Positions 1-64,000 of a stretch of DNA of 64,000 nt are shown here, piece by piece (the first letter of the stretch is position 1; each line of letters opens with the position of its first letter). Made by a program: the position numbers and the translations under genes. Below the pieces are notes generated by a model. That model was not told the DNA's origin. It worked only from the letters and a program-made list of their open reading frames with translations, and searched no databases. Source of the stretch: Deuterostichococcus epilithicus (Eukaryota > Chlorophyta > Trebouxiophyceae > Prasiolales > Stichococcaceae); NCBI GenBank assembly GCA_033439295.1, contig JAVTLE010000008.1, forward strand, positions 558,001 to 622,000, given 5' to 3'.

Positions 1-36
1 GCCTCTCCAATCCCTCTGCACCAGAGCATCTATGCT

Positions 37-555
37 ATGCTAGGAGAGGAGCCCTTGACGGCCAGCTCGGAACCTATGGCCAGACCAGCAGACCCGCCAA
101 GAAGCCAGCGAAACGGCAGCGTATCAGCACCGCCGCCGGAGCCGCCAACATCGGAACGCAGCCAGGGCGCCTCAGCACAAGCCGCGCCAGCCAAAAAGCA
201 GTCGCCACCACAGCCTGATGGTGTGGGACATGCCTCGGAACGATCGGAACGCAGAACGTCAGCACGAGCAGAACGCGGAACGCACCCTGCCGCACAGCTT
301 GGGGACGCCCTTGCTGCCGCCCAGGAATCGGAACTCGGAACCGCCGCCACGCCGGCCGCAGAACACCCGCTGGACACCGCCAAAATGGAGCACGAGGTCA
401 GCAGAACAGCCAGCAGCTGCACAGCAGAACCAACACCGCTGCTGCCAGACGCCGCTGAACTACAAACGCCGCAAGGAAGAGAACTGCGCCTGACCTCAGT
501 GGAGACACAACAGAACGAGATGCCGATGCATCTACACGGCCGCGCCCGCGGATAG
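37..555 (+). CDS. gag-like part of the chromovirus
   Basis: An open stretch of 172 codons, rich in Pro, Ala, Glu, Arg and Gln, precedes the protease in the same frame as pol. Low-complexity sequence of this kind is usual for the end of gag and the gag-pol linker of plant and algal chromoviruses. No zinc knuckle (CCHC) is visible, and the gag start lies outside the window. The assignment rests on position rather than on a recognised domain. Confidence 0.45.
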   Translation: MLGEEPLTASSEPMARPADPPRSQRNGSVSAPPPEPPTSERSQGASAQAAPAKKQSPPQPDGVGHASERSERRTSARAERGTHPAAQLGDALAAAQESELGTAATPAAEHPLDTAKMEHEVSRTASSCTAEPTPLLPDAAELQTPQGRELRLTSVETQQNEMPMHLHGRARG

Positions 556-696
556 CCTGCTACCTTTCTGGTAGACTGCGGCGCCCAAGGCAACTTCGTC
601 AACGCCGCATACGCCCGACTTCTCGGACTACCGCTGGACAGCACCCCGGGATTCAATATCATCCTAGCAGACGGCTCCAAGCGCCCCTGCCAAGAA

Positions 697-3600
697 GTGG
701 TGGACCAGCTGCGAATCTCCCTCGGAGCTGCCGCCAACACCTATACCTGTACGAGCCGCTTCTACGTGACCAACTTGCCGGGCAACTACGACTTCATCCT
801 CGGAATGCCTTGGCTGGCGCGCCACAACCCTACTATAAAGTGGAGTGCGCCACAAACGCTCACCTTCAACACCGCCGGTGGACGCATCACGCTGCAGCCA
901 CCCCGCCAGCCGGCCACATCGACGCCGCGATCCCCGCCTGGCCAACACCGTCCGCCAGCGTCAGCACCGCCGCCGGATCAGCCGCCACCGGCACAGCCGC
1001 CGCCAGCTGCAGACCAAGAGCAGCACGTGTCAGAGCCAGCACTACAAGACAGGCTGATCTCCGTCCTCCAGTTACATGAAGCCGCGCGCGAGGGAGGCGA
1101 GCTTCTCCTGTGCATCGTCCGCCCTGCTGCCACCTCATCGGCAGCCGACAGCAACCCCTACCAAGACAAGATCGACAAGATCAAGAAGGACTACAGCCAC
1201 GTCTTTCAGGAGCCAACAAAGCTGCCGCCACACCGCTGGGCAGACCATGGAATCGAGCTGCTGCCCGACGCCAAGCCGCCATGGCGCCCCTGCTACAAGT
1301 CCAGCTATGCTGAGCTTGAGGAGCTACGCCGTCAGCTCAAGGATCTGACTGACAAGGGATTCATCCAACCCTCGAAGTCACCCTTCGGAGCACCAGTCCT
1401 CTTCGTCAAGAAGAAGGACGGTAGCATGCGCATGTGCGTGGACTACCGCGCTCTCAACAAGATTACCGTCAAAAACAGCTACCCGCTGCCGCGCATCGAC
1501 GAGCTACTCACACAGCTGCAAGGAGCCAAGTTCTTCACCAAGATCGACCTTCGGTCTGGCTACCACCAGATCCGAATCGAAGACGCCGACATCCCCAAGA
1601 CCGCCTTCAGAACGCGCTACGGTCACTTCGAAATTCTGGTCATGCCCTTCGGCTTGACCAATGCCCCGGCGACATTCATGCACCTCATGAACGACATCTT
1701 CCGACCACACCTCGACCACTTCATCATCGTCTACCTCGACGACATCCTCATCTACTCCAAAACAGCAGAAGAACACGACCGTCATGTGCGAACAGCCATG
1801 GACATCCTACAACGCCACCAGCTCTTCGCCAAGATGGAGAAATGCGACTTCTTCTCGACCAGCATCAACTTCCTCGGCTACATCGTCACCGCAGACGGGC
1901 TGAAGATGGAGCCCGAGAAAGTCAACGCCGTCAAGAACTGGCCACCCCCCGCCAACATCACCGAATTAAGAGCCTTCCTAGGCTTTGCCGCCTTCTACCG
2001 CCGCTTCATCAAGGGCTACTCCGACATCTGCAGCCCTCTCACCGCACTCTTGGGCAAGGACCAGCCCTATGAGTGGACGGCCGCACAAGATGCCGCGTTC
2101 AACGCCCTGAAGACCGCCGTCACCTCTGGACCAACCCTACAGATCCCCAGCCATAAGCACGACTTCGTGCTGGCAACGGACGCCTCATCCTTCGCCATTG
2201 GAGCAGTCCTCAGCCAAGATCAAGGCTCTGGCTTGCGCCCCGTCGCCTTCCACTCCCGCAAGCTCAACCCCGCTGAGCGCAACTACCCAACCCACGAGAA
2301 AGAGATGCTCGCCATCATCGACGCTCTGGAGTACTACCGCTACTACACTGAAGGCCGGCACATCACCATCTACACCGACCATGCCTCGCTGCGCTTCTTT
2401 GAAGACCAGCCCAAGCTGGCACAGCGCCAAATACGCTGGGCTGACAAGCTACGCAACTTCAACTACACCATCAAATATCGCCCCGGAAAGGATAACGTCG
2501 CCGCTGACGCCCTGTCCCGCCGCCCAGACCTCCGCCTGGCAGCCATCTCGTCTGTACTACCTGCTGCCACCCTACTGGACGAAATTCGGAAGAACTACAC
2601 CACCGACCCCTTCTACAACGACCCCAGCAGCCTGCCTGCTGCCATCCGCAAAGAGGGGAATGGACTCTTCACCTTCAGCGCCGACGACGACAACAGCAAC
2701 GCCACATGCCGCCTGTGCATCCCAGATGTACCAGCCGTCCGCGAAGCACTGCTGCAAGAGGCCCACGACATTCCGCTCTCTGGCCACCTGGGAGTGGAGA
2801 AAACAGCAGCCAGCCTCAGCCGTCGCTTCTATTGGCCCAACCTCACCGACACCGTCCGCCGATACATCCGCACCTGCGACACCTGCCAACGGAGCAAACC
2901 GTCGAATCAGCATCCAGCCGGACTCCTACAGCCGCTGCCCAACCCTCAGCGTCGCTGGGAATCCGTCAGCATGGACCTCATTACCCAGCTACCTAAGACA
3001 CGCAGCGGGTATGATGCCGCCCTTGTCATGGTGGACCGCCTCAGCAAGTGGACCTACATCCGCCCTACGCACACGAACGCCGACGCACCGGACATCGCGA
3101 AGCTTTTCTTTGACACCATCGTCTGCCAGCATGGAGTACCCACCTCCATCGTCTCCGACCGCGACCCCCGCTTCACCAGCCGCTTCTGGCAGGCCCTCTT
3201 CAAAGCCTGCGGCACACGACTCGATATGTCGACCAGCTACCACCCGCAAACGGATGGCCAAACGGAGCGTGCCAATCGAACACTGGAGCAAATCATCCGC
3301 AGCTACGTGGACGACAAGCAGAGCGACTGGGATAACTGGATCCTGCCCGCCCAGTTCGCCCTCAATACCACCGTCAGCGCCACGACGCGCCAGTCGCCAT
3401 TCTTCGTCAACTACGGACAACACCCGACAACGCCGCTGGACTCCATCGTACCTTCCACAAGCGTCCAAGCCACGGAGGACTTTGTGAAGACCATCGCCGC
3501 CGCCGAAGCTGCCGCCAAGCGCCACATCGCCGCAGCGCAAAACCGCCAAAAGCAGCATGCCGACCGACAACGCCGCGAGTTGCAATTCGAGCCTGGAGAT

Positions 3601-4020
3601 CGGGTCATGCTCTCCACCGCCAACACGCCAATTGCCGCTGGACCCGCCTACAAGTTGAAGCCACGCTTTACTGGGCCTCTCAAGATCATCGAGGTCGTCT
3701 CGCCAGTCGCCTACAGGGTTCAGCTACCAGCTTCCTGGCGCATCCATGACGTCTTTCACGTCTCGAAGTTGAAGCCCTTCCATGACGGCGCACCGGAGTT
3801 TGCCAGCCGTCCAGCGCAGTCACCGCCGCCCCCCATCTTCGACCCCGAAGTTGGCGAGGCTTACGATGTGGACTACATCATCGACAAGAAGTACTTCAAG
3901 ACGGAGCGCCGCTACAAGTACCTGATCAAGTGGAAAGGATACCCTAGGGCTGATGCCACATGGGAGCCACTCGGCAATCTGAACTTAAAGACGCAGGAGG
4001 AGGCCCGGAATATGCGCTAG
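697..4020 (+). CDS. chromovirus pol: protease end, RT, RNase H, integrase, chromodomain
   Basis: This 1107-codon open frame carries the enzymes of the element. The first ~70 residues are the end of the retropepsin fold. Reverse transcriptase spans about residues 190-400, with the catalytic YLDD at 346-349. RNase H begins near 490 at ATDAS. The integrase zinc finger (HLGVEK...CDTCQ) lies near 695-730, and the DDE core runs from about 755 to 865 with VSDRDPRF and the [12 protein letters not shown]-type block (here [12 protein letters not shown]). The C-terminus (about 1057-1100) is a chromodomain, recognised by YLIKWKGY and TWEP. Chromodomains of this type are known to steer integration towards modified histones. 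The listed start is just the first ATG; the polyprotein begins further upstream. Confidence 0.95.
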
Positions 4021-4075
4021 CGCTAGAACAATTGCGAAAGTGTTGGGGACAACACTTCTTCACGGAGGGGAGGAA

Positions 4076-4464
4076 TGTAGCAGAATGGTGTCGGAGAACG
4101 CACGTGTCACCACGTGGCGTGAGTCAGCATTACATACTCCAACTTCGCGTCGTTTGCCATCGAACAGTCTGGACGCCTTTAGAGAATACTCCAGATGGTG
4201 CTTGCAACTGCGAACGTTCTAGAGACGGGAATAACGCATCAGGCAGTACAGGGCTTAGACTTGGGAACATTGCTATAAAAGCATGGCGCTGGCACATTTG
4301 CAGGACACTTCTCGTTTGCACTTCTCGTTCTCAAAACTCTCCTCCAACTTGTAAGCAGTCGCTAACCTCAGAACGCAGCACGTCGGAACTCAGAACCTAC
4401 TTCCAGTACCTCCAGAAAGACAGATTGAGGCCACCTCAGCACTGCAGGGCCCCGTTCTGTCACA
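4076..4464 (+). repeat. 3' LTR of the + strand chromovirus
   Basis: The LTR starts at TGTAGCAGAA directly after the purine-rich tract GGAGGGGAGGAA and ends at TTCTGTCACA. The two ends form an imperfect inverted repeat with the usual TG...CA. A TATA-like stretch (GCTATAAAAGC, about 4270) fits an LTR promoter. No partner copy lies in the window, so the exact 3' border (4462 or 4464) and the target-site duplication are not proven. Confidence 0.7.
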
Positions 4465-4544
4465 TACCAAGTGCGTCGGTGACGCCGGCAGTATGTGGCA
4501 ATGTGCTATGTGGTCTGTTGCCGAGAGGATGGCCACTACGGCTG

Positions 4545-4831
4545 TGATAATAGAACGGGTGTTTATATGCTAAGAGTCTCGACTTCGCTGTATGATTACT
4601 GTACTCGAAGGATTTACAGAGGTGCCAAGTCTACAAGTTGCGAAGTCCCGTATAGGTTCAGCAGGTCAGGATACCATGCCTGACCGTACAACACAAGCTG
4701 TAAGAACGTTCATGTCAAGGCAAAGGAAGTGTACAGCCAATGAACGTTCGGATAGACAACATGCGTCAGATCTTAGAAAGATCTGACGCAAGCGAATGTA
4801 GGAAAAGGCCAAGGAAGGCTGTTCTACTACA
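4545..4831 (-). repeat. 3' LTR of the - strand element
   Basis: On the - strand it runs from TGTAGTAGAACAG to about CTATTATCA. It matches 6333-6615 over its whole length apart from a handful of small differences. It contains a perfect 12-bp stem with a 3-nt loop at 4763-4789. Confidence 0.85.
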
Positions 4832-5219
4832 TACCTTCCCCACCTGAAAACGTTTTTGTCCTCAAAAACAGAAGGCAGGCCATCAGCATTTTTGCGAAAC
4901 CACAGTCTGGGGTAAACCGCCAAAACCCCCAGCTGTTTTCCCTAGAGCTATCCCGTGCCACTGATTGGTCCCCGGGGGCGGTAGCTCTCATTCGTGGGAA
5001 AACAGGTGGTGCTGAATGGTCAAGTGGCTGAGCGCAAAAGCGGCGCCCAGCCAGCGAGGAAAAGTAGCTGCAGACAAAAGTCCAAATCGAACACGAGTAT
5101 CTGCAAACGGACGAAATGCTGCGCCAGTGAACCACAGCCATGTCTATCCCGCTAGGGCCATCGTTATGGCAGGGTATCGGCAGCAGCAAGCAGCGGCACG
5201 CCAACCATCGGCTGCGCTG

Positions 5220-5410
5220 CAAGTGTGTGCTGACGGACGTCGGCGGCAGCAGCTGGCAGCGGCTGCGGCTGCGGCGCCAGCTGTGGCCTCCTCTGCAGCG
5301 GTAGCGCCCATCATCGGCAGCCTCGGGAGTGTGCGCCTCGGGAGTGTGCGCCGATGGACGTCAGGCGGCGGCGCCAGCGGCGGCGGCGGCGGCGGCGCCA
5401 GCGGCAGAGT
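5220..5410. repeat. GC-rich trinucleotide-like low-complexity tract
   Basis: The tract is rich in GGC/GCN units inside the - strand element and includes a direct duplication of CTCGGGAGTGTGCGC (about 5321-5350). No protein is supported here. The rest of 4846-5480 shows nothing else recognisable. Confidence 0.6.
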
Positions 5411-5479
5411 GTACATGTCACAGAAACAGGCTGCACCTGGTGACGCAGATGGCAGCGGTAGGAGTCACGGCGGAGGTTT

Positions 5480-6330
5480 TAGGATGCGCCGATGCGGTCG
5501 GCGTCACGTCGCAGCGCCGCGTTCGGGTGGCCATAGGCCTCCCAGGTGGCGTCGTGGAGCGGATAGCCCTTCTATTGTACTAGGTACTCGCGGCGCTTGC
5601 GGCGATTGTTGTAGCGCGCGCGCAGGATGGACTCTGCGATGAATGCCTCGCCAACGTCAGGGTCCAGGACGGGGGCGGGGGGCGGCGCAGGCTGCTGTGC
5701 CTGCTGTCGGCGGGCAGCGGCGCGAGTGGGGAAGCGACCATCGTCGCTGCGGTAGGGCGCCAGGCGTGAGACGTGGAAGACGTTGTGGATGCGCCAGGTC
5801 GTGGGCAGTGCCAGTTCGTAGGCGACATCGCTGATGGCGGCAGTGATGGCGAAGGGGCCCGCGAAGTGCGGCTTGAGCTTGTAGGCAGGGCCTGCGGCGA
5901 GGGGCGTGTTGGCGGTGGACAGCAAGACGCGGTCGCCAACGGAGAAGCTGAGCTCGCGGCGGCGGCGGTCGGCATGCTGCGCCTGCCGGTTTTGCGCGAC
6001 GGCAATGTGGGCTTTGGCGGCGTCGGTGGCAGAGCGCAGGCGCGTGAGGAAGTCGTCGGTGGCTTGGACAGGGCTGGAGCCAGTGATGGCGGAGTCCAGC
6101 GGCAAGCGCGGGTGCTGGCCGTAGTTGAGGTAGAACGGCGTGTGCTGCGTGGACGTCTGGACGGCATTGTTGTATGCGAACTCGGCGTAGCCGAGCCAGC
6201 GGTCCCAGTCGTCCTGGCGGTTGGAGACGTAGTTCCTGACGATCTGTTCCAAGGTCCGGATGGCACGTTCGGTATGGCCGTCGGTCTGGGGGTGGTAGCT
6301 GGTGGACATGGCCAGCTTGGTGCCGGCAAG
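5480..6330 (-). pseudogene. integrase C-terminus/chromodomain remnant of the - strand element
   Basis: The - strand carries the SYHPQTDG...TERA block, the YAEFAYN and PFYLNYGQHP blocks and the HNVFHVSRL motif of a Ty3/gypsy integrase. Chromodomain-like sequence follows towards lower coordinates. It aligns closely with residues 845-1090 of the neighbouring pol. It is a fossil fragment without protease, RT or RNase H and cannot be autonomous. Confidence 0.85.
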
Positions 6331-6332
6331 GT

Positions 6333-6615
6333 ATAATAGAACTGGTGTTTATATGCTAAGAGTCTCGACTTCGCTGTATGAATATGTACTCGAAGGATTT
6401 ACAGAGGTGCCAAGTCTACAAGTTGCGAAGTCCCGTATAGGTTCAGCAGGTCAGGATACCATGCCTGACCGTACAACACATGCTGTAAGAACGTTCATGT
6501 CAAGGCAAAGGAAGTGTACAGCCAATGAACGTTGTATAGACAACATGCGTCAGATCTTAGAAAGATCTGACGCAAGCGAATGTAGGAAAAGGCCAAGGAA
6601 GGCTGTTCTACTACA
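6333..6615 (-). repeat. 5' LTR of the - strand element
   Basis: This is the partner copy of 4545-4831. Its inner end abuts the integrase-related body directly, with no primer-binding region between them. It carries the same 12-bp-stem hairpin (6547-6573). Confidence 0.85.
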
Positions 6616-6621
6616 GCTGTG

Positions 6622-7030
6622 CTGTGTGCTGTGCATGCTTCATGCCACGTGTGGACGGAACTAAGGTGGTGCAGTTTTACATGTGCACGCCAAGTGCTGA
6701 AGCCAGGCTTGAGATGTGAGTTGCTGAATCTAACGGAAGGAGAGCAGAGTTCACCAGAGTGCCGCGGAAAATCTGGCGGAAGGGAATTTCCTTCGTTTCG
6801 CAAGACCTCTCAATCGCCCAGCCCCAATCGCCACATCTCACACTACTGAACCGTCGACATAGCTTGTAAGTGCCAAGTGACGTTCTGAGAGATTTGGATC
6901 ATCTGGGTGACGGGTTATGGGTCAAGATGTCCAACATCTGTGTTGCGGTTATCGCTGCAAACTTGGCTCCAAAACAACCAACACCAGGCCATACAAGCAT
7001 GTTGCTAGTGTTGAATATACTTTTGCAATG
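6622..7030. other. flank of the LTR elements, no gene seen
   Basis: I see no recognisable coding exon, RNA or repeat in this stretch. It separates the LTR elements from a weak candidate gene. Confidence 0.4.
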
Positions 7031-7760
7031 AGAAGACGAGAGAGTAAGCACCTGTACGGACTGAGGAGCTGCCTCTGTGAGCAACTCGCCGCTCTGCAGG
7101 CCGCCGAGGAAGGCCGCCAGCGCGCAACAGCACTGCACAGTCGATCGGTGGCGAGACTGGGCTGGCGTATAACTTCTTCACTTGTTGGTTGGAAAATGGT
7201 GTCATTTCATACATCTCAAGGCGTGCTGTAGGGTCTAATCTCTAATGCCAAGAGCCCGTATCAGTCGGTAGGCTGATGGCTGCAGCAGGTCGCATCCGGC
7301 GACACGGACTTGCTACTGGTCAACACACTGCTCTCATATGTGGAGGTCGTGCAGCCTGTCGCGCCTCTCAGCGAGACCCTCATCTCGCAGCTGCTGGAGT
7401 GCACTGCCCTCGTGCACCAGCATGTGCATAACGGCACACAGAGGATGGAGCAGGCGATTAGGAGAATGTTTGCATCGGCGCTGCAGCACCTGCGCCTCGT
7501 GTTGCGGGCGCTGGAGCAGTGCCAGCAAGGCGGAGATTCGGCAGCGGCGGCAGCCCAGATGATTGCGGCATTGGCCGCGGCGGTCCCCAGCAGGGCTGTC
7601 CCGGCTGCAGGGCCAGCTGCACCAGCTGCCAAGGCGGGGCCATCTACCACAAACACAACAGCTGCAGGGACGTCAACATCTGACATGGCCGCCAAGCTGC
7701 TGCTGCTGCTGCTGACCAGATGGCCAGGCGTCTGGAGGTCAGACGGGGTGATCGCGTGAA
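7031..7760 (+). CDS. possible exons of an unrecognised protein
   Basis: The clearest candidate is a 149-codon open stretch (7310-7759). It can be extended back to a CAG acceptor at about 7287, giving VASGDTDLLLVNTLL... followed by leucine-rich helical sequence (QLLECTALVHQH, RRMFASALQHLRLVLR) and an Ala/Pro-rich tail. A short upstream exon with EQLAALQAAEEGR may belong to it. No domain is recognised, and start and end are not resolved. It could be a gene fragment beside the transposons. The composition fits real coding sequence better than the other frames, but support is weak. Confidence 0.3.
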
Positions 7761-9012
7761 TGATGTCACGTGCTGCATGTCCGCATTCGTCATGGGGCTG
7801 CTGTGCCGCACGTCCTCAATGGAAGTGCAGCTGGTGAGAGCGTTGGTCCTCGTCACCATGACCGGTGCTGGCAGTCGATTGCAATCACCTGTTCCAGAGC
7901 CGCAACATCGCGAAGGCAATGCATGTCCTGCCGATCGCTCAGGAGGAAGAGGCTCAAGAGCACGCAAGCGGCAGCCACCACTCCCGGCAGACTGTCCGCT
8001 GGCACGCGTAGAAGCAGCAAGAGGGCAAAGCGGCAGGCGGCCTCTGCAGCAGTGACCACCTCCATCTCTGCCGCGGCTGCGGAAGAAACAAACATCATTC
8101 CAGCAGCCAGTCGATCTCCGACTGCGGTTTCTGGGGTCATCGCTAAGCCCAGCGAGACTCACCTGGTGGGCGGCACGGCGCAGGGCGGCATGCAGCGTTG
8201 AGTGCAGCCCACTCTGCAGGGGCACACCACCACGCTAATGCGCTGCCCGCTGACGCTGGTGAGTCCGAGCAGCCCTACAGATGCCGTAGATTTTCACTCT
8301 CTGCTTTACTGTAGCTACCTAGTTGGCAAAAAGCCACAGCTTATGTTTGATGTGGTCAACCCTACCATGGCTCATGGCTGAGCGCTTGATCAATTTATGA
8401 TGTGGACCTGTCTGCAGAGCGGACCGTCTTTGCCGTAGGGAACACTGCTGGTACCCATGCCTTGGAGTGTCGAGCTGACAACGGTGAGATGGTCCCTTAG
8501 TGCATGCGAGAAGGAGTCGGTTTCGGCCGAATACCTACCTGGTGGCGCCCTTCAAGAGTCAGTGGCGTTCCTAGGATCAGTTTGTCAGCGTCACGACTGG
8601 ACACTCCAAGCCAACAACATTTTGTCAACTGAGGCTGGTGGACACTCGTCGAATTTAGTACCAAGGGGCTGCATGATCACGGTGACAGCGAATGCTGCCT
8701 GGTAGTCTGCACACGGCAAGCGCGCGGCGGACAAGGCGGCAAGATATTTCAGCGCCGCTTGGGCATGCAACAGAGGCACGACAGGCACCCGCGGGGCGGC
8801 ACATACTCCTCCCCGTCCTCGCGAGAAACCAGCTTGTCGGGTTTTCTTTCGGACCCCGACTGCGCCGCGGATCTTCTTTCAGACCCCGACCCCGACCGCG
8901 CCGCGAGCTCGCTGACCAGCCGCTCCCGCCGAGAACCTAAACCCAAATCCGCAGCAGCACGTCACATCAGGGAGGAACGGCAGGGCGTGGGCTGCGGCTG
9001 TAACTACCTCAC
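7761..9012. other. unresolved region
   Basis: Several short open frames overlap here on both strands, but none has recognisable similarity or consistent splice signals. Around 8846-8915 there are two imperfect copies of a CTTTC-GACCCCGAC-CGCCGCG unit. Otherwise nothing is supported. Confidence 0.3.
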
Positions 9013-12000
9013 TCATGAGAGGTTAACTGGCAACGGCAAGCTCAGGGACTGCAACACACTCGCCAATGAGGCGCCGATTGCGCCCCTGTCAGCCAGCCGC
9101 CATGCCACTACATGACACTCGCCCGGCTGTTTGCTGCGCACAAAGCGCCGGTCAAGCGGCGCACCCGCGAGTCCGGTGTGCAGGCTGAGATCTGCAGAGT
9201 CGTCGCGGTGCCGGCGCCGGGGGGCCGCGGCTGCAGCCTCTGCGAGTGTCAGCGGGCTATGCCTGGACAGGTTCGGCGACCCCGCCTGCGCAGCGCGAGA
9301 CTTGGGGCGAATAAGCCTGGCGGTCTCAGCGGCATTGCAAGGCACAGCTTGCGGCAGCAGCGGCAGCGGCGGCGGATGGTGAAAGGGCGCCATACGCCGG
9401 GGCTGGTGTCAACATCAGCTCCCGGCAGCTGCAGCGTCTGCCTGCTGTACTGTCGTGTCTCAGCCCTTGTTGAGCCCGAAACCGCACCCTCAGGTCTAGC
9501 TCGGCGAACAAGCTCTTGGCGCCGGAGCCCAGCGGGCCGCCCACAATGGTGTCCGCCTCCTGGCCAGTGTACGCGTTGGCATGACCCGCTGCATTGCCGC
9601 CACCCGCTGCACATCAGCCACAAAAGCAAGTCGGAGGCGGCACTTCCCTTCCCAGACCTTTCACATTATCGTGTGCAACAGGTTGGCCAATCCCAGGCCT
9701 GCTCACCTCGGCACATCGCCAGGCGAGCCTGCCGCACCGCTGGAGCCAGTCTCGGGGTCGAGTCCCAAGCAAAGAGGGCTCTTGTCCTCGGAGTGGGGCA
9801 ACGACGGCGCAGGTAGCGGCAGCCGCACCTGCCGCGCTGCCGCTGCCGCCGCTGTCCCAGCGCTCGTAGACGGCGGGCATGAACGGGTTCAGCCGCGGGT
9901 CGGCCATCCAGGACTGCACGCCGCCGTCGCCACTGTCGCCCCTGCCGGCCTGTGTGCCGAAGCCCGCATCCTGGGCCCCTGGAGGTATGCACACCTCATT
10001 GTAAGCTCAGCTTTCTTTTCTGACCTGTCTTCCTGGACAGCTGAGCGCCCCGCTTGCGGTGCTTGTGGTTCATCCAGGCCTGGCGACCCTCCTGAAACAC
10101 GCGCACGGCCTTGGGCGGCACACGCTTGCGCTCTCGAGCCCTTGCAGGCGCCCACCTGAATCCTCCCGGGGCGGCGCGGGAGCGCCGACCGCTGCGGTGC
10201 CGCCATTCTCGCCCGCCCCGCCGCTGCCCGCGGCACGCTCGAGCGACGACGCGGCGGCATGGGCCCCGGCGGGCCGCCACTGCGCTGCATGCTGCTCGCG
10301 GAACGCGTCCGTCTGGCGGGGCGGCGGCTCGGAGGTGGTGCGGAGGAGGCCGCGGCCGCTGGGGCTGCCGCCGGCGGGCGACGCCGCGCCGGAACCCGCT
10401 GAGGCGCGGCCCACGGATTTGGGCGGCGTGTACACCTGTGTGATGACCCCTGCGGCATGAATGAGTTTAGGGTTTGCAGTGCTTGCTCAGTCGGCCGCAT
10501 CAGGAATGCCTGCAACTACACTTGGCATGCGGCATCTGCAGCACGGCTCAAGTGAGCATCATCCGCCCAGGTGTGGCCGACCTGGGACTCTGCAAAAAGG
10601 CAGTGCTGACCCGCTCAGCGCAGACGGGAGGGCATAATGGCGACCAGGAAACTGCAACAAACAGTTTTCGAGCAGAGAGTTGTCAGTCACCCAGGACATG
10701 GTGAGATGCGGCGGCTGCGGCAGCGGCCAGCTTGGCTTCCACACTGCAGTTCGCCAGCAGCTCCACTGCATTGTAGTGACCCTTCTGCAGCGGCGGGCCC
10801 ATGCCGATGCCCAGTGTTGGGCTGAAGTGCAGCTCCCCGGGCACCGCCACCGCAGACAGGTCGTAGGTCGTCTCCTCCGGCGATTGCGACGCAGCCGGGT
10901 GCGTTTTGCCTGCCGCCGCGGTCGCTGTGGCAGCCGCCTCAGCTGCTGCGGCCGCCGCCTCAGCCGCTGCGGCCGCCGCTGCCGCCTTCCTGGCATCGAT
11001 GCCCTCTCGTCGCCGCCGCTGCAAATCAGCCTCACCAGCGGCCTTGGCGGCCGCTCTGGCAGCTGCAATTGCACTATACCCTGCAGCGGCAGCCGCCGGC
11101 GCCGCCTCCGGCGCTCTCTGCCGACCGTCTACCAAGGCAGCCGACGCCTCTGGCCGTGGTGAGGCGCTGCCTGCATTGCTGCAGCACGTCGCCGGCACAG
11201 GTGGCACGCACGCTGCCGCTGAACGCTGCTGCGGGATCTGGTGGTGCTGCCTGCCAGCTCCGAGGGGCAGTTCCACCGCAACGGCGGAGTCAGCGGCCGC
11301 CGGCTGCCTCACCCGCAGCGCCTCCTGCTGCAGCGGCAGGCGCGGCAGTCGCTCGGCAGAGCCGCCCACGGCAGGCTCCGGCCTGTGCTGCGCCATGCCG
11401 GCGTAGCCGCCGGGGCGCGACCGCGACTGCGTGGGCGGCCTCTTTGGCGGCTGCGAAGCTTTGCGTGGGGTGCTGCGCGGAGGCAACCCGAAATCGCCGC
11501 CTGCGGCTGGCTTCGTGTCGAAGGGCTGCGCGCCGCCGCTCGCTGCTGCTGCCAGCGCCGCTGGCGGCTGTGCCGCTGTCATAAGCGCAACAGCAGTGGC
11601 TGCATGCAGGCGCTGCCGGCTTGCAGATGTCTCCGACTTTGGTGCCCGCGCCTCCAGCGCCTTGACAAATGGGCGGCGAGGGGTGGTGGGCTCCGAGCTG
11701 CTGCCGCTGGCCGCCGACGCCGGCGCTCCTGTACACGCAGCCCGGCTGCTCGGCCGAGGCGGCAGACCGCCTGGCAGAGAACCGCCGCCGCCGCCTGGTT
11801 TGACCACGATCGGAGCACGCTTTGCCAGCCTCCGAGGGGTCGACGCGGCCGGCGGCGCTGGCGGCCGCGCAGGGCTGACGGAGACGACGGCTGGTCGCGG
11901 AGGCAGCATGCCGCTCACTATGCTGCTGGTGCTGGTGCTGGTGCTGGTGCTGATGCTGCTGCTGCTGCTGTCGATTGCACCGCTGCAGGATGGCACTCGC

Positions 12001-13471
12001 GCAGGATGCGACTCCTGCACAGCGCTGCGGTGGCGACCACCCGTGGTGCCGCTTGTGCGGCTGCCGCCGCCGCGGCTGCNGCCGCCGCTCCGCCGGCTGG
12101 CGCCACCTGAGCCCGCCTTGGCCCTCGCAGCTTGGAGGCCATCCGGCGCTGCGGCAGCTGGTGACACCAGGTTCGTCACCTCCACGAAAGGTGACGCCCG
12201 GCCCCCATCCCGAGCCGCGCCGCCGCCCAGCGGTGGTGCCGCCAGCGGCCGCCCGGACGAGCCCCGCCGAGGCGAGGAGCCGGACGCAAAGGCGCGCCGC
12301 AGAGGCCCGCCCGGGTACAACGCCGGGCCGCTTGCCGCCACAACAGCCGGAGATGGCCACGCAGCCAGCAGCGTCGCCAGGTCCAGGTGGGACAACGCAG
12401 GCACAACGTGTGGCGCAGGCGCCACGCGCTCGTCAGTGCCTACTGAGCGTGCGCTCTCAGCGCTGCAGTTTTGTTCGCGCTGCAGCTGGCAGCCGGCGTC
12501 AGCGCCGACCCGCCGCTGCGCAGCCCCGGCGGCAGCAACGGGTGCCGCCATGCAGTCGGCGCCAGATGCTGCAAGCTTGCTGGCGGGAGGCGTATTGCGC
12601 AAAGGCGCCGCCGCCGGGGCTGCTGCAGCAGCCGCTAGGGACTCTGCCAGCTCTGCAGCCCTGGTAGCGGGCTGGGCTGACTCAGCAGCAGCGGCCGCGT
12701 CTGCAGTGTTGACGTGCTGCGCTGTGGCCGCTGGCGCCGGCAAAGCCTTCCTGGCAGGTGCGTCGACCACGTGCTCCTTTGCAGGAGCTGCCTGGAGGCG
12801 CAGTGCGGCAGGTGCCGCTGCGCTCTCTGCTGCAGCCAGGCATGCCAGCCGCCCAGGCGCCGGCTGTGGCTCAGCGGGCGTGTGCGCGGCGGAGTTCCGG
12901 GCCTTGATCCGCCCCGGAAACACGCGCGGCTCAGGGGGCGGCGTTGCCGTGCCAGCAGGCGAAGGTTCCAGTCGGCCCGGTGACATCGCCAGCTGATTCG
13001 GCTCCACAGCCCGCTGTGGCGTCACATTGAGGCGGCCAGGTGGCGGCAATGCAGGCGCCGCCGCCGGCGCCGCTGCCCCAGCGGCCCCAGGTGCCTGTTT
13101 TGGGAACTTGCCACGCACATAGTCCTCTGCTGCCAGCCGCGGAATGGACGCGCGCACATTGATCTTGGATCCGAAAAAGGCGCCAGACTTGAAGCTGTAC
13201 TCCTGCACCGTGTGCTTCGACCGCGGCGGCGTCCTCTTGTCGCCTGCATCGTGGTGCGCAAAGTTGCGTGACCGCATGTGAAATTTAGTGGCATGTGCTG
13301 CGCCCCAGTGGTATGCACTCTGTGTGACTGGCAACTAAGGCATCAGGACTCAGCTGGCGCCTTAAGAGCTGACCACCCACCTGAGGCGGCGGCTGCTGCA
13401 GCGGCGGCGTCCTCCTGGTCCCTCCGGCCAAATTGCTGCAGCCGGTCCTGGAAGGCGCCGCGGCTGTAGCC
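9013..13471 (-). CDS. Ala/Pro-rich protein of unknown function, multi-exon, 5' end unresolved
   Basis: A good junction joins an exon at 13381-13471 (ends ...AAAS, phase 1) to a very long exon starting at 13243 (GDKRTPPRSK...SFKSGAFFGSK). That exon stays open to 10683, some 850 codons of mostly Ala, Pro, Ser and Arg, including a Ser/Thr run at about 11925-11970. Further exon-like pieces lie downstream: about 10155-10435 (VYTPPKS...), 10026-10150 (KRVPPKAVRVFQEGR), 9850-9980 (WMADPRLNPFMP), 9500-9595 (GGPLGSGAKSLFAEL) and 9013-9280. Whether the long exon ends the protein at 10683 or is spliced onward is not settled. The reading frame appears to switch near 10150 without room for an intron. I recognise no domain; long disordered regions are likely. 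Upstream exons probably exist above 13471. Confidence 0.5.
11925..11970. repeat. CTG/GTG trinucleotide repeat
   Basis: Interrupted CTG and GTG units encode alternating Ser and Thr when read on the - strand inside the long Ala/Pro-rich exon. Length variation between strains would be expected. Confidence 0.8.
12080..12080. other. ambiguous base (N)
   Basis: There is one undetermined base within the long Ala/Pro-rich exon. It marks a local consensus problem in very GC-rich sequence and makes nearby frame calls slightly less certain. Confidence 0.99.
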
Positions 13472-14888
13472 CTGCAGAGAGGCCCTGCATGCACCAGTGC
13501 CGCCAACGTCAGCCGGCCGGCCGAAAATTTCCGGGCGACTCACAGGCTCCCAGCTGAGCCGGCTGCAGGCTGCAATTGAGTCACCGCTGGACACATCGGG
13601 TGGCCTGCCGTGGCACATCGATGCACCGGTGAAGAACATCCACCCACCTGGTGGAGCAGTGGCGATCTACAGCCGATGTTTGAGCCTGCAGGTCGGCCCC
13701 TGTCGGGCTGCTGATCTCCCGTGTCGCATCCGCCATGGCTGTGTCTTGAGCCCCAGCTGAGCGGCTGTGCAGCAGGAGCCCAGCACCAGCCGGAGTCGCC
13801 CGACGACCAGCAGATAGGTTGGCCTGTGGGGCACAGACAGGGGACGAGACTCTCAAGGTCACAGGCTGTGAGCGACGCTACATTGTACATCGACACGTGC
13901 TGCTGAGTGCAGTCACGGCCGCGATCCGGTATGTCTCATATGCGCAAACGTTCCAGCAGTACACTTGTTCACAGCAGCTGGAGCCGTTGTTTGCTCCGTT
14001 TTTGGCTACCCTGGACCCGCGTCGTGTCGGCATCGTCCGATGCAAAATTGCTGGTTGTTTCCTTACCGCCTCCGTGCACCCGCCAAGCAACGCATGCTTG
14101 CAACACTTGCAGGGTGGGTGCGGGCCAAAGCACCACATATTGCTCGGGCGCGTCCCACATGTCCGTCCACGCATGAAGACATCATCGCAGCAATGTTCGT
14201 CAGAGCTTTTCACCTTGTCACGTCCTACCCTTGCGAAGCATCCGGTTGGTACTGTTGACGTAAGTGGTGCTCCGCTTCAGGTGCCCTCGTGCGACAGTGG
14301 CCGCGGGCGGAGGGTGCTGGGCAAGGGCAGAGCGGGCTGAGTTGAGATAGCTTGGAAGGGCTAGAAATAACAGAACACTGTCCATGCGTGTGGAGCTGGA
14401 AGGAGTATGACAAAGCATAAAGACAGCCAACGGTCAATTACGAAATGCTTCGTCAGCTGTTGGACTGGCACGCATGACATTCTCCCCAGCTAGTTCGTCA
14501 ACTGGCCTTGCGGAATGCGTCAAGCCGGATATTCAAGTCACATATTCAAGGTGTCTAGGGGCTATATTTGTCACCCCCGTCGCTTCCGCCTTCGTCGTTG
14601 CCGTGGCATTTTGCAGCCGCAGACCAACCGGCCACCGGCATTACGCCGCCAGCGGGGTCTGCTCCACTTGATGCCATGAGAATGCCACAGGCAGCAGCGC
14701 ACATGGGCAGGATGTGTCTGGAGCTGGGGATCACATGCCATGTGCTGTGCACAAGCGAGGCTGTTGTTCAAACTCTTTGACACACTTCAGCTCTAGGGGT
14801 GTCTGAGAACTGAGATGCAATCACTGCATCAAATGGCGATCTGTGCTCATTAAAATGCGTGCAGACCAGACCGACGTGCCTCACAGCC
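13472..14888. other. region between the Ala/Pro-rich gene and CSE1
   Basis: This holds the 3' flank of CSE1 and probably first exons or promoter of the Ala/Pro-rich gene. Open frames on both strands are short and unrecognised. No RNA gene or repeat is seen. Confidence 0.4.
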
Positions 14889-17800
14889 TCACGACATTGC
14901 CAAGCCGGCGCCCTGCAGCAGCGCCTGCAGTTGCTGCTGCTCTGTTAGCGACAGTGCCACAGAGACGCGGCCCGGCAGCGTGCCGGGCGCCGCCGCCGCG
15001 GCGCCCCCCAGCTGCTTCGCCAGGAAGGCGCCAGCGTCTGGAACTTCTGGCAGGGGGTCCCGCTCTGGCTTGTGTGCGTTGTGAAGCTGCGCATATGCCG
15101 CTGTGTACCCTGCATGTCGGTTGTCGTAGTCACTGATAGCGCTTTCAAGTGGGGAAATACCCTGGACAGGTAGTGACACTGAGCGGCACGGTGCAGATAG
15201 ACGCTCGGTCTTGTGCGACATGGTTCGTCCATGCAACTTACGGCAAATGTCCAGCAGAGCTCCGCCTGGAGCTCTTCTGCAGCATCACCGCTCGGCTGCT
15301 GCCGAGGAGCGAGGCAAGCCACTACCAGCATGGCGGTGCGAGCGGTTTATCACATGCTCGCACCTGTGTAGTCCTCGATGTCGACGATGTCGTCGTCTGG
15401 GGAGGCGGCGCCGCTGGCGTCCTTGCTGAGGGCTGCCAGGGCGCACTGCAGCAGGCTGCCCCACAGCGCCGCGCTGCCTGCCTCCTGCAGCCGCGGCACC
15501 TGCGTGGGTGGCAATCCGGGCGTGATCGACGTTAGCCGCTGCAGAGCAACGCCAGCTCCCAGCCGGGCTGCAGCACCGAGCCATTGCCGCGGGCGAGGTT
15601 GCAGCTGTAAGTTGTCATCGGAAACGATGGGCGGCCTAGAGGTCATGGGGCGCCTCACGGCAGAGCACACGAGCAAGAGGTGAGACTCGCCTCTGTAAGC
15701 AGGAGCGCAGAGGCTGCGGTTACGAGCCGCCGCTCGGTGTCGCCGCGCACCGCCGGCAGCGTGGGCACCCACACCGACTGCAGGATCATGTCGCTGAGCG
15801 GCGGTGCCGGCTGCAGCTTGTCGATGCTGCCCGTCACGGTGGCGCCGCCGTGCTTGCACACGAAGAAGGCCAGGAAGACGACAAGGCCGCGCTGATACTT
15901 TGCTGTCCGGGCGCTCTCCAGCCTGCAGAAGGAAAAAAGTAATGGGAAAGGTAAAAAGAAGACAAAATTGAGTTGTTGGTTTCTTAAGAATCTGTTTCCA
16001 ACAAGAAATGTGGAAAAACAATGTTTAACAGACACAAAGTCATCTTAATGAATTTAACACGCTGCTGCAGCGCTGAGGCAGAAACTGCTTCCTGGCAAGG
16101 CTGTGAACAACGGCCACACTGATGTCTGGTCGACAGAATTTCCATTAGGGACGAAAAGCCAGCGCTGCAGCCCGTACGCCTGCCGCACGCCTGCTGCTGT
16201 GCGCCGCTGTGAGGTGAAAGCCAGTTCCACAGACAGCTTCCAAGGTCCTGCCAGACAGAGCGTCCAGAGGGTGCTTGTCGGTCGAAAGCAAGTGGGAAGG
16301 CTTGCGCGCCTGCGGAAGAGCAGCGTCCAAATGGTGGGCAGGTAGCCGCTGAAGACGTCCAGCGGCAGGAACTCCATGAGGCTGTTGAGGATGAAGAAGC
16401 CCTCATGGTCGTGCGCCTTCGAGGCCAGCAACTTCTGGAAGACGCCCAGCACGCCTTCCAGGTGCCCGCCTGACACGATCTGCCCGGGCGCCTTCTCAAG
16501 GTACGCCTGTGCGGCCACAAGAGCAGCCCTGAAGGAAGCCCTTCCAAACCCCATGCGCTTTCAAAATGCCACTGCAGTCGACAAGCTCTTGCGGTTACTG
16601 CGGGCAGCCGGCCACAGTGAGGATGTCGAATCCTTCAGCAGTGCAAGTGCCAGCGCAGGAAACTGCTGCAGGCCTGCAACAGCCTGCTCTGCACAGTCTC
16701 TGCTCGCTGCCGGCGGTCAGAAGTGCACGAGAGCAGCAGGAAAGAAACAAAAGCCACCTCCGACAGCCAAGGTCACAGAACGCCAGAGGAGCAGCAGGAC
16801 ACCTGGAGCAGGCGCACGAGCGGCGGCACGTTGCCGGGCCGCTCCCAGAACTGCGGCGACAGCAGCGGCGGGAAGATCTGCAGGTACACGCTCGGCAGCT
16901 CCCCGGTGCGCAGCTCTATGAGCTGCGCAAAGATCTGGAACACATATGGGTGGAACTCCTGCACGTCCTCCTGCAGGGCATGTAAGGAAATTTGAGCTTC
17001 TGAAAGCAGTCACTGATATGCGCGTTTGATATGCACTGGAACTGCATAATAAGGCATCTGCTGGCCCGCCGGCGGAACAGCACTGCAGCCTGGTGGCAGC
17101 ATTCTGGCACAGGGGGCACGCGGAGCACGCAGCGCACGCTGGTATGGCCACGCGTCACGCCAAGTAGACCGGGATACAGCTACTTCATTTGAGTTGCACG
17201 AGCAGCAGCAAGCGCCCTTGCACGCACAGGCGGCACCCGCCTCTGTGAACAGCCTTTTCAGATGCTGCACTGCTGCACAATGTGTTGCTGCACCGCTGCA
17301 CGATGTGATGCGCATCCGACGGCAAGCAGCAAGGAGCAAGGGACGAACCAGTGCATGAATGGATGGGCGTCCGTCGGGTTGACGGAAGAGGACGACCCCT
17401 AATTACTCAATAGCTGACTTGCAAAGTCAGCCAACATGCAGAAAGTCAGCTAACTTGCAGAGGAGGCTCACCGACAGGACGACCTGGAAGGCGGGGAACA
17501 GCTGCTCCTGGAAGGCGTCCAGCATGGCGGGCTCGGTGGCGGTGCCGAAGCGGATGAGGGCCGCGACGCTCTCGAACAGGTAGTGGTTGAAGCCTGGCTG
17601 CGTCGGGTTCTTGCACACCTCCAGCAGCATGGCCGCCAGCATCTTGAGCGCCGCCGTAGCCACTGGCGCGATCTGCGGCGGTTGACGCTTTTGTGGAAGG
17701 GGATGGGGTGGCGGCAGCCATGGCAGCCTTGCGGGTTGGAGATTCGGGAGAAAGGCGTGAGCGGCTGTGCGCGTGGGAAGCTCATGCTGCAAGAGGCATG

Positions 17801-20800
17801 CTGCAAGACGTTGGCACTCAGCATTGGCAGGAGGCTCGCGCTGCACTACCGACCTGAGCAGACACTCGACTGCTCGCTGTGTGCTGGCCAGAGGTCCCGG
17901 CCCAGAGGGCGAACCCTGGACCCTGAAGCCACACCTGGGGCCCAACGAAGGCGAAGAGGCGCATGACGCACTTCATCAGGTACTCGTTTTCGCCGGACTC
18001 GGGCATTTTGAAGGCGCCGAACAAGCCGGTGAGCAGCGGCTCCAGCAGCGCCTGCAGGTCCGCCACCGAAAAGCGCGGCCGCCCCTCGTCCTGCATACAA
18101 CAGGATGATGGTTGTTAAGTTTAGGGTCAAGGGTGTGAAGGGGCATCGGAGCAGCGCGGCCGTTGCAGAATTCGGGTTGCAGACTGCGCTGGTCCCACAG
18201 GTGAGCGCCACTTGACCTGTCAGTAAAAGCCGGCGTCTTGACGTGCCAGCGTGGCCAGGCAACGTGACCGCGCGGTTGCCTCCATGCAAACACGGTCGTT
18301 GCTTGCGAAAGCGCACCTTAAGGGACAGCAGGCGCTCGATGCAGATGGCGGCGTAGGAGTGCACCACATTGCTGTCTGAGCCCAGCAGGCGCACGATGCC
18401 GGGGAACGCCGCGAGCGCGTCCGCCTTGGGGATCTGGGCCCGGAAGGTGGTCAGGAACTTGAGCGCGTCCGCCCGCAGCACCTGCGACTGCGGCACGCAT
18501 GCGGTCGACGAAGCGCGCAAGCCCGTGAGGGTGGGTGCGAGGTCCAGCTGCACCTGTCGCACGCCTTGCCAGCGGGCTCGCAGTGTCCGCTGACCCCTGG
18601 TGCGTCGCGGGCTCTGCACAGATGGCCCATCGGCGCGGCACAAGCTTGGCAGCAGCTGCCATGGTTAGGGTTTAGGGCGGTCCTGTCTGGGGGGCTCTGG
18701 GCATGCACCGACCTGGGTGGCGTCGGTCGACTGCAGGTCGGGCGCGACCTGGCTGCGGAAGAACTCCACGATGTTGACCAGCTCGTTGGTGGCGGTGGCG
18801 CCCGCGGCGGCGGTGCGCGCCCGCGCCGCCAGCGCGGTGACCAGATACACTGCGCAGTCCTTGGCCTGCGTGCGGACGGGTGAGAGTTGGCAGCTGCGAT
18901 GGTGTGCCTGCCTCACTTGCTGTGGTCATGCGATGGAGGTGCGAGCCTGACAAGGGCACCACACCTCAGCTTGCTTCGTCCCTGGCGCCTGGTCAGCTTG
19001 GTTCGGCTTTATGGGCTCGCCGGCCTCGCCACGCACACAGGGCGGCCGATGCGGTGGCAGGGTTGCGAACCGGTCGACGTGCAGGAGGAGGCGGTACCCA
19101 CCTTCCAGGCGGTGGCGGGAGCCGCAGCGTACTCCTGCAGCATGCTGCCCACGTAGCCTGTGAACAGCTGTGTGACCTGCAGGGCGCACCAGCCAGGACG
19201 GCTTGGACATCCGCGTGGACATCCACTTGCAGCCTGGAAGTCGCCGCCGTGTGCCATCACAGGGTCCCCTGCGGCCTGTCGCCGCACGCTCGGCCCGCAC
19301 CTCGGCCGGGAACTTGTCGGTCAGCGCGCGCACGAGCTCGCAGGCGGCGCGGCGGCGGGTGTCGGTGTCGCTGCCCTCTGTGTCCTGTCGCACGTACTCG
19401 AGCCAGTTGAACTCGAACATTTCCTCCGCGTCGTCCCGCAGCCGCGTGTTGGGGATGACGATGTTCTCGCACACCTGGCGGGGGCGGGACATCGGGTCAG
19501 GCTTGAGCCTGGCGGCAGCGGCGGCAGTGCGGGCGTCTCCAGCACTGTAGGGCTGCCGGCGGTGCTTGCAACACGCACATCGCCAGGCAGGAAACCCGTC
19601 TCATCTTGCAGCTTGATGGCCGCCCCAAGGCGAGCAGTTGGATGGGCCAGGCGCGCTGCTGACCTGGCGCAGAGCGTCCTCATTGCGGAAGAGCTGGTGG
19701 TGCACGCTGCGGGCGACGGTAGTCAGGAAGCGGATCGCGTTCATGGCCAGGCCGTCCTGCACGCGATGGCACCGGCTTGACGTCATGAATCTGCTGGGCT
19801 CCCAGTTGCGAGCGGCGGGTGCCATCTGCTAATTCGCGTATTGCAGCTGCAAGCTGCGGGGAAACTCTGCGCCATTGGCAGAATCGCCGCACGTTCTAGG
19901 AAGACTATCAAGCAAGCTGACACACCACACTGCACGAGTGTAACAAGTGCTTCCGACCAGCCAGCAGGGCTGCACGAATGCCCAAGGCTCCCTCTGTACA
20001 AAGACTTCTGCCCTGCCATTCCAAATTGCGTGTCATCCAGGGTTTAAGGAGCTGAAATGCTCGGCCGCCCACCTGGCGCGGTTCCAGCGTGACCTTGGTC
20101 AGCAGCACCCACACGTCCTGCACGAACGTCTGCAGGTACTTTGCAAACTCCTCCTCGTTCATGCCCATGAACAGGTTGGCGTTGGCCGCCACCGCCGCCT
20201 TGGCCGCGTCCAGCTCCGTTTCCTTGTCCGGGTCGCCGCCGGCCGGCGCCGGCGCCTCAAAGGTGAGCAGCGTGTGGAACTCCGCCATCCACGCGTCCAG
20301 CGTCTTCTCGAACTCCTGCAGGGGCGGCGGCGGGAGCAGTCGCGCTGTCCATAGGGGGGAGCATTTGTTGAGGGAGCAAACGGACGCAGCATGCATGACC
20401 AGGCATGCCCGCAGCCGCGGCCCGTGCTGCACCGGTGCCATTGAGCCGAACGAGCCCAGCGGCCGGCTGTCCGAGTCCTTTCGCTGTACCATTGACAGCT
20501 GGCGCTCGTCATGCAGGGCTGCAGCCACCCAGCGCAGCGCCGCCAAAATATTCCTGATATATATGATAGAACTTGAAAATTTCGATTTTTCCCACCTCGG
20601 TGAGGCCGGGCGAGTTGAGGGAGTAGAACACGCGGCACGCCAGGCGCGCAGATGACAGCAGGGTGCGCAGCGCGGCGGCGTCGCCCCCGGCGGCGGCCGC
20701 CGGCAGCGCCGCGGTGACACGCTGTAACGCCGCTAGCAGCGGCTTGACCGCCTGCTGGCAGTACTCCAGCTCGTTCGACAGCCCCTCCGTCATGAATTGG

Positions 20801-21884
20801 TTGCGATACCTGCGAGAACAAGCCCATAGTCTAGTTGGTTACAATCCTGCGCAGATACCTGTCAACAATTTGCTTTGCTGGGCTTGCACGGGGGACCACT
20901 CTGATCTCATCCGCATGGGCAGTCCTCCAGCGGGCACAACAGGCTGCCCATGAGCAGATGATTGCAGGCAGCCAGCTTCAAAACCAACCACCTTTAGAAT
21001 GGCAGTTATTTTTGCTGAGAATTTTCATGACGGCACCTTTTGAAGATGGAGTTGGCAGTCTCCAGGACGCCATTGACGACGGCCGCATCCTCAGAGCCCA
21101 GACGCTCGCACAACTCCGGCAGCAAGCCCTTCCAGCGAACTGGAAAGTCGTGGCCGCTGATGATAGTCAGCGCCTCGCTGAGCTGAGCCCGCACTGGTGG
21201 CGGCGCATTCAGCATGAGCGTCGTGATCAGCCCCCGGATCTGCTCCTGTTGGACAGCGGGGGAAGCGGCGGTCAAGAGGCGTCATGATCATGAGATGTGC
21301 GCCACGCAGGAAGCCATCGCAGCACACAGTCGGCGCCAGCCGCAGTGGCAAGTGCCCACCTTTTCTGCGTCCGCCATCGGTGGCAGGCCGGCGCCGCCGA
21401 GTCCGTCAGCCGCTCTGCCCATCCAGTGCGTGCGCACATGGTTCTTGAAGTTCACTGCGGCAGCCTGTCGCACCTCCAGCGGCGCCGCCTCGGCCGCCAC
21501 AAGCTGCATGTATCATTTGACTGCCTGTCAGGGCACAAGCTGGGTGGGCATCCAACATCATCTGGTCGCCGGCACGGCATTCGGTTGCAACTGCCGTCGC
21601 TTGTGACGCTAACCTTCAAAACCGTCAAACCGTAGGCAGGACGCTGGGAGGAGCCCTTCAGAAACGCCTCTGCCTGCTTGAGCTCCTCCTGCAATCAGAA
21701 ACCAGAATCAAAACGACCGAGTTGCCACGGCCAGTGGTTCATGTGAATATTGCTCTCAAACATCAGGCTGCACAAAGATGATGCGAAACCTTGCAAAAGA
21801 GTCACATTCTTTGCTTACCGCGCTTTGTGACGACAAGGTGCGTACGAAGACGCCAGCCAGTTCCGAGACCTGCGGATCGTCCAT
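14889..21884 (-). CDS. CSE1: exportin-2 (CSE1/CAS), importin-alpha re-exporter
   Basis: Exportin-2 binds importin-alpha with Ran-GTP in the nucleus and returns it to the cytoplasm. The protein is a HEAT-repeat solenoid of the karyopherin-beta family. Eighteen exons fit in phase: 21819-21884, 21614-21688, 21360-21503, 21037-21245, 20596-20809, 20073-20315, 19664-19756, 19301-19474, 19102-19176, 18713-18865, 18317-18481, 17935-18090, 17472-17672, 16803-16970, 16310-16506, 15691-15922, 15364-15499, 14889-15109. They total 973 aa, against 971 in human CSE1L. Family blocks are clear: [106 protein letters not shown] and [10 protein letters not shown]. The start is the ATG of [12 protein letters not shown], the only one that gives the usual N-terminus. 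The introns after exons 15 and 16 start with GC. It is divergent from the membrane protein gene at 22736. Confidence 0.96.
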
Positions 21885-22735
21885 TCCGCTGCTGCAAGCC
21901 ACCCTCAGCGCATCTGCTGGTGAGATGGACTTACAAGGAGTGCACAAACACAGACACAAATACAATGGTCTCACGGCACAGCGGACTGTGGCAAGCGCAG
22001 CTCAGCTTCGAATCGGTGCACTTCAGCTGAGGGATTTGTGAAGGTTGTTGAGAAAACAGCCACCTTGACGACCCGGCGACATTTCTAAGATATATCTCAG
22101 GTTCCCGTTAGTCACTCAACAGGACAGGAGCTGCAGTGAACCTACAGATGAAACGGTGCCAGGCCGCCTTGGAAACATGGTACGGTTGTTCATTACTGCA
22201 AAATCCTGCTTGCAGAGGTGCTGTGCTTGCAGATCAGGCGGGGTGAGCGCCTCCGCACCGTTTGGAAGGTTCGGCCAGCGGCGTCTCCCGTACGCAAGCT
22301 GTGCGGGTAAGGCAACAGCGTCGGCGGGTGCAGGTACTGCGGCGCTGATCTGCGAGCGACTTGATCCGGCCTTCGGCAGGGGGTTGCGGCAGAGATCCCT
22401 TGGCTGTTTCCTCCCGTCATGCGGCGCAGTCAGTCAGAGAACCTGTGTTTGGCCGGTCACAGCTCCTGACGACCGCGGTGCAGCGACCGCGCCACGGGGG
22501 CGACAGACGATGCGCAAGCTCCGTGCTTACTGGTCACATACACCGCTGAGTGCTGCCGCAGCCTGCGACGCCTTGAACAGGCCTAGATTTGCTCCTCATG
22601 TGGTACAGTACATCCGGGTATTGGCCTCGGCGGGTTGCCATGTTCTGGCGCCTTCAACCCGATGTTTGCGTCGGCGCAGGATTATGCATGCCAAGCTGAT
22701 CTTCCATGCAAGCGGCCTGCAGCATCCTTGTGGAG
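21885..22735. promoter_or_regulatory. divergent intergenic region CSE1 / membrane protein
   Basis: About 850 bases separate the CSE1 start (-) from the first ATG of the + strand membrane protein gene. It should hold both promoters and 5' leaders. I see no clear TATA box or RNA gene. A long open frame at 22156-22767 has no recognisable content. Confidence 0.45.
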
Positions 22736-25700
22736 ATGGCCACGGTGACCGGCATCCGGAGCGGTGACTCCCCTATGGATCCGGATGCGGAAGTGGAGCT
22801 GCTGGCCGCGGCACTGGCGGAGACTTTAAATTCCGGCGCTGTGCAGCGTCTCACGACCGACCGCCTGCGGTCGTGGCTGCCCTCAGCGGACAACCTGAGG
22901 TGTGGCCCGCAGGGCAAACCTCCCACTCATTCTCATGGAAAAGTGCAGAAACCTCGCGTCAGTACAAGCTCGCCGACGCAGGCGGACGATCTGGAGTGTT
23001 CCCCTGTCCGCTATGTGCCCATGCATGCCCGCCTGTCACCCCCTATGCTTTGCCGGCACGCAGGTTGGCCGTGACCGCAACGACTCAGGAGCTTGCGCGT
23101 ACCAGCTGCCTGTTGGTACCAGGCCCCTTCACACTCTCCGTGCTTGCCATCGACGGCAGCGCTGCGGGGCGATGCATCGCGGCAGGCCAGCCCAGTGTGA
23201 CGCTGCAGCCGGCGCCGCGGCTGTGCATCCCTATTGCCGGCAGCGCACGGGTGCGTTTGCCCGGCGTGCCCAGCGCCCGCGGCTGCCTGTCCCTGAGCTT
23301 CGACGCCGCCCAGGCCAGCCTCATATTCAGGTGGGCAGCGATCCGCCTGCGGTGGTGCGTGCTGGGCATTGTGGAATCTGCCGCAGCTCTGCGCCACTTG
23401 ACCGCCTTGACTGTGACTGTCTATTCCGTGCCCGCTCGAGACCTGTGCATGTACGTCGGTGCAAGAGGTTCGAAGTCCATGTTGTGCCGCACCAGGCGGG
23501 CGGCGGCGCTGGCGAGGGTGCTGGCGGAGACCCTGCCAGAGGACGCAGCCCCACTTGTGGGGCTGGTGCGGCAGCTGCTGGCACGCACGCCGCGCACGCA
23601 GCTGGCATCACAGTATGCCATCGAGCTGGACTCTGACGACGACATCTGCAGCGACTGCTCCGGAGAGTGTGCAGATATGTTCCCGAGCGTCTCGGAAGGC
23701 GCTCAGGCCAACGGCGGTACAGCTATCTCATGGCCAGCAGCCAGCACAGCGGCGCCTGCGAGCCAGGCGGGTACCAGCTTCTGCGCTGATGAACCCCGGA
23801 GCGGCACTGCCGGCCAGCCAGCGGCACGGGCCCGGCCGGCGTCTGGGCCTACAGTGGCGGCGGCGGCGGGCTGTCCTGCAGATTTAGGCTGGCGGCACAC
23901 CAGCGGCGGCTGCGCACTGCACGAGCCAGCGTCCCATGCAGACGAAGCTGCTGGGCAGTTCATGGCTGGCTTTCAGCAGCCCAGCGCGACAGCCAGGGAG
24001 ATTCAGCCAGGCGCCCAAAGCGGCATGCATGCCGGCGGCCTCGCACCCAGCAGCAGGTCCCCAACGGCGACGGCACAGCACGATGTGGACGCCAGCCAGT
24101 CAGCCGCGTGCGGCACCATGCCGCCGTCGAGCCCTCCCAAGCACTGGCAGCAGCGGCGGGAGGCCTGGCTCGAGGAGGTGGAGGAGGCCCCCCTGAAGCC
24201 AATGAGGCGGCCGGCCATCGACGTGCGGGACCTGGAGTGCTGCTGGGACGGCCGGCCGCCAGCGCAACACCGCCTGTGGCTCACGTTTGCCGACTGGCGC
24301 CTGGAGCAGCTGTTCCAGCCCTGGCTCGCCGCCTCCTGCAGCCAGGTGTGGCAGCCATTCCTTCTGCACCTGCTCTGCACATTGTGAGCATATGACGGAT
24401 GACAGCAGCCAGTGCGCGCACCCATGGCCGTTGTAGCGCAGCCTGCACATCCCTCGCTGTGCCGTCTCGATGAGGGCGCGACCTCTGCCGAGAGGCACAG
24501 GGCGCCGCCAACTCCGTGGCGGCCTACTCGTGGCCCTGAAGCAGGCCCTCGAGGACTGAACGTATGGTGAATGCCGACCGCCAGCCATGTTGCTTGTGCA
24601 GGACGATGCGGCGGCAGTGCAAGTGGTGGCGCCGCTGGCGCTGCTGGTGGGCTGCTGCCGCCCCTTCCTCACCTTCGCCCGCGGCGCAGGGCCCGAGGCC
24701 TGGGCCGCCCACCTGCTGCTGGTGCTGGCCTACCTCGCCACGCGCCTGCTGCTGTCTGCCTGGCCCCACAGGTGCGCCGCCGCAGGAGGTGCTGATGGAT
24801 CCATCAAGCGATCAGAAGCGGTGCTGGTGGGCTGTGGGACGGGCCCTTGCCATGCACACAGAGGAGGCGTGGGGTGGCATTTCTGCCCAGTGCCAAGCGC
24901 TGCGCCGCAGGTGCTGTTTTGGGTGCTGTCTCGATTGACAGCATGCGGTGGCAAGGAGGTACTCCTGCCCTGGTACGTTCAAGCAGCTGCTGTCGGTCGC
25001 TGCCGCCACTCGTGGCACGTTCAGCAGCAACCTGCGAATAAGGGCGTCAGCCCGGTACCTCGGTAGATCTAGTGTGTGTATGGTGTACCTGAGTGATGAG
25101 TAGAAAGATGCTTCGGGTTCAGCTTCGGTGTGACCATCATGACCCACTGACAGACCATGTGTCCGGCGTACGAGTACCTGCACCCACCACCGCGATACTG
25201 CCCAGTGCAAAATCGCAATGCGGCGGCATCTGCACAGTAGGCTGCTGCAGGCAAAAACAGCTTTGCCGTCCGTGAGCAACCCTTGACCGCTCAGCTGCCG
25301 GAGCTCGGCTGTTGCCCGGCCTCCGCTGCGGCAGGTCCAGCTCCAAATCACTCACCAGCCTGCCCTGCCTGCCGCAGGCTGCCGGCATGGCGGCACCACC
25401 CGCTGGTGGTGCTGTGGGCGGTGGCGGCGGCGCACGCGCTGCGCTTCGCGATTCAGGCGGCGTCTGGCTCGGTGCCAGACGGCGCGCTGCTGACGTCGCC
25501 GCTGGCGCTGTTCCGAAACTCAGGCCTCGAGGCAGTCGCTACCTGCGCCCTGGTGTTGCGGGTGAGTCTCCCTGCCTCCTGTGACAGCGTTTGAACCAGG
25601 AAGTAAACTTCCGTGAGCTTACCATGGCAACTCTGTCCGCCAACCTGCTGGCAGTGCCACCCATGGACAGCTAAGTGTCGCCAGAAGGGCTTCTGCGACT

Positions 25701-26369
25701 GTGCAAGCGTGGCGGCTGGCACAAGCGCAGCCGGCGTGACTGGTGCTTCTGACTGCGTGCAGGTGCAGTTCTCCAGGGCGCTGCCGCTCCTGCTTGCGCA
25801 GGTGCGTACGTTGCTCGGAAGGTTCTTTGTGTGTCCCCACAGAACCTGAAACCTGCACCCTGCGACTCGGACCCTACAGATGTTTCTGGATCAGCACATC
25901 TTTGCCGGCATGAGCTTGCAGCGCAGGCCCATGTCCAGTGCTCTCTGAGCAAAAGCGTGCTGTCGGCCTGAGACTCAAAGATCTCCTGCTACAGGCGCTG
26001 CTCGCTTGCCGGCACCTCCCGCCAATGTGCGCAACACTACCGGCGCTGGCGGCAGCGCCGGGGTCGTTCATGGCGTTGTACTCGCCGTGCGGCTGCCATG
26101 CCGCAGTCCTGACTGCGCACCTCCTGGCCGTGGGACTGCTGCCGGCGGTCATCATGCGCGCCACAGAGGCGGCGGCGCGCCGCCGCTTTGTGCTGCAGCT
26201 GTGCGGCAATGCCGCCGCCGCCGCAGAGCTGGCTGCTACCGGCTCTGCGGCGGCGGCGGCAGGCAAGGATATCGGCGGCTGCGGCACCAATGCAGGGCTG
26301 CCGGTGTGCATGCCTGCTGCGGTCGCAGCGGGAAGCTCTGCAGCCGGCACTATGGGCATCTCTCCTTGA
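22736..26369 (+). CDS. multi-pass membrane protein of unknown function (paralogue A)
   Basis: The proposed exons are 22736-22899, 23064-23330, 23496-24345, 24602-24771, 25378-25561, 25763-25801, one near 25880-25925 and about 25996-26369. All but the last junction keep phase; the donor after the MFLDQHIFAGMS exon is unresolved. The N-terminal ~450 residues are soluble, with a conserved-looking block (RLCIPIAG...GCLSLS) and a long Ala/Ser/Pro-rich stretch. LTFADWRLEQLFQPWL then leads into about six hydrophobic helices (APLALLVGCC, HLLLVLAYLATRLLL, LVVLWAVAAAHALRF, and so on). It shares intron positions and phases and short motifs with the gene at 41077-43791, so the two are paralogues. The function is unknown; a membrane receptor, transporter or scaffold are all possible. 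An in-frame ATG just upstream of the listed one is not excluded. Confidence 0.65.
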
Positions 26370-27243
26370 AACCCCAACCTGAAGAACCTAAGTGCTCACA
26401 CGGTGGCGGGCGAAGAGGCAAGGCTTTTCCTTGCCACAGGAGAACAAAAACAGCCCGCTCCCTGGTGATGGGGACGGGGGCAATGGGAATTACCCATCAT
26501 CCATCCTGCCATGCCTGTTTTGCAGGGCCCCGGCTGCCCTCGAGAGCTTCCAACACGACGAGTGCATCAAAGCCTCTCATTATTTTCATCTGTTTTGTGT
26601 GTATGGAGGAACGGGCATCCAATCAACGTTGTTCTGCTGCGATTCAGTTCTTTGCGAGTTTACTGGGGTGGAGTTAGCCCTGCTGCTGGACAGTACCTTG
26701 CCCCTCCTGGCATCTGCGCATTGGTGCTGTATTGTTGGGGCGAAAGTATTCTTTAAATCTTCCGATGTATACGACACCACAGACGGGTCACAGCTGTGTG
26801 GCACAGCAACAGCTCCTGGGCAGGCCAATCGTCTCAGAGCATTTATACATGACATTCAAACTCGGCAGTGGATGCCTCGTCTATTGCAATTCCCACCAAT
26901 GTACACCACAGTGTGGCTGCTTGCAACACCACGTTCGTGTGTTTTGAGGTGCCCACAAAACAATTCGGGGGGTGCGCAGACATCTTGCAACAGCATTTGC
27001 ACGAATGCCTATTGTTCCAGTTCCGCTGCGTAGAACCCGGCACCCCTCCCGTCAGAGGAATGTCCCGGTCGGAGGGGGCCCCGTGACTCTCGCCCCTGCA
27101 TCGCACAGCAGCCACGGCCCGATGGCCGGACGGTGCAACCGCTGTCAGGAGCCCCTGGCGGTCTCCTCTATACTCATTTCTGTTGAAATAACCACCAACC
27201 TTTCCCCCCAGCGGCTACAGCTCGGCTCTTCTACCCCCCAGCC
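26370..27243. other. convergent intergenic region
   Basis: This lies between the 3' ends of membrane protein A (+) and the kinase gene (-) and probably holds both 3' UTRs. It is less GC-rich than the neighbouring exons. No RNA gene, repeat or convincing exon is seen. Confidence 0.5.
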
Positions 27244-30200
27244 TCACTGCTGTGCATGACCGGCAAACATGCGGCCAAAGAGGCCGCCGCCGCTGCCGCC
27301 GGCGGAGCCGCCGGCCGCCTCCTGCTGCTGCGCCTCCGCGGCCAGCGGCGTGAGCTGCTCCACCACAGAGGCGAAGCTGGGCCGCATGCTGGGCTCGCCG
27401 TCCAGGCATGTGCGCGCCAGGCCCGCCAGCCCGGGGCTCACCCCCTTGGGCAGTGCCGGCCGCAGCTTGTCGTCGCCCACCGCGATGGCCACCTGCGCAG
27501 AATGCGCACAGCTTCTTGGAATGGGCCCGCGCCTCGTGACATGGTGCCGAGTGAATCGTTTGCGCCCGTCACGGCGTCGAGCTGTCCGTGTGCCGTGGCG
27601 CGAATGTCATTGCTGCAGGGAAATTCCGTGGCGCTGAGCGTGCGCGCAGCAGCCCCATGGTGGCGCGATCGGCACAGCGACTCATTCCGGGATAATCCCG
27701 CGGCGTCACCGCTGCGCTGATAGCGTCGGGCGGCCCAGGCTCTTGGTCTTAAGACGTTCGTTTTTCTCATTCCAGCGCACCTGGACGGGGGTGAGGTACT
27801 GGTCGCCGTACGGCGGCCGCGCCGACAGCAGCTCCACGAACAGCACGCCCCACGAGAAGACGTCGGCCTTGCAATCGTAGACCTCGTGCCGGATGACCTG
27901 CGCACGGGTTCCATAGCCAGTCCTCAGGTCAAATTCTTTGGTAGCTCACTTCCAGTGGAATCTGCTAATCTGGAAACTGCGAAGGTTGGTGGGGTGACCA
28001 GGGCACTGTCGGGGAAGGGCCACCTCCGACTCGAACGAGCGAAATTGACTCATACCTCACGTCAGGTTTTGAGGCAGCCCAGCCAAAGTCATGTCGCGAT
28101 GAATGAAGATGATGGGGCATGACGAATGGTGTTGCATGACAGGGTAGTAATGAGCGTTGAGGCATCCCCGAGGCATCAGCGCCATTGCAGGTAATGGTAC
28201 ATCAGGCCACACGCCGTGCGACATGGCCAGTCTTTCTGCCGCAGAATGAAAAGAAATTCTGCCACAGAATGAAAAGACAGCAGAATGGTCTTAGACAACC
28301 CACCTCAGGAGCCATGTAGTAGTAGGTTCCTGTCTCGCCGGTGAGGTTCGCACCGCAGCCCGGCGTCAGGTGCCGCGCGAGCCCCATGTCCGCCACCCTC
28401 GCCGCGCCGCCGGCATCTGCAGCGCAGCACCAAAAGCATGAGAAATGTGAGCTGCACGGCTGTGTGCGCGGTTGCTGCCGTTCCCTGCCCGGATCCGCCA
28501 GCGCCCACGAAACGAAGCAAGGAGGCGATTCCTGGCGCACTGTGTGCCACGATTGGCCGCCCACATGGGAGCACCTGAGAGTTCACGCCCAGAACATCAA
28601 AGAGGACTCACTTGAAGAACTCCCACACAACTCCCACACACAGGACCAGGTCCGTGATGACTGCCCAAGGGGACGCTCCAGGGGGAGAGGGGGGGCGAGG
28701 GCGCGCACCGATGAAGACGTTGGTGGGCTTGAGGTCGCGGTGCATGAGCGGCGGCCGCGCAGCCTCCATGGCCGCCATGCCGCGCGCAACGCCCAGCGCC
28801 ATTTCCAGCCGTGCGCCCATGGAGTGCTTCGGGTGCCACAGCGTCGACCCACCCCTGCCACGCCATCAATCCGCACAGCCATCGAACATCGGTTTTCCTG
28901 TGCAGCCTTCGGGAATGCGCAACCATGCCTCGACATGAGGCTGCACTGCTCCGTGCAAGAAGGCTGTCAATGACGCAGCTTTGGCATGCGCAGTTAGCAA
29001 CACCGGTCCCGCCACAGGCTGGTTTGAACCCTCAGCCCAGGTTGTGGCGGTGCAGCTGTTGACAGGGGCGCCTGAGGATGCAGACATATCGATGGTAGGA
29101 GGGCGGTGGCAAGCTCAGGGCTGGGCACACCTTGGGTCGGCGTTTGCGCCATACAGCCATTGCGACAGTGTGCCGCCCGGCATGAACTCGCTGAGCAGCC
29201 AGCACTGCGCGGGCGGCTGCAGAGTCGCGCCTGCGGCAGCAGGTCATTGCACGACTGGGGCCAGCGCCACACCCAGCACGAGAACCGCAGCCGGCGCGCT
29301 GATCAACCTACTCATCAATGGCTTGCCCTGTCTGCATGGCCCAAGGAGCCACCAATGGCGCAGGCTCTGCGTGATTCTGCCATCTCTGCGCTTGACAGCG
29401 CTCACGCATCATCGTCGCCATTCGACCATGCACGGAGCCGCACCTCAGAATTGCAAAACTGACGTGCATGTGGCGCGCGCACCAACGAGAGGTGGCGCAC
29501 CAGCGACAGCGCATACACCCCACCTAAAACTTTCCAGCACAGGCATGGAAACCCCAAGAACCGACATGGGCCAGGCGGAACGCTCACCATAAAAGGGCAT
29601 GATGTTGGGGTGGCGCAGTAGCGACAGCGCCTCCACCTCCCGCAGGAAGCTGTTCGCCTCGTCCGGCTTGCTGATGCGCACCACCTTGACAGCGCAGTCA
29701 GCGCCCCGCCACCGCCCCCGGTACGTCGTCCCGAAGCTGCCCTCCCCCAGCACCGCGCCCAGCTTCACCTGGTTGGGGTTGTTGATAGGATTGATCTCCC
29801 GCGCACGCGATGTATACAGGCCGGTTTCAGCCGACTTGCCAATCCGGCCTTGGGCCCACAGACTGAGGCCTAGGCCGCAAAGACCTGCCGGCCGAAGCCG
29901 GGGCGTGTGACGGGGGCAGGGCCAGGTCGAGCGCCGTGGCGCATGATGCAGCGGGCGTCAGGAGCCTGAGCCACAGGAGGGTGGCGCCAGATTTGCTGCG
30001 TCCCAGTTCGTTCATGTTGGCCCACCTGGGACGGGTCGACCAGCCAGCCGGCGGCCTCACCGCGGCTGCGCAGCGCCCGCCAGCGGTCGTCGTGCATCCA
30101 GCCGGCGCCCCCCGGGTTGGCGCCGCCGTTGGGGCGGTCGCCGCCCGCCGCGACGCCGTTGGGGCCTGGCGCCCCCGCTTGCCCCAGCGGATCCATCATC

Positions 30201-33200
30201 GCCCCCTCCTGCGCTTCACGGCAACGGGGCACTGCGTCAGCCAAAGGAAACCGTAGTGAAACACATGGTTCGCGAGGCTGAAGGTGTCATTCGGGCTGGA
30301 ACTGCAGCCTGGCTGAAGATAACGGTAACACACTGCTGATCACGCTGCATACCATGGAGCAGTCGTGGCAACAGCAGGTCATTGCCGCACAACTCAGACA
30401 AGACAGGCAGCAATCGTGGACCTGAACGCAAGCTGCAGGAGGGTTGCAGCAGCAGGCTAGGGTGGGTGCCATGCAAGGCACACACATGCCTGGTCGGATC
30501 TGTCGCCGTCGCCCTGCTCGTCACCGCTGTTGCCGCCACCGCCGCCGCCCTGCGTCGCCGACAGCTGCGCGGCGAGCCACTCGACCTCCCGCCTCGCGGC
30601 CGCCGCCTCTGCCTGCGCCTGCCGCAGCGCCGCCTTATCTGCTGCGCTCGGGCCACCGCCGCCACTGCCGCCGCCGCCGGGCTGCCGTGACAGGTGGTCC
30701 GCTAGGTCCTGGGCGAATGCAGCGGCGTCGCGCTGCGCTTCCTCGGTGTCGGCCTTGGCCGCAACGAGGGCTGCCTCCAGCTGCGCAACGCGCTCCCCGC
30801 ACTCCCGCTCGAGCTGCAGCGGTCGGAAAACTGTCAAGGTTGACCCTTATACCTCCATAGGAGAGTCGGGCTCAGAGCGATCAGTCGCCGAGCCGGCTGT
30901 ACCACCCAGCTGACACAATGCTGGGACCTGGAGCTCTCTTTCTGCCGGCGGATGCAACTGGGGCCTGAAGCTCTCTTTCTGCTGGCGGATGCAATGGGCG
31001 ATGGCGTCGAAGCAGGACTGCACGGTCTGTGACTCCTTTCTGTATCGCATCAGTGTGGGCCAAGTAGATCGAAAGATTGCCTGACACATTGTACCGGCAT
31101 AAGCCAGTCCTTTCCCAGGCTGCACCAAACTGACGCCATCTGGAGCATGCGCACGACCGCTCAAGGCAATGGGATGCCCTCAGCCGGCTTGCCGGCTGAG
31201 GGCCGGCTTGCCAAAGGGACGTTGCAGCTCATCGCTGCCAGCATGAGAGCTAGCGCCAATTATTGCGAGCGTGTTGCAGCACGTGCACCAGCTGAGGCTC
31301 GTGGAGCGTCAAAGGACGAGCAGGAAAAGAGTCAGGACAGCGCCGAATGAAGGATCGGCTGCGCGCAACAGGCACATATGCCGAACGTTCCAGTAAATGT
31401 GCTGAACAACGCATTTGCAGGTGGCTGAGAGAGGCCCGCCCACCGCCTGGCGGTCCGGATCGTCGGGGGAGGAAGTCCAACCTCGCAGTCTCAAACTACC
31501 GAGCGTGTCTGATCGAGAGCGCGCTGCGTGTCAACTGTGACGGCAATATGCTGGGAAGGCATAGTACACACGGCATATGCATTCTCACCAGGGTGCCGGG
31601 GGAAGTCACAGGGTAGCAGGGTGCTGTACAGGGCAACGCCTAGGGCTGTCTTAATGTGCCCCTTGCAATCTGCGAGGGGTTGCAGCTGGCGAGGTTTGGC
31701 ACTCGAAGGAGCTACACGAACGCACTTGGGCCGCGGCCTCGTGGAAGCCGTTCTCCATCTCCGCGTTATCGTGCCGCAGATCCTCCACCTCGTGCCGCAA
31801 AAGCTCCAGTTCGACGTTTTCGCCGCCGCCGGGTGCTGTGGCGGCGCTGCCGTCGGAAGCCGCAGCCAACCGTGCCAGCTGCGCCTCCAGGCCATCTTTG
31901 GCAAAACGCAGCTGTTCCACCTCCTCCCGCACCGCCTCCAACTCTGCTGCAGCACAGCAGCAGCATGCGGCGTCAGGTGCTTGCTACCACTCTGGGCACA
32001 GCAAAGTTGGACGCTGAGAAATGGAGGACAAAACGTCGTCGAGCTTGCAGCGGTGCATTTGCAGCGGTCAAGTGCTCGCTTTCGGACAAGAAGAACGAGG
32101 TACGATCGGGCGCACCGGCTGCGTTGCTATCAGCTTCACGAGAAGCGCCCTCTGAGGAGGCGGCTCTGGCGGCCTGCTGCAGTTGCGCATTGGCTGACTC
32201 TAGTTCTGCGATGCGGGACGATAGACCCGCCGCCGCATCCCCACCGCTGTCTGCCAATGGTGAGCGCGCTGCCGCCGCCGCGTCCGCCGACACTGCCTCC
32301 TGCGCCGCGGCTGCTGCTGTCGCCTGGGCCAGCTGAGCCTTCAGCGACTCGACCACGGCTGCGAGCTCGCCCTTCTCGGCGCGCAGCTGCGCCGCCGCTG
32401 CCGCTGCCGCCGCCGCCGCTGCTGCCGCTGCCTCCGCCGCCGCTGCCTGCGCTGCCGACAAGTCGGCCGCTGGAGCGGAGGCATCTGCGTTCTGCTGGTG
32501 CTGAGACGCCGCCACCTTGGCCAGCAGCGCCACGTTGTCCGACCTGTGCAGTTCACGAGTTGCAAAGATGCTGCAAGCTGTGCAGGTTACGCTTGATGTG
32601 CAGCGCGAATGTCTGGGCACATGCGTACGGCGGCGAGATCTGGGAACTTACATTCTTCTATTCTCAACGAACATGCGACCTCCCTGATGTGACGAGGTTT
32701 TCCAAGGGCAAATTAGACAAGAAGGCAGCAGACATGGGTGATGCCAGCAAACGCACCGGAGGCGATCCAGCTCGTCCTGCGCCACAGCCAGCTTGAGGGT
32801 GGCATCATTGGCGGCAGCGCCTTCAGCCGCGGCGGCCGCCACCGCGCGCCGCAGCTGCTCGTTCTCGGATCGCAGCTCCTCGGCCGCCGCCTCCGCCGAC
32901 GCTTTCTCCTGCCGCAGCAGCTGCAGCTGCCGCGGCGCGGCGGCCGACAGCAGGCTCGGCGACGTTGGCGGCGTCACCGCTGCCGCCACATCCAGCGGCC
33001 CGTCCCGTGGCGGGCTGCCTGCCGGGCTGCTCGTCCCGATCGCGGAAAGCGTCGCCGCCGCCTCAGCATCCTCCAGACGGCGCAGGAGCTCGTCCCGCTC
33101 GGCAGCCAGGCGCCGCACGTCACCCTCCGCCCGCTGCAGGGAGGCCGCCATGGCGTCCGTGCGGGCGCCGGCGGCGTCCGTCGCCGGGCTGACGCCTGCC

Positions 33201-36200
33201 ATGTCAGCGCCGGAGCCGCCCGGCACGCCACGCGGCATGCCCATGCCCGGGATGACGGCCATGCGCCGGATCTTGTCCTCCACCGCCGCCTTGGCCTGCA
33301 GGGTCGACCGATGCAGACTTCAGCGTCGTCGACAACAGGGGGACACAGCTCGGCGCTTGGTTTGCAGTTTGTGCATTACATGTCCACATGCAGCCGCTGC
33401 TCCCTCCGCGGACTGCGGACCGCGATCAGGCCTGCGATCAGAGCTGCGGGAGCCGCGGGCACCGGATGCCACCGTAAGAGCAAGCACGCACGGCCGGCAA
33501 CATCCCGCTGACGAAAAGCAGGATGCAGCGCCCAGACGGTCCCAGCCCGGACCTTCTGCAGGCGCTCGTTCTCCCGCCAGTAGCGCTTGAGGGAGGACAT
33601 GTCCCCTGCGTCGGCGGCGTCGGCGCCTGTGCGGCTGCCCAGCTGGCTGGCCAGGCCCTTGAGCTCCCGCTCTGCAGCCTCCCGCTCCTCCAGCAGCTTG
33701 TGCATCTGGAACCGAGGCCAAGGATGTAAGATGAGTCATCGTGCGATTGGACATAGACAGTGTGATGAGGTGGCCACATGGTCCAAAGGCACTGCCGGTG
33801 AGCGCGCGGCGGCAAAGCAATCGCGGAGTGGTTCCGCACGCAGGGGTGATGCCATGGCAGGCGTGCTGTCTGTGGGCCGCTAAAGAATTCTGAGGCATCA
33901 CGACAGACTTGTCACGCTCCTACTCTAACAACACTCTGGACTCTGGACGAAAGCCTGTAAGCGGCGATTATGGAAAGCCGCACCTGCTCCTGCAGCAGGG
34001 CGAGCTGCTCCGGGGTGGGCGGGCCCCCGCGCTGGTCCGCCGGAATCTCCAGCAGGTCCTCCCAGCCGCCCGTGCCCCGCCGCCTCGCCTTCTCTGCTGC
34101 AGCGACGGTTTGAAGGTGTGGGTCAGAGGACCATTACACGTAGTACTCTTCCAGCACCGGTTCGCACTCTCTCGGCCTGAAATTGCGCTGCATGTGCATC
34201 ATCGTTGATGAGCAGCACACGAAGCCCGCCAACGCGACGTGGCGGCCGACCTGCACCAGGGCTGTCACACAAAGAGCTGCCTGTGGTGGGCGCCCTCTAA
34301 GATCCTGCTGCAGGTTGTTAGTTTTTAGATGCGCCAGCACCCGAGTTCATACCTGAGGCGGGCGCGGGCGGGGCGCTGCTGGCTCGCAGCTGCTCCTCCA
34401 GCTCGCCAATGCGCTTGCGGGCGGCTGCTAGGTCCTGCGATAGCGCCGCGGCGTCGGCGGCCGGCGCCGCCGCGGCCGCCGCCTCCTGCTGGTGCCGCAA
34501 CAGGTCCAGCTGCTTGCGCAGGATCTCTGCCTCCTCCTCCGCAGCTGCGACCCGCTGCAGGGGGGGCGATTTGGTTTTGGTCAGGGTAGATGCCTTCCTG
34601 GTGAGTGAGGTCATTTTGCAAGGCCAAATGCCGGGGCGACGCCCCCCAGGGACTGCGCAAATGTCGCGGCACGCAGGGTGTGTGCTGTCTTTCAAGCGTA
34701 GGCCATGACTTCGATGCACGGCAGCAGCTGTAAGATCCGGGAGCATGAAGGAGCGACATCAGGCACAGGGTCCGCAATGCAGCTCCAGCTCCAGGGTCTG
34801 AGCTGGGACCCATGCAGGACCCCTGCGGCGCAAAGCGCCTGCGGTGACGATGGGGGCGCACCGCGAGGCCTCGGGCATCCCAGGCGGCGTGCGACGGCGA
34901 GTCGAGCGCGCCGCTGCTGCCGGACCGCAGCTCCCACGGCCCCGCCTCGCGCGGCTGCAGCGACGGCAGCGGCGGCACGCTGTCGGGCGATGGCCGCCGC
35001 TCCGGGACGCCGTCCAGCGACAGCGGGTGCGCCAGCTCCTCCTCACCTTCCTCGTCCGAGGCCCCTGGCCGCGCCCCCTCCTGCATGCTGCCGGGCGCGG
35101 CGGCTGCGTTCGCTGCCGCTGCCACACTGACGGCCTGCTGCTCCGGCAGCGGCAGCTCCGTCGCCTGCTCCGGTCCAGGCGCCTCGCCCCCAGGCTCGGC
35201 CGCGTCCGCGGCAGCCTGCGGCACTGCCTCCATCGCCGCAGTCGCCCCTACGGCCGCCGCCGCTTCCTCGACCATTGGCCGTTCGGCAGCGTCCTTCGCC
35301 GATGCCGGCGGGCGCGCGTCGCCCGCACCCTCGTCGACGCTGCCCGACGGCGTGCACGGCTCGCTGCCGGAGCGGGAGCCGCCGGGCGTGGGGCCGGCGG
35401 ACTGGCTGACACCAGAAGAGACGGCGCCCAGTGCGGAGTCGAGGCTGCGGCGTGACGAGCGGCGGCTGACCGCTGCGTCGCTGGTGCCCACGGCCTCTGC
35501 CGCCTGCGGCGCCCCCGCAGCGACGTCGCCCGACTGCCGACCCAGCAGCGCCGACAGCTCCTCCGCCTGCTGCTCTAGCGACGCCACCTGTGTAATGACG
35601 CCACCTGTTCGCAGTTTTGAGTGTACTACAGCACCGATGCAGTGTGCAGCTGTCCCGGCCCTGGAGGGCATCACGAGGCGAGTGTTTCCGCCTGGATGCG
35701 CCCCCGCATGCTGTTTCCTTCTGGAGCAGCGCGCAGAGCTGAGCACCGCATGATCGTGGGCAGTTTCAAAACTTCCCGCCCTGAGGCCAGGCACAGGAAA
35801 GCGGTGTGGGAAGAGAGTCGCCCACGACGCGCCTGCTCTGCGAGCGCGGCGGACTCGCGGGCGGCGGCGGCTTCACCAGCGCGGGCCGCCTGCACCTGCT
35901 GCATGAGGGCCACCGCCTGGTCCTCCGCCGCCTGCGCCGCCTGTGCGAGGCTCGCCAGGTCGCCCTCCAGCTCCCTGACACGCTCCTCCAGATTCGCCGC
36001 CTGGAACAGCATGGTTCGGGTCGGTGACCGGGTCGGTGATGGCTGCCTCATTCCGGGTGATGCAAGGCCCCGAACAACTCTGCATGTCTTGAGCCCGTGA
36101 GCCTGACAACACCCGGAGGCAGCCCTCGCCGAGGAGAGGTCGGCCCTGGCCTGTGCGACTGGGTCGTGCCTGGCCGGTGGCAAACGGATTGCAGGTGCAC

Positions 36201-39200
36201 TCTGCGGCACATTGCAGCACCACAACCGCGTGTTGGACGACTGCAAGGCAAGCATGCAGAAACGAGCTTCGCAGGCACCTTGGCGGTGCTGGCGCCGGCG
36301 TCGGTGCGCGCCTGGTCGGCGGAGGCCTGTGCCGCCTCCAGTTGCAGGGGCAGCTCCGCCAGCTCCTCGTTGGCGGCCGCGAGCTCGCTCTCCAACGACG
36401 CCTTCTGCCCCTCCAGCCTCGCCAGCTGCGGGACAGAGCAGTACAAGCCTGCAACTGCAGCTTGAAATAGCATACAACTGGTGAACACATAAAGCTGCTT
36501 GCATCTAAGCTTGGGGTTCAGGTGTTGCTAAACCACAGCAGCTCGGACCAACACCCTCGTTGTGCATCTCCGCAGGCAGGCTGTGCATCTTCACCCAGGG
36601 ATGGTCATGCGCAGCTGTCTCCCAGCACCGACAAACCCCCCACGACCGAAGTTGCAAACACACCTGCTGCACGGCGGAGTGGCGCTCCGCCTGGGCGGCA
36701 GACAGCTCCCGCCGAAGCCGCTCCAGCTCCGCGGCCTTTGCGTTTTGGCTCTCCTGCTGCATCGCCACGTCGGACTGCAGATTCGCCTTCTCCATGTCCA
36801 GGCCCCGGATCTGCAGGGGCAGGAGTTGAGTGCGGGTGAGAACGAGTGGGAGTGTCGGGGGGACGATGCGCCAGCAGGAGCCGTCCTGCTTCTGTGTGCC
36901 CCCAAGCGAGGCATGCACGCCTGCTTCAAGACATCGGTTGGACCGCGCCCCAGATCCGCCCTGCCATCTCCAGAGCGCAGCTGCAAAATCGGCGTCAATG
37001 CCAGGAGCCCGAATGCGGTTGCAGCTGCGGCTGCGAGCCGGTGTCAGAGCAGGGGAGCCCCGATGACAGCTGCCGGCAGCCCCGCTGGAGGCGCGGTCGG
37101 GCGTGGCTGCTTCGTAGCAACCAACCTGGTTGGTCAGCCGCCCGATCTCTGCCTCTGCGGCGGCGCGCGCTGCGGCGGCTCGCGACGCCTCGCGGCGGGC
37201 TGCGGCGGCGGCCTCGACCTCCCGCGCATGCCGCGCCAGCACTGCCTTCAGGTCCACCTCCAGGGCGCCGCGGCCGGCCTCCGCCGCCCGCTTCTCCCGG
37301 CCCACCGCCTTCACCTGCAGCGGACGGGTTTGGCACGTTTGAAAGCGGTGTGCAATTGCACGCTCGGCGGCAGGAACAGTACATGTCACCTGAACGGAGA
37401 AGCACCACACGGTCGGTCATGCGGATTGGTAGACAGGTCAAAGGCAGAGGCACCTCAGCGCGCAGCTCGGCGGCCTCGGCGCCGATGGCGGCGTTCTGCG
37501 CCTGCGCCGCCTGCAGCTGGCGCGACAGCGCGTCCAGGTCCGCCACGCCGCCCGCGTGCCGCTCGATGTGCGACTGCAGGTCTGTCTCCAGCGCCGCCTG
37601 TGCCGCCAGGGTTCGGGGAGGTCACAACCGTGCCTCCGTGACGGACTCTGCGGCGGCCAGTGGTGCATGAGCGCGCAAGAATACGGCCCCCCGGCACGGC
37701 CAACGTCTGCCCACTTGGCGTGACCAGCTGGCTTTCTTGTTGCCAACAGTCATTGGTGGGCGTCATCGATTGATGACTTAGTGGAAGCTGCCGACAGATG
37801 AATGCAAAGGACGCTGGCAGAGTGGGTGGCAGGCGCCCTGCCTTGGCCTTCTCGGCCGCCTCCAGCTGCGAGGCAAGTGCGGAGGCCTCCTCCCGCGCCG
37901 CACTGGCCTCCGCCTGCGCCGCCGCCAGCTCCGTCGTGGCGCCCGACAGCTGCGCCTCCAGCGCGGCCCGCTCCGTCTGCGCGCATGACGACAATGCCGC
38001 CACAGCTCAGCCGCAAGCCTCCGAGTCCCTTGCTGCTGCCTTGCTGCTGCCCCAGCCCCCAAATCCCCCCCCGCCCCTCCCCCTTTGCTTGCAGCTGGTT
38101 GGTGCACCCTGGGCTGCGCCTTTGTGCGCTCCTCTGTGCCACGCACAGCACATGCGCTGGGAGGTCCAGCTTCCGGCGTTCGCCATCACGTCACGCGTGG
38201 CAGCAGCAGCAACAGCGCAGAGTTGCAAGCTCCCCACCTGCACGCGCTGGAGCTGGGACGAGGCGTCAGCCTGCGCCGCAGCCTGCCGCGCTGCATGCTC
38301 CGCCTCCTCCGCCAGGCGCCGCTTGGCGTCCGCCTCTGCCGCCCGTGCAGCCTCCAGGTCCGCCTGCGGGAATGGCAAAGCAGTCACGAGCTTGCGAGCC
38401 GTCAGCACACCATGTGGTGCCGTCTTGACGAGGAATCAGAGAGACGCCGACGGCTGCGGCAGGCGTGGTGTGCGCATTCAGAACGTGGGGCATTGCCCAC
38501 AGGTCGGGACGCTTCTCGCAGGTCGGGCATGCGGTCTCCTGAGACTCGTGCGAGATTTTGCGCCCTATGCAGCTAGCTATCCAGCCTGCAACCGCACCCG
38601 CAGCTCCTCGACGGCGGAGGTGTCCTGCTGCAGGGTGGAATTCTCCACATGCCGCAGCCGCTCCGCAAAGGCGTCCCGCTCCGCGCGCATCGCCTCCACC
38701 TTTTCCTTCGCCACCTGGCGTCAGCAAGTCAAAACTTCAGTATCCCTTGCAGCCTTTGCCACCCCACGCAGCGCCAGGGCAGAGCTTGTGCTGTGCCCCC
38801 CTGATTGCAAGGTGGTCCTTGGTCAAGGGCCGCTCGAGTGTAGCAGCGGCATCACCATGGCACGCGCGCCATGCTGCCCGGCGGTGCTCATGCAAGCAGT
38901 CATGCCGAGGGCAGGCGCGTGCCTGCTCGAGGTCGGAGTTGGCGGCTTCTACGCGCCGCAGTCGCTGCCGCAGCGCCTGGAAGTCGCCGCTGGCGGCGGT
39001 CGCTAGCTCGTCCTGCGGGTCACACCAGCATGCAACATGATGACATCGAGCTTCTGCGTACTGCCATGGTGGCATGCACCCCGTGCTGAAGCCGAACCGG
39101 GACGAGCTGCGCCCTAAATCTGAAGTGTGCCAGCCGCACCGTCTGTCCCTGGCCGCATTTTGGAGTATCTTCCCCTCGTCAGCTCACCTGCAGGCCCGCG

Positions 39201-40075
39201 GTGCGACGGCCCAGCGACGTGTAGCGCCGATTCAGGTCCTCCAGCTGCGCCATGAGCCTGTGCACGTCGTTGTCCAGGCTGCGGTTGACGTCGCGCTGCG
39301 CCGACAGCAGCATCTCTGTCTCCTCCAGCCTGCAGCATGAATCGAGGCGCACGGCGTCGGCGAGGATCGTCAGCTGTTTTGCTACCATGTTGTGCTGTTC
39401 GTGTCCTGCTGAGATGCCGGACTGGCCGCAGAAGGTCCTCATGCTCCTCCCGATGCGCTGGAGGGCGTGGGGTACCGTGCCGCTCAATCCCTCCTTCCTC
39501 CTGTCCTCCCGGCAGGTGCAAGCTGAAATGATGTGGCCTTGAGCAGCCAGGATAGCACCTGACAAAGCACAAATGGTCGATATTAAGATTGCAGCCCGTG
39601 CACCTTGTGATGAGGCCCTGCGTGCGGCCGGCTGGGGTGGTCGTGTCCGGAGTCCGCCGTGCGCCCCCCAAACCCATGGGAGTTGTCGATTGCGCCGCGG
39701 CCGGCGATCGGCGGGGCGTTGTCGTCGTCGCTGTCGCTGGGCTGCCAGGCGCCCGGGCACCTGCAGCAGTGCACGACGAGGTGCGGTGAAGGCAAATTTG
39801 CAGTCGAAGCAAGGCCTTTGCGAAATGCGCTATCAGTTTGTGTGCGAGCAGATTGGATCCAGCACTCAGCGCCATGCGGACGGACTGTGCACTACAGGAG
39901 AGTAGTTCGCACCTCTACTGGACGTTTGACGCTGCAGCTGCAGTTTCTGGGGGTGTGGATCCGGCTGAAACAGGGTCTTCGGGTCTCGCAGGTCGGTCCC
40001 GGATTTGACAGACAGCCAGGAAGATCCCCCGGCTTGCGCATCCTGTTTCTGCCCAGGCTTGGGCCCGCCTGGCAT
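27244..40075 (-). CDS. giant coiled-coil protein with C-terminal TKL-type protein kinase
   Basis: Twenty-seven exons give 1843 aa with all phases consistent: 39913-40075, 39604-39760, 39188-39329, 38923-39012, 38586-38714, 38238-38363, 37842-37976, 37454-37597, 37126-37314, 36664-36810, 36279-36425, 35833-36000, 34862-35587, 34353-34554, 33984-34096, 33553-33705, 32757-33295, 32116-32543, 31726-31946, 30490-30813, 30026-30208, 29588-29768, 29131-29230, 28709-28854, 28304-28416, 27781-27897, 27244-27492. After a basic N-terminus (MPGGPKPGQK) residues ~108-1480 are mostly heptad-like Leu/Ala/Glu/Arg coiled coil with Ser/Pro-rich linkers. The kinase follows WLVDPSQ: glycine loop GEGSFG at 1550-1555, Lys1570, HRDLKPTN with Asp1676, DMG (in place of DFG) at 1694-1696, APE ending at 1722, and ADVFSWG. 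The domain type resembles plant and algal TKL kinases; substrates are unknown. Five introns use GC donors. The coil and the kinase could be two genes, but phase continuity through 30490-30208-29768 favours one. Confidence 0.82.
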
Positions 40076-41076
40076 GGTGGTGCTGCCCTGCTTCTCCTGC
40101 TGTTGTTGATCTGACGACTTGGACAACACGCAGTCACCGCCACAGTCTCGGCGCCGGACCGATGTGCATCCCGCGCGACTGAATCTAATGTAGTTGCTGT
40201 GCTGTGCACGGCGGTCCAGAAAGACACGGCTGTGCACAGGGCTCTGAAGCTCTAGTGCTTCGAGGGGTGCGCGGACAGAAGACGCGGACCAATACTGGCT
40301 TCCTCGTCACGCGCCAACTGATTCTGCAGCCCTTGCAGACTCTGTTCGTCTGTGCAGTTGTGACCAGGTGTGCGAACGACCCGGCGGTCCAGCTGTACAA
40401 TTTTGAGCCAACTGACGTCTTCTGCTTCCAATGCGGCGGGACAACCCCACGAAGGATCGATCGCGCGGCAGTGCCTCTGTTAAGATTGGTACGATTTGCA
40501 ACAGTTGGCGGCGAGATACCTGCACTTGAAAGCGCATGGAGGAGCAATCGACTACAGGGGTGGGTCGGGCTAAATCCCTCATTACATAGGCGATTCAGCC
40601 CCCTTTGCAGAGCATTGGCACCGGCTCATTTGGCCCCTTCGGCCCGGAAGAAAGGAGGAAACCTAGGTTCAAATGTTGCAATCCGAATCATTGAATGGAC
40701 GCAGAACACAAGACATGCACCCTGCCGGGTAGCCGGGCATGGAGGAGTGCTGACATCAGCCCAAAGGGGGCTGGCGCACGCACAGGCGGTGGTCAATATG
40801 GCTTGGATACATCGTCAGTCACACACCGCTCATAGCTATTGCTCTAGTCAAGCAACCTCACTCTCTCAATGCCCCCCACTCAGAAAAATTCACTCCAACA
40901 ACCAACACAGGCCTCCTCAGTATCAAACACTTGACCAGGAACCTAGCAATACAGTCCAGAAACCAACGAAAAGCCTAGTTAGCAAAGCAGAGCCCGAAGT
41001 CTGTGGGTGCTTGCACCAGACGCCCTGTGTGAAAACAGTGTTGCTGGCCTGCAACGCCGCACGCCAGCAGCAAATC
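40076..41076. promoter_or_regulatory. 5' flank of the kinase gene
   Basis: About 1 kb between the kinase start codon and the stop of membrane protein B, both on -. It must contain the kinase promoter and leader. GC content is lower than in the exons. A 385-codon + strand open frame crosses it but has no recognisable content. No RNA gene is seen. Confidence 0.45.
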
Positions 41077-43791
41077 CTACCGCAATGCAGCTTGCACTCG
41101 GCCCCGCGCATGCTGCAGCGCAAATGTGCGGCGCTGCCGAACGTCCAGGCAGCGGCTGATGCACAGCGGCAGCGCCAGCCCCAAGACCGTCAGGGCTGCA
41201 CCTCCCACTGGCACGCAGCCTCCCTGGTACGGGTATGCTGGATACACCTCCGCGCACATCGATGGCAGGGCGGCCATAAACAGTGCGTAGTGAAGTGTTA
41301 TTGCTGGCGCAAACCAGTGCCACCGCAGCTGCGTGGAGATGCAGGAAACTTCGGTGAGTAGACTGCAAACGACATGCGGTGGGGATGCAACATGGAGGGC
41401 TGTGCAGGCACGCACTGCCTGCGCTGCATTGAGCATGGGCAGCTGCAGCATCTCAGAGATCCTCACCCGGTAGTGCAGCGCGAGCCAGGACAGGCACATG
41501 ATGCCGGTGTGTATCGCAAACTGGTTGACAGAGTTGCGCTTTGCCTCCAGCTCGGGTATGCCCATCACAGCTGGGTTCATGACCAGCCGCAGGTAGATTG
41601 CCAGGAAGGCCCACGAAACGAGCAGGACAGGCTCCCGCCAGGCGAAGTATCTGCAAGCCACAAATGACAGCAGTCGCTGCTGTGCACACCCTGAGGCAAG
41701 GCCGCGCTCGGGTCTGAACAAGCTGCTGGCACGCGTCTGCATCAGGTCACCTACAGCAAGCATGAGTGGCCAGGTCTAGCCAGCACCGGTCGAGGCAGAA
41801 TGGGGCAGCGCAGGGCGGGTGCGCACCGGCGCGGCGCGAGCTTGAGCAGCAGCAGTTGAGCCGCGAACATGGCGGCCCAGATGAAGTGCATGGCGGCGAT
41901 CCAGGTCCAGCGGAAGCGCAGCATCATTGCGTATGGCGGCAGGCAGCCGCAGACGAGCGCGCTCACCAGCGCAAGGGCGACCACCAGGAAATCATGCTGC
42001 AGAAATGAGGAACAAGTTGTTTGAGTACCCACAATGCAAGCCGATCAGACTTGCCCTCTACAGCGGCCTCTGGCCCGAACTGCAGGGGAGGCCCTGCAGC
42101 ATTGATGGTGATGCAGCTGTTGCAAATGGAGCCCAACTTGGTGTGCAATTTGCTGGAGAGGTGAACGAGTCGGGTCCGACGACCAGCAGGCGGCACCGCT
42201 AGGACGCCTCACCGTCTGTAACTGCTGCGCCTGCCAGAGGGCAAACTCCCTTTCCGCGCTTGCGCCACTGAAAGCCAGCGTGATTTGCGACTGCTGCAGC
42301 TCTGCGTCCGAGAAGGTCACACGAGCTGCTGCTTTGGCGTCCGGTTTCGCTGGCTCGCCACTGGCGTCGCTGCTGCTGTCGCCCGCCTGCTGGCCACCCG
42401 CCAGTGGGTCTGCCTCTGCGGGGCGCGAAGCGAGCGCCTGCCCAGTGGTGCGCCGGACGGCGCCGCCAGCTGGTGTGGCAGGCGCTTGCAGATGCCTGAT
42501 GCTGTCTGCGAGGCGCTGGCTGCGCTGATCCCGCACAGGAATGCCGGCGGCAGAGCCGTCCTCGTCGTTCCTGTCCCGGCCAAAGTCGGTGGCGCCTGTT
42601 CACATTCACGAGTCAAGCTGTCAGCTATCAGGCAGCTTCCTGCACAATGTTTGACGTTTGAGGTGCCGCCGGAAAGCATGCTGTCCAGCAGGACAATCGA
42701 GGAAGGCTTGCCTGTGGCAGACTGTTCCCGGCAGCCATGCAGCTCCTGATCGGAGCCTGCCTGCAGATTTAAAGGCTGCAGCGTGAAGGACGGCACCACT
42801 GCCAGGCTGCCGCCGCCGTGCACGTCCAGAGCGTTCAGCGCCCGGTCGATGCCAGCAGCGATGACGGAGACCCCGGCAGGCAGAACATCGCCCAGTGCAT
42901 ACGCCAGGGTGGCAGCGTTCCTGCAGGCGTGCACAGAAGTCTGGATCCAATTGCTGCGCTGCAGAAGACCCACTGCCGCACTGTGTGCCAGCACATGCAT
43001 GCCTGTCACAGCCAGTCAGAGCAGAAGGGTTCCTACCGTGCGAGCGATGCAGGCGAGGTGTTGTTCAGGTACTGGACCACCAGGCAGCCGTCGCAAAACT
43101 CCTCCTGGTCCAGGGCCTCCGTCGGCGCTTGTACCGGCACCAGCAGCCGCACGGCGTCCAGCCGCTCGGGCGACGGCTCGAGCCTCGGCTCGCCGGTGTC
43201 TATGCAGCCGCCCTCCGGCGAGCTGACGGCGTCCAGGACCGAGAACCGCGTGGCGCCGTCCTCCAGCAGGTTGCTCGTGGCCACTAGCACATCGAGTTGC
43301 GCCTCCCAGGTTAAGCTGCATCATGGTTGTGAACACGTGCCGTAGGTGAACTACACATGAGGAGGCAGCAAGAACGAAGTTGCTGACGTTCGTTGCACAT
43401 GGTCTGACAGGAAGTCAGGACGTGTCAGCTTCATGTCCGGCTGGCTGAAGGCAAAAAGGACTGTGATGGCCTGCGTGAGCAGCAGCCGTCAGTCCACTGT
43501 GTGCTGGATAGCTGGAGCACTACACCTGATGGACAGCACGCCTGGGAGAAGGACCTGCGCCGCCCGCTGAAGCGCGGCTGCCGCTGTGGTGCCGTCGCCA
43601 TCACCTGGGTCGGGTACAACCGCGCGGGCCGGACCAGCGGCGCACTCAGACAGCCTGCGTACGAGGTTCTGCGCAAACGAGGCTACATCATTCATGTGAT
43701 CGCTGCGAAGCCGGGGCTGCAAGGCGTCCGAGGTTTCAAGTAGGTACAATTGCGTGAGCTTGTCGTTGCACCGCAAGTCGTCGCCGCAAAT
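41077..43791 (-). CDS. multi-pass membrane protein of unknown function (paralogue B), 5' end unresolved
   Basis: Seven exons join in phase: 43555-43791, 43037-43302, 42761-42920, 42213-42524, 41827-41996, 41419-41650, 41077-41328 (at least 542 aa). The 41419 donor could instead be a GT at 41416, adding one Ala; the acceptor at 43302 is weak. The N-terminal half is soluble (SNLLEDGATRFSVLDA, RLLVPV, GCLVVQYL, LAYALGDVLPAG). The C-terminal ~220 residues hold about six hydrophobic helices (VVALALVSALVCG, FIWAAMFAAQLLLLKL, PVLLVSWAFLAIYLR, HTGIMCLSWLALHY, APAITLHYALFMAAL, GAALTVLGLALPLCI) and end in a basic tail. It shares at least four intron positions and phases with the + strand gene at 22736-26369. 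No ATG was found in the first exon, so exons above 43791 are missing. The 42761 donor is GC. Function unknown. Confidence 0.65.
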
Positions 43792-44060
43792 CTGCAACAC
43801 GCGCTCGACCAAATATGCGCGGAGCGAAGCAGAAGTTCAGCTTTTATTTCAAGAATATGCAAATAATGAGATTCGTTCGCCAAATCTGCCAAAAGAACCT
43901 CGCCAGGTCAGCGATGACGCACTGTGGCTTTACTCACGAAAACCTTTATCACACGTCACACGAGACAAAACCCCCTGTTGACAAATTGTTCTCGCTTGCT
44001 GACTGTGACTGTTGCTACCCTATCTGATCGACTGTCAGGCCAGTGCTCGAAACTCGATCT

Positions 44061-45702
44061 CTAATAGTTGAAACCGTTCAGCATAGCGGCGCCGTCAACC
44101 GTCAGCACCTGCCCCGTGAGGTAGGAGGCGGCTGGCGAGCACAGGAATGCCACAACGCCTGCGCATCACAACGATCTGTGTCTGTGTCATATTGCAGATC
44201 GGTTGAGACCAGCCAGCTTTCAGGCATGGGCGAAATGCCATATATTATGCCGATCCCGCGCACCCGAGACTTCATGTGTCTCGCCCACCCGCCGCATGGG
44301 CGTCCGGTCCAGCACCTTCTGCCTGTAGCTGGTGTCGGCCAGCACCTGATACCAAGCACAAGACACGGGCACTGCTGAATTTTCACTCCAGATTTGAACT
44401 GTTAGATGTTCAGGTCTTGAAACCGTGCTAGCCCACAGTGTCCATTGCCGGCGCGCCTCAAAAGCAGCAGGTGCCAGAGGCATGACACCCACCTGCTCGG
44501 CGAGATCTGTGCGAATGTACCAGGGCGCCACTGCATTCACCCTGATTCCGTCTAGCGCCCACTCGCATGCCAGGTTGCGTGTCAGCTGGTTCATCGCCGC
44601 TGCAGAGGGTGACAGATTCACAGCTAGGCCATTTCAGCTGGTTACCAGATGCTGCGAATGGCTTCGAAACATGTGTATTCCACACTGCATCAGTCTGAAT
44701 GGCAGTGCACGCTGCCGAACAGCAGCCCAAACAGCAGCACCTTTAGTCATGGCGTAGATGTTGCCTGTCCTGATTGCTGATGGTCCCCCGGCAACGGAGG
44801 AGTTCATGACGATGCTGCCGCGGCCTGAGGCCGCCAGCAGCGGGTGCGCCAGCTGCACAACACATATGGCACAAGTTGTACCTCATCCTCCGGAGTGGAC
44901 TGAGCACAGCATTCTCGAACTGACACGACAGCTTCCGACTGCATTATAGCAGGTCAACTTGGCCACACCTGGCACATGTTGAAGGCCGACTGCAGGTTGG
45001 CGTCCATCACATCCTGAAAGTCTGCTGCCGTAAAGTCCTGCACTTATGCTGCGCCTTGAGGCGTGGCCTTCAAACATACTCATCTGCAGCATCTGCATGC
45101 AGCTTCTGCATTGGGATCAATTCAATCTCAAACATCAGCGCACCACCATCGCCTTCCGAATATTCTTTCCAGCATTGTTGACCTGCGCGTTGCATAGGCA
45201 GGCTTCTGTGTGCCGCATCAACAGAAAAAGAGGGCAAGTCCCTGGGTTGCGCTACACACAGCAGTCTCATGCGGGTTCGGGTGTGGGTTAATTGCCGACC
45301 AGGATGTTGAGGCGACCCTCAAAGAGACCGGACGCCTGCAAGCCGCAGCAAGCCGTCAAGGTCCATCTAAAGCTCGATCAGTGCACCGCTCATCGCCGGT
45401 TGTGGCTCCAAAAAAGTTAGCCGCCACAGTCAGTAGGCGCCACGCACCTTCTCAATCAAAACCGAACGTCCAGACGCATCTGAAATGTCTGCCACAATGC
45501 CGTGCACGTCAAGTCCCTTCTCCCGCCACTGATCCAGTGCTGCCGTAAGCGTCTGCTCGTCTCTCCCGCATGTGAGCACCTTTGCGCCCAGGGCGGCAAG
45601 CTCCTCAACTATCGCGTGCCCGATGCCGCGCGTCCCGCCAGTCACGATTGCTGAGCAGCCGCTGAGTCCGAAGCGGGAAGCGGCTGTTTGAGTATCTGAC
45701 AT
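44061..45702 (-). CDS. short-chain dehydrogenase/reductase, tropinone-reductase-like
   Basis: This is an NADP(H)-dependent SDR of the classical type. Eight exons fit: 45448-45702, 45300-45335, 45147-45182, 44969-45037, 44741-44852, 44493-44599, 44264-44345, 44061-44158, giving 264 aa, the usual length. The cofactor motif TGGTRGIG is at residues 21-28, NNAG lies in exon 3, and the catalytic Ser (about 151) precedes Tyr165-AMT-Lys169. The C-terminal blocks ([28 protein letters not shown]) are those of plant tropinone reductases and their algal relatives. Real substrates of such relatives are usually not tropinone and cannot be read from sequence. No targeting peptide is obvious. Two exons of exactly 36 nt (12 codons each) code for the strand before NNAG and for NNAG itself. 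It is divergent from the mannosyltransferase gene. Confidence 0.95.
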
Positions 45703-46861
45703 GGTCGAGCTGATTGCTGAGCAGGTATTGATTTGAAGATGAAGATGCAAGGTCTGACGCAGTGCCGCTGCCGCTGCTGCTGCTGGGGATATTCTAGAAC
45801 AGTCTGGCGACCAGATGATGTCGCTGTCCGCAGCGTTGAGCAAGTACAGACACTGGGAAGAACCAAGGCTGTGCGGCTGCGGGGCAACGAGAAGATGAAT
45901 GTGTTCAAAGCCCTGAACAGATTTCTGCCCCGTGGATTACCTAGAACAACTGCGCACATGCGTACAAGCTGATTTGCCCCAGAACCGGGACATACCACCT
46001 TCGCTCACAGCCCTTTGTTTCAGCCCGCCAGCAAAACATTTCAGCTGGCACTGACTATCGAGGGAAGGATATCGGAAGAGCGACACTGGTCGGTCAGCCA
46101 GTTACACGTTTTTTGTCAGACCCATACTTGTAGCTGACACTTTTGCCTCCGTTGCAGAATTCTTCCGGCGTGTACGTTATCGGCGCAAGGTCTTGTGACG
46201 TTCAAGTCTGTGCAAAGCAGCAGTCCCAGTCGCGCGAATGACCTGAACTTGGCAACTCCGGGAAGTGTTGCACGACAGCCGCTTTGTTCGCCACCGGCTC
46301 GCGCCTCAGCAGCGCCGACCTTGCGGCGCGTCCCTAGCGCTACTTGCGGTAATCCTACAGCGGTCGCAGGCGGCAGCCCTGCAGCAGTCTGTGCCGCAAA
46401 GAGCATATTCGAGGCCTCTCCGGCTTTGACGGTACGCAGCGTACGCGTACGCTCGAACGTTTTGGAACTGAAACTCTGGCGCTGCTCCTTGCAGGCTCCG
46501 TGAACAGCGGCTAGTCAGCGGCCACGACAGGCAGCGCAGCTTCAGAACAGAAACCTGGCACCAGGCTGGCCTCAGATCTGCAAGCAAGATCAGCCGGCAC
46601 AGTTCGCACTGAGGGTGATCAGGCGGCCACTGTACTCGCGAGCCGGTGGAGGCTGTGCCTGACCAGCAAGTCGGAAACGCATTAGCCCCAAGTCACACAG
46701 GACATCCCCGGCCATCCAGCGGTGCCGGCGGCCTGGGGTGGCGTGACCTGCTCGCCGCCTGCCACTGCACTGCCAGTTGACCTGCCACCGCGGGCAGCAT
46801 TCAGGCGGCAAACGGCAGCGGCGGCGGCGCCGGGCGCGGCAGTGCCCGGCCCGCTTCACAG
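45703..46861. promoter_or_regulatory. divergent intergenic region SDR / mannosyltransferase
   Basis: About 1.16 kb between two start codons pointing apart. It contains a perfect 16-bp palindrome AGCGTACGCGTACGCT at 46438-46453. No RNA gene or coding exon is supported. Confidence 0.5.
46438..46453. promoter_or_regulatory. perfect 16-bp palindrome upstream of the mannosyltransferase
   Basis: AGCGTACGCGTACGCT equals its own reverse complement and lies 409 bases before the ATG at 46862. It could be a binding site for a dimeric regulator; that role is inferred only from symmetry and position. Confidence 0.35.
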
Positions 46862-49800
46862 ATGTGGCGCGCCAGCCACGACGTGGCGCTAGAGCAGGAG
46901 CCGCGGCGGTGCCCGCACACCCGGGGCCGCTGGGCGGTGGTGGGCGTGCTGCTCGTCCTGTGGGCATGCGTCAGCTTCACGCTGCAGCGCGTCAACATCC
47001 ACCCGCTGGACTCGGCAATCAACCGCTTCCGGCATTCTCGCACAGGTAGGTTTCAAACGTACAGCTGGCGCTGCTCCCCTGTCACTGCAAGCAATAACCG
47101 CACATGGGACGCGTTGCTACATTGGGTGCTGATATATGCTGATGCAGAACGGTGCAATAGCTGTTGCTCCGCTATCATCGCGGCAGATGGTCGCCTCTCA
47201 CAGTGGCCGCCGCCGATTGCAGGGGAGGTCATCGCAGTGCGTGAGGGGGACGACATCGCAGCAATCTACGATGTGCAGCCTCTGCAGCCGGGGGAGCAGC
47301 ACCCTCGGGCGGCGTTTGTGGTGCTGGCCCGCAATCAGGATGTTGACGGCGTGGTGACGTCCATGCGGCGGCTGCTGCGCCGCTTCAACAACACAGAGAC
47401 CAGGTCAGCTCGACGGGCGCGCTGCTCATTTTTGCAGTTTGAACGGCTCCAAAACAGCACAATGTGGACCATCTGGGCGATATGTGCTGGCCACTCTCAG
47501 TTGTGTCTCCAGGCAGGTGGCCCTGCTGACGGGGTGCTGCACCATCTGCACTTGCACAGCACTGTGGAGAGACATTCTCAGTTGGTGTCTCAGCCTGCTG
47601 GGAACGTTGGTGGTGAATCCTAGGTATCCCTGGGTCTTCCTGGATGACGGGGAGTTCAGCGAGGCGTTCCGCAATGCCACCACGGCAGCGGCGGCGGGGC
47701 CGACGCGCTACGGCCGCATTCCAGCGGAGCACTGGGGCTACCCGTCCTGGGTGCCGGAGTGGGCAGCGGCCAAAGCGCGCGAGCGGCAGGTGGGCTGCTA
47801 CCTCGGCAGTGCCTCTTCCTCCATGGGCTGCTGCACCGGTGCTGGGGGGCCTGCGGCGGCATCTCGGCAGCAGCAGCGCAGCGCATCCGGCTCGACGGCC
47901 ATCCCGAAGCGCTGATGCTGCAGCCGGCATCAGCGACTCAAGCGGGCGGCTCGTGCAGCCGCCATGTCTGTCACGCGCTCAAGAGAATGCGAGCATGGCA
48001 AACCTCACAAACCCTGGCGCTTCGTCCCTGCTGCAGGTTCGCGCGGGGGTGCTTTACGGGGGGCGGGAGTCGTACCACCACATGTGCCGCTACTTCAGCG
48101 GCTTCTTCCAGCACCACCCGCTGCTGGCGGACACAGACTACTACTGGCGCGTCGAGCCCGACGTCCACTTCTACTGCGACCTGGCCTACGACCCCTTCCA
48201 CTACATGCGCCAGCAGTGCGTCTCCTCGCTGACGCAGCCAGGCCCTGCAACACGCTGCACTCAGTATCCCTACCTTCTGCTGCAAATTCTCAAGGCACGT
48301 GTGTGCTTGCCGGGAGGCACTGTCTCCAAGGCCGCCTGCTGTGCATGCGGCTGCGGCTGCGTCACTGCAAGGCCGGCCGGCACTTTTGGCGGGGCCACAC
48401 TGCTGGCGCACCAGCAGCGCGCACTCCGACCAACACTAGGTTTCGTGCCGATGCTGATTCCACCCGCACTGGTTCCGCTGTGCAGCGGCGTGAAGTACGG
48501 CTTCACGCTGGCGGTGCTGGAGGGGCCCAAGACCATTCCCACCCTGTGGGATGTGACGCGCGACTTCATGGACGAGCGCCCAGAGGTGCGGCGCTTTGAG
48601 ATTTTGTATTTGGCGACATGTCGTTGCTATGGTTCAGGCGATGTCCAGATTGTCGGTGCACGCTGCTGCCTGCCCTGTGCGTCCCGCGACCGTTTCAGCA
48701 CGCTCCAGGCGAGCTTCGGTGGCTTGCATGTTGAGTTGTTGTCCAGTGACACCGAGCGCAGCCGCCCATGCCGCCTGGTGCACATTCTGCAGCTGGTGCC
48801 AGAGGCCAACCTGCTGGACTTCGTGACGAGCCCGGACGGGTCGTACGACCTGTGCCACTTCTGGTCCAACTTCGAGCTGGGCGACCTGCGCTGGTTCCGC
48901 TCGCCGCAGTACCAGGCGCGCCTCGTGACTCGCAGCCCTCCTGCCGCGCCTTTTGCCCGGAATGCCCCCCAGCTGTCCCGTGTCGGTGCACTGCACCGAG
49001 GACGGCCCTGGGCTCCGGCTTTGCGGCCGACATGCGAAGGTGTGCCCAGGTGCACCACCTGCTGTCGAATGCGCCTGGCGCGGTCTTAGGAACCATGACC
49101 TCTCCCTGTCCAACCTGACATGGCCGTGCCGGGGCGCCACATTTCCAGGCACAGCGCGGCAGCGCAGAGGCGCTGTGCAGCCACTGGTGCCCTCATCGCG
49201 CAGAGGCCGCGCAGTCGTGGGATGAGCTTCGGTGATTGGTGTCACTGCTGCGACATTGCAGGCGTACTTTGAGCATCTGGACCGGACTGGCGGCTTCTTC
49301 TATGAGCGCTGGGGCGATGCGCCGGTGCACTCCCTCGCAGCCGTCATGTTCCTCAATGCCTCCGAGGTGCGCTGCGCTGAATGCAGCGTCCCTACCCACC
49401 TACCCATCACTGCACCCCCGCCACATCTGCCTTGTTGAACAGTCTGCTGGCCCACCACAGCACATCCAGCGCGTGCCGACCTGACTGGGCCAATCCCGCA
49501 TCGCCTGTGCAGGTGCACCACTTCAGCGACATCGGGTACCGGCACAACAGGTGCGGCCCTCTGCAGGCGAACCCTGCACCCTGCACCCTGCCCCCTGCTG
49601 CAGTGTTTGCAAACGCCTCGCTGCAGATCAGACGGCGCACTGAGCAGCCGCTGCCCAACGTTCTGGACCCGCCGCCCGCTGACGCTGTCAACTCTGTTGC
49701 GTGTGTGCGCAGCTACACCAACTGCCCAGCCGTGAAGCGCAACAACTGCGACTGCGAGGCGGCGTCGTCAGTGGACCAGCATGTGCCGGCCAATTCCTTC

Positions 49801-49872
49801 GGGCGCTGCCATGGGCTGTGGAACCGGCTGATGAAGGAGAAGCTGGAGGCGCACCACCATTCGCAGACATGA
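46862..49872 (+). CDS. GT15 alpha-1,2-mannosyltransferase (KRE2/MNT1/KTR family)
   Basis: The enzyme should transfer mannose from GDP-mannose in alpha-1,2 linkage to glycoprotein glycans in the Golgi. Nine exons fit in phase: 46862-47045, 47187-47403, 47624-47789, 48037-48215, 48486-48585, 48793-48915, 49262-49366, 49513-49550, 49713-49872 (423 aa). A signal anchor (WAVVGVLLVLWACVSF) near residues 24-39 makes it a type II membrane protein with a luminal catalytic domain. GT15 hallmarks are all present: YPWVFLDDGEF, GRESYHHMCRYFSGFF, YYWRVEPDV (224-232), LCHFWSNFE with Glu310 at the position of the proposed Kre2 nucleophile, and GGFFYERWGDAPVHS (333-347). The Cys-rich tail (NCDCEAA) also fits. 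The intron after exon 6 starts with GC. The start is the first ATG before the anchor. Confidence 0.95.
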
Positions 49873-50591
49873 AAGTTGCCGCCGCCGCTGCTCTTGCGTT
49901 CCCGCAGCGAATCGCGCCGTGTTGATGTGGCGCCAGGAGCGGGAATGGGGTTGACTAGCGCATACCCGGCACTTCACGGAGAGTGTCGAGACTTTGAGTG
50001 TCGAGACACCGCAAATCTTGATCTTCAGCGCCAGCAACCGCAGTTCCTTGCAGCCTGGCTCAGGGCAGGTCTGGCTGCCGCACACTTGAGCGCACGAGGC
50101 ATTTTTGGGGGACTTCACCAAGTACATTAGTGTCAGCTTTCTATAACTAAGATTGTGGATGTGTTCTGTCGGGTCTCTCATTTGTTTCAGTTCACGAAAT
50201 CGGACTTGCACGAAATTGGGTCACGAAATTGGGTCACGAAATCGGACTTGCACGAAATGGTGCGAAGCACTTGTCAGCATTCAGGTTGTATCGAGGGATG
50301 TAGGAGTAATGCGCGGCCGGCATTGTCTGCAACGCTTGCTTCGAGTGCCTGTCTTAAAGGCCTCCGCAAATCGATCTTCGTCCCCACAGTCACAATCCGC
50401 CCCTGCATAATACCACCTGTACACATCAATGCGTTTGTCCCTAGCTGGCGGCTTTGCAGCCTTGCCTCCCGCCAGTCCAGCATGATATGAATCAGAATCT
50501 TTGCTGTCCAAATTGGCAGCTCTCTGATGGCTGCATCGGAATTCGTCACAGCAGCAGCACGACCATGTAGACGAGCGGGCCAGACAGGGCA
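49873..50591. other. convergent intergenic region with a short tandem repeat
   Basis: This holds the 3' flanks of the mannosyltransferase (+) and UBLCP1 (-). The only structure seen is the CACGAAAT-based repeat at 50191-50259. No gene is supported. Confidence 0.55.
50191..50259. repeat. tandem CACGAAAT repeat
   Basis: Five copies of CACGAAAT(C/T)G-like sequence alternate in spacing between ACTT- and GGGT-containing linkers. The outer units of about 27-29 nt are nearly identical, with a shortened 13-nt unit between them. It lies in convergent 3' flanking DNA. Confidence 0.8.
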
Positions 50592-53469
50592 TCACTGGTC
50601 CCGCAGCGACCGCAGCTCGTCCCCGATGTAGCGCTCCCACCGCGAGTGGCGCAAGCCAGCTAGAGACTCCAGCGGAGCAATCTTCAGCAGGTACAGCTTC
50701 AGCTTCTCCAGCTCCCGATCCGTGTCGCGCGTCACGTGCGCCTTGCGAAACGGCCTGATGACCAGCCTGTGCGGAGCAGCCGCCACGCCCATTACATGGG
50801 GCTTGGGGGTGCGTCTGGATGTGTCTGGAGTTGGAGGCGCAGACACCTTCTGCTGTACACGCAACAGCTCAGCGGCCTTCCAAAGCTTGTGCCCCGCAGG
50901 GATGCGACAGCGGCCACGGCGCACCCGTTCTGCTTGTTCATGACGTAGTTGCGCCGCAGGTCGTCAAACATGATCGTGTTGTTCTTGTTGTAGACGTCCG
51001 GAAACTTGCCCCACAGGAAGCCTAGTGGCTTGCAGTCGAACACACCTGCGGCGCGGCGGTTCGGCGGTCAGCGACTTGACGATAGCTGGTCCACACGAGA
51101 AGCTGGTGGCAGCGCTGTCAAAACAATGTCAGCTGCAGACAGAGCACGCCTTGACTCGAATGCTAGCAGCACCGTGCGCTGGGTGCCGGATGCCTGTGCA
51201 GGCACGCACGAGTCCACACTCACCATATTTCTCGGCCTGCACGGTGATCATCGCGCGGTGGTCTAGCATACAGGTGACCTGGAACAAGGAAGCATAAAAG
51301 CAGCCTGTTCCAGCCTCAGGCTCATTGGCGTTCATGGCAAGCGCGATGTGCGGCAGAAATAACATCGGCACAGCGCCCTGTTCACATTACCTTGTAATCA
51401 GCGTGTGTCGTCACGCCAAGCTCCCGCATCTTCACCTGCACAAATAGAATCATGTGCGTTGCTCTGGCTGTTGAGGGAGTGACGCACGACAGGCGCCTTG
51501 CGGCGGCCGGCAGTGTGTCTGCGAACCGTTGGCGCGTTCAGGCGGCAACATGAGGAGCATGCTGCTTACGCGAACTGTGTCAGAGGCTGTGGCAAACTGC
51601 ATCACATGCGTCTGGCAGGTGCGGCAAAGCTGCATGAAAATTGCGCGGCCGGCCAAGCCGGCATGCAGGAGATGGTGGCAATGCGCGCACCTCGACCCAC
51701 TTCATCGAGGTGGCAGACCAGATGATGATGTCCTGCAGAGGCCACAGTCACCGCAGTCAGCGGCACTGAGGCGGACTCGGCGCGCCGGCTGCGGCGAGCT
51801 CGGCTCACCAGCCAAGGACAGGCAGGGTCTGATTGCCGGCAGCAGCCCTGCACATCGCAGCCCGTGGTCAAGGTCTTAGAGTTGGGCCCTGGACACTTGC
51901 TAGGTACAGAGGCTCAAAGGGCATGGAGGGTTTAGGGTTTTACTGCACACATAGTGCGGGTACACGGCGGCCATGAACTCGTGCAGGTGGGGCCGCGCCA
52001 GCTCCTCCGGCCGCTCCGCGCTGCTGCCCAGGTCGAAGATCGTGTAGTCCTGCAATGCGAGGCACAGTTGGGCTGGGCATGAAGCAGCACTCTGCAGTGT
52101 GTGCTGTTGCGGGCCGGACGCCTATCGGTGCAGCGGCGAAACCTTATCAAAAGCATACAGCTTTGGAATGTGGCTGAGACACGCACGGCAGACGGTGACA
52201 GCGAGTTGTGGAGGGGGGGCGCACGATGTCGAGGACGACGACTTTCTTGCCGGGCCGCGGCGGGTTGAGCACCTTCACCTCCACGCTGGCTAGCCGCCGC
52301 CGCAGCTTTTCCTGCAGCATACGCAGCAACCGACATGCTTCGACAGGCTGGCTACGTTTGGGGGTGTTGAACTAGTCGCGCATGCGGAAATCTAGTATGG
52401 ATTATTTCGTCGTAAAACAGTCTTGCTAGACTAACTGCTAATCTCTGCTGTCAGCCCCTGCACGCTGAATACCCATATGGTGGTTGCGTTCAGCAGCATA
52501 CCAGCTCACTAATAGGTTTCCCAGCATGAGGATTCGCAGTGCACCTTGCAACTGCTTTCCACTGGTCAACCAATCTGCGATACAGAGGATGCCTGAAGTG
52601 TCCCGCGATGAGCGAATGCCACGCCAGGTCCCAGTCATGGGTTATCAAAGCCCTGGCAACAAAATGCTGCACAAGATGACACGATGTTACATCAAGGGCG
52701 CCTCTGGGTCCCGGCGCCTTCCGGCGGCATGGCCAGGTGAAATGAATGTTGGCAAGCCTGCAAGGTCACCTGGTTCTCAGGCCGGTCCTGCAGCTCCAGC
52801 TCTGCCAGGACGCCCTCCTGCAGGTCGAAATCGTCCTGGACTTGGGGGGCCACCTCAGCCATGCGGTCCACAGCCTCCGTCACCGCCGCCGGCGTGCTGC
52901 GGTCAGGCACAGACAGCACACGGTGAGAGCCCTGCACAGGGTGCAGCAGGTGCTCAGCCACTTGCTCAGCCACTTGCAGGAGCTGCTTTGCATGTGCAAT
53001 TGTAAATTCGCTTGCCAGTACCAACTGCAAGCTGCGCAGTCTAGAGGGAGGACTGCGGCTCTGCACCCATCCCGAGAATGCGGGATGTGACATGCGGCGC
53101 CATGCATGTGGTAAAGTCCTGGGCTGGCATGGCGGCGCACCCCATCATCATGACCTTCATGCCAGGCTTCAACAGCAGCTCGGACACGGGCAATGAGTCC
53201 GCTGGCAGGCCCCCGCCGGTCTTTGCCTTGAGACCCAGCAGCTTCTGCCGCTTCGGCTGCACCTGTGCAGCAGCAGGAGCAGCAGCAGCAGCAGGTCGAA
53301 TGGAGCTGGCCAGCAAGGACGGCGGCGGCACTCACAGCACCATAGGCAGGCGCACCTCCGTGTGCGACTCGATTTTGCGCTTGAGCTCGCCTACCGTGTC
53401 GTCCTGGTCAAGCACTATGGCTATCTCCCGGCCCTGCCATTTGATGGTCAGCTCGTGCGGGTCTGCCAT
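50592..53469 (-). CDS. UBLCP1: UBLCP1: ubiquitin-like domain CTD/proteasome phosphatase
   Basis: A nuclear HAD-family Ser phosphatase. In animals it binds and dephosphorylates the 26S proteasome through its ubiquitin-like domain and can act on the RNA polymerase II CTD. Resolved exons: 53341-53469, one with its 5' end at 53262, one ending at 52770, then 52225-52311, 51951-52049, 51691-51732, 51391-51435, 51224-51278, 50925-51045, 50592-50766. The donor of exon 2 and acceptor of exon 3, within the variable acidic linker, are not settled. Residues 1-75 are the UBL (IKWQGREIAIVL, RQKLLGLK, MMMG). The catalytic loop LDIDYT (DxDxT) is formed across an exon junction. IIIWSATSMKW, MLDHRAMITV, CKPLGFLWGKFPD and NTIMFDDLRRN are family blocks, and the C-terminus (LRHSRWERYI) is plant-like. 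Total length is near the usual ~320 aa. Confidence 0.95.
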
Positions 53470-54780
53470 GCTGCAAAGGGACCTACTGCTGACGCCGCCA
53501 AGCCTCGTAATCAAACCCTCGCAAGTGGCGGGACTGTTCAGAAGATGTGTTCTTCTAGCGCCGAACCGCCGCCTCCAGTCGAATGCAGCCGATTCCTGGC
53601 CGGGAAATGCAGCAGCAGGCAGCAGTGTCAGATCAGGGTCCCAAACACTAAATCACAAGCAATTAGCCAGTGGCAGGCAAGGAAACGCAGCAAGGCTGAT
53701 CTACTTAGCTGAACAGGCTCACAGAATAGAAGTGTGCAGCAGCAATGCAGCAGTGCTGGACTGCTGAATTTCAAGTAGTTGCAAGACCCTGCAATCTTGG
53801 CGCGCCTCAGCTCCGGCATCACTCGACGGCAGCAGTGTTCGTGAAGCGGCTGCATGCTGCTGCATTGGGATCATTATGAAGGGTGGAAACCTGAGCGCAG
53901 ATCATTCAACTCATGCGCCCACTCGCTGACGTTCCAAAGGCACAAATTCATGTCAGCAAGTGGCCGTGATATCGAGGAACATGCTGCAAATCCGTCTGCA
54001 CATCGCGCACGCCTACTACTATCTTCAATTCCTGGGAGCTGTGGGTCGCTGTAACAGTCTGCCACAGAGACTCGCATGAGCCAATGAATTGTGGCGGGAC
54101 GGTGTTGTGCGGCATCTCATGTGGCATGCCTTGCAAACTGCGAAAGCTTGATGAGCGCAAGTCAGTGCTGAAATGCGGTAAGAGCATAATAATAGCGTCG
54201 AGATGTCCAATGGCGGGCTGTTCGATGCGGCGTCCCTACCCGGGTTTTGCGACCTGCAGCGGCAGGTGTGGTCACCGTCACGAGACCCAACCATTCGCCA
54301 AGCTTCTGGATGAAATCACCGCTTCGTGTTGGTCGCCCTCATATGCGAGTTTGTGACTTCTTGACCTATGTTCGATTGAACCAGAGAGCGCGGTCGCCGA
54401 TCGCCAAGCGCACCACTGCGGCGTGTCGTCAGCCAGACAGTCCTGCCCATGTGAAGGTCGGCGGCGCCAATGAACCCGCCGATGTAGCCGCTGTGAGAAG
54501 CGCCAGCGACGTGCACAGCTTCTTCGCCATTCAGGGCAACACCCAATTCAACCGACTGCCGGACATTGACTTTGTCGGCAACTTCATCCGCCGCAAGTGC
54601 TTCCGCACACGGCACCAGGCAAACTGGAAATTCACCTAAGCACCTCCTGCACACGACACATGAGTCTGTATCCGCAATTGAGCCTGACATCGATTGTTTG
54701 ACCTTTGCGCGACTGTCGAGCAAACTGTGGAGCATCATGAATCCATGTGACCGCTTCACTGTGGCACTGCATTGAATGCA
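53470..54780. other. 5' flank of UBLCP1 and upstream of the dynein-like region
   Basis: This should hold the UBLCP1 promoter. A 130-codon + strand open frame (54247-54639) and its - strand shadow show no recognisable domain. No RNA gene or repeat is seen. Confidence 0.4.
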
Positions 54781-57700
54781 GGGGGTGCGCGCACAGCTCT
54801 TTCGCCAGGTTCACGCCGCCGTGCGCTTGCGGCTGCCCCTTGCTAGGCCAGTGTTTGGTGCGGCACTGCTGGCGGTGCGGCGCCTGGCTGAAAGCATCGA
54901 CAAATTTTAGATGTTCTCGCTCACGGATGGTCACATATACGATGTCGCAGAATATGTCGACCTGCAGGTGTGCTTCGGCACCTCAAGGGCTGCGCATTAT
55001 GACCACCGACTTGATGTGCGACGACTGATCTTCCCAGAGCCGCGCCTGTTTCACTCGATCAGTCCTTCCGGTGAGTTTGTGTCCAATCGCAGGCCGCCGT
55101 GCGGGAGCAGAAGTCAAAGCCGAATCTGGATGCGACTGTGACCGCAGCTGAGCAGGTGTGCCTGCAGGCATGAACATCATGTCCTTGCTGTGCATGTGAT
55201 GGGCAGGCTCTTGAGGGTGTGCTACTGCTGCCACCAGAACGGCGGCAGATGAGGAGTCCATCCACGCTGTGCCGGAGATCCTCAGCGACCTCTGCAGCAG
55301 CGTGCAAGCGCACACAGCAAGCTGCCGCGCGAGCGTCAGGGACACAGCGGACCTCAAAGACACATCGGCCCTCGAGCCGCGGGTGTATGGCAGAGCGCCT
55401 CAGGCGATGGTGGCCATCAAAGCCGAAAAGCTGGAGCGAGCCAGGTCAGAAGCCAAGAGCTGCTGCCCTGCCCTCCTTGCCAGGGGCACACATCCAGGCT
55501 GAGCTTGCTTCAGACCACACTTGACAGCGCCAGTCCAAGTTTGACGTCGCCACAGGCGTCAAATACCCGGCGGACTGTAAACAGGTGCAGCACACTAAGC
55601 TGGTCTCGGATGCGGCCAAGGCCGGCTGATGCTCACATCAGGCCGGCTGACCTGGAATGCAGGGCGTTCAGTAGAGCACCGGCGGAGGAGGCTATGCTGC
55701 CACTGGTGGTGCGCCTCAGCGACAGCCTGCACCCACCACCAATCACCGCCAAGTCGGGGATGATGACATCAACCAGGTCGGCTCCGGATGTTGTGACAAT
55801 TGCTAAGTTTGCGTTATCAAGGACAGTTTCCATAAACAGACGGAATGGTGACATAGTGTCTGCAGGGAGTGTTCTGGTGTTTGTGGGAGAGGGCGGCGGC
55901 TTCAGCTTTGCGCCCGTCGAGGCCGCTGTGCAGGCGGCTCTGCAGCAGCAGACCATCGCAGAGGCCGCTGCAACAGCCCTCGTTGCCCGCGGCTGGCGCT
56001 GCTGCCGCCTTTCACATCCCTCATTGCGGAAACGCCGGATGTTGCCAGTGTCAGCACCATCCTCGAGATGAATCCACAGCTGGCGGCGCAGCGGCTGCAG
56101 CTGGCTGCCGCAGTCAGGCGCGACTTTGCAGCCGTGGCAGATTTTGCGGCCACCCTGGAGGAGTATTGCTGCATTGCAGCATTCGGCGCCAGCTGGGACT
56201 TCCCGCTTTCGAAGTCGAACACAGGTGGCAGCTGCTCAATCACTGGCGACTGCTGTTGCAGCACAAACACCCCACCCACCGACCCGCCAGTTGAGTCTGG
56301 CCGCCTTTTGGCGACAGTGGCGGTGCCGCAGCTGCGCCAACTACTTGCAGACCCGTCATGTCGAAGGTGCTGCGTGTGTGAGGCCAGCGACAGTTGTGCG
56401 AAGCGACCTGTTGTGTTAGCAATACGCAGCATCTCGCTTCCGGCTGCAGGGCGGTGCCGGACATCAGGGACCGGCTGGAGGCGCTGGAGACATGGGAGGC
56501 CATGCTGGACGCCATGCGCACCACCCACGTCGCAGGTTTCGAACCCCTTGTAGCTCTTTCCCGCGCGCAACTCTCTTCCGTTGCCGCCCGAAAGCTGCTG
56601 GTGACTGCTGGGCGCTCTCGATAGGTTGCGGCTGTCCAGCAGCGCGTAGCAGACTAATGTTGTTCCATCACGACGGACGGCGTGCGTTGTGGCCTTATTG
56701 ATAATCCAACGCACAGAGTCCCAAGGCTCAGCGGTGTGCAGATCGGCCTAAATACGAGCACCGCCTCAGCAGCCATTCAGGGGCCGAGCCAGGCACCATC
56801 TGCCACCCCACAGGCTGCCTGCACGTGGAGGCGGGCACACTGCGAAGGCTCGCTGCTGCTGTGCGTGCGCCGTGCCGCAGCGCAGGTCAGAGGCATGCTG
56901 CTGGCGCTGGCGCGGGCGCGGTGTGCCGAATCCGCCGCTGTCCTGCTGGACGCTGCCGCCGCATTGTCTGAGCGGCCGGAGCCGCTGCATGCTTCCATGG
57001 AGTTCCAGGTGCGCCAAAGGCGTGATGCAGCATTTGACCTGCTTCTTGCATGGAGCTGCAGACAGCAAAGGTCGGCAGTGGCACTGTTTGTGATGCAGCA
57101 GCTCTCATACATCAACAGTGCACTGTTCGCCGCAGAGATCGTGGTCTGAACAGCAGCAGGATGAGGCACGAATACAAGTCTCAGTCGGCGAGAGGTTGTG
57201 TCAGCGACATTCCTGTATCCTGCAGGCGATCTGCCAGGAGCAGGAGGCTGCAAAGGACGCCACACTGGCGGCGGCTGCGGAGGTGGACGAGATGTACGAC
57301 CTGCTGGCGTTCTACGGCGGCCAGGCCGTGCCGGCCAACGACCAGGTGTGGCGGAGCCCGAAGTGACCCCAAAGGAGTCACGTCTGCACGGGCAGAACCT
57401 ACAGAGCGCATCAGCTGTTGCCTCAGGCTCAGTCTGCACGCTGAGCCTGCGCTTGTCACCTCGCTGGCAAATCAGAGACTGTCAGCAAGGTGCTCGGAGA
57501 CACGCGTCCAGACCCGCAGCAGGCGGCCCGCCTCCCCGCAGCAGCGCGACCGACCCTTGCACACACTTGCCGCATGCAGATCAAGCACGACGACCTTGTC
57601 GAGGCGGCGCAGCGCTTCGAGGAGCAGCTCGCCGCCGCCGGCGCCTTCCTGCAGAATGCCTGGCCCGATCAGGCCGGCCAGCTGCAAGCGGAGGTGCGCC

Positions 57701-59340
57701 CTGCACAGATGTTCCCAGGGTTTTCAAGCGTTGCCGAGCCAATATGTGCTGACAGCCCGGTTTCGCCATGGATCCTCCTCCTCCAGCCAGTATTCCAGCG
57801 TCTCATTTGCTACTGCCTTCCCGATCAGCAGGACACCAAGATTTTGGTCTGGCGCCGCAACCCTGTGGGGCTGGCGGATAAGCATCCCCTATGCGCCACA
57901 GCTGCTTCTCGAACTCCCACAGGTGGCGGAGCGCAGGGAGGCAGCGGAGGGCTTGGAGGCGCTGCTGCTGCAGGGCATCTTCGTGGACGCGGCGGCGGCG
58001 CCCGCCGAGCTGCAGCGGCTCATGGGCCACATCGCGGAGCTCAAGGTGCAGAGAACTGGAACTGAGCTGCTGTGCTGCTGCTCTTGCTATTGGCGTTCAT
58101 CATTAGCATCCGACCGAGAGTCTGACCCGCATAGGCCCATTGTCTCACGCCAACATGCAGTGCGTCCCGCGCCATTCTCAGTGGGGCGTGGCTGTCCTCC
58201 CCTGCTGGAGCCCCTGCCGCAGGCACCACTGTGAACCTGCACTGCAGGATTCAGCAGACACATACCGCGGGTATCTGGCGGCCAACAATTGCTCATGGAG
58301 CCGTTCGAAGCGCTGGTGGCTGCAGAGCGGGGGCGGGCTGGCGCTGCGGCATCTGGACAGCTTACCAGGCCGTCACTGAGAAGCTGTCCGCCGCAACCAC
58401 ATCGCCGGTGCTCAGCCGCGTCTATAACAGGGTGGGTCCGAGGGTTGTGCTGCCTGCGCTTTGGCACTGCCACCTGCTGACTAGGAGCTGAGGCGCACAG
58501 CCATACAGACAGCAGGAGCTCAGCCTCGGGCACTGTTTTCATGGTAGTGCTGTCACGGTGGAAAGCCTTGATGCAGGTCCGCAACCAACATCGATGCACG
58601 TTCGCAGTCAGCATCTGTCCAGCAGGCTTGCGCTCTGCTCCCAGGTGCAGCTGGACATCAAAGGGCTGGCGGCAGACATGGCGGAGTTCTAAGCGGCAGG
58701 CGGACGTTCTGGCAGAGCAGCGCCCCGGCGACGCCGTTGTGGGCGAGCTGCAAGCGGCGCTAGTGGAGTTTGACACCTCGCTGCCGCTGCTGCGGCTGCT
58801 GGCCGCGCCGGCACTGCGGAGCCGCCACTGGGCCGCCGCCTTTTTGCTACTGGGACTAGACCAGGTGCACCTGCTGTGTTCAAGCGACTTCTGAGCTCTG
58901 GGGTTTTATGCGCATGCCTTGTCGTGCGCGGACTCCAGCCCGGTTGGTGCGGCAGCGATCGATGTCTGGGGCAGGAGGGTTTCTGGCCTCCTCTTCTGGA
59001 TCGTGGCCGGCGCTGCTCACTCTTGCTTGCGGCAAAAGGCCAGCTCATGCTCACCGAGGCTGACCCTCGAATTGAACACGCCTTGCACCGTCGCCCGCAG
59101 CGCATGTCGACGCTGACCTTGGCCCTCGTGCTACTGCTGCTGCCCTGCCACGCACTGATTGCCTTGCAACTGTTGCATCCAGCAGGGTGCCATCTGCCAG
59201 GACGCCGAGGGCGTATGGGACGCCGTCTCAATCGACGACCTGGTGAATGGCGGGGCTTCTGCCCACCAGGACGAGCTGGCTGACATCTGGGCTCTCACCC
59301 CGCATCTATGCAATGCTGATGGGCGATGCGTATGGCGGGA
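54781..59340 (+). pseudogene. relic of a dynein heavy chain (stem/linker region), truncated
   Basis: Several exon-like pieces follow the order of a dynein heavy chain stem and linker. FSFAPVEAAVQAALQ is near 55910, TSLIAETPDVASV near 56020, and a helical stretch spans 56812-57008. 57226-57345 encodes DEMYDLLAFYGGQAVP, resembling the conserved MYxLLxxYEVxVP block. 57580-57693 and 57923-58045 are helical. WTAYQAVTEKL is near 58365. SLPLLRLLAAPALRSRHW (near 58780-58830) matches the family block LPLxxxLxNPALRxRHW. IDDLVNGGASAHQDELADIW (59231-59290) fits the linker start. The reading frame shifts near 56000, and a stop plus frame shift occur near 58690 within otherwise matching sequence. No P-loop or AAA+ motor follows. 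Exons before 55.9 kb (54781-54908, 55249-55444) are only weakly dynein-like. A short expressed gene cannot be excluded. Confidence 0.55.
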
Positions 59341-60432
59341 TCTTATGTGTCGTTTCAGATGACCATTGTACAATGCAAGCTTAGTTGCTGTACTTGTCGG
59401 GGTTCCGAATTCAATACACGCAGTTTTCTAGTCTTCACTCTGACGACATTTGCCAAGGACGGATCCACAACGAAGCTGCCGCAAGCCAATCCGAGCCTCG
59501 ACCTAAGCGACTGATCGCTTCTGGATCCGAGGAGGGTTGTGTCTAGTTTCCAGCCTCGTACGCGGTCGTACGGCTTGTCGGCTCGCGGCTGTGTGCCAAG
59601 ACTGTGATCAGCCGTAATAAGCGATCCCGCAATACTGACCGTGCAGGCAAGGTAGTGGCAAGATGCTAACCTCTCAGCTTTACAGAGAGGCCGGGCTTGC
59701 CGGTCTCTTGAGGAACAGCGCGACAGGCCCTGCGGCCGGAACCCCCTTCATCCCCAGCCCACGGTGAGAAAACACTTAGATCGCACATTGGCAGGAAGAT
59801 CTCGGTGCTCGAAGCAGCCGAGGCAGAATCGCGACGGGAGTGCCGCTTCTGAAGCTGACTTCTGAATCTAGATCCCCCTTCGCGTCCAATAGGAGCAGCA
59901 AATTCTGAACTAGACTGCGGCATGGTCAAAAGGGTTTCAGGCAGTTGTGGCACATTAGCAGCGCCGGCCAGATGCAACTCGTATATCTTCCACACAATAA
60001 ACCCCTGCTGCGCGTAAATCATTCGTCGAGCCTGTAGATGCGGCCTTTAATGTACATTCGTCGCACGGCCATTGGCATAGCGCCGCGGTTGTGGAAATTT
60101 TCTCACATTTCAACTTCCGATGGGATTGAATCTGAAGTTCATATGGGCACGTAGAGTTTATTTAAAACTCATCCTTGCAGCTGCTCAACGCGCTCGCCGG
60201 ACGCTCCAGAGAGCTGCGAGCCCATGCTTGTGTTGTACCACGGCATGGGCGCCACCAATGCAAGATCTCAGATCTTGCACCTTCGTTCGAAATGGTGAAA
60301 GAGACTTGGCGGGGCGATTTGCGGCCCCACACATGCCCCAGAAAGCAGCAGGGGTGGTGGGGAAGAGGGGTGGGGATCTCCTCGCGTAGCCGCCTCTGCA
60401 TGTCCTCCTCCCTGCAGTCGGCCCCTGACGGC
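59341..60432. other. region upstream of the ADP/ATP carrier
   Basis: It contains no recognisable dynein or other exons. A 21-bp inverted repeat lies at 60259-60279. The carrier promoter and leader should lie here; an alternative upstream in-frame ATG (e.g. 60292) is possible for the carrier. Confidence 0.45.
60259..60279. promoter_or_regulatory. 10-bp inverted repeat upstream of the ADP/ATP carrier
   Basis: TGCAAGATCT and AGATCTTGCA face each other around one central C. The repeat lies about 150 bases before the chosen ATG of the carrier. It may be a protein-binding site or a hairpin in the leader; its role is unknown. Confidence 0.35.
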
Positions 60433-63400
60433 ATGCGCTGCTGGTCTTTGTGCAGCGAGGCGAGGCGGGCGCCCATCTTCGTGCCGGCGCCAAAGGAGAG
60501 CGCCCCAGCGGTGGAGAGCCCTTCCCTGGGCGGCAGCGAGAAGCAGGCCGGCGGCGCGCCGGCGGTGGACCCCTACAAGTGGCTCAAGGACTTTCTGGCG
60601 GGCGGCACCGCCGGCGCAGTGTCCAAAACTGTGGTCGCGCCCATCGAGCGCGTCAAGCTGCTGCTGCAGACGCAGGTGTGCGGAGCGCCGCTGCTCGCAT
60701 CTAAGATGTATCCACTGTCTCCGAGCATGCCGCTGGTCTCCGACCATGCCGCTGCACTGGGGCATGGCACTATGCTGTGCCTCAAGATCTATGCTTTGCC
60801 TCCGCAAGCTGAGGCTCATGAAGAGCGAAAGGCACTTCATGGCCTTGACGGTGGCTGAAGGGATCTCCCTGAGCTGCAGGACTCGAACCCGCGCATCAAG
60901 AGCGGCGAGATCCCGCCTTACACCGGCATCATCAACTGCTTCACCCGCGTGTCCGCTGAGCAGGGTGCGCACCTTTAGGGTTTGGGGGTTGGGAAATTTG
61001 TGTCTGTTGGCTTGGCAATGCCATTTTGGCTCGCTATGCTGCGGTGCCTCCCCTTTGCCCGTCAATCATTTGCCGCCGCCTGGCATTGCCGCGCCACGAC
61101 CGACTCCCCTGGCGCCCTGGCTGCAGGCACCATCTCGCTGTGGCGTGGAAACCTGGCGAACTGCATCCGCTACTTGTGCGCCCTCTGTTCGCTGCTGCCT
61201 GACCACCCACGATGCCTGCTCGCTCCTGAAAGGAGCCATTTGTGCATCGGTTCCAGTGCACGCACTTTAGACGGCCAGAAGTCATTGTTCAACAGCAATC
61301 CAACATGAACCCTTCCGCGGCATGTCCTGCATGCAGCCCGACACAGGCGTTCAACTTCGCGTTCAAGGACACCATTAAGGAGACGTTCCCCAAGTACAAC
61401 TCCAGCGTGAGTTGCTCCCAACACAAGAATGCCAGCCTGTTTGCCTCCTGGGTTTGAAACGCGGACATATATCACAACGGCTCGTGCCGCTGAGCTGCCG
61501 CTTTCGAAGCAACATGCGCACTGCATGGCAGCCACTGGCGCCTTTGCTCCTCCCTGTCCCGACTCTGTCCCTCCCTACTTCCTCACTGCCTCCGACTCAC
61601 ACCCTGCCTCCCACGCAAGCGAATGCCAACACGCCAGTTGCTGCGGGGGTGCAGACGGACTTTTGGAAGTTCTTCGCGGTGAATATGGCGTCAGGCGGCG
61701 CGGCAGGCGCCGGCTCCCTGCTGTTCGTGTACCCGCTGGACTTTGCGCGGACACGTCTCGCCGCCGACATCGGCAAGGACATGGCCAGCCGCGAGTTCAA
61801 GGGTGCGCCGCCACGAAATTCGATGCCACACAGTCCTCCACACTCCGATTTGCGCCGATGCTTATGCCGCAAGGGCTGTGGCAGCGCAACATGCACTCCG
61901 AATTGGTCTCTGCAATTGTTGCATTGTTAGCCAGCGCAACCGGGTGAGCCTGATGACGACAGCGTAATGCGGCAACCTCTCCTTTGCCCAGCAACTGTCA
62001 TCTCGCGACCTCGTGCATTGACGGCATACATGTGCAATTGGTGAGGCATGTTCGTTGGTGGGTCGCAGGGCTGTGGGACTGCCTGTCGAAGACATTCAAC
62101 CGCGGCGGCGTGTCGGCGCTGTACCAGGGCTTTGGCGTCAGCGTGCAGGCGAGCAGATGCTACACGGCTGTTCTGCGTGACTGCTCCAGTCCGGAAACCT
62201 GGGTCCAGGGGTCAGGCTGGAGCCGCTCTGCCCGTCTGCCCGGGCATCTGCCGGTGCATTGGGCAACGTCAGGACAGCTGAAGGACTGAAAGGCAACGCT
62301 GGTGAAACGGAGCGCTCAGCAGGCGGGCTGGCGCCGGTCATAGACTAAGCCACAGTCTGACGTTATCTTTTGTGTGGCAAACGAAGTGATGCACACAAGC
62401 CCTCTGCTTGAAGCGTCCACACATGTGCTCGCCGCAGGGCATCATTGTGTATCGGGGTGCCTACTTCGGCTTCTACGACACGGGCAAGGGCGTCATCTTC
62501 GAGGACGAGAAGAACGCCAACTTCGTCGCCAAGTGGGGCGTCGCGCAGGCCGCCACCGCCGCCGCCAACATGATCGCGTACCCCTTTGACACCGTTCGCA
62601 GGCGCCTCATGATGCAGGCGCGAGCTCGAACGCAGGTTTTCGGGCAGAAAGCACGCTGGTTTAGCATGACGTGTGCCGAGTCACGAGCCTTCTTGGGTCA
62701 TGCGCAGCAGTGCCGCAGCACCTGCGCGGCGCTCGTTGCAGCCTGGGCCTGGGTGTGTCGCCAGGCTTTTGGCAGCTGGCCAGCACTGCTGCCCTTACGG
62801 CTACTCCATGCCATTGCATGTCTGCCAGGACCAGCACACCGTCTGCGCAGCATGCCATGTGCAGAACAGCTATCACTCAGATAGAACAGCTATCACTCAG
62901 AAAGCACTCGGAAAGCAAAGAGCTGGGTGGTATTGTTCACCCTAGGAGTTGATTTCATGTACGCACGAATCGCAGGCGGGCGGCAAGGAGAAGTACTACA
63001 AGAACACGCTTGACGCGTGGCAGAAAATCATTCGTGACGAGGGCCGCAAGGTGAACCGTTTGCAGCGCCTTTTGCAGCTTGCCTGGCCTTTTCTTATGAC
63101 CGTGCACACTGTGTCTACAGCAACAAACTGATTCCTTTCAGTACTGAGGCACGAGGCACTGGCTGGCAATTCTCCTCGTGGGAAGACGGGTGTAATTGGC
63201 GCATTGACACAGTCCGTATTTGGCATGCAGGCATTCTTCAAGGGTGGCTGGTCAAACATCCTGCGGTCTACCGGTGGCGCCCTCGTCCTCGTCATGTGTA
63301 AGTCACCCTGCTTCGCTGCGTAGAACCTACTTGATCTGTGCCTTGCATTGCATTGGCCTGCCATCGTAAGCCTGCAGCCAGTGCGGCCACCTTGACTGTC

Positions 63401-63536
63401 TCAGTGAGTGTGAGTCCCCAAGCTGCTCCCTTGCGCACAGTCGTTGCTGCTTGCACTTGCTGCAGACGACGAGATCAAGAAGTACTCTGCGGTGGTGGCG
63501 GAGAAGGTGCCGGACGTGGTCCCGGGCTCCAAGTAA
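60433..63536 (+). CDS. mitochondrial ADP/ATP carrier (adenine nucleotide translocase)
   Basis: This SLC25-type carrier exchanges matrix ATP for cytosolic ADP across the inner mitochondrial membrane. Ten exons fit: 60433-60675, 60880-60964, 61127-61175, 61337-61406, 61655-61802, 62069-62148, 62438-62617, 62976-63050, 63231-63297, 63466-63536 (355 aa with this start). The three carrier repeats each show Px(D/E)xx(K/R): PIERVK, PLDFAR and [41 protein letters not shown] and the C-terminal LVMYDEIKK are specific to nucleotide translocases. The signature hexapeptide RRRMMM appears as RRRLMM (residues ~279-284). An N-terminal extension of ~45 residues before [14 protein letters not shown] resembles the presequences of plant carriers; the start codon is provisional. 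The introns after exons 6 and 7 begin with GC. Confidence 0.95.
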
Positions 63537-64000
63537 GTGCTCCAGACGGATATGATCCGTGCTGGACGCCAAGGGGGACAGGAATTGGGCTTCTTGCATG
63601 TGAGCGGCGATGTGGGGAGGGAAACACACAGCATGATTGTGCTGCGCCCGCGCCATGTTTCCGCCACAGTGTTTAGTAGGGTCTAGCTGGGCAGTCGATT
63701 TCGTATTACATTCTTTGCTCTCTAGAGCTAGTCCACATGCTTGCAGAGAGATGATTGACATGGCTCTGAACGTCTCGTTGCAAGCATGTGGCCGTTGCAC
63801 ACGCTCATGCGCTCACACTAGAACGAACAGGATCTATAGGTACACGCAGATGATACAAGAAATGATATTGTACAAAAATCTACCCAAATGCAAGAGGAAG
63901 ATCAAGCCCAACCGAGGTCTTCTTCCCCATTTCTTGCGTGGGCATTGCTGTTCCCCGCCATTTGTTCAAAAGATCAGTCAGCCCCTGCCGCCTGCATCCA
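63537..64000. other. 3' flank of the ADP/ATP carrier
   Basis: This is likely 3' UTR and intergenic DNA. No further exon, RN gene or repeat is supported before the window ends. Confidence 0.5.

Follow-up and report, generated by a model that had tools for sequence, protein, structure and literature searches.

The use of GC-AG introns was surveyed in 2011, in a study that is reportedly the work of Iwata and Gotoh. According to that survey, GC-AG introns represent 1.3% of about 2.46 million introns, and their share is 39.6% in Aureococcus anophagefferens, 22.2% in Micromonas pusilla, 7.7% in Chlorella sp. and 2.7% in Micromonas RCC299; the U1 5' end is described as canonical in Aureococcus and in the two Micromonas (PMC3033335, 2011). 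In plants, the average share is 1.2%, according to a 2018 paper (PMC6310983). Our search of the open-access literature for GC-AG introns in Coccomyxa or Trebouxiophyceae gave nothing specific, only a general review.

That GC-AG introns abound in GC-rich algae is already on record (PMC3033335), and the alga analysed here, Deuterostichococcus epilithicus, is probably a further case. It has in common with Chlorella sp., M. pusilla and Aureococcus a GC-rich genome and what is apparently a raised GC-AG share, and with Aureococcus, M. pusilla and Micromonas RCC299 a canonical U1 5' end; its share seems closer to that of Chlorella than to that of M. pusilla, on the figures of the same source (PMC3033335). 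Compared with land plants and animals (about 1.2-1.3%), the AG/GC donor (the slash marks the exon-intron boundary), the AG acceptor and the C-A mismatch with U1 at +2 are the same, whereas GC-AG introns are apparently several times commoner.

The window, that is the whole stretch of 64,000 nucleotides analysed, corresponds to bases 558001-622000 of its contig, in a genome of 46.8 Mb and 21 contigs, and its GC content is 58-69% per 4 kb step. Among the best 120 of 583 matches listed, its exportin-2 (CSE1) is 72% identical to a metagenome protein, covering 78% of the length, 61% to its counterpart in [Myrmecia] bisecta, the closest named CSE1, and 57-59% to the Micractinium, Chlorella vulgaris and Coccomyxa proteins. 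These identities point most likely to a trebouxiophyte green alga. A preliminary description of this DNA had proposed at least 11 introns starting with GC, and a possible twelfth, each following an exon that ends in AG; AG/GC is indeed found on the strand given at 12 of 12 coordinates (Table 1).

Table 1. GC donors proposed in the window, with their homology score (margin over the runner-up dinucleotide in brackets) and gene-finder gain
Feature	Positions	Strand	Exon end	Donor	Homology score (bits)	Gain (nats)
GC-AG intron, CSE1/exportin-2	15923..16309	-	16310	CAG/GCGCGC	344.2 vs 339.7 (4.5)	11.4
GC-AG intron, CSE1	15500..15690	-	15691	GAG/GCGAGT	276.3 vs 270.8 (5.5)	0
GC-AG intron, GT15 (KRE2/KTR-like) mannosyltransferase	48916..49261	+	48915	CAG/GCGCGC	257.1 vs 252.4 (4.7)	4.5
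GC-AG intron, mitochondrial ADP/ATP carrier	62149..62437	+	62148	CAG/GCGAGC	399.0 vs 392.7 (6.3)	2.9
GC-AG intron, ADP/ATP carrier	62618..62975	+	62617	CAG/GCGCGA	364.3 vs 359.1 (5.2); best GT 356.7	4.1
Probable GC-AG intron, kinase gene	38715..38922	-	38923	CAG/GCACGC		8.9
Probable GC-AG intron, kinase gene	37598..37841	-	37842	AAG/GCAGGG		9.4
Probable GC-AG intron, kinase gene	35588..35832	-	35833	CAG/GCGCGT		6.3
Weakly supported GC-AG intron, kinase gene	30209..30489	-	30490	CAG/GCATGT		2.6
Claimed GC-AG intron without support, kinase gene	38364..38585	-	38586			0
Claimed GC donor without support, membrane protein B	42760..42761 (last exon and first intron base)	-				0
Possible twelfth GC donor without support	41418..41419 (last exon and first intron base)	-				0

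The junctions were assessed by protein homology, all 16 donor dinucleotides competing. The donor was allowed up to 120 bases, and an AG acceptor up to 90 bases, from the modelled junction; only models with an open reading frame were retained, and each was scored in bits with a profile of homologues. The profiles comprised 40 of 120 listed relatives for CSE1, 59 of 120 listed for the ADP/ATP carrier, two PDB sequences for GT15 and one or two PDB sequences for each of five genes outside the window. These five genes were drawn from 29 predicted proteins of at least 230 residues, the criterion being recognisable solved relatives. A Doa1/PLAA-like gene and a Na+/H+ exchanger were searched for homologues and neither entered the test. 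It also left out the first of the seven GT15 junctions, 9 of the 24 junctions modelled for L030, 19 of the 27 modelled for L033, and the remaining predicted genes.

In CSE1, all 15 tested junctions are won by GT (13) or GC (two). The ADP/ATP carrier gives a similar picture, with seven GT and two GC among nine tested. In GT15, where six of seven junctions were tested, GC wins at one and GT at three, the other two going to CA by 2.9 bits, three bases off a GT, and to TC by 0.3 bits. The alignment is ungapped to yeast Cse1 at 16310, and to the 1s4n and 7boo sequences at 48915. At 62148, the segment GVSVQGIIVY is uninterrupted in the proteins of the six relatives compared, and at 62617 a GT lying 18 bases downstream would add six residues that are present in none of the six. 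The five window junctions 16310, 15691, 48915, 62148 and 62617, fixed by protein conservation, are thus predicted to be GC-AG introns. That the GC donors of CSE1, GT15 and the carrier are not an annotation artefact, as the preliminary description had maintained, is borne out, GC being best by 4.5-6.3 bits with every dinucleotide allowed.

Outside the window, GC wins in an importin-beta gene (at L019:2047; eight junctions tested) and in a SEY1-like gene (at L033:106; eight tested), the other genes being RPN9 (eight), a Tas-like reductase (eight) and AP-1 gamma (seven). The occurrence of GC-AG introns in unrelated genes is in agreement with these results. Altogether, 69 junctions in eight genes were tested, and 49 were decided by a margin of at least 2 bits, a rule chosen after the scores were known: 39 GT, 7 GC and 3 others (CA, AC and CG). 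These three odd winners give the error rate of the homology test which, over 14 wrong dinucleotides, amounts to well below one false GC. The 20 junctions with a smaller margin were excluded from the counts. Three of them are led by GC: L033:476, where GC is ahead of TC by 1.1 bits and of GT by 12.4 bits, and L033:737 and L030:3340, where it leads by 0.3 and 0.6 bits, off the modelled junctions. At two others, located after 2208 and after 2296 in the SEY1-like gene, the profile gave no match at all.

GC is therefore found in 7 of the 46 GT/GC junctions decided by homology (interval 6-29%). The share inside the window (5 of 25) is biased upward, because its three genes were chosen for GC donors named beforehand. 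Outside, it is 2 of 21 (interval 1-30%; the probability of at least two at a share of 1.3% is 0.03), in a sample that is not fully blind, the L019 gene having been taken after the gene finder flagged its GC site.

This gene finder, a hidden Markov model self-trained on local DNA with GT donors only, predicted 424 introns in 258.6 kb, with the donor consensus CAG/GTGCGC; its first training run, which gave far too many introns (896), was discarded. One further donor dinucleotide was then permitted at a time, with a penalty, only AG-preceded sites being counted, and the gain of a site is expressed in nats over GT-only models. At penalty 4, with the window included, GC is used 19 times, versus a mean of 2.6 for the 14 decoy dinucleotides (highest CA 7 and CT 6; GG 0, GA 1). 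Outside the window (234.6 kb, including four fresh stretches and leaving out L034, which overlaps L027), AG/GC sites number 25, 19, 7 and 5 at penalties 3, 4, 6 and 8, versus 9.5, 5.7, 1.8 and 0.6 expected from decoys. The top decoy, AG/CT, is found 13 and 10 times at penalties 3 and 4, and AG/CC and AG/CG 12 times each at penalty 3.

The same thresholds recover 74, 64, 44 and 29% of 126 AG-preceded GT introns. Scaled accordingly, the excess corresponds to some 12-21 GC introns, as compared with 402 GT introns predicted, i.e. 3-5%. The real share may be higher, because the predicted GT introns include false ones that dilute the set. Taken together, the gene-finder excess and the homology counts suggest a GC-AG share of very roughly 3-8%, as an estimate and not a count. 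The share of over 10% put forward earlier is thus apparently right in lying above the usual 1.2-1.3%, and probably too high for the DNA outside the window, given the wide interval of the homology counts (1-30%). Two other versions of the gene finder were not used for the share. With +2 left free, it was too noisy alone, since other dinucleotides rose too. Viterbi training over all 16 dinucleotides was dropped because CT was indistinguishable from GC outside the window (CT 26 and GC 25 of 425, one locus being included twice through the L027-L034 overlap); inside, it gave GT 101, GC 8, CA 3, CT 2, CC 1, TG 1 and TT 1 of 117. We think that the CT count is an artefact of CTG codons.

For the coiled-coil kinase, a homologue search of the coiled coil found none, and its five introns therefore stay unproved. 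At 38586, an in-frame GT donor, CGG/GTGCGG, lies 12 bases upstream (exon end 38598) and is the one chosen by the GT-only model; by eye, a GT-AG alternative is also in frame at 35833, and another GT, six bases on, at 30490. A gain of 0 does not refute a GC donor, as 15691 has none and is nevertheless firm by homology. The proposed minimum of 11 GC introns is thus retained for five by homology, for three by the gene finder only and weakly for one (30490), the gains at 38586 and 42761 being nil; the possible twelfth, at 41419, finds no more support than these two.

To explain these donors, the preliminary description had suggested a relaxed or adapted U1 interaction; an adapted U1 RNA is not what the U1 genes indicate. 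Ten U1-like copies were found, eight of them above the Rfam cut-off. Seven of these eight begin with ATACTTACCTG (exact over the first 11 bases), and the eighth (L007) with ATGCTTACCTG, which differs within the first 11 bases at position 3 only and would be predicted to pair better with a C at +6. The two weaker copies read ATACGTACCTG and ATACTTACCTG. The A opposite intron position +2 is kept in 10 of 10 copies, and is replaced by G in none. Both U6 copies found contain ACAGAGA. None of the seven resolved GC donors resembles the U12-type donor form ATATCC, the second form of this donor being GTATCC; a search for U12 RNA gave no match in the genome and none in its controls either, and is thus no evidence of absence.

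The context of the GC donors is distinctive. AG at -2/-1 together with G at +5 is present in all 7 resolved GC donors, versus 20 of 39 resolved GT donors (p = 0.017); with seven GC introns, neither AG alone (p = 0.13) nor +5 G alone (p = 0.24) is significant. Outside +2, GC donors match U1 at a mean of 5.7 of 8 positions, versus 4.3 for GT donors (p = 0.0004). Conversely, +2 is C in 7 of the 27 resolved donors that have AG and +5 G, and in 0 of the 19 others. C at +2 therefore occurs where U1 pairing at the other positions is strong.

All these results are probably best explained by ordinary U2-type introns whose donor carries C instead of T at +2, their number being raised by the GC-rich genome and tolerated owing to a strong U1 duplex. 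The substitution pressure of such a genome would convert T to C at +2, and the change would be tolerated only if the remaining U1 duplex can carry a single C-A mismatch. The U1 RNA would not have to be special, and the GC-AG share would lie a few-fold above the 1% that is usual, as it does in other algae rich in GC. This explanation is supported because five window junctions and two outside resolve as GC in open competition, because AG/GC exceeds decoys outside the window and GC donors pair well with U1, because the window has 58-69% GC, and because the U1 5' end is canonical, U6 keeps ACAGAGA and the survey offers a precedent with the same U1 result (PMC3033335). Against it, GC content alone is a poor predictor, Micromonas RCC299 having 64.1% GC and 2.7% GC-AG introns in the same survey (PMC3033335); 3 of 49 decided junctions are neither GT nor GC, and some decoys are near or level with GC. 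That most junctions are simply misread, the true donors being nearby GTs and the share near 1%, would fit the nil gains at 38586, 42761 and 41419, the GT alternatives seen by eye in the kinase gene and the CT decoys level with GC after Viterbi training. It is nevertheless highly improbable, as, at five of the resolved GC junctions, the best GT model scores 6.7 to 16.0 bits less than GC, GT is outside the six best dinucleotides at the two CSE1 junctions (at least 7.5 bits lower at 16310 and at least 8.0 at 15691), and the AG/GC excess outside the window is corrected for decoys.

The U1 RNA being ordinary, a protein (U1C or LUC7) or an RNA modification could alternatively admit C at +2 and let GC-AG introns accumulate. 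U1C was not located with the PF06220 profile, the human U1C N-terminus or the CDYCDTY codon pattern, which leaves room for a protein change. The three matches to this pattern were read as chance, and a zf-U1 match looks, by eye, like what we take to be a WBP4-like gene. PF05971, presumably the METTL16 family, has matches at one place. For Aureococcus and M. pusilla, the survey suggests that modified bases or proteins of the U1 particle may be the cause (PMC3033335). However, the U1C searches were weak, being made exon by exon with four candidates scored for the profile and two for the N-terminus, and are no proof of absence; LUC7 has matches at two places, and the GC donors still require strong pairing elsewhere, as ordinary GC donors do. 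Such a relaxed snRNP thus appears rather unlikely, and we hold it very doubtful that U1C is lost or strongly altered, or U1 modification changed, to the point that +2 is hardly read at strong-duplex donors. One study ties GC-AG introns to alternative splicing in human and mouse (PMC7242645), and GC donors could likewise be retained here as regulated weak sites. This seems most improbable, since the resolved GC introns split conserved regions of housekeeping proteins (CSE1, the ADP/ATP carrier and importin-beta) and their flanking pairing is strong, not weak.

For annotation, these results are a warning that gene models restricted to GT donors miss or displace exon ends in this genome, which happened in CSE1 and in the carrier gene with the GT-only model trained here. 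They also offer a simple, testable rule, namely that +2 is C only together with AG and +5 G. Finally, they add an alga in which, as judged from its genome sequence, GC-AG use is real and apparently moderately raised, in combination with an ordinary U1 RNA.

The consensus of the predicted donors is CAG|GTGCGC, since C prevails at +4, where it is found in 212/424 of the donors predicted by the gene finder over the whole sample, and in 16 of the 39 GT donors resolved by protein homology. C is also the commonest base at +6 (174 of the 424 predicted donors, whole sample). This consensus differs from the forms commonly found elsewhere, GTAAGT and GTGAGT.

GC donors are predicted by the gene finder at five positions (106, 476, 3979, 4678 and 7298) within 10 kb in L033, a stretch of the same genome lying elsewhere than the window; L033 begins with a SEY1/RHD3-like gene. 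Protein homology makes the donor at 106 firm, and leans to GC at 476. A WBP4-like splicing-factor gene, identified by eye at a zf-U1 match, seems to contain a GC-AG intron of its own (see table).

Features located in the window and in other stretches (L) of the same genome
Feature	Position	Strand	Basis or remark
ORF resembling pol/integrase/chromodomain part of Ty3-type retroelement	590-4020	+	Gene finder; identity by eye
Fragment related to Ty3-type retroelement ORF	~5588-6243	-	Gene finder; identity by eye
U1 copy with G replacing A at RNA position 3	L007:1501-1662		Several N in copy
Long reading frame of tandem IDLPTLTLPTATLPT units	L012:1-10000		72% GC
Candidate GC-AG intron, CAG|GCGAGT, in WBP4-like gene	L027:2000		Gene finder and eye only

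As for the splicing machinery, no U1C gene was recognised in the whole genome by three types of search (PF06220, human U1C N-terminus and CDYCDTY codon pattern), and this gene may be split by introns. The variant U1 copy would pair, through its substituted G, with a C at donor +6.
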